Below are positions 1 through 53,996 of a DNA stretch of 53,996 bases, one piece after another. Within the stretch, counting starts at the first letter, position 1. The number at the start of each line of letters is the position of its first letter. Under the pieces are notes generated by a model. That model was given only the letters and a program-made list of their open reading frames with translations, had not been told where the DNA came from and did not search any database. Source of the DNA: Rubrivivax sp. (GTDB taxonomy: Bacteria; Pseudomonadota; Gammaproteobacteria; Burkholderiales; Burkholderiaceae_C); contig SEFA01000043.1 of assembly GCA_004210455.1 (NCBI GenBank), positions 1 through 53,996 on the forward strand, written 5' to 3'. The translations under genes were made by a program, and so were the position numbers.

Positions 1-31
1 TCGGTGATGTGCCTGGGGTGCGTGTCGTGCG

Positions 32-61
32 TCGAAAGTAGCGAAGCCAAACTGCTATACT
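32..61 (+). promoter_or_regulatory. Candidate promoter of the tRNA-Val gene
   Basis: A TATACT hexamer at 56-61 resembles a sigma-70 -10 box and lies about 22 bases before the mature tRNA. An 18-base spacer separates it from TCGAAA at 32-37, which matches the TTGACA consensus at four of six positions. The placement fits a tRNA promoter, but this is pattern matching only. Confidence 0.4.
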
Positions 62-82
62 CCAAGGCTTCGAATCGTTTGT

Positions 83-159
83 AGGCGCGTAGCTCAGCTG
101 GTTAGAGCACCACCTTGACATGGTGGGGGTCGTTGGTTCGAGTCCAATCGCGCCTACCA
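83..159 (+). tRNA. tRNA-Val (anticodon GAC)
   Basis: All four arms fold by eye. The seven-pair acceptor stem is AGGCGCG with CGCGCCT, the D arm begins GCTC, the anticodon stem CCACC/GGTGG closes a seven-base loop with GAC at 117-119, and the T arm carries GGTTCGAGTCC. Position 8 is T. The 3' CCA is encoded at 157-159, so the gene is complete at 77 bases. GAC reads valine codons GUC and GUU. A hairpin with a T run follows at 200-226. Confidence 0.97.
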
Positions 160-199
160 ATCCGATTCTTCCGTGGAACGAGGCAAGCCCTCCCAAACG

Positions 200-226
200 C
201 CTGGCGAACATGCCGGGCTTTTTTTT
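200..226 (+). terminator. Rho-independent terminator after the tRNA
   Basis: CCTGGC (200-205) pairs with GCCGGG (212-217), including one G-T pair, around a six-base loop, and is followed directly by eight T residues. It sits 40 bases after the tRNA and 120 bases before phaR, so it probably ends the tRNA transcript. Confidence 0.75.
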
Positions 227-349
227 GGCTTTTTCGCCCCGGATGCACAGGGAAAACCCATGCTCTTGCGGGGCGTCCGTTTTCTAGAATGTGCCCTATC
301 CTCCGAGCAGACGTGGGCGAACCCGCCCGCTCTTTCCAGAAAGTCCTCA

Positions 350-892
350 GTGCAAAAATCCAAGGCCGACAGCGGTGGTGAGCGTACTCCCGTCGTGCGC
401 GTGATCAAGAAGTACCCGAACCGTCGGCTGTACGACACCGACACCTCGTCGTACATCACGCTCGCCGAAGTGAAGGCGCTGGTGATGGACAACGAGGCGT
501 TCGTGGTGCGCGACGCGAAGACGAACGACGACCTCACCCGCAGCATCCTGTTGCAGATCATTCTGGAAGAAGAGACCGCCGGTGTGCCGATCTTCACCGA
601 GCAGGTGCTGGCCAACATCATTCGTTTCTATGGGCACGCCATGCAGGACTTCATGGGCTCGTACCTGGAGAAGAACGTGCAGATCTTCATGGACCTGCAG
701 CACAAGATGACCGAGCAGTCCACCGGTGTCAATCCCGAAGCCTGGAAGCAGTTCATGAATGTGCAGTCGCCCATGATGCAGGGCATGATGGGCACGTATC
801 TGGAGCAGTCGCGCAACGCGTTCACGCAGATGCAGGAACAGATGCAGAAGAACAGCGAGCAGATGCTCGCCGCACTCGGCCTCAAGCGCTAG
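350..892 (+). CDS. phaR: Polyhydroxyalkanoate synthesis regulator PhaR
   Basis: This 180-aa protein matches PhaR, the DNA-binding repressor that senses PHA granules and controls phasin and PHA synthesis genes in polymer-storing betaproteobacteria. The N-terminal DNA-binding domain carries the family hallmark VIKKYPNRRLYDT around residues 17-29, followed by the accumulation-associated region (AEVK, LTRSILLQII). The C-terminal third is rich in Met, Gln and Phe (NVQSPMMQGMMG) and probably mediates oligomerisation and granule contact. I chose the GTG at 350 because the reading frame upstream runs into the tRNA terminator and is unlike the family; PhaR proteins start just before the YPNRRLYD motif. 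The stop codon overlaps the stop of the convergent DUF72 gene in the shared sequence CTAG. Confidence 0.93.
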   Translation: MQKSKADSGGERTPVVRVIKKYPNRRLYDTDTSSYITLAEVKALVMDNEAFVVRDAKTNDDLTRSILLQIILEEETAGVPIFTEQVLANIIRFYGHAMQDFMGSYLEKNVQIFMDLQHKMTEQSTGVNPEAWKQFMNVQSPMMQGMMGTYLEQSRNAFTQMQEQMQKNSEQMLAALGLKR

Positions 893-1644
893 GGCGCGTC
901 ACAGTTGCGCTTCAGGCGCAGGGCATCGTCGGCTGCAGCGCCGGCAGCGGTGTTGTCAAAGATGCACCACGCTTCGGTGCCCGCTGGCCACCGTGCCAGC
1001 TCTGCGGCCCTCTCGGCCATCCAGTCCTCGCCATAGGCCGACCAGTACATGCGCGGCGAACCGTGCCAGCGGTAATACACCGTGGCGCCTCGCCCGTCCC
1101 CCGCGTCGCCGAGCCAACCGCCGGGTAACGCCGCGCCTGGTGGCCTGGCCGGATCGGCCGCGACACGTCCCACCCGTTCCTCGACGAGCAGCCGCTCGGC
1201 CGCAGCGGTGAACCAGCTCGGGTGCCGCGGCTCGCAGAGGACCGTTCCGTCGAAACCGGCGTGGACCGAGCGGAAGAATGCCCGCGCGATCCTCGTTTCC
1301 AGATCGAGTGACGGCGGAAGTTGCACCAGCAATGCGGCCAGCTTGTCCCCAAGCCCGGCCAGCGACGCCGTGAACGCCTTGACCTCGGCGCGAGGGACTT
1401 TCAAGCGTGCGCCGTGCGTCATCGCCTCGGGCAGCTTCGCCGAGAACCGGAAGCCGTCCGGCGTCTCGGCGGCCCAGCGTTCGAGCGTCGTCGGCCGATG
1501 CACCCGGGTGAACGTCGAATTGATTTCAACACAGCCGAGCACGCGGGCATAACGGGTCAACTGGCTCCCGCCGCCGGGGAATGATCCCGCGACGGCCTTG
1601 GGAATGCTCCAGGCGGCGGTGCCGATGCGAACGGTGGCGGACAT
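889..1644 (-). CDS. DUF72 (YecE-like) family protein
   Basis: The 251-aa product has the features of the DUF72 family, a TIM-barrel fold of unknown biochemical role. Visible hallmarks are the opening strand VRIGTAAWSIP, the motif CVEINSTFTRVHRPTTLERWAAETP, and FRFSAKLPEAMTH, where family members usually read FxFxxKxPxxxTH. Near the C-terminus, YYRWHGSPRMYW and a late FDNTA segment are also typical. Length fits the family. It runs convergently against phaR and their stop codons overlap at 889-892. No function is proposed beyond the family name. Confidence 0.88.
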   Translation of the reverse strand: MSATVRIGTAAWSIPKAVAGSFPGGGSQLTRYARVLGCVEINSTFTRVHRPTTLERWAAETPDGFRFSAKLPEAMTHGARLKVPRAEVKAFTASLAGLGDKLAALLVQLPPSLDLETRIARAFFRSVHAGFDGTVLCEPRHPSWFTAAAERLLVEERVGRVAADPARPPGAALPGGWLGDAGDGRGATVYYRWHGSPRMYWSAYGEDWMAERAAELARWPAGTEAWCIFDNTAAGAAADDALRLKRNCDAP

Positions 1645-1819
1645 GCGGAGGTTGCTCGTCAGAGGCGTTCAAGGCGATGCGCGAATGCTTAGCCTACCGG
1701 CAATCGACGCACCTTTCGGCGAAGTTCGCAGGGAGTGCGGACCGCTACCGCAGCGGCATGCGCATTGCCACATGACTGGCGTCGGTGTCTTTGCCGACGC
1801 GCACAACGTGGAGACCACC

Positions 1820-2128
1820 ATGGCTCAGCAACCCAACGCGCAGAACCCGCAGCAGTCCCAGAGCGGACAAGGCCAGCAGAAGCAGCAGCAACAGCAGCAG
1901 CATCAACAAGGCCAGCAAGGACAGAACCAGCCCGGCGGCCAGCAGCAAGGCTCGGGATCGCAAGGTCAGCGGCAATCGCCGCAACAAGGTCAGCCAGGAG
2001 GCGGACGCCAGGGCCAGCAAGGTCAGGGCTCGCAACAGCAGAACCCGCAGACCTCGCGTGATCAGTCCAATCGCGCTTCCCGCGACGATCAGGACCAGGA
2101 CAGCGATTCCTCCCGCGACGACCGTTGA
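1820..2128 (+). CDS. Gln/Gly-rich low-complexity protein
   Basis: A 102-aa protein made almost wholly of Gln, Gly, Ser, Asn and Pro, with many QGQQGQ-type runs, ending in an acidic and basic tail (DQDQDSDSSRDDR). It has no signal peptide, membrane segment or recognised domain, and should be intrinsically disordered. I chose the ATG at 1820 because GGAG lies nine bases upstream and the residues before it read as ordinary non-coding DNA. A strong terminator follows at 2155-2178, so the gene forms its own transcription unit. Its very hydrophilic make-up recalls desiccation or stress-protectant proteins, but that is a guess from composition only. Sequence alone cannot exclude that a different frame of this repetitive stretch is used, though the RBS and terminator support this one. 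Confidence 0.72.
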   Translation: MAQQPNAQNPQQSQSGQGQQKQQQQQQHQQGQQGQNQPGGQQQGSGSQGQRQSPQQGQPGGGRQGQQGQGSQQQNPQTSRDQSNRASRDDQDQDSDSSRDDR

Positions 2129-2154
2129 GGACCCTCAGGGCAGATGGCTCTGAC

Positions 2155-2178
2155 AGCCCCGGCTTGCCGGGGCTTTTC
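2155..2178 (+). terminator. Rho-independent terminator
   Basis: AGCCCCGG at 2155-2162 pairs with CCGGGGCT at 2167-2174 around a four-base loop and runs into TTTT. It begins 27 bases after the stop of the Gln-rich gene and is placed to end that transcript. Confidence 0.8.
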
Positions 2179-2226
2179 TTCGTCCTCGATCGCGCGCCGC
2201 GACCGCTGGCGAGTCGCTTGCCATCG

Positions 2227-2550
2227 ATGGCCATGGACGAACTGCTCAACGCGCTGCAATGGCCCGCGATGGTTGTGACGCTCGCGGCCGCGTGGCTGGT
2301 CGGCGGTCGCAGCGCGACGCGCCGGACCTGGGGCTTCTGGGTCTTCGTCCTCAGCAACGTGCTGTGGTGCATCTGGGGTGCGGTCACCCAGTCGTATGCG
2401 TTGATCGTGCTGCAGGTCGGACTGTTCACGATGAATCTCCGCGGCGTCCGGAAGAACAAGGAGGAAGAGCACGCGGAGCCAGGTGCGAAGCATCGTTCCG
2501 CGTCGCCTCTCGACGGCGGTGGAACGGCGCGGAAGCACGATGCCCATTGA
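2227..2550 (+). CDS. Small two-helix membrane protein
   Basis: A 107-aa product with two or three hydrophobic stretches: WPAMVVTLAAAWLVGG (about residues 11-26), FWVFVLSNVLWCIWGAV (about 36-52) and ALIVLQVGLFTMNLRG (about 57-72), followed by a charged, Lys/Glu-rich tail with no domain. The layout resembles small SemiSWEET-like or YgjV-like two-to-three-helix membrane proteins, but the sequence is too short for a firm family call. The ATG at 2227 (or 2233) is chosen because the frame upstream crosses the terminator at 2155-2178 and encodes no hydrophobic or conserved residues. A palindromic hairpin follows at 2588-2606. Confidence 0.65.
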   Translation: MAMDELLNALQWPAMVVTLAAAWLVGGRSATRRTWGFWVFVLSNVLWCIWGAVTQSYALIVLQVGLFTMNLRGVRKNKEEEHAEPGAKHRSASPLDGGGTARKHDAH

Positions 2551-2587
2551 CATCCCGGGCACCCGAATTGCCAAGTGACTTGATGCG

Positions 2588-2606
2588 ACGTGCCGCTGCG
2601 GCACGT
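2588..2606 (+). terminator. Perfect 8-bp hairpin, possible weak terminator
   Basis: ACGTGCCG and CGGCACGT form a perfect eight-pair stem with a three-base loop. Only a short T-rich stretch (TTGTT) follows. It lies between the small membrane protein and the hemerythrin gene, 40 bases before the next ATG, and could end the first transcript or structure the leader of the second. Confidence 0.45.
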
Positions 2607-2645
2607 TGTTCCCGCCACCCCAGCCATCACTGCCAGGAGACTGTC

Positions 2646-3170
2646 ATGCCTTCCACGACCACCATCGCCAGCACCAGCCGCAAATCGACCACCCGTCGCA
2701 CGACAACGGCCCGCGCGAAGTCGCCGGATGCCGTGAGCCTGCTGCGCGCCGATCACAAGCTGGTCGCCGGACTCTTCGAGCAGTTCGAGAAGTCGCGCTC
2801 CGTCGCGAAGAAGAAGCAGCTGGTCGCGCAGATCTGCCTGGAGCTGACCGTCCACGCGCAGGTCGAGGAAGAGATCTTCTACCCGGAGGTGCAGGCCGCG
2901 CTGAAGGACAAGGAGCTGGTTCCCGAGGCCCGAGTCGAGCACCAGAGCATCAAGGACCTGATCGCCGCGGTGGAAGGCGTCGAGCCGGGCGGCGACGACT
3001 ATGACGCGAAGGTCAAGGTCATGAGCGAGTGGGTCAAGCACCACGTCAAGGAAGAACAGAACGAGATGTTCCCCAAGGCGAAGAAAGCCGGCCTGGACAT
3101 GGCCGATCTGGGTCAACGGATCCAGCAGCGCAAGGACGAACTCATGGCGCAGGAACAGGCCAGGCATTGA
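2646..3170 (+). CDS. Hemerythrin HHE-domain protein
   Basis: The 174-aa protein has a short basic, Ser/Thr-rich N-terminus (residues 1-25) and then a hemerythrin-like four-helix domain. Likely diiron ligands appear at the expected spacing: H37 in RADHKLV, H70 and E74 in HAQVEEEIFYPE, H99 in EHQSIKDLI, and H132/H133 with E136 in VKHHVKEEQNEMF. Such proteins bind O2, NO or iron and act in redox sensing or protection; which applies here is not visible. AGGAGA precedes the ATG by five bases. The stop TGA overlaps the next start in TGATG, so the acyl-CoA dehydrogenase-like gene downstream is probably translationally coupled. The Lys/Thr/Arg-rich N-terminus is unusual for a plain hemerythrin and may bind nucleic acid or be disordered. 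Confidence 0.9.
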   Translation: MPSTTTIASTSRKSTTRRTTTARAKSPDAVSLLRADHKLVAGLFEQFEKSRSVAKKKQLVAQICLELTVHAQVEEEIFYPEVQAALKDKELVPEARVEHQSIKDLIAAVEGVEPGGDDYDAKVKVMSEWVKHHVKEEQNEMFPKAKKAGLDMADLGQRIQQRKDELMAQEQARH

Positions 3171-4216
3171 TGCAGCAGTCCGCCGTCATCAAGGCCATGG
3201 GAAGCCGCCTGCGCGCCTTGATCGATGCCGGGCGCGCCGATCTCCCGCTGCCCGGCGGTGGGCGAACGCTCGAACGCTGGTCGTCTCTGGCGGCCGTCGC
3301 CGCGCAGGATCTGTCGCTCGTGAAACTCTTCGAGGGCCACACCGACGCGATGGCCATCCTCGCAGAGGCGGGAGGGGACCACGCCCGCGCCACGCGCGCT
3401 GACGTACCGATGTATGGCATGTGGGCCGCAGAGCCGCCCGGCGCGCGCGTGGTGTTCCGGCGCAAGCCCGACGGCACGGTCGTCCTCTCCGGCACCAAGG
3501 CCTGGTGCTCCGGCGCCGCGTCGCTGGATCGCGCGCTATTGACGGTGTGGCCGGAAATCTCTGACCCCGCCGGGCCGGGCGACGGCCGATCTGGCGACGG
3601 TCCCTGGCTCGCGGACGTCGATCTCCGGCAGCCCGGCATCTCGATCGACGCGGCGCGCTGGAAATCCGTCGGCATGGCGGACTCCGAGAGCGCATCGGTG
3701 GCCTTCGAAGCCGTCCCGGCGCGCCTGGTCGGCGATGCTGGGTTTTACCTGTCCCGACCCGGGTTCTGGCACGGCGGCATCGGCATCGCCGCGTGCTGGC
3801 ACGGCGCGGCCTGCGCGGTCGCCGAGGCCCTTCGGACTCAGGCGGTCGCCATCACCGGCGGGAGCGCTGTGCCAGATCCGGGTTGGCACCGCGCGTTGGC
3901 GCTCGGCGAGGTCGATCGCCTCTTGAGCGCGAACGCCGCGCTGCTGCGCGAGGCGGCCGCGTGGGTCGATCGTCGTCCCCAGGCGGACGCGCGGGCCTGG
4001 GCGCTGCGCACGCGCGCCGCGAGCGACGAATGCGCCCAGCAGGTGCTGCGGGCCGCAACGCGCGCGATGGGAGCGGGACCGCTCTGCCACGACGGGACCT
4101 TCGCGCGTCTGGCAGCGGATTTGCCAGTGTTCATCCGTCAATGCCACGGCGACCGGGATCTCGTCGCGCTTGGCAACGAACTCCTCAAGCACACCGACAC
4201 GACATGGACACTGTGA
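3170..4216 (+). CDS. Acyl-CoA dehydrogenase-like flavoprotein, short and diverged
   Basis: The 348-aa product shows the middle and C-terminal parts of an acyl-CoA dehydrogenase fold. MWAAEPPGARV recalls the substrate- and flavin-binding strand, LSGTKAWCSGA the beta-domain GTKxWxxxA motif, and WKSVGMADSESASVAFE the GMxxSxxxxVxF signature. The helical C-terminal half is Ala/Arg-rich. At 348 residues it lacks part of the usual N-terminal helical domain of the roughly 380-residue family, and the catalytic glutamate is not obvious, so its activity may differ from fatty acid oxidation. The start overlaps the hemerythrin stop (TGATG), and its end overlaps the methyltransferase start by 13 bases. Together with the next two genes it forms a coupled set that suggests modification of an acyl- or sugar-linked metabolite rather than beta-oxidation. 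Confidence 0.85.
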   Translation: MQQSAVIKAMGSRLRALIDAGRADLPLPGGGRTLERWSSLAAVAAQDLSLVKLFEGHTDAMAILAEAGGDHARATRADVPMYGMWAAEPPGARVVFRRKPDGTVVLSGTKAWCSGAASLDRALLTVWPEISDPAGPGDGRSGDGPWLADVDLRQPGISIDAARWKSVGMADSESASVAFEAVPARLVGDAGFYLSRPGFWHGGIGIAACWHGAACAVAEALRTQAVAITGGSAVPDPGWHRALALGEVDRLLSANAALLREAAAWVDRRPQADARAWALRTRAASDECAQQVLRAATRAMGAGPLCHDGTFARLAADLPVFIRQCHGDRDLVALGNELLKHTDTTWTL

Positions 4217-4845
4217 CCCCTCCCCCCGAGTCGGCGGCGCTGGCCGACCACTTCGAGGCGCTCTTCGCCGACGACGACGACCCCTGGGGATACCGCACCC
4301 GCTGGTACGAACGGCGCAAACGTGCGCAGCTGCTCGCCAGCCTGCCGGCGGAGCGCTATGCCAGCGGCTTCGAGCCCGCCTGTGCGAACGGCGAGTTGAG
4401 CGCAGAACTGGCGGCCCGCTGCGATCGGCTCCTCTGCAGCGACGGCAGCGCGGCGGCGATCGCGCACGCGAGGCGGCGACTCGCCCACCTGCCGCAGGTC
4501 GACCTGAGGCACGCGCCGATTCCGGCGCAGTGGCCGGAAGGCCGATTCGACCTGATCGTGCTGAGCGAGATCGGCTATTACCTCGACGACGACGCCTTCC
4601 ACGCCACCATCGACCGCGCGGTGGCGAGCCTGGCCGACGGCGGCACCTTGATCGCGAGCCACTGGCGCCATCCGGAAGGCGACTACTTCCGCAGCGGCGA
4701 CGACGTGCACCGTCACATGGCCGTCGCGTTCGAACAGCAGTCCGGCTGGACGCGCCTGTCGCGGCATGAGGAAGACGACTTCCTGGTCGATGTCTGGAGT
4801 TCCGACAGCCGTTCCGTGGCGCGGCGCGAGGGTCTGCGGCCATGA
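4204..4845 (+). CDS. SAM-dependent methyltransferase, NodS-like
   Basis: A 213-aa class I methyltransferase. The SAM-binding motif I is GFEPACANGELS (residues 55-66), motif II is seen in LLCSDGSAAAI, and DLIVLSEIGYYL supplies the motif IV strand. The start DPWGYRTRWYERRKR and the SEIGYYLD motif resemble the NodS family, which N-methylates chito-oligosaccharide backbones; the true substrate here is unknown. The ATG at 4204 lies inside the end of the dehydrogenase gene and the stop overlaps the glycosyltransferase ATG (ATGA), so all three should be co-translated. This fits a small operon that makes and methylates a glycosylated product. Confidence 0.88.
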   Translation: MDTVTPPPESAALADHFEALFADDDDPWGYRTRWYERRKRAQLLASLPAERYASGFEPACANGELSAELAARCDRLLCSDGSAAAIAHARRRLAHLPQVDLRHAPIPAQWPEGRFDLIVLSEIGYYLDDDAFHATIDRAVASLADGGTLIASHWRHPEGDYFRSGDDVHRHMAVAFEQQSGWTRLSRHEEDDFLVDVWSSDSRSVARREGLRP

Positions 4846-5495
4846 TCGGCGCGGTGGTGCCCGCCCATGACGAGGAGTCGCTGATCGGTCGCGCCCTCCA
4901 GGCACTGATCGCCGCGGCCGCGCATCCCGACCTGCAGGGCGAGGAGGTCCGCATCGCCGTGGTCCTCGATGCGTGCCGCGATCGCACGGGCGACATCGCC
5001 CGCGCCCTGGGCGTGCAATGCCTGGCCGTCGAGGCGCGCAATGTCGGTTTCGCGCGCGCGGCCGGCGCGCAGTCCTTGATCGAACAAGGCGCCCGTTGGC
5101 TGGCCTTCACCGACGCGGATTCGGTCGTCGCGCCGTGCTGGTTCTCGCGCCAGTTGGCGTTGCGGAGCGAGGCGGTCTGCGGTGTCGTCGAAGTGGACGA
5201 CTGGACCGGCTTCACCGCCGAGGAACGGATCCGCTATGAACTCGGCTACACCGATGCCGAGGGTCATCGCCACATCCACGGGGCCAACCTGGGCGTGAGC
5301 ACGAGCGCCTATCAGCAAGCGGGCGGGTTCTCGCAGCTGTGCAGCCGCGAGGATGTCGACTTCGTGGAGCGGCTGCACGCGCTCGGCATGCGCATTGCCT
5401 GGACCAACACCGTCCGCGTGGTCACCAGCGCCCGTCAGGACGGCCGGGCGCCGGATGGATTTGCAGCACACCTGGAGCGCCTTCGCTCCGCCTAG
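4842..5495 (+). CDS. Family 2 glycosyltransferase
   Basis: A 217-aa GT-A fold enzyme. The N-terminal nucleotide-sugar binding strand is MIGAVVPAHDEE, residues 36-50 give VRIAVVLDACRDRTG, NVGFARAAGAQ is at 67-77, and the metal-binding DxD-like motif TDADS is at 90-94. The acceptor-side motif appears as GGFSQLCSREDVDF near residue 170, with the ED pair typical of GT2 catalytic sites. No membrane segment is seen, so it should act in the cytosol or at the membrane face. It starts four bases before the methyltransferase stop (ATGA overlap). The donor and acceptor cannot be told from sequence. In other bacteria, comparable acyl-CoA dehydrogenase/methyltransferase/GT2 sets commonly also contain a PIG-L deacetylase; none is found here. 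Confidence 0.9.
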   Translation: MIGAVVPAHDEESLIGRALQALIAAAAHPDLQGEEVRIAVVLDACRDRTGDIARALGVQCLAVEARNVGFARAAGAQSLIEQGARWLAFTDADSVVAPCWFSRQLALRSEAVCGVVEVDDWTGFTAEERIRYELGYTDAEGHRHIHGANLGVSTSAYQQAGGFSQLCSREDVDFVERLHALGMRIAWTNTVRVVTSARQDGRAPDGFAAHLERLRSA

Positions 5496-5505
5496 GAGAT
5501 TTCCG

Positions 5506-6384
5506 ATGAGCTCATCCGACGACGAGAAGTCCGGGACGATCGCGTTCCAGAAGCAGTCGCAGCCCTGGCCCGGTCTGGCGCGCGACATGATCCCGCCGCC
5601 CGATCACGGCGAAAAGACCTACGTAGGACACGGCCGCCTTGCCGGCCGCCGCGCGTTGATCACCGGCGGCGACAGCGGCATCGGCCGCGCCGCCGCGATC
5701 GCCTTCGCCCGCGAAGGCGCCGACGTCGCGATCAACTACCTGCCCGACGAGGAACCCGATGCCCGCGAGGTGATCGAGCTGATCCGCGAGACCGGACGTC
5801 AGGGCATCGCGCTGCCGGGCGACCTGCGCGAGGAGGCGTTCTGCCAGAAGCTCGTGACGGACGCCGTGCGCGAGCTCGGCGGCCTGGACATCCTCGTCAA
5901 CAACGCGGCCCGGCAGCAGAGCCACGAGTCCATCCTGGACATCAGCACCGAGCAGTTCGACTGGACTTTCAAGACCAACATCTATGCGCCGTTCTGGCTG
6001 TGCAAGGCCGCGATCCCGCATCTGAAGGCCGGCGCGTCCATCATCAACACGGCGTCCGTCAACTCCTACGACCCGGGAGAAAACCTGCTTGACTATGCGA
6101 CCACCAAAGGCGCGATCCTGATCTTCACCAAAGGGCTCGCCAAGCAGCTGGCCAGACAAGGCATCCGCGTCAACGCGGTCACCCCGGGCCCCTTCTGGAC
6201 GCCGCTGCAGGTGTGCGGCGGCCAGACCCAGGAGAAGCTGCAGAAGTTCGGCGTCGACACGCCGATGGGGCGGGCGGGCCAGCCCGCGGAACTCGCGGGG
6301 GTGTACGTCCTGCTCGCGTCGTCGGAGTCCAGCTACGCCACCGGCCAGGTCTACGGCGCCTCGGGCGGACGAGGCGACCCATGA
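5506..6384 (+). CDS. SDR-family NAD(P)-dependent oxidoreductase
   Basis: A 292-aa short-chain dehydrogenase of the long, YghA/general-stress-type subgroup, marked by the N-terminal extension with PQ-rich and PPPDHGEKTY segments before the Rossmann fold. Cofactor motif TGGDSGIG is at residues 53-60, NNAA at 132-135, and the catalytic Ser184, Tyr197 and Lys201 are present (YATTK). The C-terminal SYATGQVYGASGG is also typical. AGGAG overlaps the stop of the preceding glycosyltransferase, eight bases before the ATG, so it is likely the fourth gene of that operon. Substrate is unknown; relatives act on aldehydes or sugars and are often stress-induced. Confidence 0.93.
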   Translation: MSSSDDEKSGTIAFQKQSQPWPGLARDMIPPPDHGEKTYVGHGRLAGRRALITGGDSGIGRAAAIAFAREGADVAINYLPDEEPDAREVIELIRETGRQGIALPGDLREEAFCQKLVTDAVRELGGLDILVNNAARQQSHESILDISTEQFDWTFKTNIYAPFWLCKAAIPHLKAGASIINTASVNSYDPGENLLDYATTKGAILIFTKGLAKQLARQGIRVNAVTPGPFWTPLQVCGGQTQEKLQKFGVDTPMGRAGQPAELAGVYVLLASSESSYATGQVYGASGGRGDP

Positions 6385-6397
6385 GGGGTCGCTGATC

Positions 6398-7015
6398 ATG
6401 GCACCTTCACGCAGACACTCGCGCGCGATCGACGGCGAGACGGCCAGCGGCACGGGGATGCCGCGCTCGCGCAGGGTGCTGCTGCTGGTGGACTTCATCA
6501 ACCCCTTGCGTTTCGAAGGCGCCAAGGACATCGCCGACGCGGCGGTGGAGGCGGCGCGCGCAACCGCGCGCCTGAGGGCGCAGTGCCACGCCGAAGGCGC
6601 GTGCGTGATCTACGTCAACGACAACTTCGGCCAGTGGCGATCGGACGTCCAGACACTGCTGCGCGAATGCCGCAAGGCCGGCGGCGCCGCTGCCGAGCTT
6701 GCCCGGCTGCTGCCGCCTGCGAAGGCCGACCTGCTGATCCTGAAGCCGCGCCATTCCGGCTTCTACGCGACACCGCTGGATCTTCTGCTCGAACAGCTCG
6801 GCGCGAAGGACCTCGTCATCGCAGGCCTTGCCACGGACTACTGCGTCAAATGCACCGCGATGGATGCCTATGTCCGCGGCTATCGCGTCGCCGTGCCCGC
6901 CGACTGCACTGCCGCAGAGTCGGAACAGCGCAAGGAGGCGGCGCTCGCATGGATGAAAGAAGCGCTGAAGGCGCGCATCACGCCGGATCGGCGCGCTCGC
7001 CTCGGTCGGTCTTGA
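6398..7015 (+). CDS. Isochorismatase-family cysteine hydrolase
   Basis: The 205-aa protein has the isochorismatase-like fold with its catalytic triad in place: D32 in [10 protein letters not shown]116 in [11 protein letters not shown] and C149 in [11 protein letters not shown]. The ATDYCV motif is typical of nicotinamidase-like and related amide hydrolases, but isochorismatase, nicotinamidase or another amide hydrolase cannot be separated here. GAGGGG lies nine bases before the ATG at 6398; an internal start at residue 21 is possible because the first 20 residues look dispensable. It follows the SDR gene by 13 bases and is probably co-transcribed. Its 3' end overlaps an antisense remnant of a DUF421 gene. 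Confidence 0.9.
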
Positions 7016-7079
7016 CGATGCTGATGCTGCCGTCGCTCTCCAGCACGGCGATCCGCACCTCGGGCAAGGCCGCGGAGTT
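6978..7079 (-). pseudogene. Remnant of a DUF421 (YetF-like) C-terminus
   Basis: Read on the minus strand, 33 codons before a TGA at 6980-6978 encode a peptide containing [19 protein letters not shown]. This strongly resembles the last conserved strand pair of DUF421 membrane proteins (consensus near VRYAVLExDGxISVI). Nothing of the upstream membrane or soluble domain is readable in any frame up to 7240. The tail overlaps the isochorismatase 3' end. I read it as the scar of a lost gene; a chance match is possible because the fragment is short. Confidence 0.45.
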
Positions 7080-7239
7080 CTCCGGTCGCATCGGTCATCC
7101 GGTCCTGCTGCGCCACAGATCGGTCAGCCGTGCCGATCACAGCGGCCGCAGACGGGAGCATCAGGACCGAGTCCCGGGCGTCCACCTTGCCGGGACCATC
7201 AGGCCGCGCGCATCCGCGCGTATTCATGGAAGGCCTCCC

Positions 7240-8415
7240 ATGCTCGCCCTCACCTACCACGGCGCCAAGGATGTCCGCGTGGACACCGTTCCCGATCCGG
7301 TGCTCGCCGCCGCCGACGATCTGCTCCTGCGTGTCACCGCGACGGCGATCTGCGGGTCCGATCTCCACATCTACCGAGGCAAGATCCCCGACATGAAGTC
7401 CGGGGATATCCTGGGCCATGAATTCATGGGCATCGTGGAGGAGGTCGGCCGCGGCGTCACCCACATCAAGCCGGGCGACCGCGTCGTCGTGCCGTTCACC
7501 ATTTCCTGCGGCGACTGCTTCTTCTGCGGCCGTCAGCTGTTCGCCGCCTGTGAGACCACCAACCCGGGTCGCGGCGCCATCCTGAACAAGAAGGACATCC
7601 GCGCTGGCGCCGGCCTGTTCGGCTACAGCCATCTATACGGCGGCTACGCGGGCGGACAGGCGCAGTACGTCCGCGTGCCCAAGGCCAACGTCGGCCCGCT
7701 GGTGATCCCCGATACCCGTCTGAGTGACGAGCAGGTCCTCTTCCTCTCGGACATCCTGCCGACCGGCTACCAGGCGGCGCTCAACGCGCAGGTCACGGCG
7801 GGATCCAGCGTCGCCATCTTCGGCGCCGGTCCGGTGGGGATGATGGCGGCGGCCAGCGCGCGCCTGCTCGGCGCCGAGCGCATCTTCATGGTGGACCACC
7901 ACCCGTATCGGCTCGCCTTCGCGAAGGAGACCTACGGCGTGCTGCCGATCGACTTCGACCAGGTCGACGATCCGGCGCAGCTGATCATCGAGCAGACCGA
8001 CCATCGCGGTGTCGACGCGTCGATCGACGCGGTCGGATTCGAGGCCAAGGGAAGCACGGTGGAAACGGTGCTGTCCACGCTGAAGCTCGAAGGCTCCAGC
8101 GGCACCTCGCTGCGATGGGCCATCGCGGCCACGCGCCGAGGCGGTGTCGTCAGCGTCCCCGGCGTGTACGCAGGGTTCATCCACGGCTTCCTGTTCGGCG
8201 ACGCGTTCGAGAAGGGCCTGAGTTTCGCCAGCGGCCAGACGCACGCCCAGCGATTCATGCCAGAGCTGCTGAAGCACATCGAAAACGGCGCGCTGCGTCC
8301 CGAGGTCATCATCAGCCACCGGCTTCCGCTCACCGACGCTGTGCGGGGCTATGAGGTCTTCAACAAAAAGGAAGAGGACTGCCGCAAGGTGGTGCTCACG
8401 CCCTTCGCCGATTGA
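7240..8415 (+). CDS. Zinc-dependent alcohol/formaldehyde dehydrogenase
   Basis: A 391-aa medium-chain dehydrogenase of the glutathione-independent formaldehyde dehydrogenase-like branch. Catalytic zinc ligands are C38 (AICGSDLH), H60 and E61 (GHEFMG). The structural zinc cluster is C90, C93, C96 and C104. The Rossmann motif [10 protein letters not shown] precedes MVDHHPYRL, whose Asp after the second strand suggests NAD rather than NADP. GGAAGG lies seven bases before the ATG at 7240. The 224 bases upstream hold no gene except the DUF421 remnant, so this gene may have its own promoter. With the SDR and hydrolase it suggests aldehyde and stress metabolism; the substrate is not visible in the sequence. 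Confidence 0.93.
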
Positions 8416-8484
8416 TGCACATGCGGACGACGGGCCGAAGCCATTGGGGCTGACAGCACACGATCCAGTCCGTGCTGGCCAACC

Positions 8485-10701
8485 TCACGCCAGCTGAGCC
8501 GCTCGCGAAGCAGCATCGGAAGACGGCCGAGCCAGGGAGCGGGAAAAAGGGCTGAAGGTGTCGCTGGCGCCCTGATCCTCGTCGACCGCGATGACCTGCT
8601 CGGCCGCTCGCAGGTAGGTCAGCGCGGCCTCAGGGTCGCGAGCACCTCGCGCGACTTCCTCCAGCGATCCGGAACGGCGGAGCGCCTTGTTGAGCGCAGG
8701 CACTTCATCGCCCAGCGCCCGCGCCGCTTCGAGCGCGCTCATCAGGTCCAGCAGGCCGCCGCGCTTCGGCCGCGAAACGTCGGGGCAGAGCCGGCGTACC
8801 AGTTCCGGCTGCGTGCGCAGCGCATCGGCCAGCGCGATGGATTCCTTATCCCGCAACGGCGCGAGATGTCCGGTGCCGTGCAGGAGCATCGGCGCCATCA
8901 CGCGCAGGAAGCGCGACGGCAGATTGGCGTAGAGATCGTGCAGCAGCGTTGCGGCCTCGTGCAGCTGAAGGCGGATCGCCGCGCGCGCCACCGGGCGCAT
9001 CGCCGGATCCTTCTCCATCTGGTAACGCCACACGCAGGCGGCGGCGAGGTACAGCGCGGCGAGCACATCGCCCAGTCGCGCCGACAACAGCTCCATGCGC
9101 TTGAGCTTGCCTCCGAGGAGTCCCATGGCCAAGTCGGCCGTGAGCGCATATCGGGCGGACAGCGACGCGATGAGTTTCGCCTCGGCGCGCAGGTCGTCCG
9201 GCACCTGTCCGACGACCGGCGCGTGCGCCAGGCTGCGCCAGAGGTTGCGCATCACATGACCGACGTGGCCGGAGAGCGCGCGGCCCAGTCGTTCCGGGTC
9301 ATTGGCCTGCACCGCCGTCATCTCCTCCAGCACGAATGGATGGCAGCGCGTCGCGCCCTGCCCGAAGATGATCAACGCGCGCGACAGCAGATTCGCGCCT
9401 TCCACCGTGATGGCGATCGGCGCATGGCGGTAGGCCACGCCGAGCAGGTTGCGCGGGCCGGAGATGATCCCCTTGCCGCCCAGCACGTCCATGCCCTCAT
9501 TGACCGCGCGACGGCCCGCTTCGGTGAGCTGCACCTTGAGGATCGCGCTGGCAACGCTGGGCTGTTCGCCGGCGTCCAGCGCGGCTGCGGTATAGCGCCG
9601 CGCGGCATCGGTCGCGTAGAGCCGCGCCGCCATCTGCGCGGTGATGCCCGCGATGGCGTGGAATCGTCCGATGGGCAGGCCGAACTGCTCGCGCACCTGG
9701 CCGTAGCCGTTGACCACGAACAGCGCCGTCTGCTGCATCGCCGCGCCCAGCGCGGGCAGCGAGATCGCGCGGCCCGCCGCCAGGCATTCCATCAGCATGC
9801 GCCAACCCTGCCCCACCCGCTCCTCGCCGCCGATCACCCAGTCCATCGGCACGAAGACGTCTTGGCCGCGGATCGGTCCGTTCATGAACGCCGAGTCCAT
9901 CGGATGGTGGCGGTGCCCGATCTCCATGCCGGGCGTGGGCACGGGCAGCAGCGCGCAGGTGATGCCGAGCTCCTGCTCGCCCTCCCGTCGCGTGGGATCG
10001 ATCGCCTGGAAGGCAAGCCCCACCACGCTGGCCACCGGCGCCAGCGTGATGTAGCGCTTGTCGAATCGAACGCTGAAGCCGCGCACGGTCTTGCCGTCGA
10101 TGACGCGCTCGGTGAGCACGCCACGATCGGGAATGGAGGCGGCGTCCGATCCCGCATGCGGCGACGTCAGGCCGAAGCAAGGCAGCTCGCGGCCGTCGGC
10201 CAGCCGCGGCAGGTAATGCTGTTGCTGTGCCGGCGTGCCGTAGCGCAGCAGCAGCTCGGCGGGGCCGAGGGAATTGGGCACCATCACCGTCACCGCGCAG
10301 GCGGTGTTGACGGTGGCGATGCGGGTCACGACCTCGGCGTGCGCGTAATGACCGAAACCCAGGCCCCCGTACTCCTTGGGAATGATCATCCCGAAGAAGC
10401 GGTGCTCCCGCAGGTAGGCCCATACGTCGCGCGGCAGGTCGCCGGCCTCGTCGATGGCGTGGTCGTCGAGCATGCCGATGAGCGTGGTCACCTCGTTGTC
10501 GAGGAAGCGACGCTCTTCGTCGGTGAGGCGATTCGGACCCTGCGCGATCAGCGCGTCGAAGTCGGGCCGGCCGGCGAAGAGCTGGCCTTCGAAACCGACG
10601 GTGCCGGCTTCGAGCGCCGCGCGTTCGGTATCGCCCATCGCGGGCAGGGCCTTGGAGAATGGCGTCATCGCGAGACGCCCGAGCAGTCGGTGGAATCCCA
10701 T
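8485..10701 (-). CDS. fadE: FadE-type acyl-CoA dehydrogenase
   Basis: A 738-aa enzyme of the FadE class, which introduces the trans-2 double bond in the first step of fatty acid beta-oxidation using FAD. The N-terminal LPAMGDTERAALEAGTVGFEGQLF matches the FadE start, the dehydrogenase core follows (FFGMIIPKEYGGLGFG, CFGLTSPHAGSDAAS, GKGIISGPRNLLGVAYRH), and the C-terminal 250 residues form the extra DUF1974 domain found in FadE. It is shorter than E. coli FadE (about 814 aa) because the N-terminal membrane segments are missing, as in many betaproteobacterial members. It is divergent from the EAL-domain gene across about 200 bases, in which no operator could be picked out. Confidence 0.93.
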   Translation of the reverse strand: MGFHRLLGRLAMTPFSKALPAMGDTERAALEAGTVGFEGQLFAGRPDFDALIAQGPNRLTDEERRFLDNEVTTLIGMLDDHAIDEAGDLPRDVWAYLREHRFFGMIIPKEYGGLGFGHYAHAEVVTRIATVNTACAVTVMVPNSLGPAELLLRYGTPAQQQHYLPRLADGRELPCFGLTSPHAGSDAASIPDRGVLTERVIDGKTVRGFSVRFDKRYITLAPVASVVGLAFQAIDPTRREGEQELGITCALLPVPTPGMEIGHRHHPMDSAFMNGPIRGQDVFVPMDWVIGGEERVGQGWRMLMECLAAGRAISLPALGAAMQQTALFVVNGYGQVREQFGLPIGRFHAIAGITAQMAARLYATDAARRYTAAALDAGEQPSVASAILKVQLTEAGRRAVNEGMDVLGGKGIISGPRNLLGVAYRHAPIAITVEGANLLSRALIIFGQGATRCHPFVLEEMTAVQANDPERLGRALSGHVGHVMRNLWRSLAHAPVVGQVPDDLRAEAKLIASLSARYALTADLAMGLLGGKLKRMELLSARLGDVLAALYLAAACVWRYQMEKDPAMRPVARAAIRLQLHEAATLLHDLYANLPSRFLRVMAPMLLHGTGHLAPLRDKESIALADALRTQPELVRRLCPDVSRPKRGGLLDLMSALEAARALGDEVPALNKALRRSGSLEEVARGARDPEAALTYLRAAEQVIAVDEDQGASDTFSPFSRSLARPSSDAASRAAQLA

Positions 10702-10900
10702 GCTGCTAGCCTAGGTCAGAGCGCAGCTCGACGGCGTCGGCCCGGGTCGCACGACCGCGTAGGACACAAGGAAGCCCGCGCCCACGGGCAACGCGGGGTT
10801 GTAGGGCGATTGCGGACAAGCCCTTGAGTGCGCGTCCTCTCCCGGAAAACCCTGATCCCTCCGATGATGCAGGCATGAAAGCTGCCAATCCATCGTCGCG

Positions 10901-12133
10901 ATGAACCCCATCCTCGAAGGGTCGGCGACCTGCGAACTCGCCACGGCGTTCCAACCGGTCTTCAGCCTGACCCATGGCCGTCTGGTCGGGCATGAGGCGC
11001 TGCTTCGGGCCCGCGACAGCGAGGGTCGACCCATCGCGCCCAACCTGCTCTTCGACGGCTTGCCGACGCACCAGGCCCGCGCGGACCTCGACGTGCGCGC
11101 CGTCCGGCAGCACCTCCGGGCTTACGTGGCCATGGGCAAGCACGACGCGCCGGAGTGGCTGCTGCTGAATCTCCATCCGGCGACCCTGCTGGAATCCACC
11201 GGCGCGCTGCATGAGATCGAGCGCGCGATCGACACCAGCGGCATCCGTCCGTCGCGCGTCGTGATCGAGGTCCTGGAATCCCCGCTCTTCGAGGACGAGC
11301 GCGTCTATCCCGCACTGCAGCGGCTGCGCGCCAAGGGCTGCCTGATCGCCCTCGACGATTTCGGCGCCGGCCATTCGAACTTCGAGCGTGTCTTCGACCT
11401 CGCCCCGCACCTGGTCAAGCTGGACCGGCGCGTCCTCATGCGGGCGAAGCGGGACCCGAAGGCGCTGCGCATCCTCCAGCGCATGGTGTCGCTGCTCCAG
11501 GAGTGCGGTGCGCTGGTCCTCGTGGAAGGCATCGAAACGCTGCAGGGCGCCCACATCGCCCTCACCTGCGACGCCGACTTCGTCCAGGGGTACTACTTCG
11601 GCCGACCCCAGGTGGCGACGCTCGCCCCGGAGGACGGGAGCGCGGCGCTGGACGCCGCGTGGAGCAGCTTCGACGAGGCGCAGTCCCGCAAGGACGACCG
11701 CTGGCGCGAGTCCATGGCCCTGCACTGCGACCGCCTCCGCCTGGCCAGCATCGCCCTGGCCGCGGGACGGCCGATGGACGAGGCCTGCGCGGACTTCCTG
11801 TCTGCGCCCAACGCGACCATGTGCTACCTGCTCGACGACCAGGGGCGGCAACTGGCCGACATCGCGTTCCGGGACGACGCGGCCCGGGCAAAGCTGCAAC
11901 GGGCCGAGCAGTTCGAGCCGCTGCACAACTGCGCCGGCGCCCGCTGGTCGCGGCGCCAGTACTTCCGCCGCGCGGTGACCTTCCCCGGGTCGGTCCAGCT
12001 CACCCGGCCGTACCTCACGCTGCAGGGCGGCTGGATGTGCCTGACCGGCTCCATCGCCTTCGAACTCGAAGGCCGCACGGCCATCCTGTGCGGCGACCTC
12101 CGGGTCCACGTTCCCGCAGAAGACACGCCATGA
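10901..12133 (+). CDS. EAL-domain cyclic-di-GMP phosphodiesterase
   Basis: The 410-aa protein has an EAL domain (residues 15-240) that should hydrolyse c-di-GMP. Catalytic and metal-binding residues are all present: E32 and R36 in EALLR, N90, E123 in VIEVLE, D152 and D153 in LDDFGAG, K173, E209 in VEGIET and Q229 in VQGYYFGRP. The C-terminal 150 residues (TMCYLLDDQGRQLADI, SRRQYFRRAV, YLTLQGGWMCLTGSI) resemble a small PAS/Cache-like sensory domain found after EAL domains in similar soluble proteins. No membrane helix is seen. The start has a weak Shine-Dalgarno sequence; a nine-codon ORF at 10875-10904 ends in an ATGA overlap with it. The end overlaps the GAF gene by ATGA, so the pair forms one signalling unit. 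Confidence 0.9.
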   Translation: MNPILEGSATCELATAFQPVFSLTHGRLVGHEALLRARDSEGRPIAPNLLFDGLPTHQARADLDVRAVRQHLRAYVAMGKHDAPEWLLLNLHPATLLESTGALHEIERAIDTSGIRPSRVVIEVLESPLFEDERVYPALQRLRAKGCLIALDDFGAGHSNFERVFDLAPHLVKLDRRVLMRAKRDPKALRILQRMVSLLQECGALVLVEGIETLQGAHIALTCDADFVQGYYFGRPQVATLAPEDGSAALDAAWSSFDEAQSRKDDRWRESMALHCDRLRLASIALAAGRPMDEACADFLSAPNATMCYLLDDQGRQLADIAFRDDAARAKLQRAEQFEPLHNCAGARWSRRQYFRRAVTFPGSVQLTRPYLTLQGGWMCLTGSIAFELEGRTAILCGDLRVHVPAEDTP

Positions 12134-12648
12134 TCTGCGCGCCCTACCCCGAGGACGAGGCCTGGCGGCTGAGCACACTCGCCCGATTCGGGCTGCTCTC
12201 CGACTCGCACGATCCCTTCCTCGACGCGCTCGCGATCACCGTGGCGAGGGCCTTCCAGGCGCCGATCAGCGCGGTCTCCTTCATCGACCGAGAGCGCCAG
12301 TTCTTCAAGGCGATCACCGGGCTGGCCGTGCGCGAGACCGCGCGCAGCTGCTCGTTCTGCGCCCATGTGCTGTGGTGGCCGGAACCGATGGTGGTGCTCG
12401 ACGCGCGCGAAGATGAACGCTTCGCCGGCAATCCGCTGGTGGTGGACACGCCCCACATCCGGTTCTACGCCGGCGCACCGATCTACCTGCGCGGCGTGTG
12501 CCTCGGCTCGTTATGCGTCATCGACCATCGGCCGCGCGCCGATTTCGACGATGCCCAGGTGCGCATGCTCAAAGGCGCCGCGACCGCGGTGGAGGAGCGG
12601 CTCATCCAGATGGCGGCCGCCCACGTCCCGGCGACCGGCATGTCCTGA
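12130..12648 (+). CDS. GAF-domain protein, single domain
   Basis: A 172-aa protein consisting of one GAF domain. The start DEAWRLSTLARFGLLS resembles the helix that precedes GAF domains in histidine kinases and diguanylate cyclases; VSFIDRERQFFKAITGL, ARSCSFCAHVLW and FYAGAPIYLRGVCLGSLCVID are characteristic strands. The CSFC pair could bind a ligand or metal, or sense redox state. It has no output domain. Because its ATG overlaps the stop of the EAL gene, it is probably the stand-alone sensor partner of that phosphodiesterase. The ligand is unknown. Confidence 0.85.
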   Translation: MICAPYPEDEAWRLSTLARFGLLSDSHDPFLDALAITVARAFQAPISAVSFIDRERQFFKAITGLAVRETARSCSFCAHVLWWPEPMVVLDAREDERFAGNPLVVDTPHIRFYAGAPIYLRGVCLGSLCVIDHRPRADFDDAQVRMLKGAATAVEERLIQMAAAHVPATGMS

Positions 12649-12747
12649 CCCCGGCCGCGCATCGAGGGATACCCCCGAACGACAACCACGAGGATTCGCC
12701 TGCCTGCGGTGATAACGTCCGCGCCACGAAAAGATCGGGAGGGATCG

Positions 12748-13356
12748 ATGGCGATGGCGATGGCGATGGACCTGCGGGGATGGATGGGAACGATGACGCT
12801 GGTCGCAACGGGCCTGTTGTCTGGATGCGGCAGCATGGACAACCGGTCCGGTGTACACCGGCTGACCGCCGCCACCCTGGACGGCAAGGACAAGGGTGTG
12901 CTGATCCTGTCCGCCGGCGCGCCCACCCAGTGCATCACGATGGGGACCTTCCTGAAGGTGGTTGACGCGAAAACCGGCAGCCAGCCGGACTCGGCCAACC
13001 TCATCGGTGTGGACGTCTACATCTACAAGAGCGACTTCCCCGGCCACCACGGCACGATCAATGCGGTCCCGCTGCCGCCGGGCCGGTATGAGATCCGGCC
13101 GTTCGTGGCGAATCCCTACTACTCCCCGATCATCATTCCGAACTACGTGGTCGAGATCGCTGCTGGCGAGCTGATCTACGGCGGCGAAGTCTTCATGCCG
13201 CGAGCCTGCGCGATGGACACGCTGTTCACCATCCACGACGAGTTCACTCGCGATACGGAGCTGGCCATCAGCAAGAACCCCGCGCTAGCCGGCCGGCCGA
13301 TCGAGAAACGGCTGCTGCAGAAGGGTCGCGTCATCCGCTTCGATGGCAAGGAGTGA
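12748..13356 (+). CDS. Putative lipoprotein
   Basis: A 202-aa protein with an N-terminal hydrophobic segment ending in the lipobox-like LLSGC (Cys about residue 29), so it is probably exported and lipid-anchored. The rest shows alternating strands (VYIYKSDFPGHHGTI, AVPLPPGRYEIRPFV) that resemble the beta-sandwich of small periplasmic proteins; no named family was recognised. GGGAGGG lies before the ATG at 12748, which opens with an unusual Met-Ala run (MAMAMAM) caused by a GCGATG-type repeat. The GTG of the next gene overlaps its stop codon, so the two are coupled. Confidence 0.75.
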   Translation: MAMAMAMDLRGWMGTMTLVATGLLSGCGSMDNRSGVHRLTAATLDGKDKGVLILSAGAPTQCITMGTFLKVVDAKTGSQPDSANLIGVDVYIYKSDFPGHHGTINAVPLPPGRYEIRPFVANPYYSPIIIPNYVVEIAAGELIYGGEVFMPRACAMDTLFTIHDEFTRDTELAISKNPALAGRPIEKRLLQKGRVIRFDGKE

Positions 13357-13799
13357 GTCCATTGACGACGCTCAAGGATCTCGATCGCTGCACCTACTTC
13401 CCCGTCGACTGCGAGGCCCTGCTCGCGGTAGGTTGGCTGGGCGTGGATGCCGACTATCCGCTCGGAGAGGTTCACGCCGACTTCTTTGAGAAGCTGAAAG
13501 CGCTTTGCGCAGAACCTTGGCAGCCCGTGGCTGCGGCCGGTTTTCATCAATGCGAACTGTGCCAGTTCGAAGGCCCCCGGTTCTCGAGCAACCTTTTCGT
13601 CCCATTCGGCGGCTGCATCTACGTGGCGCCTATCGGCATCGTTCACTACATCGCCGCGCACAGGTACCTGCCGCCGAAAGTATTCATCGATGGCGTACTC
13701 GCCTGCCCGCCAATGCGAAGCATGCAATACCACAAGGCGCTGCTCGTCAATGGGGGACGCAGCTTGCTGAACGGTCGCCAGAATGGATTGACCGCGTAG
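13353..13799 (+). CDS. Hypothetical protein with CPPMRSMQY motif
   Basis: A 148-aa soluble protein with no signal peptide or membrane helix. Notable segments are YFPVDCEALLAVGWL, CELCQFEG (a CxxC pair) and a conserved-looking C-terminus with YIAAHRYLPP and CPPMRSMQYHKALL. Homologous proteins carrying YIxxHxYxPPxxF and CPPMxSxxY are common small hypothetical proteins, recently given a DUF name (DUF7919, from memory, not verified). The start is either the GTG at 13353 overlapping the lipoprotein stop, or the TTG at 13362. No role can be inferred; co-expression with the lipoprotein is likely from the overlap. Confidence 0.7.
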   Translation: MSPLTTLKDLDRCTYFPVDCEALLAVGWLGVDADYPLGEVHADFFEKLKALCAEPWQPVAAAGFHQCELCQFEGPRFSSNLFVPFGGCIYVAPIGIVHYIAAHRYLPPKVFIDGVLACPPMRSMQYHKALLVNGGRSLLNGRQNGLTA

Positions 13800-13917
13800 G
13801 CTACGAGTCAGACAGACCCGTAGCGAGCAAAGAAACTCAACTTTTCGCCACACGGAAACGGTACGCTGCGGTCCGCAGGCCAACCAATCCGCGAGCGTCC
13901 ACTCCCGCCTCAATCCC

Positions 13918-15327
13918 ATGAATGACGACGACAGTTCCTCGGATTCACCGCAACCGATCCTGGCCGCGTTTCGAAGTTTCCTCGCCCGTTATGACGCCAG
14001 CTCCATGGACGACGAATGGAAGCGAATCAACGGTGTATTCAGGACCTTCTGGATTCAACGCATCGTGGGCGGTGGACAAGGGCCACTCACCTCATCGGAC
14101 GTTGAACCCATCATCCGCCTGCTCGACAGCAAGGGTAGGGGCAACACCAAGGGTAGCCAGTCCGTCGGTCAAACTCATGTCGCCCAAGGAGCCTGGGAGA
14201 AACTCCTCAACATCCTGCGCACCACGCTGCCGCTTCAGATGCTGCTGAACGATGCGATGCACGAGCGCAAACCATCGCGGCGAGAGTCGCTCATTGATCA
14301 GATCTATAGGGTCAATGAAGGCAGCAAAAACCGACTCACGGGTCCCAAGGGAACAACGGTCAGCGCCCTGTTGGCCGCTAGCAATGCCATGGAGAACCTG
14401 TCGGTACTGTCGCTATCCGACCGGGACAAGATCCTGAAATTCCTGGGCGTTGCAGACTCCCACAACCCGATTCGTTCCCTGCAGACAAGCATGGGGGTGA
14501 AGATCGTCCATTCCAATGAAATCATCTTGGAAACGGCCAAGAAGCTCGGATTGACAGGCTCGGCGCGCACGCTCAGTTGCTTTTTCTATGACGAAGCCGT
14601 GAAACCACGCTGGCGTGGAGGGGCGATCGTTAGCACCGTGCTCCTGCCAAGCGGCCCCATCAGCGTGACCGTGCCGATCGGGGACGAGGAAGAAGAGGAG
14701 GAGGAGGAGGAGGAAGACGGCGAGGACTTGGAAGGTCGTCCGACGCGCGATGGCGTCGTTGACTTGGTTGCTACAGACGGGCACGGCGCGGAATTGCGGG
14801 AATCCATGAGGATTCAGGCGAAGCTAGCGCGAATCGGTGCCACCATGGGGTTCTCGATCTGGCTACCTCCGAAGGACCGCAGTCGCGTGCTTCAGGCCTG
14901 GACGCCAAAGCCTGGTCAGTTGATGGACGCATTGCCTTTGGGCTACGACAAGGCAACCATGGCGACGATCGAGGAAATCGACGTACTTTGGATGCACGAC
15001 CGGACCATCGTTCGGGCATTTGAAGTCGAGGGCACTACCGCCATCTACTCAGGGCTGTTGCGGATGGCTGACCTTGTCGCATTGCAACCCAACATCCTCA
15101 TCAAGCTTCACATCGTCGCCGACCTCCCCCGCAGGGACAAGGTCATGCGGGAGATCCTGCGTCCGGTCTTCTCGCTCCTGTCCGGTCGCAAGCTCCGCGA
15201 TCTCTGCACGTATATCAGCTATGAAGGCGTGCGTCAGATCGATGGCCTTGAGCACCTCCACGCGCTCAGGGACATCATTCTGGAGACGTACGAGGAGCGC
15301 GCGGGGGGCGTCGGCAACTCCCCCTGA
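13918..15327 (+). CDS. PD-(D/E)XK-like nuclease-type protein with acidic tract
   Basis: A 469-aa protein in three parts. The N-terminal half (1-250) is helical with no recognised motif. Residues 256-271 are an almost pure Glu/Asp run. The C-terminal part (about 300-460) looks like a restriction-endonuclease fold: a helix and strand LARIGATMGFSIWLPPKDRS, then EEIDVLW with D355, and RAFEVEGTT with E369 and E371, giving a D...ExE arrangement, followed by a helix with SGLLRMADL and a last strand KLHIVAD. By eye its base composition is less GC-rich than the neighbours and it stands alone, 118 bases after the previous gene and convergent with the next. This suggests horizontal acquisition and a possible role in DNA restriction or defence. 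No methyltransferase or helicase partner is adjacent. Confidence 0.65.
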   Translation: MNDDDSSSDSPQPILAAFRSFLARYDASSMDDEWKRINGVFRTFWIQRIVGGGQGPLTSSDVEPIIRLLDSKGRGNTKGSQSVGQTHVAQGAWEKLLNILRTTLPLQMLLNDAMHERKPSRRESLIDQIYRVNEGSKNRLTGPKGTTVSALLAASNAMENLSVLSLSDRDKILKFLGVADSHNPIRSLQTSMGVKIVHSNEIILETAKKLGLTGSARTLSCFFYDEAVKPRWRGGAIVSTVLLPSGPISVTVPIGDEEEEEEEEEEDGEDLEGRPTRDGVVDLVATDGHGAELRESMRIQAKLARIGATMGFSIWLPPKDRSRVLQAWTPKPGQLMDALPLGYDKATMATIEEIDVLWMHDRTIVRAFEVEGTTAIYSGLLRMADLVALQPNILIKLHIVADLPRRDKVMREILRPVFSLLSGRKLRDLCTYISYEGVRQIDGLEHLHALRDIILETYEERAGGVGNSP

Positions 15328-15373
15328 GTGCTACGTCGGTCTGCACAAGATGCTTGGTGATTCGGCACGCCCG

Positions 15374-15928
15374 CTAGATGCTCTTGCCATGGGCTGCCGA
15401 GTCGACCGTGGCGCCCAGGAAATCCACCCTGTCGCCGCTCGCCGGCGAGCGGAACACCAGCACGATGTCGCGCGCCGTGTCCGGCAGGACCGGCACGATC
15501 AGCGAGGTGGCGCGCGGCGCCCCTGAGGCGATGAAGCTGTTGCTCAGGTTGCCCAGGGCATGCAGCGGTTTCGTCGCCTTCATCGACTTGGGGGACTTCC
15601 GCGTCTTCGCCACCGCCGACATCAGCGTCAGGTCCAGCGCCGCCGGCGGCTGCTCGCCGCGCTTCGGCACGGCGCATTGCGTCAGTCGGAAAAACCCATG
15701 ATCGCCGCTCACGGGCGGACGATCCACCCGGTCCCAGCGCTCGTCGAAGTAACGGCACTCCACCAGCGTCGTCTCCACGCCGCCGTCACGGACCGTCCGC
15801 AGGGCCCAGGGGACCACGTAGAACTGCGTCAAGCCCGGCGTCGCGGCGACTGCGGCGCGCATCCCTTGGGTGGCGTTGGCGACGTTCGTCGCCTTCCCTG
15901 TCTCGCCGCTCGTTGTGAATCCAGTCAT
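15374..15928 (-). CDS. Unknown protein, paralogue of the gene at 15944-16477
   Basis: A 184-aa protein that aligns by eye along nearly its whole length with its upstream neighbour. Shared blocks are FYVVPWAL, a C-x-YFDE-x-x-x-x-VD segment, FFRLTQ, SAVAKT, NSFIA, ATSLIVPV and IVLVFRSPASGD. It has no signal peptide, membrane helix or known catalytic motif. Compared with the neighbour it carries a Lys-rich insert (KTRKSPKSMKATK). The gap to the upstream paralogue is 15 bases, so the two are one operon, itself overlapping the end of the large nSTAND regulator. The regular strand-like blocks suggest a compact beta fold. Function is unknown. Confidence 0.7.
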   Translation of the reverse strand: MTGFTTSGETGKATNVANATQGMRAAVAATPGLTQFYVVPWALRTVRDGGVETTLVECRYFDERWDRVDRPPVSGDHGFFRLTQCAVPKRGEQPPAALDLTLMSAVAKTRKSPKSMKATKPLHALGNLSNSFIASGAPRATSLIVPVLPDTARDIVLVFRSPASGDRVDFLGATVDSAAHGKSI

Positions 15929-15943
15929 GGCACGGATCTCCTG

Positions 15944-16473
15944 TCAGACCCGATGGTCAGACGTGTCGCTGCTGTTCTTGATCTCGGGATCGGACGTGGC
16001 CACCAGCCCGCGGACGTCGCCGGAGGCCGGATAGCGGAACACGAGGATCACCCCGCGCGTGGACGCCGGCGCCACGGGCAGCACGACCGAAGTCGCACCG
16101 TCGCGTTCCGTCGCCAGGAAGCTGTTGTTGAGCTGGCACGAGGTCGTCAGCGTCTTGGCCACTGCGGAGAAGAGACTCACATCCACCGGATCGGGCGGCA
16201 TGGGCAATGCGGGGACCGTGTCCGGTCCGCCTTGCGTGAAGCGGAAGAACGCATTCGGCGAGGCCATCGGCTGCGAGTCGACCATCCTGCCGCTCTCATC
16301 GAAGTAGAGGCACTTCAGGGAGATCGGCTCTCCCCCGCTCTTGGTCAACGCCCAGGGCACGACGTAGTACTGCGCCGGCTGCAGGGGCGGCGCGGGAGGC
16401 AGTTCGGTGGAGGCCGCACTGCGATCGGAATCGGTATCGGCATTGGCGGCAGTGCCGGTGTTGGCAAGCGAAC

Positions 16474-16477
<4 letters not shown>
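15944..16477 (-). CDS. Unknown protein, paralogue of the gene at 15374-15928
   Basis: A 177-aa protein sharing blocks YYVVPWAL, KCLYFDESGRMVD, FFRFTQ, SAVAKT, LNNSFLA, ATSVVLPV and ILVFRYPASGD with the next gene. The first 35 residues are Ala/Thr/Ser/Pro-rich and probably disordered. I place the start at the ATG at 16477 because it overlaps the TGA of the large regulator (ATGA) and AAGGA lies about ten bases upstream; the longer frame above this point lies within the regulator's coding region. Tandem duplication followed by divergence is the simplest explanation for the pair. The coupling to the regulator suggests a shared process, possibly the injection system across the divergent promoter, but nothing in the sequence shows that directly. 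Confidence 0.72.
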
Positions 16478-20010
<3,533 letters not shown>

Positions 20011-20101
20011 CTCTCACCTCCTGCACCGGCCTCTTCGGGCCGTGATGGCGCGGAGTCTAGGAGCGACGGCCTCGCGCGTGTGCATCTCCACCCCGCAAGG
20101 G

Positions 20102-20123
20102 TTGACAGCTTGACAGGGGACAG
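20102..20123. promoter_or_regulatory. Triple GACAG direct repeat between regulator and eCIS operon
   Basis: GACAG occurs at 20104-20108, 20112-20116 and 20119-20123, the first two preceded by T to give TTGACA-like hexamers. It lies in the 240-base divergent intergenic region, 128 bases before the first eCIS start. It could be a regulator binding site or a -35 element; no good -10 box at 16-18 bases was found in either direction. Confidence 0.25.
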
Positions 20124-20250
20124 CGCGGGCTTGCGCCGGAGCCGCGAGCCGCCCGCCGGGGCGCGACGAGTCGAATCTCCGCATTCCTGGCGCCCGACAT
20201 CGGCATCCGTCGGATGGGACGCCGCGGCTCGCGCTCCTATCGTTCAACCC

Positions 20251-20823
20251 ATGATCGATGCCGCCCTCCTCCACATCGCCGGCCACCTCAACGCCGTGCT
20301 GCGCCGCTCGCACCAGTCGGCGGAGGACCTCGTCGCCGTGACCGCCCTGCACGAGGCCGACGGGGCGCCGGCCGCCGGCGCCGCGCACCGGCTCTGCGCC
20401 TTCCTGGTCAACCTGGAGCGCGACGCCGTCCCCGGCATGCCCTCCCCCACGTTGGGCGGCGGCGAGCGCCTGGCCCGCGTCGCCCCGCCGGTCCAGCTCA
20501 ACCTGCTCGTGATGATCGCGGCCAACTACGGCGGCAGCACCTATCCGGAGGCGCTCAAGCTGATCGGCAGCGCCATCGCCTGCTTCCAGGCGACACCGGT
20601 GCTCGACCCGCAGAACACCCCCGGGCTGGATCCGCGCATCGACAAGCTGACGCTCAACATCGAGCCGCTGGGCCTGCACGACCTGGCCACGCTGTGGGGG
20701 GTTCTCGGCGGCCGCTACGTGCCGTCGGTGCTCTACCGCGTGCGCCTGCTCTCCATCGACGCCCGCAAGCCCGACGCGCAACTGCCGTCGGTGCGCACGC
20801 CGGCCGTCGGCGTCCACGGCTGA
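20251..20823 (+). CDS. eCIS cap/terminator protein, Pvc16-like (DUF4255)
   Basis: A 190-aa protein of the DUF4255/Pvc16_N family, which caps the end of the sheath-tube and sets particle length in PVC and Afp. Hallmarks are the helical start IDAALLHIAGHLNAVLR, the strand LVNLERDAV, the block PVQLNLLVMIAANYG, then YPEALKLIGSAIACFQATPVL and the end ALWGVLGGRYVPSVLYRVRLL. The RBS before the ATG at 20251 is weak. It is the first gene of the plus-strand operon, whereas in PVC and Afp the cap gene is last, so order is rearranged. It acts in the cytosol during particle assembly. Confidence 0.9.
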   Translation: MIDAALLHIAGHLNAVLRRSHQSAEDLVAVTALHEADGAPAAGAAHRLCAFLVNLERDAVPGMPSPTLGGGERLARVAPPVQLNLLVMIAANYGGSTYPEALKLIGSAIACFQATPVLDPQNTPGLDPRIDKLTLNIEPLGLHDLATLWGVLGGRYVPSVLYRVRLLSIDARKPDAQLPSVRTPAVGVHG

Positions 20824-20839
20824 ACGGCGGGGGCACGAC

Positions 20840-21778
20840 ATGGGACCCTATCACCCGCTGCTCCAGGTGGACGTCGCCCACGGCTACTACGCCGACGGCC
20901 GCTGCCGCGGCCTGCGCTTCGTCCCGGCCGGCACCACCGCCGAGCGGCTGCGTCGCGCCGACGCGCTGGTGCGCGCCGACGGCGGCTCGCTGCGGGTCCA
21001 CGGCCCGGCCGAGGCGATCGATCGCCTGCGCTCCGACGCCGAGGACCTCTCCGGCACTTTCGAGGAAGGCGCCGCGCTGAGCTGGGCGGTCTTCGCCACC
21101 GACGACGATTTCGCCTGCGGCACCGAAGACGCCGCCGACCGCCCGCGCGAACTGCTGTGGGTGGAGCCGCCCCGCGCGGGCCATGCGGTCAATGCCGACC
21201 ATGCGGACGGCACGGTCGATGCGGTCGGCACGCTCGAGGCCCGACCGAAGGCGCTCGACGCGTCCGAACTCACCCCGCTGCTGACGCCGCACGACCGTCG
21301 CGTGATCCCCTTCGCGCTGCTGAGCCTGCCGCTGTCGCGCCTGCCCGCGCACGGCCCGTCGCGCGATCCGGCCGGCTGGCCGGTGCGCTACCGCTGGCCG
21401 CTGGCGCCGCGCGCCACGGTCTGGAAGTACTGCCTGCTGGGCGACTGGACCGAGCCCGCGCTCGCCGTCGTCGACCTGGCCGGCAAGACCGGTTTCACCG
21501 CGCCCGTGCCGGAACGCCTGGACGACGGCACGCCCATGCTGGCGATCCGTTCGCACGGCCTGGTGCCGCTGGCGCAGCGCCCGGCGCACCGGTTCCAGCT
21601 GCGCAGCCGTCCCGACGGCGCGGCCGGCGACGGCAGCGCCAGCGCGGCCCACGGGACCCCCAGGACCCACGACAAGGTGCTGATCCGCCGCCTGCCCTCG
21701 GCGGCGGCGCAACGGCTCGCCCGGGAAACGATCGCCGGCCGACCGGCGCTCGTCTCCGAGATTCACGTGCATCGCTAA
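20840..21778 (+). CDS. eCIS-associated conserved protein of unknown role
   Basis: A 312-aa soluble protein between cap and sheath. The opening YHPLLQVDVAHGYYADGRCRGLRFVP and the following RRADALVRADGGSLRVHG and SWAVFATDDDFACG segments belong to a type of hypothetical protein that I recall seeing in eCIS loci at this position; I know of no named domain. The C-terminal half has strands around WKYCLLGDWTEPALAVVDLAG and KVLIRRLPSAAAQRLARETI. Start and stop leave 16 bases from the cap gene and 18 to the sheath gene. No signal peptide or membrane helix. A role in assembly or in sheath/cap handling is only inferred from position. Confidence 0.75.
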   Translation: MGPYHPLLQVDVAHGYYADGRCRGLRFVPAGTTAERLRRADALVRADGGSLRVHGPAEAIDRLRSDAEDLSGTFEEGAALSWAVFATDDDFACGTEDAADRPRELLWVEPPRAGHAVNADHADGTVDAVGTLEARPKALDASELTPLLTPHDRRVIPFALLSLPLSRLPAHGPSRDPAGWPVRYRWPLAPRATVWKYCLLGDWTEPALAVVDLAGKTGFTAPVPERLDDGTPMLAIRSHGLVPLAQRPAHRFQLRSRPDGAAGDGSASAAHGTPRTHDKVLIRRLPSAAAQRLARETIAGRPALVSEIHVHR

Positions 21779-21796
21779 CCCGCAGAGGAGGCCGCC

Positions 21797-23413
21797 ATGG
21801 CTATGAAGACACCCGGTGTCTATATCGTCGAGAAGAATGCGTTTCCGAACTCGGTCGTCGAGGTGGCCACCGCGGTGCCCGCCTTCGTCGGCTACACCCG
21901 CCGGGCCGAGAACGGCGGCAAGTCGTTGCTGAACAAGCCCTGGCGCATCAGTTCGATGGCGGAGTACCACACCTACTTCGGCCACGGTCCCGATCCCCAC
22001 CTGACCATCGCCGAGGCGCCGGCCAACACGCGCTCGGACTTCCGCGGCGACGACAAGGACTACGCGCTGACGCAGGCCGACGGCGCCGACGGCGGGCGAT
22101 TCCTGCTGTACCACGGCATGGTGCACTTCTTCCAGAACGGCGGCGGGCCCTGCTACATCGTCTCCGTCGGTTACTACGACGGCCTGGTCGAGGCACAGAA
22201 GCTCACCGACGGCATCGACACGCTGATCAAGGAGCAGGAGCCGACCCTGCTGGTCATCCCCGACGCGGTGCTGCTCAAGCGCGCCGACTGCGTCGCGGTC
22301 CAGCAGGCCATGCTGCAGCACTGCGGCGGCCGCATGCGCAACCGCATCGCCATCCTGGACGTCTGGAACGGCTACCTGGACCGCAAGGACCCGGGCGGCG
22401 ATCCGATCGAGGGCTTCCGCAACGACCTGGGCGTCAACTTCCTGGACTTCGCCGCGGCCTACTACCCGTGGGTCAACACGACCGTGGTGCAGGACAAGGA
22501 CCTGGACTACACCCGCATCGCCAACCCCGCGCTGCTGGCCCAGCTGCTGCGCAAGGAGCTGTCGCTGCCCGACGCCGTCGACCCCGCCATGCCGCCGCGC
22601 ACCGCGCAGCAGACGCAGGCCGTGGCCGACATCGTCAAGACCGACGACGACTGGACGAAGTACGTGACCGACCTGGTCAACACCTCCACCAAGTCCGACC
22701 TCGAGAAGCAGAAGGCGCTGACGCCCGCCGCGCTCGCCGTCGCGGTGGAGACGCACAAGTCGCTGCTGCACAAGAGCCTGGTCTCGATGAGCCCGCTCTA
22801 CAACACCGTCATGACCGAGGCGCGCAACCGGCTCAACCTGCTGCCGCCCTCGGCCGCGATGGCCGGCGTCTACACCATGGTCGACAACAGCCGCGGCGTC
22901 TGGAAGGCGCCCGCCAACGTCAGCCTCAACGGCGTGGTCTCGCCCGAGGTCACGATCTCGCACGAGGACCAGGAAGACCTCAACGTCACCACGCAGGGCA
23001 AGTCGATCAACGCGATCCGGTCCTTCATCGGCGAAGGGGTGCTCGTCTGGGGCGCGCGGACGCTGGACGGCAACAGCCTGGACTGGCGCTACATCAACGT
23101 GCGCCGCACGATGATCATGCTGGAGGAGTCCTGCCGGCTCGCGTCCAAGGCGATGGTGTTCGAGCCCAACGTGGCCAATACCTGGGTGACCATCAAGAGC
23201 ATGATCTCCAGCTTCCTCACCGGGATCTGGAAGCGCGGCGGCCTCGCCGGCGCGGTCCCCGACGACGCCTTCAGCGTGCACGTCGGCCTGGGCGAGACGA
23301 TGACGCCCGAGGACATCCTCGAAGGCATCCTGCGCGTGACCGTCCTGGTCGCCATCAGCCGCCCGGCCGAATTCATCGAGATCACCTTCCAGCAGCAGAT
23401 GCAGAAGTCGTGA
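21797..23413 (+). CDS. Contractile sheath protein (Pvc2/3/4-like)
   Basis: The 538-aa tail sheath protein forms the outer contracting tube. The first residues TPGVYIVEKNAFPNSVVEVATAVPAFVGYT are the classic sheath start, and the last 140 residues (ISHEDQEDLNVTTQGKSINAIRSFIGEGVLVWGARTL, WRYINVRRTMIMLEESCRLAS, FEPNVANTWVTIKSMISSFLT) are the conserved C-terminal sheath domain that interlocks subunits. An insert of about 250 residues in the middle should face outward. GAGGAGG gives a strong RBS. Only one sheath gene is present, in contrast to the three of PVC and Afp. An 89-base gap with short A/C-rich repeats separates it from the tube gene, the longest gap in the operon. Confidence 0.97.
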   Translation: MAMKTPGVYIVEKNAFPNSVVEVATAVPAFVGYTRRAENGGKSLLNKPWRISSMAEYHTYFGHGPDPHLTIAEAPANTRSDFRGDDKDYALTQADGADGGRFLLYHGMVHFFQNGGGPCYIVSVGYYDGLVEAQKLTDGIDTLIKEQEPTLLVIPDAVLLKRADCVAVQQAMLQHCGGRMRNRIAILDVWNGYLDRKDPGGDPIEGFRNDLGVNFLDFAAAYYPWVNTTVVQDKDLDYTRIANPALLAQLLRKELSLPDAVDPAMPPRTAQQTQAVADIVKTDDDWTKYVTDLVNTSTKSDLEKQKALTPAALAVAVETHKSLLHKSLVSMSPLYNTVMTEARNRLNLLPPSAAMAGVYTMVDNSRGVWKAPANVSLNGVVSPEVTISHEDQEDLNVTTQGKSINAIRSFIGEGVLVWGARTLDGNSLDWRYINVRRTMIMLEESCRLASKAMVFEPNVANTWVTIKSMISSFLTGIWKRGGLAGAVPDDAFSVHVGLGETMTPEDILEGILRVTVLVAISRPAEFIEITFQQQMQKS

Positions 23414-23502
23414 GCGTCGAGGTTCCGACCCGCAACACGCAACACGCGACACGAAACCCGCAACTCCAACTTTCGACCTCATAACCCTCGCGGAGGCAGG
23501 CA

Positions 23503-23961
23503 ATGGCAGACGACGGATCAGCGCAATCGGCCACGGTATGGCCCCTTCCCAAGTTCCGCTTCGAAGTGAAGTGGGACTCGGCGGTGATGTCCTTCCAGGA
23601 GGTCTCCGGACTGGACGTGGAAGCGCAGCCCATCGAGTACCGGCACGGGGACAGCCCCGCGTTCTCGGTGCTCAAGATGCCGGGCATGAAGAAGTACAGC
23701 GACGTCACGATGAAGAAGGGCGTCTTCAAGGGCGACAACAAGTTCTGGGACTGGTTCAACGAGATCAAGATGAACACCATCAAGCGCAAGCCGGTGACCA
23801 TCAGTCTGCTGGACGAGGCCGGCAAGCCGACGATGGTCTGGACCCTGACCAACGCCTGGCCGACCAAGATCACCAGCACCGACCTGAAGTCCACCGGCAA
23901 CGAGGTGGCGATCGAGACCATCGTGATCGCGCACGAAGGCCTCGTCATCGCCAACGCCTGA
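23503..23961 (+). CDS. Inner tube protein (gp19 family, Pvc1-like)
   Basis: The 152-aa protein forms the inner tube propelled by sheath contraction. Family features are LPKFRFEVKWDSAVMSFQEVSGLD near the N-terminus, IEYRHGDSPAFSVLKMPGMKKYSDVTMKKG, FWDWFNEI and the C-terminal TNAWPTKITSTDLKSTGNEVAIETIVIAHEGL. Length is normal. It starts after GGAGG and its stop overlaps the next start (TGATG). It should be a major component of the particle, so the separate leader upstream may raise its expression. Confidence 0.95.
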   Translation: MADDGSAQSATVWPLPKFRFEVKWDSAVMSFQEVSGLDVEAQPIEYRHGDSPAFSVLKMPGMKKYSDVTMKKGVFKGDNKFWDWFNEIKMNTIKRKPVTISLLDEAGKPTMVWTLTNAWPTKITSTDLKSTGNEVAIETIVIAHEGLVIANA

Positions 23962-24542
23962 TGGCGGTCCCGCCCGCACCGCCGCTGCCGCCCGCGGCGC
24001 GACCGTCCGCCCGGGTGACCCGGCCGCCGGCCGCGCGACCGGCCGGCGCGACGGGGGCGCCGCCCTCGCAGGGCCCGCAGGGCAAGCAGGCCGAGGCGCT
24101 CTACCCGCCCCCGGCCTTCCATTTCGCGGTGACCTTCGGGGCCAATGCGAAGGACGCGGACGGCGCCTTCCGCGAAGTCACCGGCCTGGGGCCGGAGATG
24201 GAAACGGAAAGCGTGGTCGAGGGCGGTCAGAACGCCTTCGTGCATCAGCTGCCCAAGGCGGTGAAGCATCCGAAGCTGGTGCTCTCGCGCGGCATCGCGA
24301 CGATGGAGTCGCGGCTGCTCCTGTGGTGCCAGTCGGTGCTGGAAGGCGGACTGGCGCAGCCCATCTTCCCCAAGCAGCTGCACGTCTTCCTGCTCGACGA
24401 ACAGGGCGGGCCGCTGCGGGTGTGGTCGGTGCAGAACGCGTATCCGGTGAAGTGGTCGGTGGAGGCCTTCCAGGCCACCCGCAACGAGGTCGCCATCGAG
24501 CGCATCGAGCTGGCCTACGCCGGCTCCAGCCGGTTGATGTGA
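23961..24542 (+). CDS. Second tube protein with N-terminal Pro-rich extension (Pvc5-like)
   Basis: A 193-aa gp19-family protein. The tube domain (about residues 52-190) reads FHFAVTFGANAKDADGAFREVTGLG, QNAFVHQLPKAVKHPKLVLSRG, WSVQNAYPVKWSVEAFQATRNEVAIERIELAYAG. In front of it is a roughly 45-residue Pro/Ala/Arg-rich tail that the first tube protein lacks. In PVC and Afp the Pvc5-type tube protein sits at the baseplate end and joins the tube to the hub, the likely role here. The tail may lie in the lumen or contact the hub; that is inference. Confidence 0.92.
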   Translation: MAVPPAPPLPPAARPSARVTRPPAARPAGATGAPPSQGPQGKQAEALYPPPAFHFAVTFGANAKDADGAFREVTGLGPEMETESVVEGGQNAFVHQLPKAVKHPKLVLSRGIATMESRLLLWCQSVLEGGLAQPIFPKQLHVFLLDEQGGPLRVWSVQNAYPVKWSVEAFQATRNEVAIERIELAYAGSSRLM

Positions 24543-24560
24543 GCCAGGGCTCGACGCCCA

Positions 24561-24603
24561 AGGAAACGCCCCAGGAAACGCGCCAGGAAACGCCCAGGAA
24601 CGG
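24561..24603 (+). repeat. Four AGGAA-containing direct repeats before the DUF5908 gene
   Basis: AGGAAACGC-type units start at 24561, 24573, 24585 and 24596, spaced 12, 12 and 11 bases. Each contains AGGA, a Shine-Dalgarno-like core. The last lies eight bases before the ATG at 24609. The array fills most of the 66-base gap after the second tube gene. Confidence 0.85.
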
Positions 24604-24608
24604 GAACC

Positions 24609-24776
24609 ATGAGCATCGAAATCCGACAACTGCTGATCCGTTCGCAGGTGACGCCCGCGCCGGCGCCGCCGGCGCCCGCGATGACGCCTCGCGACCTGCA
24701 GCGGCTGCGCGAGCAGCTGCTGGCCGAATGCCGCGCCTGGCTGACCGACCGGCTGCGCGCGCAGCGGGAGCGCTGA
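24609..24776 (+). CDS. Small eCIS protein, DUF5908 family (Pvc6-like)
   Basis: A 55-aa protein. The start MSIEIRQLLIRSQV and the end RLREQLLAECRAWLTDRLRAQRER match DUF5908, a tiny family found between tube and LysM genes of eCIS loci (consensus start M-P-I-E-I-x-E-L-V-I, then a C-terminal helix). The middle is Pro/Ala-rich. ATG at 24609 has AGGA eight bases upstream, and the stop is one base from the next ATG. In related systems the position corresponds to Pvc6. Its role is not established; a short amphipathic helix would fit an adaptor at the hub. Confidence 0.85.
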   Translation: MSIEIRQLLIRSQVTPAPAPPAPAMTPRDLQRLREQLLAECRAWLTDRLRAQRER

Positions 24777-24777
24777 G

Positions 24778-25506
24778 ATGGTCGCCGCCGCGTCGTCCGC
24801 GGGCGCCTCCGGCACGAGCGGCTCGGCCGAACTGACCCGGCTGCTGCTGATGCGCTACAGCATCCAGCGTGACGGCACGATGCAGCTGGACCGCGACACC
24901 ACGTTCCAGGCGCAGATCAACCCGGCCGACTTCAGCCACAGCTTCGGCATCCACTACGACAAGAGCAAGTCGCTGGGCTCGGCGGGCGAGGAGCCCAAGT
25001 TCAGCGCGATGGACGATGAACGCGTCAACTTCAGCATCGTGCTCGACGGCACGGGCGTGGTGCCGGCCGTGGCCGGCCAGCCGCCCGACGTCAAGGGCCA
25101 GATCGCGCAGCTCAACAAGGTGGTCTACGACTACGTCGACCTCTACAGCGAGACGCCCTACACCCGCGTGCTGTGGGGCACGCTGATCTTCTTCGGACGC
25201 CTGGAGTCGCTCAAGACGCAGTACACGCTGTTCAAGCCCGGCGGCGACCCGCTGCGGGCGAAGGTGGACCTGAGCTTCGTCGGCGCGATGAGCAAGGAGG
25301 AGAACCGACGCGTGACCAGCCGCCGCTCGAGCTCGGACCTCACGCGCAGCGAGAAGCTGCTGCCCGGCGAAACGCTGCCGCAGGCCTGCCAGCGCATCTA
25401 CGGCAACCCGCTCGTCTTCCTGCAGGTCGCGCGCGTCAACGGGCTGGCCAGCGCACGCGACGTCAAGCCCGGCCAGACGCTGATCTTCCCCCCGCTGAGG
25501 AGATGA
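24778..25506 (+). CDS. LysM-type baseplate/tube initiator (Pvc7-like)
   Basis: A 242-aa protein. The N-terminal domain (about residues 15-175) has FQAQINPADFSHSFGIHYDKS, VNFSIVLDGTGVVP and VLWGTLIFFGRLESLKTQYTLFKPGGDPLRAKVDLSFVG, as in the tube-initiator family. The C-terminal 50 residues form a LysM domain (LLPGETLPQACQRIYGNPLVFLQVARVNGL, DVKPGQTLIFPP) of the T4 gp53 type, which in contractile tails links hub and wedge. A Ser/Ala/Gly-rich start precedes the fold. It is one base from the DUF5908 gene and one base before the spike gene. Confidence 0.93.
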   Translation: MVAAASSAGASGTSGSAELTRLLLMRYSIQRDGTMQLDRDTTFQAQINPADFSHSFGIHYDKSKSLGSAGEEPKFSAMDDERVNFSIVLDGTGVVPAVAGQPPDVKGQIAQLNKVVYDYVDLYSETPYTRVLWGTLIFFGRLESLKTQYTLFKPGGDPLRAKVDLSFVGAMSKEENRRVTSRRSSSDLTRSEKLLPGETLPQACQRIYGNPLVFLQVARVNGLASARDVKPGQTLIFPPLRR

Positions 25507-25507
25507 C

Positions 25508-27301
25508 ATGCCCGCCGTCTCCCCGCTCCAAGAGACCGTCGGCGTCGTGTCGATCAGCGTGCTGGTCGACGGCGAGCGCCTGCCCGAAAGCGCCGACCTG
25601 ATGTCGGTCACCGTGCGCCGCGCCGCCAACACCGTGCCCAGCGCGCGGCTGGTGTTCAACGACGGCGACATGCCGGAGCGCGAGTTCCCGCTCAGCGACG
25701 CCGCCCACTTCAAGCCGGGCGCCGCGCTGACCGTGCAGGCCGGCTACGGCCAGCAGGAGGAGACCATCTTCGAAGGCCTGGTCGTGCGCCACGGGCTGCG
25801 CGTCGAGGGCGAGAACGACGCGCGCCTGATCGTCGAGTGCCGGGACAAGGCGGTGAAGATGACGGTGGGCCGCCGCAACGTGAACTACGTCGACCAGCTC
25901 GACAGCGACATCATGAGCACGCTGGCCGGGGCGCACGGCCTGGCCGCCGACGTCGAGGCGACCACGATCACCCATCCCGAGCTGGTGCAGCACTTCTGCA
26001 GCGACTGGGACTTCCTGCTGACGCGCGCGGACGCCAACGGGATGCTGGTCTCGGTCACCGACGGCGCGCTGGCCGTCGCCGCGCCCAAGGCCGCCGGCGA
26101 GGCGGCGCTCTCGGTCACCTACGGCATCGACCTGATCTCGTTCGAGGGCGACGTCGACGCGCGCCACCAGTACGGCAGCGCGATGGCGGTGTCCTGGGAT
26201 CCGAAGGCGCAGGCCGCGCTCGAAGGCACCGCCGCCGATCCCGCGACGCTGCCGGTGCAGGGCGACCTGGACACCAGCACGCTGGCTGAGGTCATCGGCC
26301 TGGCCAGCTTCCGCCTGCAGGCCGGCGCACCGCAGTCGCGCGACATGCTGACGCAGTGGGCCAAGGCCCAGCAGCTCAAGTCGGGGCTGGCGCGGCTGCG
26401 CGGCCGGCTGAGCTTCCAGGGCAGCGCCAAGGCCAAGGTCGGCGGACTGATCGACCTCAAGGGCGTCGGCAAGCGCTTCAGCGGCTCGGTCTACATCACC
26501 GGGCTGCGCCACCACATCGAGGACGGCGCCTGGACGACCGAGGCCGACTTCGGCCTCGATCCCGACTGGTTCAGCGCACGGCCCGACGTGCCGGCGCAGC
26601 CGGCCGCCGGCCTGCTGCCGCCGGTACCCGGACTGCAGGTCGGCGTGGTGATGAAGCTGGACGCCGATCCGGCCGGGGAGCAGCGCATCCAGGTCAAGGT
26701 GCCGGTGCTGCAGGCCGAGACCGAAGGCGTCTGGGCGCGGCTGCTGCAGTCGCATGCCAGCAGCGGCTTCGGCGCCTTCTTCCTCCCCGAGGTCGGCGAC
26801 GAGGTGGTGCTGGGCTACTTCGCCGGCGACCCCTCGCATCCCGTCATCCTGGGCAGCCTCTACAGCAGCAGCCGCACGCCGCCCTACGCGCTGGCTGCGC
26901 CCAACGACACCAAGGCCTTCGTCACGCGCTGCAGGCACAAGATCGAGTTCGACGAGAAGGACAAGGTCATCACCGTCACCACGCCGGGCAACAACCGCAT
27001 CGTGCTGAGCGACAAGGACAAGTCCATCCTGCTCTCGGACCAGAACGGCAACACCGTCGAGCTGAAGCCTGCCGGCATCGCGCTCGACAGCCCCAAGGAC
27101 ATCACCGTGACCGCCAAGGGGCAGATCCGGCTGGACGCGGTCGGCGCGGTGTCCATCACCTCCAAGGCCGACGTGAAGACGACCGGCCTGAACATCGGCA
27201 GCGAGGCGCAGATCGCCTTCTCCGCCAAGGGCAACGCCAGCGCGGAACTCTCGGCCGCGGGTCAGACCGTGGTCAAGGGCGCGATGGTCATGATCAATTG
27301 A
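25508..27301 (+). CDS. Spike/hub protein, VgrG-like (Pvc8)
   Basis: The 597-aa trimeric spike. The N-terminal two-thirds resemble the gp27/gpD hub (SVTVRRAANTVPSARLVFNDGD, HFKPGAALTVQAGYGQQEETIFEGLVV, HPELVQHFCSDWDFLLTRADANG, YITGLRHHIEDGAWTTEADFGLDP). The gp5 OB-fold is at about 375-450 (GVVMKLDADPAGEQRIQVKVPVLQ, FFLPEVGDEVVLGYFAGDPSHPVILGSLY), and the last 130 residues are the repetitive beta-helix (KIEFDEKDKVITVTTPGNN, LDSPKDITVTAKGQI). The C-terminus has no added effector domain. It should sit on top of the PAAR tip encoded next. Confidence 0.96.
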   Translation: MPAVSPLQETVGVVSISVLVDGERLPESADLMSVTVRRAANTVPSARLVFNDGDMPEREFPLSDAAHFKPGAALTVQAGYGQQEETIFEGLVVRHGLRVEGENDARLIVECRDKAVKMTVGRRNVNYVDQLDSDIMSTLAGAHGLAADVEATTITHPELVQHFCSDWDFLLTRADANGMLVSVTDGALAVAAPKAAGEAALSVTYGIDLISFEGDVDARHQYGSAMAVSWDPKAQAALEGTAADPATLPVQGDLDTSTLAEVIGLASFRLQAGAPQSRDMLTQWAKAQQLKSGLARLRGRLSFQGSAKAKVGGLIDLKGVGKRFSGSVYITGLRHHIEDGAWTTEADFGLDPDWFSARPDVPAQPAAGLLPPVPGLQVGVVMKLDADPAGEQRIQVKVPVLQAETEGVWARLLQSHASSGFGAFFLPEVGDEVVLGYFAGDPSHPVILGSLYSSSRTPPYALAAPNDTKAFVTRCRHKIEFDEKDKVITVTTPGNNRIVLSDKDKSILLSDQNGNTVELKPAGIALDSPKDITVTAKGQIRLDAVGAVSITSKADVKTTGLNIGSEAQIAFSAKGNASAELSAAGQTVVKGAMVMIN

Positions 27302-27320
27302 GACCGAGGAAGGAGCTTCC

Positions 27321-27620
27321 GTGCCGCCCGCCGCCCGCCTCACCGACCTGCACGTCTGCCCCATGTTCACGCCCGGCCTGCCGCCGATCCCCCACGTCGG
27401 CGGTCCGGTCATCGGACCTGGCGTGCCGACGGTGCTCATCGGCATGCTGCCCGCGGCCGTCGTGGGCGACAACGCGACCTGCGTCGGGCCGCCGGACGCG
27501 ATCGTGAAAGGCTCGGCCACGGTGCTGATCGGCAACAGGCCGGCGGCGCGCGTCGGGGACACCACCGCCCACGGCGGCAACATCGCGGTCGGCCTGCCGA
27601 CCGTGCTGATCGGGGGCTGA
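27321..27620 (+). CDS. PAAR-domain spike tip (Pvc10-like)
   Basis: The 99-aa protein is one PAAR domain, the zinc-stabilised cone at the spike tip. Repeated PxVLIG and PAAxVGD turns (PTVLIGMLPAAVVGD, ATVLIGNRPAARVGD, PTVLIGG) define it. Cys and His residues at DLHVCP, NATCVG and TAHGG are candidate zinc ligands. The start codon is GTG at 27321 with GGAAGGAG upstream. It has no toxin extension, so any cargo must be carried in another way. Confidence 0.95.
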   Translation: MPPAARLTDLHVCPMFTPGLPPIPHVGGPVIGPGVPTVLIGMLPAAVVGDNATCVGPPDAIVKGSATVLIGNRPAARVGDTTAHGGNIAVGLPTVLIGG

Positions 27621-27621
27621 G

Positions 27622-28062
27622 ATGGACGCGGAACACGACTTCCTCGGCACCGGCTGGGCCTTCCCGCCGGCCTTCGACCGGCGCACCCGCGGCGGCGTGA
27701 TGGTGTCCGGCGTCACCGACGTCGAGGAGAGCCTGCGCATCCTCCTGACCACCGCGCCCGGCGAACGCATCATGCACCCGACCTACGGCTGCGGCCTGCG
27801 GCGCATGGTCTTCGAGACCGTCAACGACAGCACGCTGACGGAGATCCGCAGCCTGATCCGGCAGGCCATCCTGTTCTTCGAGGCGCGCATCGCGCTCAAC
27901 GCCATCGACATCGATGCCTCCGGGCTCTACGACGGCGTGCTGCGCATCCGGCTCGACTACACGCTGCGCAGCAGCAACAGCCGCTATAACTTCGTGTTCC
28001 CGCTCTACGTCCGCGAGGGCGAAGTGCTGGGACTGGACGCGCCGGGGAGTCAGCCCGCATGA
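27622..28062 (+). CDS. Baseplate wedge protein gp25 (Pvc9-like)
   Basis: The 146-aa GPW/gp25-family wedge protein starts sheath polymerisation. The conserved core is VEESLRILLTTAPGERIMHPTYGCGLRRMVFE (the family EPR-like motif appears as GERIM), then EIRSLIRQAILFFEARIALNAIDID. The stop overlaps the next ATG (ATGA), so it is coupled to the large baseplate gene. Confidence 0.95.
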   Translation: MDAEHDFLGTGWAFPPAFDRRTRGGVMVSGVTDVEESLRILLTTAPGERIMHPTYGCGLRRMVFETVNDSTLTEIRSLIRQAILFFEARIALNAIDIDASGLYDGVLRIRLDYTLRSSNSRYNFVFPLYVREGEVLGLDAPGSQPA

Positions 28063-31000
28063 ACACCGGCACCGAACAGCGCGACCGTTTCCCGCAAGCC
28101 CTGGCCCCGGGGTACTTCCGCCCGGACGACCTGGCCTTCGAGCAGCGCGTCGAGATGACCTCGCAGCTGGCGCGGCACCTGCGCTTCATCGACCTGGACG
28201 ACCATGACGCCGGAGACTGGAGCACGCTCTTCGCCACCGACCCGACGCTGGTGATGGCGCGCATCGCGGCGGTCGATCCGTGGCCGATGCAGCAGCACTT
28301 CGGACGCGAGGTGGACGCCGCGCCGCTGCCGCACCTGGCGCGCCAGGTGCTCACGCTGGCCGGCTGGCTGGACCTGTGGTGGCGCGCGCTGGCGGGCATC
28401 AACGACACCGCGCCGCGCGTGCTGCGCGAGCGCATCCAGCTGCTGGTCGACCAGCAGCTGGCGGCCGATCTGCGCTGGGTCGAGCGACGCTTCCTGCTCG
28501 GTGCCGAGGCCGCCGCCGGGGCGGGCGGACCCAACGCAGTCACCGCCTCGCCCCCGCCGAGCCCGGTGGAGCGTGAGCTCTCGCGCATGTGGCACCGCAA
28601 GATCGGCGAGGAGGCGACCCTCGATCCCGCCGCCGAGCGTGAGGACCGCGAACGGCTGCGCGAGCGCTTCTTCGCCTTCCTCAGCGCGGTGGAGGACGTG
28701 AGGCGGCTGGCGCGCGAACTGCTGCCCGACAGCATCGCCACGGCCAACCACGAGCCCGCGGCGGCGCTGCTCATCGCCTTCCTGAAGGTCTGCGAGACGG
28801 CGCAGCGCGAGGTCAACCGCTTCCCCGCCCGGCACACGGCGTTCTACTACCGCGACTGCCTGGGCTTCGATCTCGCGCCGTCGCGCGCGGACACCGTCCA
28901 TCTCGCCTGCCAGCGCGACCTGCGCGCGCCCGGCGACGTGGTCCTGCCGCCGGGCACCGCCTTCGACGCGGGCAAGGACGCGGCGGGCCGCCCGGTGCGT
29001 TTCGTCAGCGACGGGCCCCTCACGGTCACCGACGCGCGCGTGGAGACGCTGCGCACACTGCGGCTGGAACGGGACCGGCTGATCGCGCCCGAACGCGACC
29101 TGAACTACGTCACCCGCGCCAAGGTGGCGGAGCCGGTGGCCGACGGCCGCACCGTCTGGCCGCTCTTCGGCGCGGCGGGCGGCGCGGGCGCCGAGGACGC
29201 GCGCATCGGGCTGGCGATCGCGTCGCCGCTGCTGTTGCTGCGCGAAGGCCAGCGCGAGATCCGCGTGATCCTGCGCCAGACCTCGTCCGGCGCCGCGCCG
29301 GACCTGCGCCGTCTTCGCGACGCGGTCCTGCGCGCCAAGACCGCCGACGCCTTCCGCGACGCTTTCGGGGATCTGGTGCCGCAGTGGCTGCTGGCCGGCC
29401 GCGATGCCACGCAGGACCCGGCCAGGCGGAAACCGGCCAGCGAGGACACGGCCCGCGAGGACACGGACAACCGCGACCTTCGCGACACCGACTGGGTGTC
29501 GATGCGCAACGCGGCGCACCGGCTGCTCGGCACCGGTCTGCCGACGATGTTCGACGGCTCGGGCTCGCCGAACCGGGCGCTCATCTTCGACCGGTTGCTG
29601 CAAGGCGCCTTCCGGCTCAGCCTGAGCACGGCGACGGGCTGGTGGACCGTCGAGAGCCGCCTCGACCGCGCCGCCGGCGCGGGCCTGTCGCTGCTGATCC
29701 GCCTGCGCGCCGACGCGCCCCCCATCACCGGCTGCGATCCCGCCATGCACGGCGCGGAATGGCCGACGCGGCTGCCGGTGCTGCGCCTGGAGGTCGCGAC
29801 ACAGGGGCGGCTGTATCCGTACTCGCTGCTCGCGCGGCTGCCGCTGGCGGAGGTCGATCTGCGCGTCTGCGTGCGGGGCGTGCGCGACGTGCGCCTGGCC
29901 AACAGCCTGGGGCGGCTGGATGCATCCAAGGCCTTCGCGCCCTTCGGCCCCTTGCCGGGCCTGTCGTCCTATCTGGTGGTCGGCTCGCCCGAGGCGGCGC
30001 GCAAGACGCTGGACCGGCTGTCGCTGGACATCGAATGGGGCGGCCTGCCGCTGGAGCCTGGCGGTTTCGACACGCACTACGCCGGCTACGGCGGCGCGGC
30101 CGGCAAGGAACTCCGCCAGGGGCGCTTCACCACGGAGATCGCCTGGCTGCGCGACGGGTCATGGCAGCCGTGCGCGAACCGCTCGGCGAACCAGCCGCTG
30201 TTCGCCGATCCCAACCCGGCCGGCGAACTGATCGCGGCGCAGCAGATCGAGATCGATCCGGGTTCGGTGCGCAAGCTCAGCCGCGCCACGGACGAGGACT
30301 GGTCGGCGATGGCCATCCCGCGCAACGGCCTGTGCCGGCTGCAGCTCAGCGGTCCGCGCGCGGCCTTCGGCCATGCGGCCTATCCGATCGAACTCTCCGC
30401 CACCGTGGCCGCCAACGCGCGCACCAAGCGCCCGAGCCCGCTGCCGAATCCGCCCTACACGCCGGTCATCGAGCGGATCTCGCTGAACTACGAAGCGGCC
30501 AGCATCATCGCGCTGGACCGGGACGACGATCCGCCCGAAGGCGTCGACGGCGAGCGGCTCTTCCACCTGCATCCCTTCGGCCTGCAGACGCTGTATTCGG
30601 CGGTGTCCGGCGGCGGGCACGACCTGCTCCCACGGTTGGGTGCCGACGGCAATCTCTACATCGGCCTGGCGTCCACGGACCCCGGCGGCGTGCTGACGCT
30701 GCTGTTCCAGCTGCGCGAGTCCTCCGCGCGCAGCCTGCTCAACGGCGACCGCCCGCGCAGCGTGCAGTGGGCGACGCTCGCCAACGACGAGTGGCGCACG
30801 CTCGCGCCCTCGCGCGTGCTGGGCGACACCACGCACGGCGGTCTCACCTCCGGCATCGTGACGCTGGACCTGCCGCGCGACATGAGCACCGACCACACCG
30901 TGATGCCGGCCGGGCTGTACTGGCTGCGGCTGTCGGCGCGCGCGGCCTTCGACACCTTCGCCGGCCTCGTGTCGGTGCGCACGCAGGGTCTGCGGCTGCG

Positions 31001-32021
31001 CCGGCAGATGCCGGGCGACGCGGGCGCGCCGCCGCCTCGCCACAGCAGCACGCCGCCCGCGCCGCCGGAGCCGCTGGTCGACGGCGTCATCGTGCGGTCG
31101 TCGACGACCGTGCCGGGGCTGGCCTCGGTGACACAGGTCGGGCGCTCCTTCAGCCTGCGGCGCGAGGAGGACGAGCGCGCCATGATCACGCGCGCCGGCG
31201 AGCGGCTGCAGCACAAGGGCCGGGCCTCGGTGGCCTGGGACGTCGAGCGGCTGCTGCTCTCGCGCTTCCCCGACGTGCTGAAGGCGCGCTGCCTCCCGGC
31301 GCGCGACGGCAGCGGCGGCGTGACCGCGGTCGTGATCCCGACGCTGCCGCGGAACCTCCCGGCGCTGGCCTGCGCCGCGCCGCGCTTCAACGCGGTGGAG
31401 CTCGCCCGCATGACGGCCGCACTGGAGGACATCGCCTCGCCCTTCGCGCGCTTCCAGGTCCGCAATCCCGCCTACGACCGGCTGCAGCTGCGCGCCACGC
31501 TCGGCCTGACGCGCGGCGCGCACGAGGGCGCGACGCTGCGCCGCGTCAACGAGGCCATCGTCCACTACCTTTCGCCGTGGTTCGACGACGGCTACGGCGC
31601 GCGCTTCGACTGGCTGGTGCGCAGCGAGGACCTCGAGGCCCGGCTGCGCGCGCTGGAAGGCGTGAGCTTCGTGACGCAGCTGTCGCTGATCACCGTGGCC
31701 TGCGACGACCGCGATGTCTACACGCTGGCCGACACGGCCCGCGCCCGGCCCGGCGCCGAGCCGCCCGGCCAGGACGGTCAGGACGGCCAGGACGGTGCGC
31801 CGCCGGCCACGGGCGCGGCTCACGCGCGCGCGCGACTGCCGTGGAGCATCGCGCTGCCGATGCCGCAGCACATCCTCACCGCGGTCGACCGCTTTCCGGA
31901 GACGGTGGCGCCGCGCGCGACCGGCGTGGACCGGCTGGCGGTCGGCAGCACCTTCGTGATCGGAGCTCCGGACCGGCAGGACGCCGGGCCGGCCTTCGTC
32001 ATCGGCAGGGGCGCGCCATGA
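28059..32021 (+). CDS. Large baseplate protein (Pvc11-like, gpJ family)
   Basis: A 1320-aa baseplate wedge component. The N-terminus (QALAPGYFRPDDLAFEQRVEMTSQLARHLRFI) and long helical region are typical of eCIS Pvc11-type proteins. A gpJ-like core includes FYYRDCLGFDLAPSRADTVHLACQRD and VVLPPGTAFDAG. The C-terminal 250 residues carry the NPAYDRLQLRATLGLTRGAHEGATLRRVNEAIVHYLSPWFDDGY block found in baseplate J-type ends. A DGQDGQDGQDG-like linker lies near residue 1245. It shares ATGA overlaps with the genes on both sides. Its size is within the range for this family. Confidence 0.92.
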   Translation: MNTGTEQRDRFPQALAPGYFRPDDLAFEQRVEMTSQLARHLRFIDLDDHDAGDWSTLFATDPTLVMARIAAVDPWPMQQHFGREVDAAPLPHLARQVLTLAGWLDLWWRALAGINDTAPRVLRERIQLLVDQQLAADLRWVERRFLLGAEAAAGAGGPNAVTASPPPSPVERELSRMWHRKIGEEATLDPAAEREDRERLRERFFAFLSAVEDVRRLARELLPDSIATANHEPAAALLIAFLKVCETAQREVNRFPARHTAFYYRDCLGFDLAPSRADTVHLACQRDLRAPGDVVLPPGTAFDAGKDAAGRPVRFVSDGPLTVTDARVETLRTLRLERDRLIAPERDLNYVTRAKVAEPVADGRTVWPLFGAAGGAGAEDARIGLAIASPLLLLREGQREIRVILRQTSSGAAPDLRRLRDAVLRAKTADAFRDAFGDLVPQWLLAGRDATQDPARRKPASEDTAREDTDNRDLRDTDWVSMRNAAHRLLGTGLPTMFDGSGSPNRALIFDRLLQGAFRLSLSTATGWWTVESRLDRAAGAGLSLLIRLRADAPPITGCDPAMHGAEWPTRLPVLRLEVATQGRLYPYSLLARLPLAEVDLRVCVRGVRDVRLANSLGRLDASKAFAPFGPLPGLSSYLVVGSPEAARKTLDRLSLDIEWGGLPLEPGGFDTHYAGYGGAAGKELRQGRFTTEIAWLRDGSWQPCANRSANQPLFADPNPAGELIAAQQIEIDPGSVRKLSRATDEDWSAMAIPRNGLCRLQLSGPRAAFGHAAYPIELSATVAANARTKRPSPLPNPPYTPVIERISLNYEAASIIALDRDDDPPEGVDGERLFHLHPFGLQTLYSAVSGGGHDLLPRLGADGNLYIGLASTDPGGVLTLLFQLRESSARSLLNGDRPRSVQWATLANDEWRTLAPSRVLGDTTHGGLTSGIVTLDLPRDMSTDHTVMPAGLYWLRLSARAAFDTFAGLVSVRTQGLRLRRQMPGDAGAPPPRHSSTPPAPPEPLVDGVIVRSSTTVPGLASVTQVGRSFSLRREEDERAMITRAGERLQHKGRASVAWDVERLLLSRFPDVLKARCLPARDGSGGVTAVVIPTLPRNLPALACAAPRFNAVELARMTAALEDIASPFARFQVRNPAYDRLQLRATLGLTRGAHEGATLRRVNEAIVHYLSPWFDDGYGARFDWLVRSEDLEARLRALEGVSFVTQLSLITVACDDRDVYTLADTARARPGAEPPGQDGQDGQDGAPPATGAAHARARLPWSIALPMPQHILTAVDRFPETVAPRATGVDRLAVGSTFVIGAPDRQDAGPAFVIGRGAP

Positions 32022-32818
32022 CGACCCGCAACCGCGACACGCTCAAGCAGTTCTTCCAGGAGGGTCGGCTGCCCACCAGCGACCACTTCGGCGACCTGAT
32101 CGACTCGATGCTCAACATGAGCGACGAGGGTTTCCGCAAGACGCCGGAGAACGGTTTCGAGGTCTCCACGCCGATCAGCCACGACGCGCTGGTCAGCTTC
32201 TACCGCGAGCAGGGCGGCCGCGAGGCGATCTGGTCGATGGCCTACGGCGGCGACCGCGACCAGCTGCTGTTCCATCACGGCGACGCGCGCTCGGCCGGCG
32301 CGAAGGATCCGGTGCTGGCGCTGGACACCGAGGGCCGTGTCGGCATCGGCACCGCGCGGCCGCGCCAGGCGCTGGAGGTGGCCGGGGTGATCGCTTCGTC
32401 GGGACGGCTCGGCGACCTGCGGCGCGAGACCGACACCGGCCAGCCGCTCCAGGCCGACGGCGAGTGGCATGACCTCACCGGCCCGCTGAGCGGCTGCCAG
32501 GCCTTCGAGGTGATGGCCGGCGTCGGTCAGAAGGACGGCGGACGCTTCGCGATGCTGCACGCGATCGCGATGAATACCTACAACCCGCTGCCGGGCTGGC
32601 TGGAGTTCCTCTCGCCGCGCAAGCGCATCCGCAGCCAGCACGCCTGGTACGGCCGCCGCTGCGACCGCCTCCAGCTGCGCTGGGCCGGCGGCCACGGCCG
32701 GCGCGCCAGCTACCGCCTGCAGATCCGCACGCAATGCGATTACGGCGAAGGCAAGGTCATCCAGGCGTCGGTGTCCCAGCTGTGGTTCGACCCGGAAATG
32801 TCCGGAGGCACGCCGTGA
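32018..32818 (+). CDS. Possible fibre-like eCIS protein with GIGTxxP motif
   Basis: A 266-aa protein between the two large baseplate genes. DTLKQFFQEGRLPTSDHFGDLIDSMLNMSDEGF opens it. VGIGTARPRQALEVAG at about 104-119 is the GIGTxxPxxxLxVxG motif that occurs in tail-fibre and S74-type adhesin stalks. The C-terminal 100 residues (GCQAFEVMAGVGQKDGGRFAMLHAIAMNTYNP) look like a beta-sandwich. The usual trimeric fibre Pvc13 is longer and sits elsewhere; no other fibre candidate was found in the operon. I therefore call this the best fibre or baseplate-decoration candidate, with moderate certainty. Confidence 0.6.
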   Translation: MTTRNRDTLKQFFQEGRLPTSDHFGDLIDSMLNMSDEGFRKTPENGFEVSTPISHDALVSFYREQGGREAIWSMAYGGDRDQLLFHHGDARSAGAKDPVLALDTEGRVGIGTARPRQALEVAGVIASSGRLGDLRRETDTGQPLQADGEWHDLTGPLSGCQAFEVMAGVGQKDGGRFAMLHAIAMNTYNPLPGWLEFLSPRKRIRSQHAWYGRRCDRLQLRWAGGHGRRASYRLQIRTQCDYGEGKVIQASVSQLWFDPEMSGGTP

Positions 32819-35529
32819 AGTCCGCCAAGCTGCCGGCCGGGCTGGCGACCCACGCGCCGACCCACGCGCCGTCCGAAGCGCCGTCCCAAGCGCCGTCCCA
32901 TCTGCCGCCGATCACAGACGAGGAACGCGACGCCGGCTTCGATGGCTTGCGCGCGCGCGGCATCACCTTGCTGCAGCAACTCAGCGGCGGCGTCTGGACC
33001 GACCACAACCTGCACGACCCCGGCATCACGATGCTGGAGCAGTTGTGCTTCGGGCTCACCGATGTGGTCTACCGCGCCGGCTTCCCGGTCGCGGACCACC
33101 TCACCGGTCCGGACGGCGTCATCGACTACGAGGCCCTGTCGCTGCATCCGCCCGCGGAGGTCTTCCCGTGCCGGCCGACGACGCCGGCCGACTACCGGCG
33201 CCACCTGCTCGACGCGACGCCCGGCCTGGACGACGCCACGCTGGTGCCGGAGCCGGGAACTGGTCTGTACCGGCTGCGGCTGCAGCTGTCGCAAGAGGCA
33301 GGAAGCGCCGGGGGGGAGCCGACGGCGGGCTCGATGGGGCGATCGACGGGCCGGTCGACGGGGCGATCGTCGGACAGTGCGCCCCTGTCCGACGAGGTCG
33401 CGGCCGAACGCGTCGCCGCGGCGCGCGCGGCCTACTTCGAGCGTCGCAACCTCGGCGAGGACCTGCATCCCGACATCGTCCGCATGCGCGAGGTGCCCTG
33501 CGACCTGCACGCCGACATCGACATCGCCGGCCCGCGCGACGGCGTCGACATCCTGGCCGAGGTCTACGACCGCTGCGCGCGCCACATCGCGCGGGCGGCG
33601 GTCTCGCGCACGCTGGACGAGCTGCTGCGGGAAGGCCGCTCGCTGGAGCGCATCTACACGGGGCCGGCGCTGTGCAACGGCTTCATCGAGGACGCACCCG
33701 CGCCCGAGGCGGGCTACGCCGCCGAACGGCTGTTCCTGTCGGACCTGACGACGGTGGTGCTGTCGGTGCCCGGCGTGGTCGACGCGCGGGTGGTCGCGCT
33801 GCGGGCCGAGGGCCGCGAGGCGGCGGCGGGCTCGGTCGAATGGCGCGGGGCGGACTGGGCCTTGTCGCTGCGCCTGCCCGACCGCGACGTGCCTTCGACC
33901 ATCAGCGTGCGGCGCCGCGGCAACGTCGTGCCGGTGGCCTGGAACGATCTGCGCCGACGGCTGGAGGATCTGCGTTCCGCGGGACGATCGCACCGGGCGC
34001 GCGGGCGCAGCGAGCAGGCCGCGCGCGCCGCCGAGCTGCTGCCGCGCGGCGTGCACCGGCGCCTGGACGCCTACGTCTCGGTGCAGGACCACCTGCCCGC
34101 GATCTACGGCCTGGGACGCTACGGCGTGCCGACGTCCGCGCCGCCGCAGCGGCAGGCGCGCGCCAAGCAGCTGAAGGCCTATCTGGCGATGCAGGAACAG
34201 GCCATCGCGCAAGGCCTGGCGCAGCTTCATCATCTGCGCGAGCTGTTCGCGGTCACGCCGGGCGCGCGCCAGGGCCTGTGGACGCAGATGATCGGTGCCG
34301 ACGCCGTGCCCGGGCTGGACAAGCTCTACGTCCACCCGCCGCAGGTCGTGGCCGACGCGGTGTACCGCCCCTTCGACCGCTCGACGAGGCGCAAGAACCG
34401 GGCGCTCGACCACCTGCTGGCGCTGCACGGCGAGACCTACACGCAGAACTCGATGCGGCAGTTCCTCGGTCACCTCAGCCCCGAGGAAGCCGAGACGCTG
34501 CTGCTCGAGAACAAGGCCACCTGGCTGCGCGACATCGTGCAGCTGACGCGCGACCGCGCCGGCGGATTCGATCCGTCGCGGCCGTCGTGGGACGCGGCGG
34601 ACAACTGCGGCGGACTGCAGCGCCGCGCCAGCCTGCTGCTGGGCTTCCGGCAATGGCACGACCGGCCGCTGACGCGGGTGCTGCGCGAGCAGCGCTTCGC
34701 CATCGTCGCGAAGCCGGGCGCCGGGCATCAGCCCTGGCTGCTCGACGGCCAGGACGACGCGGTGCGGTTCGCCCCGTCCGCCGGCCATGCGGTGCAGCCG
34801 GCCGACCGCGCGCAGGTCCGCGAGGACCTGCAGCGCATGCCCTGGCTGCGGCTGCCGATCCCGGCCGGGCTGCTGCGCGCCGGCCAGCGCAGCGCGCGCT
34901 ACCGGTTGATGCCGGGCGCCCGCGGCGCCTGCCGGCTCATCCTCGGCCCGGACGAGGACCAACGCTGGTGGCTGCTCGGCGAGTTCCCCGACGACGCCGC
35001 CGCGCGGCGCGGCGCGGCCAGCCTGCGGCTCTACCTGCGCCACCTGGACCAGGAGAGCGAAGGCATGCACGTCGTGGAGCACGTGCTGCTGCGCCCGCTG
35101 CGGCAGGACGCGCTCGCGCATGCGCGGCTGGGGCTGTCGAAGGACTTCCATCAGCTCCGCGTGACGGTGGTGCTGCCGGGATGGACGCAGCGGACGTCCC
35201 AGCCCGCCTTCCGCCACTTCGCGGAAGAGACGCTGCGCATCAGTTGTCCGGCCCACCTGACGTTGCGCTGCGTGTGGCTGGACGCGGAACCGATGCAACG
35301 CTTCGAGGACACCTGGTCGGCGTGGCTGGCGGCGCGTCTGGCATGGACCGGCTCGCCGGACGACATGCGCGCGATGACGTCGGCGGACGAGACGGCCTGC
35401 CGCGTGATCGAGCGCCTGGGCATCGAGGACGACCCGGCGATGGCTGGCGGTGGCAGCGGTGACGGCCGCGACCCCGGATCGCGCGGAGAGGACGACGGCC
35501 ACGGGCCCGTCGTGCAAGGCCATGCGTGA
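32815..35529 (+). CDS. Baseplate protein (Pvc12-like)
   Basis: A 904-aa baseplate component starting at a GTG that overlaps the previous stop (GTGA). Typical motifs are RGITLLQQLSGGVWTDHNLHDPGITMLEQLCFGLTDVVYRAGFP in the first 110 residues, VLSVPGVVDARVVAL, and the C-terminal HVVEHVLLRPL and FAEETLRISCPAHLTLRCVWLD blocks. The N-terminus starts with a low-complexity THAPTHAPSEAPSQAPS stretch not expected in the family, and a GRSTGRSTGR run is near residue 180. Both probably are surface linkers. The last eight bases overlap the next gene. Confidence 0.92.
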   Translation: MKSAKLPAGLATHAPTHAPSEAPSQAPSHLPPITDEERDAGFDGLRARGITLLQQLSGGVWTDHNLHDPGITMLEQLCFGLTDVVYRAGFPVADHLTGPDGVIDYEALSLHPPAEVFPCRPTTPADYRRHLLDATPGLDDATLVPEPGTGLYRLRLQLSQEAGSAGGEPTAGSMGRSTGRSTGRSSDSAPLSDEVAAERVAAARAAYFERRNLGEDLHPDIVRMREVPCDLHADIDIAGPRDGVDILAEVYDRCARHIARAAVSRTLDELLREGRSLERIYTGPALCNGFIEDAPAPEAGYAAERLFLSDLTTVVLSVPGVVDARVVALRAEGREAAAGSVEWRGADWALSLRLPDRDVPSTISVRRRGNVVPVAWNDLRRRLEDLRSAGRSHRARGRSEQAARAAELLPRGVHRRLDAYVSVQDHLPAIYGLGRYGVPTSAPPQRQARAKQLKAYLAMQEQAIAQGLAQLHHLRELFAVTPGARQGLWTQMIGADAVPGLDKLYVHPPQVVADAVYRPFDRSTRRKNRALDHLLALHGETYTQNSMRQFLGHLSPEEAETLLLENKATWLRDIVQLTRDRAGGFDPSRPSWDAADNCGGLQRRASLLLGFRQWHDRPLTRVLREQRFAIVAKPGAGHQPWLLDGQDDAVRFAPSAGHAVQPADRAQVREDLQRMPWLRLPIPAGLLRAGQRSARYRLMPGARGACRLILGPDEDQRWWLLGEFPDDAAARRGAASLRLYLRHLDQESEGMHVVEHVLLRPLRQDALAHARLGLSKDFHQLRVTVVLPGWTQRTSQPAFRHFAEETLRISCPAHLTLRCVWLDAEPMQRFEDTWSAWLAARLAWTGSPDDMRAMTSADETACRVIERLGIEDDPAMAGGGSGDGRDPGSRGEDDGHGPVVQGHA

Positions 35530-37513
35530 ATCCGACGGCGTTTCCCCGCACCTCGTCGAGCGCATGACCATCGACGCGGACTTCGGCGCCGGCCTGGTGA
35601 ACGCTCCCGGCGCCGGACAGGGTCCGGGCATGACGCCAGGCATGACGCTAGGCATGACGCCAGGCGAGATGGAAGCGCGCCTGGTCGCCTGCGTGCAGGG
35701 GCCGATGCTGCGCGTGATCGACGAGGTCTTCGACGCCTGCTGCCCGCCCGAGGAGCACTGGCGGCTGGACGAACTGGAGATCGACCTCGGCGAACTGCCC
35801 GCCGCGGAGTGGGAAACCGAGGCGCCCCGTGTGCTGCGCAAGCGCCTGCGCCGCGTGCTGGAGGACCTGCGCGGTCCCGGCGCCACCAGTGCCTCCGGCC
35901 GGGCGACCGGCCTGCGCGTCAGCACGCGGCCGCAGGCGCGACGGGACGCGCTGCTGCATTTCCTTCGTCACGGCCGGCTGCCCTGGCAGGGACGCGGGGA
36001 CGATCCGGTCAGCCTCGCGCGGGACGCGTTGCGCGAGGACGCCGGCGCGCTCATCGCCGCGTTGCGCGTCGCACCGGACCGGGCGGTGCTGCTGCAACGG
36101 CTGTCGGCGCAATTCGACGACGACCTCCTGGGCGCGCTGGTCCACGCCTTCATGCCGGGCGAGCCGGCGGCGGCGACGCGGCTGCTCGACATCGTGGCGC
36201 AGTCCCGTCGCGACGGCCGGTCGCCGCGCACCCGCGCGGCGTTGTGGGAGTCGGTGCTCGGCCAGGCGATGGACCATGCGATCGCACCGCGACCGGCCGC
36301 GCTGATGCTGCTGCGGGCGCAGCTGCTCGCGGCGCTGGACGCCGGCGCGTCCTTCTCCAGCGGCAGCGATCCGCTGATCGCCGTCGCTCACGCGTGGGCG
36401 CCGCTGCTGCGCGAGGACCGCGACTGGCTGCGCGCCACGCTGCAGCGCGTCGGCGAGACGGCCACCGTGCGCGAGCGGCTGGTGTTGGCCTTGCCCGAGC
36501 CGCTGCTGCCGCGGCTGCTCAGCCTCTGGATGGCGGAACCCGCGGCGCAGGCCGTCGCCGCGTGGATCGCCGCGGTGGCGTCCGGCCAGGTGCCCGACGA
36601 CGCCTTGGCAGGCGCATCAGGATCGCCCGGATCCCGCATGCGCGCCCTTGGCGCCCTCGGCGCTCGCGGCGCCTCGTCCATGCATCCGACGACTTCGGCG
36701 ACCGACAGCGCGACGGTTGAAGCGCGGCGTCGCCGGCTCTGGCAGGCGACGCTCGGACACGCGGTGCGCCATCCGGCTTCGAGCTTCGATCCGGCCCGTT
36801 ACGAAGCGGAAGTCCGCGAAGACCTGGAACGGCATGCGCCGCCCGGTTCGGAGCCGCCCGCACGATGGTTCGACCGCGCCGTGCGCGCGGCCACCTCGGT
36901 GCTGGCGGCCGCGCTGAACGTGCTGCGGCTGCCATGGCGCAAGGCACCCGCCGCGCCGCGCACGTCCGAGGAGAAACGCGCCGCCGGAGCATCGGACACG
37001 GACCCGTCGAACGAGCAGATCGCCGTCGGCAACGCGGGCCTCGTGCTGGTGTCGCCCTACCTGTCGCGGCTGTTCTCGATGCTCGGTCTCGTCGACGATC
37101 GCGCCTTCGTCGGCCCGGAAGCGGCTGCGCGCGCCGCGCTGTTGCTGCAGGCGCTCGCGACCGGCCATGCGGCCGCACCGGAATCGGAGCTCGCGCTCAA
37201 CAAGCTGCTCTGCGGCCTGCCGCTGGACTCGCCGCTGCCGCGCCTGATCGACGTCTCCGATGCCGAACGCAACGCGATCGACGGCCTGATCGGCGCGGTC
37301 ATCCAGCACTGGCGCATCCTGGGCACGACCTCGATCGACGGGCTGCGCGGCAGCTTCCTGCGCCGCGCCGGCGTGCTGGAGCGTCGCGACGAAGCCTGGC
37401 AGCTCTCGGTCGAGCCGGGACCCTTCGACATGCTGATCGATCAATTGCCATGGGGCTACGCGACCGTGCGGCATCCGTGGATGGAAAGGGTGATTCATGT
37501 GGACTGGCGCTGA
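35522..37513 (+). CDS. Tape-measure protein (Pvc14-like)
   Basis: A 663-aa protein of the contractile-injection-system tape-measure family, thought to set tube length from inside the lumen. The family start HLVERMTIDADFG is at residues 10-22, and the end reads DMLIDQLPWGYATVRHPWMERVIHVDWR. Between them are long Ala/Arg/Leu-rich helices, including LRLPWRKAP near residue 475, and the LMLLRAQLLAALDAGASF segment. A PGMTPGMTLGMTPG low-complexity run sits near residue 40. The gene overlaps its upstream neighbour by eight bases and the downstream ATPase by 17 bases. Confidence 0.9.
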   Translation: MRESDGVSPHLVERMTIDADFGAGLVNAPGAGQGPGMTPGMTLGMTPGEMEARLVACVQGPMLRVIDEVFDACCPPEEHWRLDELEIDLGELPAAEWETEAPRVLRKRLRRVLEDLRGPGATSASGRATGLRVSTRPQARRDALLHFLRHGRLPWQGRGDDPVSLARDALREDAGALIAALRVAPDRAVLLQRLSAQFDDDLLGALVHAFMPGEPAAATRLLDIVAQSRRDGRSPRTRAALWESVLGQAMDHAIAPRPAALMLLRAQLLAALDAGASFSSGSDPLIAVAHAWAPLLREDRDWLRATLQRVGETATVRERLVLALPEPLLPRLLSLWMAEPAAQAVAAWIAAVASGQVPDDALAGASGSPGSRMRALGALGARGASSMHPTTSATDSATVEARRRRLWQATLGHAVRHPASSFDPARYEAEVREDLERHAPPGSEPPARWFDRAVRAATSVLAAALNVLRLPWRKAPAAPRTSEEKRAAGASDTDPSNEQIAVGNAGLVLVSPYLSRLFSMLGLVDDRAFVGPEAAARAALLLQALATGHAAAPESELALNKLLCGLPLDSPLPRLIDVSDAERNAIDGLIGAVIQHWRILGTTSIDGLRGSFLRRAGVLERRDEAWQLSVEPGPFDMLIDQLPWGYATVRHPWMERVIHVDWR

Positions 37514-38897
37514 CCCGTCGCCGCGCGCGACGACCAACGCGCGGGCCCTCGAAGCCGAACTGCAGTGGCTGGACCGCGTGCTGCAGCAGCGCCTGGCCGG
37601 GTACTTCGGGCAGGACGCCGCGGTGTCGTCGCCGCGCACCGCGGCGGATCGCGGCGAACTGCCGCTTCCCCCGCCACTGCCCGCGCCTTCGGCCGAGCCC
37701 GGGGACGACCTCTCGCGGCTGATCCATGAAGGCGATCTCGGGCCGGCCGAACGGCTGGTGCTCGCGCTGGCGCTGGCGCCGCATCTGCGTCCGCAGCTGA
37801 TGGACCTGCTCTTCGTCAGCAACCGCAACCTGGACCGCGGCTTCTGCGAATTCGGCGGCTGGAAGGGTCGCCATCACGGCGGCTTCCTGCCGACGGTGGA
37901 AACGGCGGCCTTCCTGCTCGCGGGCGAGGACCTGTCGCGACGCTTCGCGCTGCGTCAGATGCTGGACGAGACGGCGCCGCTGCGGCGGCTGGGGCTGGTG
38001 CGGCTCGCGCATGAGGCGCCGGGCGAACCCTGGTACGGCTCGGCGCTGCTGGCGGGCGCCGACACGCTGGACCTGCTGTGCACCGGTGAATCGCGCAAGC
38101 CGGACTACAGCACGCAGTTCCCCGCCAAGCTCATCGAGACCAAGCTCGGCTGGAACGACCTGGTGCTGGATCCCGACGTCATGGAAGAGGTCGAGGCCAT
38201 CATCACCTGGGCCCGCCACGGCGACGCGCTGATGCGCGACTGGCAGCTGGAGAAGGCGCTCAAGCCCGGCTACCGCTGCCTGTTCTTCGGCCCGCCGGGC
38301 ACGGGCAAGACGCTGACCGCCACGCTGATCGGCGACAAGGTCGGCGCGGACGTCTACCGCATCGACCTGTCGATGGTGGTGTCCAAGTACATCGGGGAAA
38401 CGGAGAAGAACCTCGCGCAGGTCTTCGACCAGGCGCAGCACCGGCGCTGGATCCTGTTCTTCGACGAGGCGGACGCGCTCTTCGGCAAGCGGACCGCGAC
38501 CTCCAGCAGCAACGACCGCCACGCCAACCAGGAGGTCTCCTACCTGCTGCAGCGCGTCGAGGACTTCCCCGGCACGGTGATCCTGGCGAGCAACCTCAAG
38601 GGCAACATCGACGACGCCTTCGCGCGGCGTTTCCAGTCGGCGGTGTATTTTCCGATGCCGGACGCCGAGCAGCGCCTGCGGCTCTGGGAAGGCATGGTGC
38701 GGCACACCGGGCGGCTGGACGCGGACGTCGACCTGGCCGACTTCGCCGAACGGCACGAGCTGGCCGGCGGCGCGATCGCCAACGTGGTGCGCTTCGGCGC
38801 GATCAACGCGATGCAGGCCGGACGCGACCGCATCCTGGCCGCCGACCTGCGCCGCGGCATCGCCAAGGAACTGCGCAAGGAAGGACGCACGGTGTAG
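37497..38897 (+). CDS. AAA+ ATPase (Pvc15-like)
   Basis: A 466-aa cytosolic AAA+ ATPase. Walker A is GPPGTGKT at residues 265-272, Walker B ILFFDEAD at 319-326, sensor 1 N366 in ASNLKGN, and arginine finger candidates R377/R378 in AFARRF. The N-terminal 190 residues form the family-specific region (HLRPQLMDLLFVSNRNLDRGFCEFGGWKG). In PVC and Afp the equivalent protein is needed for assembly or effector loading. Starting within the tape-measure gene, it is probably translated from the same message. Family assignment is sure; its precise action in this organism is not. Confidence 0.95.
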   Translation: MWTGADPSPRATTNARALEAELQWLDRVLQQRLAGYFGQDAAVSSPRTAADRGELPLPPPLPAPSAEPGDDLSRLIHEGDLGPAERLVLALALAPHLRPQLMDLLFVSNRNLDRGFCEFGGWKGRHHGGFLPTVETAAFLLAGEDLSRRFALRQMLDETAPLRRLGLVRLAHEAPGEPWYGSALLAGADTLDLLCTGESRKPDYSTQFPAKLIETKLGWNDLVLDPDVMEEVEAIITWARHGDALMRDWQLEKALKPGYRCLFFGPPGTGKTLTATLIGDKVGADVYRIDLSMVVSKYIGETEKNLAQVFDQAQHRRWILFFDEADALFGKRTATSSSNDRHANQEVSYLLQRVEDFPGTVILASNLKGNIDDAFARRFQSAVYFPMPDAEQRLRLWEGMVRHTGRLDADVDLADFAERHELAGGAIANVVRFGAINAMQAGRDRILAADLRRGIAKELRKEGRTV

Positions 38898-38902
38898 CCG
38901 CC

Positions 38903-41752
38903 ATGGGAACACGCTCTTCCTTCTTCCAGTCGCTGCGCCGCCGGTGGGGCGACGATGAATGGGCCGATGCCGCCGATGCCGCCGATGCCGCCGCCGACGC
39001 GAGGCCAGCGGCGCCGGACAACGCGCGACGCGCGCCATCGCCCCCCTGCCGCAACTGCGCACGGCTGCGCTGGTTCGTCGGCGGTGTGCTGCTGGCCGCA
39101 GCCTTGCTGATCCTGCACGCCAGCGCTCAATCGCCCGTGAGACCTTCCGCGCCGTCCCCGTCGCTTTCCGCATCGAAGCCGATGGGCGCGGCGCCCTCCG
39201 CGGCTTCGCCCGCGACGGACGCAACCATCGACGTCGCGACGCCGCTCGCATTGCCGCCCCGGCCAGAGCAGCCGATCGCCTCCGCTCCCCTGCCCGCCCC
39301 GGCCGCTTCAATGACCGCCTCCTCGCCTGGCCGCGACCCGATGTGGCTGGTCTACCAGACGATTCCGCTGCCGTCGGCGCGGCTGAACCGCTCATACAAG
39401 GCGCGCGATCTGGTGCGCGGCGGCAAGCCGCCGTATCGCATCGCCATCGACGGCGAACTGCCGCCCGGCATGTTCGTCGAGGAAGACGGCGCGCTCGCCG
39501 GCACGCCGACGAAGACCGGCAACTTCCGATTCCTGCTCACCGCCACCGACGCCTCGCGCACGAGGAACCTGGAACAGGCGCTCTACGAGATCCGCGTCAC
39601 CGATCCGAAGCCGGTGGCCGGGCCCGTCGGCGCTCCGGCGTCCGCGCCGTCCTCGGGCAGGCCCAAGGCCAAGGGGCCGACGTCCAATCCCCTGAAGTCC
39701 ATCACCGAGGACCAGACGAACCGCACCGTCCCGTCGGACCCGCCGATGCCGATGACCTATGTGCTCACGCAGGCGAAGCTGGACGAGATCTTCAAGAACG
39801 CGGAGGCCTCGACGAGCGCGTCGCTGGTGGTCGAGACCGCCTCGGGCGACGCAGATCCCGACGCCCGGAAGCTGCCGCCCAGGCCGATGGCGGTGGGGAC
39901 GCCCGTCCTCGGGCCGACGCTGGATCAGCTGCGCGAGATGCTGACGCCGCTGAAGGACGTGGAGCATCCGACGCGCGCGGTCTTCCAGGACTCGCTGAGC
40001 GCGATGCAGTGCGCGTACTACCTGCGCCATGTCAACGAGCTGTCGCGCGAGCTCGACCGGGACCAGGTCCAGCGTTGCCCGCGCAAGCCGGACCTGGCGG
40101 ACCGGGAGTCCGCGGAGCCGCAGGCGCCGGGGGCATCGCTGCCGGTCGAGGCGCCGCGGCGTGGCGCGGGCAGGATCGAACAGCAGATCGGCGCGGCCAT
40201 GGCAAAGCAGAAGCGGGAGGAGGCGCAGGACAAGGCGGCCGTCCCCGATCTGGTGCTGGCCCCGGGCAACCTGGCGCTGGACAGGTTCCTCGACATGCTG
40301 ATGCCGGCGCACCTGCGAGAGGAGATCACCGACGCGGCGGGCGAGACCCATCCGCTGGAAAGCGCACGGCCGCTGAACCTGGTCCCCGAGGCGGACTGCG
40401 GCTGCGGCCTCCCGGACATCGAGAACGAGGTCTACGGCTTCCTGAGCTACTGGATGCAGGGCAAGGACGACACGCCGATCCCGGTCCGGTTCGACCGGTT
40501 CACGCGCCTGCAGTACATGGGCGCCATCCTTCGCAATGACGGCAGCTACCTGCAGCCGCCCGGCCTGCAGAGCCCGCGCGGCGGGTACGCGCGGCGCGTG
40601 GCCCAGCACAGCGCCGGGCTGGACCTGGTCCTGTACCGCCGCGATTTCCATGTGCTGACGAGTCTGCCGGAAGCGCGCCGCCAGGAACTGCTGGCGACCA
40701 CCGCCGCGGGCGTCGGCGCCATGCTGGACCTGCGGCACAGCGACTGGCAGGGGGACCTGGAATTCCTCCTGCCGCCGGGATGGCGCGAGGAGGCGCACGT
40801 CTACGACGGCCTCACGGTGTTCTTCGAGCCGACGGACGAGGAGGCGAAGGATCCTCGCTTCGAGCGTTTCTTCATCGACTACGTGCAGGCCTTGCTGACC
40901 GCCATGCAGCGCCGCAAGGAGCGGGCCTTCCACCTGAACGTGGTGGTGCCGCAGCACCTGCTGGGCGAGTCGGCGACGGCGTTCCGGTTCCGGAATCTGC
41001 TTGCGATCATGAAGGCCGCGGAGCCGAGGCGGGACAAGAGTGCCGGCGTCGACTTCAAGGACCGCGGGGCCGCGGCCGCCTCCTACAAGTCGACGGACGA
41101 GTACGTCGGCAGTTCGCCCGTCACGGTGCATTTCCTCGCGCCGCTGGGCGTGGGGTCGGACATGAACAAGATGCAGCTGCGCAACCGCACGGATTTCACC
41201 GACGAGCTGAGCGGGTCCGATCGCATGGCGCTGCTCGGCAGCGTCATGCCGATGCTGGTGTATCCGGGCGGCCCGGCCGAGGCGTTCAAGGGCAAGGACG
41301 CGATGGACCGGGACATGGTCTACATCGGCTGGTCCTTCGGCGGGGTGGCGCTGTGGCCCCTGCCGGTCGCGAACGCCGGCGCGGGCGCGGATGTGCTGGA
41401 CGTGCTGCACGAACGCTTCTGGTCCTTCCTGGACCAGGACACCCGCTTCTGCAAGATCGTGTGTCCGATGCGCGTGCCGCTGCGGCTGGGGCTGGAGGCG
41501 CTGCTGGTGATCGTGGGCACGACGCTGCTGCTCTACGGCTGGAACTGCCGCGTGCGGCGCATGGGCAAGGTCATCCTGCTGGTGCTGTGGGCGGGGGCGC
41601 TGTTGACGCTGGCGATGGCCAGCGCGATCTTCTCCTGCGATCCCACGCTCAACCAGTTGAGGACGGGGAATACCTTGCTGGTGGGGATCGTCCTGCTCCT
41701 GATCGTGGGCGGGCTGATCGTCACGTTCAAGCCCCGGGTGGAGGCGCCATGA
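38903..41752 (+). CDS. Four-helix envelope protein of unknown role, eCIS-linked
   Basis: A 949-aa protein with a cytosolic N-terminus (CxxC at about 49-52), one membrane helix at about 55-75, a large extracytoplasmic region, and three C-terminal helices (about 862-882, 889-911 and 923-942). Residues 155-232 form a putative Ig (He_PIG) domain with ELPPGMFVEEDGALAGTPTKTGNF. Residues about 550-800 look like a mixed alpha/beta or barrel region (LVLYRRDFHVLTSLPEARRQ, VYDGLTVFFEP, FHLNVVVPQHL). Neighbours suggest a role in the system, for example anchoring it to the envelope or sensing its firing. It starts five bases after the ATPase stop. I know no PVC or Afp counterpart. Whether this is a general eCIS feature cannot be told here. 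Confidence 0.75.
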   Translation: MGTRSSFFQSLRRRWGDDEWADAADAADAAADARPAAPDNARRAPSPPCRNCARLRWFVGGVLLAAALLILHASAQSPVRPSAPSPSLSASKPMGAAPSAASPATDATIDVATPLALPPRPEQPIASAPLPAPAASMTASSPGRDPMWLVYQTIPLPSARLNRSYKARDLVRGGKPPYRIAIDGELPPGMFVEEDGALAGTPTKTGNFRFLLTATDASRTRNLEQALYEIRVTDPKPVAGPVGAPASAPSSGRPKAKGPTSNPLKSITEDQTNRTVPSDPPMPMTYVLTQAKLDEIFKNAEASTSASLVVETASGDADPDARKLPPRPMAVGTPVLGPTLDQLREMLTPLKDVEHPTRAVFQDSLSAMQCAYYLRHVNELSRELDRDQVQRCPRKPDLADRESAEPQAPGASLPVEAPRRGAGRIEQQIGAAMAKQKREEAQDKAAVPDLVLAPGNLALDRFLDMLMPAHLREEITDAAGETHPLESARPLNLVPEADCGCGLPDIENEVYGFLSYWMQGKDDTPIPVRFDRFTRLQYMGAILRNDGSYLQPPGLQSPRGGYARRVAQHSAGLDLVLYRRDFHVLTSLPEARRQELLATTAAGVGAMLDLRHSDWQGDLEFLLPPGWREEAHVYDGLTVFFEPTDEEAKDPRFERFFIDYVQALLTAMQRRKERAFHLNVVVPQHLLGESATAFRFRNLLAIMKAAEPRRDKSAGVDFKDRGAAAASYKSTDEYVGSSPVTVHFLAPLGVGSDMNKMQLRNRTDFTDELSGSDRMALLGSVMPMLVYPGGPAEAFKGKDAMDRDMVYIGWSFGGVALWPLPVANAGAGADVLDVLHERFWSFLDQDTRFCKIVCPMRVPLRLGLEALLVIVGTTLLLYGWNCRVRRMGKVILLVLWAGALLTLAMASAIFSCDPTLNQLRTGNTLLVGIVLLLIVGGLIVTFKPRVEAP

Positions 41753-41883
41753 ACACGCGGAGACTTCGAGCAGGACAGCGGCGAGCAGGACAGCGGCGAG
41801 CAGGACAGCGGCGAGCAGGACCGCGGCGAGCAGGACCGCGGCGAGCAGGACCGCGGCGGATCGATCACGAGAGGAGCGACTGA
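41749..41883 (+). CDS. Arg-rich 44-aa repeat peptide coupling two genes
   Basis: An ORF that starts inside the stop of the membrane-protein gene (ATGA) and stops inside the start of the DUF4157 gene (TGATG). Its product is MNTRRL, then six pentapeptides (RAGQR three times, RAGPR three times), then a short acidic-basic tail. With ends that fit both neighbours exactly, translation through it is likely. The peptide would be strongly basic and disordered. It may be a coupling device, a nucleic-acid-binding peptide or simply an expanded repeat. No homologue is recognised. Confidence 0.55.
   Translation: MNTRRLRAGQRRAGQRRAGQRRAGPRRAGPRRAGPRRIDHERSD
41768..41857 (+). repeat. Six 15-base tandem repeats
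   Basis: GAGCAGGACAGCGGC occurs three times at 41768-41812, then GAGCAGGACCGCGGC three times at 41813-41857, with no spacer. A unit of 15 bases preserves reading frame. The A-to-C change in the last three copies suggests duplication in two steps. Such arrays change copy number by slippage. Confidence 0.97.
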
Positions 41884-42506
41884 TGAAGGACTCGACCAAC
41901 GACGGCGGCGCGTTCGAGCACGCGCCCGCAGCCGCGCCGCTGCAGCGGCGTGAACAGGAAGGCGGAGAACTCTCCGCGGTGCTGGACGGATCGCCGCGGC
42001 AGCTCGCGCAGCGGCGGCGCATCGATGCGGCCTTCGGGCCGGTCGCGCAGCGCGAGACCGGTCTCGATGAGGACGAGCTGGGAACGGCTCAGGCGAAGGC
42101 GGCTCAACGCGCGACCGGCGCGCTCGACGAGGAGGAGCTGGGCACTGCGCAGGCCAAGGCCGCGCCGGTGCAGCGCCAGGAGAACCGGACCGGCATGCCG
42201 GACGGTTTGAAGTCCGGCATCGAATCGCTGTCAGGGGCGGACATGTCGGACGTCCGGGTACATCGGAACTCGTCGCAGCCCGCGCAGCTGAACGCGCTCG
42301 CCTATGCGCAGGGGAACGACATCCACCTCGGGCCGGGTCAGGAAGCGCATCTTCCGCACGAGGCCTGGCACGTCGTGCAGCAGCGCGAAGGACGCGTGCA
42401 GCCGACGATGCAGATGGCCGGCGTCGACATCAACGACGACGTCGGGCTCGAAGCGGAGGCGGATCGGATGGGGGGCAAGGCGATGAGCGTGGGGCGCTCG
42501 TCCTGA
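41883..42506 (+). CDS. DUF4157 protein (HExxH), eCIS-associated
   Basis: A 207-aa protein with the DUF4157 domain at about 100-200. The zinc metalloprotease motif HEAWH is at 159-163, in the context LPHEAWHVVQQREGRVQPT, with E190 in LEAEAD a possible third ligand. AYAQGNDIHLGPGQ is also typical. DUF4157 proteins are a common eCIS marker and often form the N-terminus of larger toxins. Here the domain stands alone at the C-terminus, behind a disordered segment with two copies of a 16-17-residue repeat (about 59-74 and 78-94, sharing DELGTAQAKAA or EELGTAQAKAA). It may process or carry effectors. It is the last gene of the coupled operon. Confidence 0.9.
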   Translation: MKDSTNDGGAFEHAPAAAPLQRREQEGGELSAVLDGSPRQLAQRRRIDAAFGPVAQRETGLDEDELGTAQAKAAQRATGALDEEELGTAQAKAAPVQRQENRTGMPDGLKSGIESLSGADMSDVRVHRNSSQPAQLNALAYAQGNDIHLGPGQEAHLPHEAWHVVQQREGRVQPTMQMAGVDINDDVGLEAEADRMGGKAMSVGRSS

Positions 42507-42609
42507 CGAGGTGTGACTTATTCAACAAGCAGGCGGCGGCGCGGCGTCGAGGCGACGCATGAGTGGTGTCGGACGAAAACTAACGTCGTCCCAACTCTCT
42601 GTCGTCAAC

Positions 42610-44019
42610 ATGAAACCTATCTCCCTCAAGAAATCGCTGCAGTGGATCGCCGCCTCGGCGGCACTGTTCGCGTATCCGCTGGCCCACGCCCAATGGGCCT
42701 ACAACAATGCGTACTGGCACGACGAGCTGTGGTCTGCGGAAACCACCCAGTCGACCTGGATGCAGACCGTCGCCGACCACGTGCCGCTCCTCAGGATGTC
42801 GATTCCCGGCACCCACGATTCCGCATCCGTCGGATACGGCGGGGACATCGCGCAGACGCAATCCATGTCGATCACGAAACAGCTCGTCGGCGGCGTCAGA
42901 TACCTGGATTTCCGCTGCGATCTGGTGGACGGCGGACTGCAGCTCCATCACGGCTTCGTCGGGCTCGAGAAGACGTGTGACAGCGGCTTGGCGGACGTCG
43001 CGGCTTTCCTGAAGAAGCATCCCAGCGAAGCTGTCCTGATCAAGATCCAGCAGGAGTACTCCACCGCCTCGAATCCGGACTTCCAGAAGGCCTTCGACAA
43101 GATGATCGCGCCGCTGTCGGGCGCCATCTGGCAGGGCTACACGCAGACGTCGAGTCCGACCTTGGGTGATGTCCGCGGGAAGATCGTCTTCATCAAGCGG
43201 TTCAATGAAGTCGTTCCCAACGGATTGACCTACTCGTCGTTCGCGGTCGTGGACAACTACAGCATGACCACGAACTGGGACCTGTACTCGCATTGGGAAA
43301 CGGTGAAGTCGGCTCTCTCGGACGTGACCCAAGGCAAGATGCCCGAGGCGACCATCATCAACATCGTGGGCTCCGGCGGGTCGTTCCCGTACTTCGTGTC
43401 CGGCGGACGTTCAAGCCCTCATGGCGGTCACCTCGTCACCGGACTGACGACGCCGGGGTGGTCCCACTCCTATCCCGATTTCCCGCGTGATTCGTGCTTC
43501 ATCGGCATCTGCAGCATCTACTTCAAGGGGCTCAACGAGCTGACCGCCGAGTACCTGGAGAAGAACAAGCCGTCCCATGTCGGCATCATCGTCGCGGATT
43601 TCCCCGGCAAGCCGCTGGTCGACGCCATCATCGAGCGCAACGCGAGGACATGGCGAGACAACGACACCGCCAGCGCCGGCGAAGTCTTCGTCTACCAGAA
43701 CCCCTACCTGAAGACGACGGACTATTTCGCCGCCAGGAAGAGCGGCGCCTACTGGTACTTCCCGACGGACCACAGGGACAACGGCGACTGGATCTTCCTC
43801 GGTCACGATTTCCCCACGCAGTCGACGGCGCGGAGCTGGGTCCCGGACGGATACGCCCAGGTGGGAGACCTCTACGAATACCGGAATCCCCACAGCCATA
43901 CGATCGACTACTTCAAGTCGCGTCGGGCCGGCTACTACGCTCAGGAGCGCCTCTGGTTCCCGATCAATCAGAAGTCGAACGCCTACTGGGAATACGTCGG
44001 TAGCAAGGTCCTGAACTGA
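42610..44019 (+). CDS. Secreted PI-PLC X-domain phospholipase-like protein
   Basis: A 469-aa protein with a Sec signal peptide (1-27, ending AHA before QW). The catalytic domain resembles bacterial phosphatidylinositol-specific phospholipase C. The general-acid/base histidines appear at H69 in SIPGTHDS and H113/H114 in LQLHHGF, with R102 and D103-type residues in YLDFRCD. This enzyme class cleaves phosphatidylinositol or its glycan anchors. The C-terminal about 110 residues hold two repeats of a Tyr/Trp-rich unit (VFVYQNPYLKTTDYF and DLYEYRNPHSHTIDYF), perhaps for binding. I chose the ATG at 42610 because it opens a normal signal peptide; an upstream start at 42559 would bury it. It lies 103 bases after the eCIS operon. 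It may be an ordinary secreted virulence-like enzyme rather than eCIS cargo. Confidence 0.85.
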   Translation: MKPISLKKSLQWIAASAALFAYPLAHAQWAYNNAYWHDELWSAETTQSTWMQTVADHVPLLRMSIPGTHDSASVGYGGDIAQTQSMSITKQLVGGVRYLDFRCDLVDGGLQLHHGFVGLEKTCDSGLADVAAFLKKHPSEAVLIKIQQEYSTASNPDFQKAFDKMIAPLSGAIWQGYTQTSSPTLGDVRGKIVFIKRFNEVVPNGLTYSSFAVVDNYSMTTNWDLYSHWETVKSALSDVTQGKMPEATIINIVGSGGSFPYFVSGGRSSPHGGHLVTGLTTPGWSHSYPDFPRDSCFIGICSIYFKGLNELTAEYLEKNKPSHVGIIVADFPGKPLVDAIIERNARTWRDNDTASAGEVFVYQNPYLKTTDYFAARKSGAYWYFPTDHRDNGDWIFLGHDFPTQSTARSWVPDGYAQVGDLYEYRNPHSHTIDYFKSRRAGYYAQERLWFPINQKSNAYWEYVGSKVLN

Positions 44020-44296
44020 CAGGGCCCCGTTTGCAACCCTTGCCTCCGGGCAAGTCCTGCCCCCAATCGGAGCGAGAGGGTTCCCCGACCGGGAATTCGA
44101 GGGACCCTCATCTAGCATGGGCGCGACCGGAATCGAACAACGCGGCAGCGCGGCGCCCGGCGAAAAGACAAACAACGATGTGAGTTTCAGCAGGGAGGGA
44201 CTTCAAGACAAGCCGACCGGCTGCCGCATGCGCGGCCGGTCGCCTCAGCGCATGTCCTGAAGGCGGTCCACCCGACGGTGCTCGGGAGGATCTGCC

Positions 44297-44434
44297 TTGA
44301 AGAACGACAAGCACAATTCAGCTTCGGCTACGCTTGGCCGTCTGGTCGCGAGCGGGGCGCGATGGACCACGCGCATCGGTCTGATCGCCTGGCCGCAGGG
44401 GGAAGCCGTCTGTTTGCAAGAAGGTTGCGAATGA
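44297..44434 (+). CDS. 45-aa leader ORF coupled to the zinc-ribbon gene
   Basis: A TTG-started ORF with a strong GGGAGGA seven bases upstream. The product MKNDKHNSASATLGRLVASGA and so on ends in CLQEGCE and has no known domain. Its TGA overlaps the ATG of the next gene (ATGA), which otherwise has only a weak ribosome site. The frame reads through without interruption for 45 codons. It could be a small protein or a translational leader. Confidence 0.55.
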   Translation: MKNDKHNSASATLGRLVASGARWTTRIGLIAWPQGEAVCLQEGCE

Positions 44435-44730
44435 ATAATCACCTCAGCTGCCCGAACTGCGGTGCGGCTACTCCAGTGGCAGTTCTTAAACCACACTTCA
44501 AGTGTTCGACCTGCGGGAGGGCAGTGGCAAGCAACCTCAGACAGGTGAGCCTGATTGAATCATTGATTGGGATTGTTCCGGTTTGGCTGATTGCTGCGGC
44601 GCTTCAAGGGACTTCCGCGCTGAGCGAATGGTCAATGTCTCAGGTGTTACTTCTCCTCTTCATTCCGGCATGCGTTGTGCATTGGATGGTGCTGCGAAGA
44701 TATTTGCGGATATCCAAAAGGTCAGACTAG
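44431..44730 (+). CDS. Zinc-ribbon two-helix membrane protein
   Basis: A 99-aa protein. Residues 1-32 form a zinc ribbon with CPNCG and CSTCG. Two membrane helices follow, LIESLIGIVPVWLIAAAL (about 39-56) and VLLLLFIPACVVHWMVL (about 70-86), and a short basic tail. Base composition is clearly lower in GC than its neighbours, which suggests recent arrival. It is coupled to the short ORF before it. No function can be assigned. The 277 bases between the PI-PLC gene and the short ORF hold nothing I can support. Confidence 0.75.
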   Translation: MNNHLSCPNCGAATPVAVLKPHFKCSTCGRAVASNLRQVSLIESLIGIVPVWLIAAALQGTSALSEWSMSQVLLLLFIPACVVHWMVLRRYLRISKRSD

Positions 44731-44779
44731 ATTATTTCGATCAGATACTTTTTTAAGGCGACTGGAAAAGATGGGCGAG

Positions 44780-45500
44780 TCAATCGCCACCCATCACGCC
44801 AATGACCTCGTTCATCCATCCGACGCTTTGCTGGCACAGGCGCAGCCGGTTGTTGACCTGCACGTGACCGTCGGCGCCAGAAGCGGCGTCGAGCAGCACG
44901 AATGACTTCTTCGGCGAGCGGATCTGCTCATGCCACGCCCGCGCCTGCCGCGCGAAGACCTGTGAATCGCCGGCGCCGAGGATGGACAGGAACGGCAGCG
45001 CGACGCGCGTAGGATCGGCCACCATGCCCGCCGTCTTCGACACGAATTCTTCCGGCGTTTTCGCACCCGCCTTCCACATCGACACCATCCGTGAACGCAT
45101 CGCCGCAGGCGTCGGTGCCGCCTTCGCATTGGCCTCGATCGCTGCCTGCGCGGACAGCGCGAAGAGCTCGGCCGGGCTCGGGAACGGCGTGCTGGCGATC
45201 ACCGTCGCGAAGTGGTCGGACAGTCCCGCTCGCCTGCGGCTCGCGCCACGAAGTAGCCGCCGAGGCTCAGACCGATCAGCGCCATCCGACCGGGCTTCGC
45301 GCCGAAGCGATCGACCAGCAGCTGCGTCACGGCCGCGATGGGCTTCTCCGCCTCGGCTTCCCAGTGGAGCTCGTCCATCATCGTGATGCCCTGCCCCGGC
45401 AGATCCGCCATCGCCACCGAGTAGCCCCGCGCCAGCAGGTTGCGACCCAGCGAGAGGTAGAGGTCCTCGTTGAGCACGGGATAGCCGCATCGCAGGGCGG
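44780..45500 (-). pseudogene. Alpha/beta hydrolase, frameshifted and 5'-truncated
   Basis: The minus strand encodes parts of one hydrolase in two frames. The 5' part (about 45500-45225) gives DLYLSLGRNLLARGYSVAMADLPGQG and the nucleophile elbow GLSLGGYFVARAAG, then runs out of frame. The 3' part (about 45225-44780) continues SDHFATVIASTPFPSPAELF and ends with the C-terminal FLSILGAGDSQVFARQ and SGADGHVQVN segment, with the likely catalytic His. The frame change lies near 45215-45235. The N-terminus before DLYLSL is missing. This resembles FrsA-like or small alpha/beta esterase proteins. I judge it a dead gene unless the frameshift is a sequencing error. Confidence 0.8.
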
Positions 45501-45681
45501 CCTGCAGCCGATGTCGCCGGCCGATGCCTTCGTGATGACGCACGCGTTCAACGGCGTGATGCGCGCGGCCGTGATGGCCGAGCCTGCGGACTACGGCAGT
45601 CGCGAAGAACTCGAGCAGTCGCTGACGCGGCTGACCCTGACTTTCCTGGGGCCGGTAGCGAAAGAACAGCGCCAGCCCTGA
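45499..45681 (+). pseudogene. TetR-family regulator, C-terminal fragment
   Basis: About 60 codons encode MSPADAFVMTHAFNGVMRAAV and LEQSLTRLTLTFLGPV, which resemble the final helices of a TetR/AcrR regulator. The DNA-binding domain is absent. The fragment begins exactly where the broken hydrolase on the other strand loses its 5' end, so both genes were cut by the same deletion. It cannot bind DNA as it stands. Confidence 0.65.
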
Positions 45682-45822
45682 GTGCCCAATCGAGCATCCG
45701 CCCTGCCGGAATCGCCGGCAACCTGCAGCCTTCCGCTCCCTATTTGCGTCATTCCGTCACCACGCACCCAATGTGGTATCGCTACCACGTGAAGAACGAC
45801 ATGGCACGTTTTTGTCATTTCC

Positions 45823-45841
45823 ATTAATGCGAATCACTCTC
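45823..45841. promoter_or_regulatory. Fur-box-like site
   Basis: The 19-base stretch ATTAATGCGAATCACTCTC matches the Fur consensus GATAATGATAATCATTATC at 13 of 19 positions. It lies 55 bases before the TonB receptor start, within the expected promoter region, so iron repression through Fur is likely. Confidence 0.7.
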
Positions 45842-45896
45842 ACCTGCGTTAGAGTGCCGCCCGAAAGTCATCCTCCTACCTCTCCTGGACTACTCG

Positions 45897-47993
45897 ATGA
45901 AGCAGCAATTCCTGTTGACCGCGTGCGCCTTGGCGGCATCCCTGGCGATCGGCGATCTGGCCCATGCGCAGGATGCCACCCTCGAAAAGATCACCGTGAC
46001 CGGCAAGCGCGCGAACCGCGTCTCCAAGGGCGCGACCGGTCTGCCGATGGACATCAAGGACACGCCGCAGACGATCAGCACCATCGACCAGGAAGACATG
46101 GCCAACTTCGGCCTCTCCGGCAGCAACGAAGCGCTGGCGCTGGCGACCGGCATCAACGTCGAGCAGTACGAGACCAACCGCGCGACCTTCAACGCCCGCG
46201 GCTTCGAGATCCAGCTGACGCAGGTCGACGGCCTGGGGATGACCAACTCCTGGGGCACGGTGGTCGGTCGCGAGGACACCTTCCTGTTCGAGCGCATCGA
46301 GCTGATCCGCGGCGCCAACGGACTGCTGACCGGCGTGGGCAACTCGTCGGGCACGATCAACTACATCCGCAAGCGTCCGAAGAACGAGGACAGCGGCGAG
46401 TTCAACGTCTCCTTCGGCTCCTGGGGCAAGAAGCGCGCGGCGCTGGACTACAACAAGGTGCTGACGGAAGACGGCTCGTGGGCCGGCCGCTTCGTCGTCG
46501 CGACCGAAGACAAGGACTCCTACCTGCGCGACCTCAAGGACAAGCGCACCTCGGTCTACGGCGTCGTGGACGGCCAGATCGGCACGAACGGGATGCTGAC
46601 CGTCGGCATTACCGCCGTGGACGCGAAGCAGGATTCGCCGATGTGGGGCTCGCTGACGCTGCTGCGTTCGGACGGCACGCAGGCCGACTTCCCGGTGGGC
46701 TCGTCCACCTCGCAGAAGTGGACCTACTGGAACACCAAGTCCTACAACGCCTTCGCCGAGTACACCCATCAGCTGGGCAAGCACTGGGAAGCCAAGGTCA
46801 CCTACAACTACCGCCACGGCAACGAAGCGACGCGCCTGCTGTACGCCTACTCCAACACGGGCGTGCTCAACCCTGACGACACGGGCCTGGTGGGCTGGCC
46901 TTACCGCAGCCTCGGCAGCTCGGACAACAACGTGCTGGACGCCAACATCAACGGCAAGTTCACGCTGTTCGGTCGCGAGCACACCGTCCTGACCGGATTG
47001 AGCCAGTCGCACCAGAAGACGGCCACGGACAACTATGACGTCCTGAACCACATGCTGGACCCGCTCCCGGCCTTCCCGTACGGCGACGGCGTCTACACGC
47101 AGCCGGACTGGGGCCCGCGCCAGCCGAGCACCCGCGGCGAGCAGACCCTGACCCGCCTGTACGCGGCGACGCGGCTGGGCCTGACCGACAAGCTGCACGC
47201 CGTGCTGGGCCTCAACGCGATGCGCCTGGAGCGCAGCGGCGCGTCGATCTACGGCGGCGCGGCGACCAACACCTTCTACCCCGACACGAAGAAGACCAGC
47301 CCCTATGCCGGCCTGACCTACGACATCACCGCGGACCTCACCGCCTACGTGTCGTATTCGGACATCTTCCAGAACCAGGACCAGACCGACATCAAGGGCG
47401 AGTACCTCGCCCCGATGAAGGGCGTCAACACCGAGGCCGGCGTCAAGGCCGAATGGCTGAACAAGGCGCTGCTGACCACCTTCGCCGTGTTCAGCGCGAA
47501 GCAGGACGGTCTCGCCACCTATGCCGGCACGATCACCGATCCGGGTCCGCTCAACGGCCAGAGCTGGTACGAGCCGAAGGACGTGAAGTCCAAGGGCTGG
47601 GAAGTGGAGGCGACGGGTCGCATCGGCAAGGACGCGAAGGTCACGGTCGGCTACACGCGCCTGATGCTGACCGGCCCGGACGGCAACGACATCTACGAAT
47701 GGGTGCCGCGCCACACGGTGAACTTCCGCGCGGACACCCGCGTGCCGATGCTGCCGGCCCTGCGCGTCGGCCTGGGCGGCCGCTGGCAGTCGGCGGTGAG
47801 CAAGATCGGCAGCGCCACGCAAGGCGCCTACGTGGTGGCCAACGCCTTCGCGTCGTATGAGCTGTCGAAGGCCGCCACGCTTCGCGCCAACGTCAACAAC
47901 CTGTTCGACAAGAAGTACGTCGGCGGTCTGGCCTACGGCGCCATCTACGGCGCGCCTCGCAGCTACGGCGTGTCGCTGGATTACAAGCTCTGA
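45897..47993 (+). CDS. TonB-dependent siderophore receptor
   Basis: The 698-aa outer-membrane receptor imports a ferric siderophore. It has a signal peptide (1-24, AHA before Q), a plug domain (VSKGATGLPMDIKDTPQTISTI, RGFEIQLTQVDGL, FERIELIRGANGLLTGVGNSSGTINYIRKRP) and a 22-strand-type barrel ending in NVNNLFDKKYVGG and the C-terminal aromatic-containing GVSLDYKL. No N-terminal signalling (STN) domain is present, so it lacks a FecR-type surface-signalling role. The plug pattern resembles hydroxamate-type receptors such as FhuE, but ligand is not decided by sequence. A Fur-like box sits upstream and a strong terminator downstream, so it is a single iron-regulated unit. Confidence 0.94.
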   Translation: MKQQFLLTACALAASLAIGDLAHAQDATLEKITVTGKRANRVSKGATGLPMDIKDTPQTISTIDQEDMANFGLSGSNEALALATGINVEQYETNRATFNARGFEIQLTQVDGLGMTNSWGTVVGREDTFLFERIELIRGANGLLTGVGNSSGTINYIRKRPKNEDSGEFNVSFGSWGKKRAALDYNKVLTEDGSWAGRFVVATEDKDSYLRDLKDKRTSVYGVVDGQIGTNGMLTVGITAVDAKQDSPMWGSLTLLRSDGTQADFPVGSSTSQKWTYWNTKSYNAFAEYTHQLGKHWEAKVTYNYRHGNEATRLLYAYSNTGVLNPDDTGLVGWPYRSLGSSDNNVLDANINGKFTLFGREHTVLTGLSQSHQKTATDNYDVLNHMLDPLPAFPYGDGVYTQPDWGPRQPSTRGEQTLTRLYAATRLGLTDKLHAVLGLNAMRLERSGASIYGGAATNTFYPDTKKTSPYAGLTYDITADLTAYVSYSDIFQNQDQTDIKGEYLAPMKGVNTEAGVKAEWLNKALLTTFAVFSAKQDGLATYAGTITDPGPLNGQSWYEPKDVKSKGWEVEATGRIGKDAKVTVGYTRLMLTGPDGNDIYEWVPRHTVNFRADTRVPMLPALRVGLGGRWQSAVSKIGSATQGAYVVANAFASYELSKAATLRANVNNLFDKKYVGGLAYGAIYGAPRSYGVSLDYKL

Positions 47994-48041
47994 TCGACAC
48001 CTGATCGACACCTGATCGATTCCTGAAGCTCCTGCAAGTTC

Positions 48042-48072
48042 AAGACCCGGGCCGAGTCCCGGGTCTTTTTTT
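48042..48072 (+). terminator. Rho-independent terminator
   Basis: AAGACCCGGG (48042-48051) pairs with CCCGGGTCTT (48058-48067) around a six-base loop, and seven T residues run from 48066 to 48072. It ends the TonB receptor transcript and precedes a convergent gene. Confidence 0.92.
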
Positions 48073-48103
48073 GCCGGTCTTGGCGCCCGGCTTCCAAGCC
48101 GGC

Positions 48104-49627
48104 TCAGGGCCGCGGCAGACCGCAGCTGTCCATGAATCGCTCGAGCTCATCGAGCTTCTCCGCCGCCACGATCGCGGCGAGGTAGCCGTCGGGCCGCACC
48201 AGGAACCAGTCGCCGTCGCGGGGCGCGTAGGTGTCGCGGAGGTCGCCGTGTTCGTCGATGCTGTCGCCCGCAGGGCCGATCACGTGGACGCGCAAGCCGG
48301 GCCGTGCGGGCACGGCGTCGCGCGAGGTCCCATGGCCCAGCAGCGTCCAGTGCGGCCCCTTGAACAGCTCGAACAGCCGAGTCCCCTGCCCCGCGGCGCC
48401 GCGCAGGCGCGCATCGGGCGCGCGGTCGCCCGCCGACAGGCCTTGCTCGCGGGCAGACGTCTCCAGCGTCAGCGAGGACCCGGGATATCCGAGGTCGAGC
48501 TGATGCACCTCGCGACCGCGTCGGTTGTCGCCTCGCCTGGCCGCGTCGAGCAGGCGCGTCGACAGTTGCAGCATGCCGGCCGCGATCGGGCGTCGCTCCT
48601 CTTCGTAGGTGTCGAGCAACGCGTCGGGCGCGCCGCGCAGCACCGCGCCCAGCTTCCAGCCGAGGTTGTAGGCGTCCTGCACGCTGGTGTTGAGGCCCTG
48701 CCCGCCGGTCGGCGGATGGATGTGCGCGGCGTCGCCGACGAGGAAGACCCGACCCACCCGGTAGCGATCGGCCAGACGCGCGTTCATGTTGTAGGCCGAC
48801 GCCCAGGACACCGCTTCGATGCGGATGTCGTCGCGGCCGGAGCGGTCCTTCACCATCGCCTGGAGTCCGTCGACGCCGAGGTCGACCTCGCCCTCCAGCG
48901 GCACCGGCGCCTGCACCTGGAACAGCGCCGTTCCCGCCAGCGGGCAGATCGCGAGCTGGCGTGCCATCGAGCCGTCGTTGAACTGATGCCACGCGTCGCG
49001 CGGCAGGCCGGTCAGCGTCACGTCCGCCACCACCGCGCGCACGCCGAGCGTCTTCCCGGGGAACTCGATGCCCAGCCGTTTGCGCACGTCGCTGCGACCG
49101 CCGTCGGCGCCGACGAGGTAGCGTGCCCGGATCGTCTCCTGGCGACCGACCACCCCGCTCGCCGCGCCGTCGCCTCCGACGGTCACGCGCGCGGTGACGC
49201 CGTCCTCGTCCTGCTCGAAGTCCACCAGCGCGCACCGGTAGCGCGGCGCGTGGCCGAGTTCCGCCAGCCGCTCGCGCATCACCGCTTCGGTGAGGAACTG
49301 CGGCACCATCAGCGGCATCTGGAACGGCTCGGCCGTCGTCAGCGGCGAGGTCTCGAAGCTCGTCTCGGTGAAAGTGCCGTCGGCGGCATGGTGACGCTGC
49401 GGCGGATACGTGCCGCCGGTGGCCACCAGCCGGTCCAGCACGCCGAGGTCTTCCATCACCTCCTGCGTGCGCGGCTGGATGCCTTTGCCGCGCGATCCGT
49501 GGAAAGGCTGGGCGGCCTGCTCGATCAGTTGAAAATCGACACCGCGGCGGGCCAGGTCGATGGCGAGCGTCAGGCCCGCCGCGCCGGCGCCGACGATCAG
49601 GACCGGGGTGGAAGAAGATTCGTTCAT
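48104..49627 (-). CDS. FAD-dependent aromatic monooxygenase (PheA/TfdB-like)
   Basis: A 507-aa group A flavoprotein hydroxylase. The FAD motif GAGAAG is at 13-18, the DG motif in GADGGRSDVRK, and the GD motif in VFLVGDAAHIHPPTGGQGLNTSVQDAYNLGWKL. A thioredoxin-like C-terminal domain follows (about 400-507), as in PheA, TfdB and MhpA. Such enzymes use NAD(P)H and O2 to hydroxylate phenols or polyketides. I chose the ATG at 49627 because the longer frame runs across the divergent promoter and the MarR operators. The MarR gene on the opposite strand and the palindromes between suggest that an aromatic inducer controls both genes. Confidence 0.93.
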   Translation of the reverse strand: MNESSSTPVLIVGAGAAGLTLAIDLARRGVDFQLIEQAAQPFHGSRGKGIQPRTQEVMEDLGVLDRLVATGGTYPPQRHHAADGTFTETSFETSPLTTAEPFQMPLMVPQFLTEAVMRERLAELGHAPRYRCALVDFEQDEDGVTARVTVGGDGAASGVVGRQETIRARYLVGADGGRSDVRKRLGIEFPGKTLGVRAVVADVTLTGLPRDAWHQFNDGSMARQLAICPLAGTALFQVQAPVPLEGEVDLGVDGLQAMVKDRSGRDDIRIEAVSWASAYNMNARLADRYRVGRVFLVGDAAHIHPPTGGQGLNTSVQDAYNLGWKLGAVLRGAPDALLDTYEEERRPIAAGMLQLSTRLLDAARRGDNRRGREVHQLDLGYPGSSLTLETSAREQGLSAGDRAPDARLRGAAGQGTRLFELFKGPHWTLLGHGTSRDAVPARPGLRVHVIGPAGDSIDEHGDLRDTYAPRDGDWFLVRPDGYLAAIVAAEKLDELERFMDSCGLPRP

Positions 49628-49641
49628 GTCGCTCCAATTGA

Positions 49642-49704
49642 GTGTAGTTTGCACATAACTGAAGGGATGGTATGCCGGCTCGAAAAAATGTGCAAGATGC
49701 ACAT
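49642..49704. promoter_or_regulatory. Two MarR-operator-like inverted repeats
   Basis: ATGTGCA-AGA-TGCACAT at 49688-49704 is a perfect 7-3-7 palindrome that ends at the base before the marR-type ATG at 49705. GTGTA-GTT-TGCAC at 49642-49654 is a related 5-3-5 repeat with one mismatch, near the monooxygenase start. Both share the TGCAC half-site and three-base spacer; their centres are 48 bases apart. They fit autoregulation and control of the divergent gene. Confidence 0.7.
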
Positions 49705-50157
49705 ATGTCGACCCAACTGAAGGCCTTGCACGGGGCATTGATCCGCATCGCGAGCGTGATGAACCGTCCGAGCAACGACGAGCGCCTCATCGAGGAGGCG
49801 GGCGTGCTGCTGGACCGGGCGCTGTTCCCGTTGCTCGTGGGCATCGAGCGCGTCGGGCCGATCGGGGTCGTGGAGCTCGCCGATCGTGTGGGGCGCGACT
49901 ACACCACCGTCAGCCGGCAGGTGGCGAAGCTGGAGTCCTTGAACCTGGTCAGCCGGCAGAAGAGCGCGACGGACAGCCGCGTGCGCGAGGCCGTCGTCAC
50001 CGACGAGGGACGAGCCATGACGGACCGGCTCGATGTCGCACGTCAGAAGATGGGGCGGCGCATCTTCAGCGATTGGAGCCCTGAGGAAGTCGACGACCTC
50101 GTGCGTCTGATGACGAAGTTCGTCGACGGGCTGGAAGGCGCGACGGAGTCGCGCTGA
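49705..50157 (+). CDS. MarR-family transcriptional regulator
   Basis: A 150-aa winged-helix regulator. The recognition region is VELADRVGRDYTTVSRQVAKLESLNLVSRQ, followed by the wing SATDSRVREAVVTDEG, then the dimer helix MTKFVDGLEG. The ATG at 49705 is preferred over 49672 because a palindromic operator directly precedes it and homologues start near MSTQLKALHGAL. It is probably a repressor that releases DNA on binding a phenolic ligand, with the monooxygenase as target. A strong hairpin follows at 50199-50223. Confidence 0.92.
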   Translation: MSTQLKALHGALIRIASVMNRPSNDERLIEEAGVLLDRALFPLLVGIERVGPIGVVELADRVGRDYTTVSRQVAKLESLNLVSRQKSATDSRVREAVVTDEGRAMTDRLDVARQKMGRRIFSDWSPEEVDDLVRLMTKFVDGLEGATESR

Positions 50158-50198
50158 AGCACAGCGTGACAACGCACCGAGCCGACATGACTTGGAGC

Positions 50199-50223
50199 CC
50201 CTCTCCCGCACTGCGGGAGAGGG
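50199..50223. repeat. REP-like palindrome, 11-bp stem
   Basis: CCCTCTCCCGC pairs perfectly with GCGGGAGAGGG around a three-base loop, between convergent genes. Palindromes of this CCCTCTCCCGC type recur as dispersed intergenic repeats in many high-GC proteobacteria (from memory). It has no T run, so it is more likely a REP element or bidirectional stop than a standard terminator. Confidence 0.7.
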
Positions 50224-50254
50224 AGCCTCACACGAGCGAGGCGTCGACGCCCGC

Positions 50255-52438
50255 TCAGGGAAAGTTGGTCACCGTCGGCGTGAACGACGCGTTGCAGCCG
50301 GTCTGCGCGCCGGTGTTGTTGATGACGTGCACGATGCCGCCGTTGTTGCCCAGGCACACCGAGATCATGTTGTGGAAGCGCACGTTGCCGTTGACCGGCG
50401 CCTCGATCGCGCGATCCAGCAGGATGCCGCCGTTGGTGAACACGCTGTAGACGCCCAGTCCCCACGCCTCGTGGCTGGTGACGTGGTCCGCCACCTTGTA
50501 CGAGGCCCAGCCGCGGCCCGTCGGGCTGTTCCAGCCGGCCTGGCTCTGCGGGTCGTACGGGATCTCCGACTGATAGAAGTAGACGCGGCCGCCGTTGCCG
50601 TTCCAGACCACCTGATGCTTCTGGAAGTGCTCGACGAACAGGCCGTACATGGTCACGTCGTTGCCATTGACCCAGAGGCCGTTCTCCGACGGGTTCTGGG
50701 TCCAGCCCACGCCCGCGCCGTGGTCCGCGCGCCAGACCCAGGTGTGATCGACGATGGTGTTGTTGGCGTTGACGCTCAGCGCGATGCGGACCTTGCCCGC
50801 CGCCGCGCCGCCGACGCGGAAGAACAGGTCGTGCAGCACCGTCGGATTGGCCGCGTGGTTGGCGGCGGCGCCGTTCGGACCGACCTCGAGCAGCACACCG
50901 GATTCCGTCGCGCCCGCGTCGAAGAACAGACCTGAGATCGTCAGCCCGTCGACGTCGGCCGTCTGCATCAGCGGCTGACCGTTGTCCGAGCGCAGCGTCG
51001 GGAAACCGATGCCCAGCACCACCGTGTCCGGGTTGTTGACCCGCAGCGTCTGCGTCAGCACGTAGGTGCCGGGGGTGAACAGCAGATGCTTGCCGGCCGC
51101 CAGCTGCGCGTTGATCGCGGCCGCGGTGTCGCCCGGCTTGGCGATGTGGAACTGCCCGATCGGGAGGGTGCGGCCCGGCGTCGCGCCGCCGTTGTTCCAG
51201 GAGATGCCGCTGCTGTTCTGCCGCAGCGTGGGCACGCGCACCGCGTAGCCACCGTCGGTGTCGATGAACAGGAAGGGCTTCTCGCGGATCACCGGCGTCT
51301 GCGCGATCTTGGTGTAGCGCTGGCCTGCGGTCGGGAAGCTGCCCGCAGGCGCATTGGGCACGCCGACGAACACCATGTTCCAGTTGGAGCCCGTCCAGCT
51401 GCCCCACTGGCTGTTGCGCGAGATCCATTGCTGCTGGCTGGCGGAGTTCACCTGCCCGTCCACCAGCACGTCGGAGAACCAGCCGCCGCTGGACCAGCCG
51501 CTGTTCTGGTTGAGCTTGATGTTGCCGCGCACGTGCATGCGCCGGAACGGGATGGCCTGCGAGACCGCCCATTGCATCGTGTTGTTGCCGATGCCCAGGC
51601 TCGGGGTGACGGAGAAATTCTCGGCGCCGCGCCAGAAGTTCTGCGTCGCATTGTCGCCGCCGAGGAAAGCGTTGGAGCGCAGGTCGCCGTTGACGTGCAC
51701 CTGGTCCGGATGGCTGCCGAGCCCCAGCACTTGCGTGTAGAAGCCCACCGGGATGCGCAGGTTGTTGTAGGTGCCGGGCGTCAGCAGGATGGCGTCGCGG
51801 CGCGGACCGAAATGGTTGGGCTGCTGCGCGTTGTAGATGCCGTCGATGACGCCCTGCAGGTTGGGCGTGGTCGGGCTGACGATGTGCACGCTCGAACCCA
51901 GGTCCGGTGGCGTGCCGGTGGTCGGCGGATTCGTCGGTGGCGTGGTCGGCTGATCGGCGAGGACGAACTGCTCCCAGGCCTGCACCGCGTTGCGGTTGGC
52001 CACGAGCACGCCGCCGAGGTTCAGGTCGGCTGAGACGTAGAGCCCGCTGGCCACCGAGCGCAAGGCCACCGTCCCGTTGGATTGCGGCACGACGGTGAAC
52101 TGCTCCCACGCGTCGGCGGTGCGACGGTTGGCGATCAGGCGGCCGGTGTTGGGCGCGGACAGGCCGATGTCGGCGGAGACGAAGTTGCCGCTGATGCGCG
52201 CCCGGAACGACACCGTGCCGTTGGCGTTGTTGACGACGTCGAACTGTTCCCAGCTCTGGGCCGCGCCCGCGGTCGCGGTCAGATACGAGGTGCCGGTCGC
52301 CGTCGCACTGACGAAGTTGTTGTTGGCGACCGCGCGCAGCGTGGCGGCGTCCGCGTCCGCCGACAGCGTCAATGCGGCGATCCAGCCCGCCGCCAGCAGC
52401 GCGTGCAAGGGCCACGCCCTTCCTTGATTCCATGCCAT
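50255..52438 (-). CDS. Secreted beta-helix protein with fascin-like domain
   Basis: A 727-aa protein. A signal peptide (1-31, ADADA before ATL) leads into a fascin/crystallin-like beta-trefoil (about 32-155) with three similar blocks ending in AQSWEQFDVV, ADAWEQFTVV and VQAWEQFVLA. A Pro/Thr linker (TTPPTNPPTTGTPPD) follows, then a right-handed beta-helix of about 550 residues (LQGVIDGIYNAQQPNHFGPRRDAILLTPGTYN, FYTQVLGLG, HTWVWRADHGAG). The helix region resembles GH55- or pectate-lyase-superfamily polysaccharide enzymes; the substrate is not decided. GGAAGGAG precedes the ATG at 52438. The gene is divergent from a chitinase, which supports a role in polymer degradation. Confidence 0.85.
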   Translation of the reverse strand: MAWNQGRAWPLHALLAAGWIAALTLSADADAATLRAVANNNFVSATATGTSYLTATAGAAQSWEQFDVVNNANGTVSFRARISGNFVSADIGLSAPNTGRLIANRRTADAWEQFTVVPQSNGTVALRSVASGLYVSADLNLGGVLVANRNAVQAWEQFVLADQPTTPPTNPPTTGTPPDLGSSVHIVSPTTPNLQGVIDGIYNAQQPNHFGPRRDAILLTPGTYNNLRIPVGFYTQVLGLGSHPDQVHVNGDLRSNAFLGGDNATQNFWRGAENFSVTPSLGIGNNTMQWAVSQAIPFRRMHVRGNIKLNQNSGWSSGGWFSDVLVDGQVNSASQQQWISRNSQWGSWTGSNWNMVFVGVPNAPAGSFPTAGQRYTKIAQTPVIREKPFLFIDTDGGYAVRVPTLRQNSSGISWNNGGATPGRTLPIGQFHIAKPGDTAAAINAQLAAGKHLLFTPGTYVLTQTLRVNNPDTVVLGIGFPTLRSDNGQPLMQTADVDGLTISGLFFDAGATESGVLLEVGPNGAAANHAANPTVLHDLFFRVGGAAAGKVRIALSVNANNTIVDHTWVWRADHGAGVGWTQNPSENGLWVNGNDVTMYGLFVEHFQKHQVVWNGNGGRVYFYQSEIPYDPQSQAGWNSPTGRGWASYKVADHVTSHEAWGLGVYSVFTNGGILLDRAIEAPVNGNVRFHNMISVCLGNNGGIVHVINNTGAQTGCNASFTPTVTNFP

Positions 52439-52964
52439 GACGAATCTCCTTCCTGAAAGTGGCGCGAGTCTAGGAAGAAGCAATACCAATCGAATACTTC
52501 GACCGTGTCCGGCTGTTTCCGATCAACGGTCGAAGATATCCCGATCGCCCCGCCATGCCCCTTGGATTGCCGGAAATACCGAGGCTGGCCGGAACAATTG
52601 TTTTCAAACCTGTCAGTCGCCCGCCCGAAAGAGGTATGAAGATCCGCCACAGGGTTTTCACGCCGATGCACCGTTCGTCGGATCGCCTTCAATCCCTTAC
52701 ACATCAAGGGCTTTCACCGCTCATCGGCGCAGACGCACCGTTCAGGTGCCGTCGTCCCATATTCCGGCCACAGGCCTGACATCAGCGCTGACGTCGCGCG
52801 ATGTTTTGCAGTATCCGACACATTCCGACACCACCTCGACATACTGCTTGTCACAGCGTCCACGCCCTGCTGTTCCTACATTCCGCCACTGGTTTCATGG
52901 TGGTTTTATCGCGAACAACATCCCCCGCACGCCCACCTCGTGCGGGGACAGCAGGAGAGATTCG
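52439..52964. other. 526-base divergent intergenic region with inverted repeats
   Basis: No ORF with coding character was found here. It should hold promoters for both secreted proteins. CTTCGACCG (52497-52505) and CGGTCGAAG (52527-52535) form a perfect 9-bp inverted repeat with 21 bases between, 59 bases before the beta-helix start. GCAGTAT (52808-52814) and ATACTGC (52841-52847) form a 7-bp inverted repeat nearer the chitinase. Both could bind regulators. Confidence 0.5.
52923..52947 (+). promoter_or_regulatory. 5'-leader hairpin before the chitinase
   Basis: CCCCGCAC (52923-52930) pairs perfectly with GTGCGGGG (52940-52947) around a nine-base loop. It lies a few bases before the AGGAG ribosome site and has no T run. 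It may stabilise the mRNA 5' end or modulate translation. Confidence 0.5.
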
Positions 52965-53996
52965 ATGCTTGCCGGACAGATTGGACAAATCAAGGCGGTG
53001 GCGCTGGCCGCCGCGCTGCTGGCTGCGGGGTCGCAGGCTCAGGCGGGCACGGTCGTCGCGCCCTACTTCTTCACGTGGGGATTCGGCGGCGGCTCCTACG
53101 GCATCAAGACGCTGAGCGAAGCCAAGTCCAAGGCCGGCATCGATGCGGTGACGCTCGCCTTCGGCGTGTCCGGCGGCGGCTGCACGGTCGGCGGCGGTCT
53201 GGAAACCACCGTCAGCAACCCCAGCTTCCAGGCCGACATCAAGGCCTACATCAAGTCCGGCGGCCGGGTGATCCTGTCCTTCGGCGGCGCGAACGGCACC
53301 TACCTGGAGTCCACCTGCTCGGTGAACGACCTGGTCGCGCAGCTGCGCCGCCTGATCGACGCCAACGGCACGCGCTCCATCGATTGGGACATCGAAGGCG
53401 GCCAGCTTGGCGACACGCGCCTGAACGGCGTGCGCAACGCCGCGATCCTGCAACTGCAATCGATCTATCCGGACCTCTACACCTCGTTCACGCTGCCGGT
53501 GGTGCCCTACGTCAACGCCAACGACACCGGCGGCCTGCAGCGCGAAGCGGTCGAGCTGCTGCGCGGCGCGTCGCAGTCGGGCGTGAAGATCAGCATCGTC
53601 AACCTGATGACGATGGACTACGGCAGTTACTACAGCGGCGGCAGGAAGATGGGCGACCTGGCCATCTCCGCCGCGACGCAGACCGTCGCTCAGCTGAAGT
53701 CGCTGTATCCCGCCAGGACCGACGCGCAGCTGTGGGCCATGATCGGCATCACGCCGATGATCGGCCAGAACGATGTGGCGTCCGAGGTCTTCACACCGGC
53801 CGATGCGGTGACGGTGGCCAACTTCGCCAAGCAGAAGGGCGTCGGCCTGCTGTCCTACTGGGCCGCGCAGCGCGACCGCGTCGGCAACGGCGCGCTCGGC
53901 GAATACAGCCGCGCCAACACCCGCGACTTCGAATACTGGCAGGCCTTCGCGGCGGCGAAGAACGGCTCGACCACCCCGCCGCCGCGAAGGCCTGCC
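52965..53996 (+). CDS. GH18 chitinase, 3' end beyond the window
   Basis: At least 344 residues of a secreted family 18 glycoside hydrolase that cleaves chitin. Signal peptide 1-27 (AQA before GTV). The substrate-strand motif LSFGG is at 104-108, and the catalytic DxDxE is SIDWDIE with D140, D142 and E144 (the proton donor). The MxxMDYG motif is at 214-220 and LLSYWAAQRD supplies the late tryptophan. The last visible residues, KNGSTTPPPRRPA, look like a linker into a further domain, probably carbohydrate-binding. The start follows GGAG in AGCAGGAGAG. The open frame continues past 53996. Confidence 0.93.
   Translation, partial: MLAGQIGQIKAVALAAALLAAGSQAQAGTVVAPYFFTWGFGGGSYGIKTLSEAKSKAGIDAVTLAFGVSGGGCTVGGGLETTVSNPSFQADIKAYIKSGGRVILSFGGANGTYLESTCSVNDLVAQLRRLIDANGTRSIDWDIEGGQLGDTRLNGVRNAAILQLQSIYPDLYTSFTLPVVPYVNANDTGGLQREAVELLRGASQSGVKISIVNLMTMDYGSYYSGGRKMGDLAISAATQTVAQLKSLYPARTDAQLWAMIGITPMIGQNDVASEVFTPADAVTVANFAKQKGVGLLSYWAAQRDRVGNGALGEYSRANTRDFEYWQAFAAAKNGSTTPPPRRPA

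What the first reader, a model, noticed from the sequence alone, without database searches (positions are those of the whole stretch)
20251..42506. Complete eCIS locus with rearranged order and one sheath gene
The plus strand carries a coupled operon with counterparts of Pvc16, sheath, two tubes, Pvc6 (DUF5908), Pvc7, Pvc8, Pvc10, Pvc9, Pvc11, Pvc12, Pvc14 and Pvc15. In PVC and Afp the cap is last and there are three sheath genes; here the cap is first and one sheath serves. A possible fibre lies between the two large baseplate genes. No integrase, capsid or terminase is present. The locus is a good candidate for an uncharacterised eCIS subtype in a chitinolytic betaproteobacterium.
Basis: partly seen in the sequence, partly recalled or inferred. 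Interest (0 to 1): 0.85.

Follow-up and report, generated by a model that had tools for sequence, protein, structure and literature searches.

The report
Contractile injector with own membrane partner
The bacterium carries a complete, intact set of genes for a phage-tail-like molecular syringe of a known type, plus a large membrane protein that travels with such syringes in many relatives and may dock them at the cell's own envelope.

Summary
In detail: 20251-42506 (+) is one tightly packed, intact operon for a contractile injection system (CIS). The claimed novelty (cap first, one sheath) is ordinary. The unlabelled second gene is the cap adaptor Cis16B, the gene between the two large baseplate genes is Cis13, and the order matches the Anabaena thylakoid CIS and 22 of 40 fetched relatives. 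It belongs with AlgoCIS, tCIS and SalCIS, in a Roseateles-like genome.

In 399 order-level and 398 phylum-level genomes, strong matches to its C-terminal half occur only beside CIS genes (14 and 5 genomes). Three Bacteroidota CIS plasmids carry a shorter GH18 protein with three C-terminal helices. A homologue has a PDB entry (9r9a, 'Uncharacterized protein').

Best reading: a clade Ib-type CIS that docks at, or fires through, the producer's own envelope, rather than a plainly released eCIS. The machine is well supported; docking is inference.

The parts
16474..20010 (-). Divergent regulator candidate: winged helix (Trans_reg_C) + nSTAND1 NTPase + one hydrophobic stretch (659-677) + weak TPR, 1178 aa
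   Evidence: Pfam nSTAND1 5.7e-79, Trans_reg_C 1.9e-16; hydrophobicity; found in the same divergent place in 8 of 40 loci
20251..20823 (+). Cis16A cap (Pvc16 N-terminal domain only, 190 aa)
   Evidence: Pfam Pvc16_N 1.3e-32
20840..21778 (+). Cis16B cap adaptor, 312 aa
   Evidence: no Pfam hit and no useful PDB hit alone; family profile hits PDB SalCis16b 2.8e-21, AlgoCIS cap adaptor 1.7e-09, All3326 2.2e-08
21797..23413 (+). Cis2 sheath, 538 aa
   Evidence: Pfam; PDB 9r9h_T 7.5e-207, AlgoCIS 7adz 2.5e-107, All3325 1.1e-95
23503..23961 (+). Inner tube protein (Cis1/Cis5 family)
   Evidence: Phage_T4_gp19 2e-49
23961..24542 (+). Second tube protein (Cis1/Cis5 family)
   Evidence: Phage_T4_gp19 1.4e-36
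24609..24776 (+). Cis6 / DUF5908, 55 aa
   Evidence: Pfam 1.8e-12
24778..25506 (+). Cis7 (CIS_tube)
   Evidence: Pfam 1.2e-40
25508..27301 (+). Cis8 VgrG-like spike
   Evidence: Phage_base_V 2.5e-22; vgr_GE 1.3e-59
27321..27620 (+). Cis10 PAAR tip
   Evidence: PAAR 1.8e-23
27622..28062 (+). Cis9 gp25 baseplate wedge
   Evidence: GPW_gp25 9e-24
28059..32021 (+). Cis11 baseplate protein, 1320 aa
   Evidence: PDB 9rce_A 6.9e-118, All3317 5e-76, AlgoCIS 2.3e-56
32018..32818 (+). Cis13 tail-fibre-like protein, 266 aa, no transmembrane stretch by hydropathy
   Evidence: family profile hits All3316 (residues 1-46) 3.4e-05 and fibre protein bd2133 3e-07; hydrophobicity
32815..35529 (+). Cis12 baseplate protein, 904 aa (GTG start overlapping the Cis13 stop; an ATG at 32734 in the same frame is the alternative)
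   Evidence: PDB All3315 8.7e-62, SalCis12 3.6e-59, AlgoCIS 4.2e-56 (searched from 32734); start inspected
35522..37513 (+). Cis14 tape measure protein
   Evidence: CIS_TMP 3.7e-104
37497..38897 (+). Cis15 AAA ATPase
   Evidence: AAA 2.3e-28
38903..41752 (+). Conserved CIS-associated membrane protein: N-terminal TM, Ig (He_PIG), GH18-like barrel, three C-terminal TM
41883..42506 (+). Small eCIS_core/DUF4157 protein with HEAWH motif; no other Pfam domain
   Evidence: Pfam 5.8e-13; motif
42559..44019 (+). PI-PLC-X protein (start 42559 or 42610); possible lineage-specific cargo or an unrelated secreted enzyme
   Evidence: Pfam 3.6e-06; 3 of 30 related genomes match, only in the C-terminal part

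Best explanation
The operon encodes an intact CIS of the AlgoCIS/tCIS/SalCIS type (clade Ib type). Shown by sequence: a full set of cap, cap adaptor, sheath, tubes, spike, baseplate, short fibre, tape measure and ATPase, with no broken frame. Inferred: particles assemble in the cytoplasm and are recruited to the producer's own inner membrane by the 949-residue protein. Its four predicted helices hold it in the inner membrane, and its Ig and GH18-like domains stand in the periplasm, where the barrel would bind (in the window's family probably not cut) wall glycan. This fixes or licenses the site where the particle fires, outward through the envelope in a T6SS-like way or as a stress-triggered event like Streptomyces CisA. 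The divergent wHTH-STAND protein is the likely switch. Cargo is unknown; the DUF4157 protein and the next-door PI-PLC are candidates.
For: Machine. Membrane protein: in 40 genomes found through the sheath, 29 match it at E<=0.001, two of these (G037, G040) only in the Ig stretch. With the C-terminal profile A4, 15 of 399 genomes of the order match: 14 are among the 21 with the CIS tape measure gene, one is a marginal 68-residue match elsewhere. In the phylum sample 5 of 398 match, all among the 10 with a CIS_TMP match. In all 17 distinct genomes with both, the two matches lie on the same contig and strand, 1.2-3.0 kb apart. The full-length profile hits PDB 9r9a_B over two collinear stretches, 1e-35. 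Hydropathy finds three C-terminal stretches in 22 of 24 members and an N-terminal one in 18 of 24. GH18-like barrel: hhalign 64% against ten GH18 domains and 92% against three GH18 proteins of Bacteroidota CIS plasmids; two unrelated CIS families as controls gave 0.1 and 0.2%. Those Bacteroidota GH18 proteins also end in three hydrophobic stretches, 3 of 3, and are encoded next to or in the CIS cluster. dN/dS 0.43 against R. noduli, so constrained. Precedent for membrane factors: CisA (PMC12237407, passages), Hbor_38620 (PMC11566945, passages), Cis13 helix in tCIS (PMC8894136, passages).
Against: No structure prediction could be run and no localisation data exist. Only about 50 residues plus short loops are predicted cytoplasmic, little for gripping a baseplate. 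7 of 21 CIS genomes of the order and 5 of 10 of the phylum sample (one of the 10 below the family's cut-off) lack the profile match, so CIS in general do not need it. In some searches only the best 3 or 4 first-look candidates per genome were scored, so copies without a CIS could have been missed. AlgoCIS, of the same type, is reported never anchored and is recovered from supernatant (PMC8894135, passages). The GH18 link is weaker against a second GH18 set (23%) and against the Aureibacter protein alone (1.7%), and Pfam reports no GH18 among the matches of 24 members. In 9 Bacteroidota relatives no GH18 frame was found in the fetched flanks, which do not cover whole clusters, and none of these 9 genomes matched A4.
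Confidence: 0.55

Rival explanations
1. Ordinary eCIS released by lysis; the membrane protein helps particles leave by opening or loosening the wall (a release factor), not by docking.
For: GH18-type barrel in the periplasm; Persicobacter CIS GH18 proteins keep DGLNIDFE, close to the catalytic DxxDxDxE; the PDB homologue reads DGITLDID, keeping an acid at the sixth place; AlgoCIS precedent for release (PMC8894135, passages).
Against: In the window's family the fourth and sixth places of the motif are not acidic in 23 of 23 rows, so hydrolysis by the GH18 mechanism is unlikely; four membrane helices and an Ig domain are more than a lysin needs.
Confidence: 0.2
2. Cytoplasmic self-directed CIS (like Streptomyces): stress makes particles contract at the own membrane and kill the producer; the membrane protein is a functional analogue of CisA.
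For: CisA is a membrane protein encoded in the CIS cluster and needed for contraction and function (PMC12237407, passages); a STAND-type regulator would suit stress sensing (inference).
Against: Streptomyces CIS are type IId, a different lineage; no Gram-negative example known to me (recalled); CisA homology could not be tested here.
Confidence: 0.15
3. R-type tailocin or prophage remnant.
For: Sheath, tube and baseplate genes are phage-derived.
Against: No capsid, terminase, integrase, holin or endolysin among 39 window proteins scanned with Pfam; CIS-only genes present; the phage sheath matches listed first are 20.5% identical over 62% of the query.
Confidence: 0.02
4. The membrane protein is a neighbour unrelated to the CIS.
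For: It evolves faster than the structural genes measured (73% identity to R. noduli against 85-99%, Cis7 at 66% excepted).
Against: 5 bp after the ATPase gene; tied to CIS loci in two surveys.
Confidence: 0.04

Closest known systems
SalCIS (PDB 9r9h, 9r9i, 9r9n, 9rce; chain names 'SalCis12', 'SalCis16b - cap'; no paper found)
   Same: Best-scoring solved sheath, Cis11 and cap adaptor; PDB 9r9a, with a neighbouring code, holds a homologue of the 949-aa protein (that it belongs to SalCIS is my inference)
   Different: Source organism and mode of action unknown to me; its membrane-protein homologue is only distantly related (found by profile; 0.25 with the single sequence)
tCIS of Anabaena (PMC8894136, passages)
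   Same: One sheath, cap of 16A + 16B, order 16B-sheath-...-Cis11-Cis13-Cis12 by locus tags; DUF4157 effectors
   Different: Anabaena anchors by a transmembrane helix in Cis13 and an extension of Cis12 and has Cis19; the window's Cis13 has no such stretch and there is a separate membrane protein
AlgoCIS of Algoriphagus (PMC8894135, passages), subtype Ib
   Same: Short cap Alg16A, cap adaptor Alg16B
   Different: Reported in the cytoplasm and never anchored; no such membrane protein in the passages seen
PVC / Afp (subtype Ia)
   Same: Shared core set
   Different: Several sheath proteins (Pvc2-4, Afp2-4); longer two-domain cap (PMC8894135, passages); much weaker sequence matches
CisA (Streptomyces) and Hbor_38620 (haloarchaea)
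   Same: Membrane proteins encoded with CIS clusters; CisA required for contraction, Hbor_38620 proposed anchor (passages)
   Different: CisA is bitopic, Hbor_38620 has six predicted helices; no Ig or GH18-like part mentioned in the passages seen; homology not tested here

Membership tests
CIS of the AlgoCIS/tCIS type (clade Ib type) | Short cap 16A plus separate cap adaptor 16B | tested here: met
CIS of the AlgoCIS/tCIS type (clade Ib type) | One sheath gene | tested here: met
   one sheath frame in the operon
CIS of the AlgoCIS/tCIS type (clade Ib type) | Order Cis11-Cis13-Cis12 (as in tCIS) | tested here: met
CIS of the AlgoCIS/tCIS type (clade Ib type) | Groups with clade Ib in a tree with published clades | not tested
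   reference sequences were not held; only pairwise PDB scores
Extracellular CIS (eCIS) | Complete core gene set without head or packaging genes or T6SS membrane complex in the locus | tested here: met
   39 window proteins scanned
Extracellular CIS (eCIS) | Particles free in the cytoplasm, released, and acting outside | not testable with these tools
   needs microscopy
Extracellular CIS (eCIS) | No dedicated membrane anchor | tested here: inconclusive
   a conserved membrane protein is encoded in the operon; anchoring itself not shown
Type VI secretion system | TssM (IcmF) gene with the machine | tested here: not met
   the single TssM match lies on another contig, C170, so the genome has a separate T6SS gene
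R-type tailocin / prophage | Phage-type lysis, capsid or packaging genes | tested here: not met
   none among 39 window proteins by Pfam; 7 by PHROGs gave only families of unknown function
GH18 (for the 949-aa protein) | GH18 barrel fold | tested here: inconclusive
   hhalign 64%, 23%, 92% and, for single proteins, 91.5% and 1.7%; no GH18 among Pfam matches of 24 members
GH18 (for the 949-aa protein) | Catalytic DxxDxDxE motif (recalled consensus) | tested here: not met
   fourth and sixth acids absent in 23 of 23 rows; first D in 19, eighth D or E in 22

The most novel reading that the evidence does not exclude
Across Pseudomonadota and Bacteroidota there is a class of clade Ib-type CIS that is not simply released but works through a dedicated inner-membrane, periplasmic GH18-family protein. 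Probably an enzyme in some lineages and a degenerate glycan binder with an added Ig domain in Burkholderiales, it sites the machine at the cell wall, as a wall-reading docking platform unrelated to the T6SS membrane complex.
Probability: 0.3. Interest if true: 0.75.

Novelty: new variant of a known kind. Interest (0 to 1): 0.5.

Why it matters
How a cytoplasmic CIS comes to be released, anchored or fired at its own cell is open for most gene clusters. A protein that marks one CIS subset, sits in the envelope and seems to share a wall-enzyme fold gives a direct, testable handle: its presence could predict mode of action, as proposed for Hbor_38620 in haloarchaea (PMC11566945, passages). Roseateles includes cultured type strains, so the test is feasible. 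As a gene cluster alone, the locus is an ordinary member of a widespread family.

Tried and rejected
Prophage or tailocin: rejected. Novel gene order: rejected. Pfam Baseplate_J search of the own genome gave nothing although Cis11 and Cis12 are clear by PDB sequences, so that family is a poor marker here. PI-PLC as a conserved CIS gene: rejected (3 of 30 genomes match, only in the C-terminal part and on other contigs than the CIS in R. noduli); lineage-specific cargo is not excluded. Cis7's low identity to R. noduli (66%, dN/dS 0.84) was checked for a hidden frameshift; an alignment of seven proteins shows a normal protein with a variable C-terminal part. Plasmid and phage copies of the membrane protein: the listed matches (10 of 30 plasmid records, 1 of 1 phage record) cover only its Ig stretch. 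Papers: none held both 'contractile injection system' and 'Roseateles'; searches for SalCIS and its PDB codes brought no CIS paper with them; the ten papers listed (other genus names) and the ten (GH18 terms) did not hold the CIS term. These searches cover one open library, and only the listed rows were seen.

Limits of counts: profile A4 (23 rows) was built from the CIS loci and the window; three hits (G109, G294, G264) have the same coordinates as places of G023, G015 and G035, whose genomes gave rows to it. Only the best 3 or 4 first-look candidates per genome were scored. The order and phylum samples share G000 and G055. Related genomes are not independent, so the Fisher values (7e-20, 3e-09) overstate certainty. 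Only 25 of the 40 genomes were re-searched with A4 (13 of 25 matched; none of the 9 Bacteroidota; also not G012, G021, G024, which match by the sheath only). The GH18 profile contained the Persicobacter psychrovividus and Aureibacter proteins, so their hits there are by construction. The plasmid search for the sheath listed 15 of 118 records; I fetched five of them (four Bacteroidota records, three of which have the GH18 gene; the fourth, Parabacteroides, is annotated with a partial CIS; and Pararhizobium, which has no annotation).
Full report
What is there. The window lies on contig C174 of a 6.3 Mb genome. Its sheath is 98% identical to that of Roseateles noduli HZ7, 90-91% to R. cellulosilyticus, R. 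chitinivorans and Mitsuaria sp. PDC51, and 64-82% in other Roseateles records. From 20251 to 42506 the plus strand carries seventeen consecutive intact open frames; six of the sixteen junctions overlap and the other gaps are 1-130 bp. Pfam names eleven structural or ATPase genes and the DUF4157 gene. The proteins that Pfam does not name were resolved by comparison with solved structures: 28059-32021 is Cis11 and 32815-35529 is Cis12. With family profiles, 20840-21778 is the cap adaptor Cis16B, and 32018-32818 is Cis13: its first 46 residues match All3316 and its middle part a fibre protein. The CIS tape measure family is found at this one place in the own genome.

What kind it is. Sheath, Cis11 and Cis16B score best against SalCIS, then against AlgoCIS and the Anabaena tCIS, and only then (sheath, Cis11) against PVC and Afp; for Cis12 the tCIS protein is marginally ahead of SalCIS. 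Cap first with a single sheath is a feature of that group: the PDB locus tags All3326, All3325, All3317, All3316, All3315 run in the window's order, and the paper names the operon all3327-all3315 (PMC8894136, passages). [quoted passage not shown] Of 40 fetched relatives, 22 show all twelve genes from 16A to Cis13 in the window's order; the rest are cut short, lack a detectable small or divergent gene, are rearranged (for example L032, L036, L039), or match by the sheath only (L012, L021, L024). Annotated Bacteroidota records also have the run DUF4255-hypothetical-sheath-tube-tube.

The overlooked gene. 38903-41752 begins 5 bp after the ATPase gene and encodes 949 residues. Hydropathy gives one helix at 57-75 and three near the C-terminus (858-876, 891-909, 924-942). 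Charges around them fit a short cytoplasmic N-terminus and about 780 periplasmic residues (my reading). Pfam sees only an Ig domain (in 13 of 24 members). The single sequence reaches PDB 9r9a_B (864 aa, 'Uncharacterized protein') only at 0.25, but the family profile reaches it at 1e-35 in two collinear stretches.

Is it tied to CIS? In 399 genomes of the order, 21 have CIS_TMP and 15 match the C-terminal profile: 14 in both, and one marginal 68-residue match outside. In 398 genomes of the phylum, 10 have a CIS_TMP match (one below the family's cut-off) and 5 the profile, all within the 10. In all 17 distinct genomes with both, the match lies on the same contig and strand, 1,237-3,046 bp downstream of the tape measure match. 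Seven of 21 and five of 10 CIS genomes lack it. Only the best 3 or 4 first-look candidates per genome were scored, and part of the profile comes from these very genomes (see Tried and rejected). The gene is under constraint but drifts faster than most of the machine (dN/dS 0.43 overall, 0.35 in the C-terminal helices).

What the periplasmic part is. The conserved blocks (YGFxPxW, FSxFTRLxYMG, DLVLYRRDW, DGxTVFFE/D, LNLVVP) run like the first strands of a GH18 barrel (my reading). hhalign of the 23-row profile gives 64% against ten GH18 domains, seven of them from the same genus, 23% against a second GH18 set, and 0.1 and 0.2% against two unrelated CIS families as controls. The fourth and sixth acids of the catalytic motif are missing in 23 of 23 rows, while the PDB homologue reads DGITLDID. 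Independently, annotated CIS plasmids of Persicobacter psychrovividus and Aureibacter tunicatorum carry 'glycosyl hydrolase family 18' genes, next to the cap gene in the first and directly after the second tube gene in the other; Persicobacter sp. JZB09 has a 70% identical copy about 9 kb from its sheath match. All three end in three hydrophobic stretches, and two of the three pass the same threshold at the N-terminus. As a set they match the window's family at 92%, the P. psychrovividus protein alone at 91.5%, the Aureibacter protein alone at 1.7%. Both Persicobacter proteins read DGLNIDFE, Aureibacter DGIVFDFI. P. psychrovividus also has an nSTAND1 protein near the GH18 gene, and the window has an nSTAND1-wHTH protein divergent to the operon, as do 8 of 40 relatives. 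I read this as a recurring accessory set: CIS, membrane GH18-type protein, STAND protein. It is not universal: the fetched flanks of 9 other Bacteroidota relatives showed no GH18 frame.

How it most likely works. Shown: gene content, intactness, conservation and association. Inferred: membrane topology (hydropathy only), barrel fold, docking role, switch by the STAND regulator. The protein sits where the producer's own envelope must be crossed or sensed, so a purely released eCIS is not the natural reading. Membrane factors are known for other CIS: contraction and function of the Streptomyces CIS depend on CisA (PMC12237407, passages), Hbor_38620 goes with haloarchaeal CIS thought to have a T6SS mode (PMC11566945, passages), and a helix in Cis13 anchors tCIS (PMC8894136, passages). 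The window's Cis13 has no such stretch, which fits a separate anchor. Against it stand the small cytoplasmic part and the unanchored, released AlgoCIS (PMC8894135, passages). A release role is the main rival.

Surroundings. Left and right flanks hold chromosomal metabolic and regulatory genes (acyl-CoA dehydrogenase, EAL domain, TonB receptor, FAD-binding hydroxylase, MarR), with a tRNA-Val at 83-159. The genome has a TssM match on contig C170. In 18 of 19 fetched stretches a DUF4157 match lies downstream of the membrane gene, and what lies beyond differs between many species (my reading), consistent with a variable cargo end.

Verdict. A real, complete CIS of a known type in a Roseateles-like bacterium; the order is not new. 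The membrane protein is the part worth study; a homologue already has a PDB entry, so others may be working on it. I found no paper on it in the searches listed.

Noticed in passing
42559-44019 (+): PI-PLC-X domain protein right after the DUF4157 gene, with a signal-peptide-like start (my reading) and the motifs PGTHDS and HHG; no match beside the CIS of R. noduli.
   Followed up: partly
16474-20010 (-): wHTH-nSTAND1-TPR protein with one hydrophobic stretch, head-to-head with the CIS operon and found there in 8 of 40 relatives; an nSTAND1-WD40 gene also sits in the Persicobacter CIS region (L159 12926-15967).
   Followed up: partly
24778-25506 (+): Cis7 differs strongly from R. noduli (66% identity, dN/dS 0.84) although its direct neighbours are 87% and 94% identical; the C-terminal part is the most variable.
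   Followed up: partly
contig C170 of the own genome, 6547-7464: A TssM (IcmF-related) match points to a separate type VI secretion system in the same genome.
   Followed up: no
38903-41752, residues 49-54: A CxxCxR motif starting 8 residues before the first membrane helix is found in 11 of 24 aligned members, at the same distance in each.
   Followed up: no
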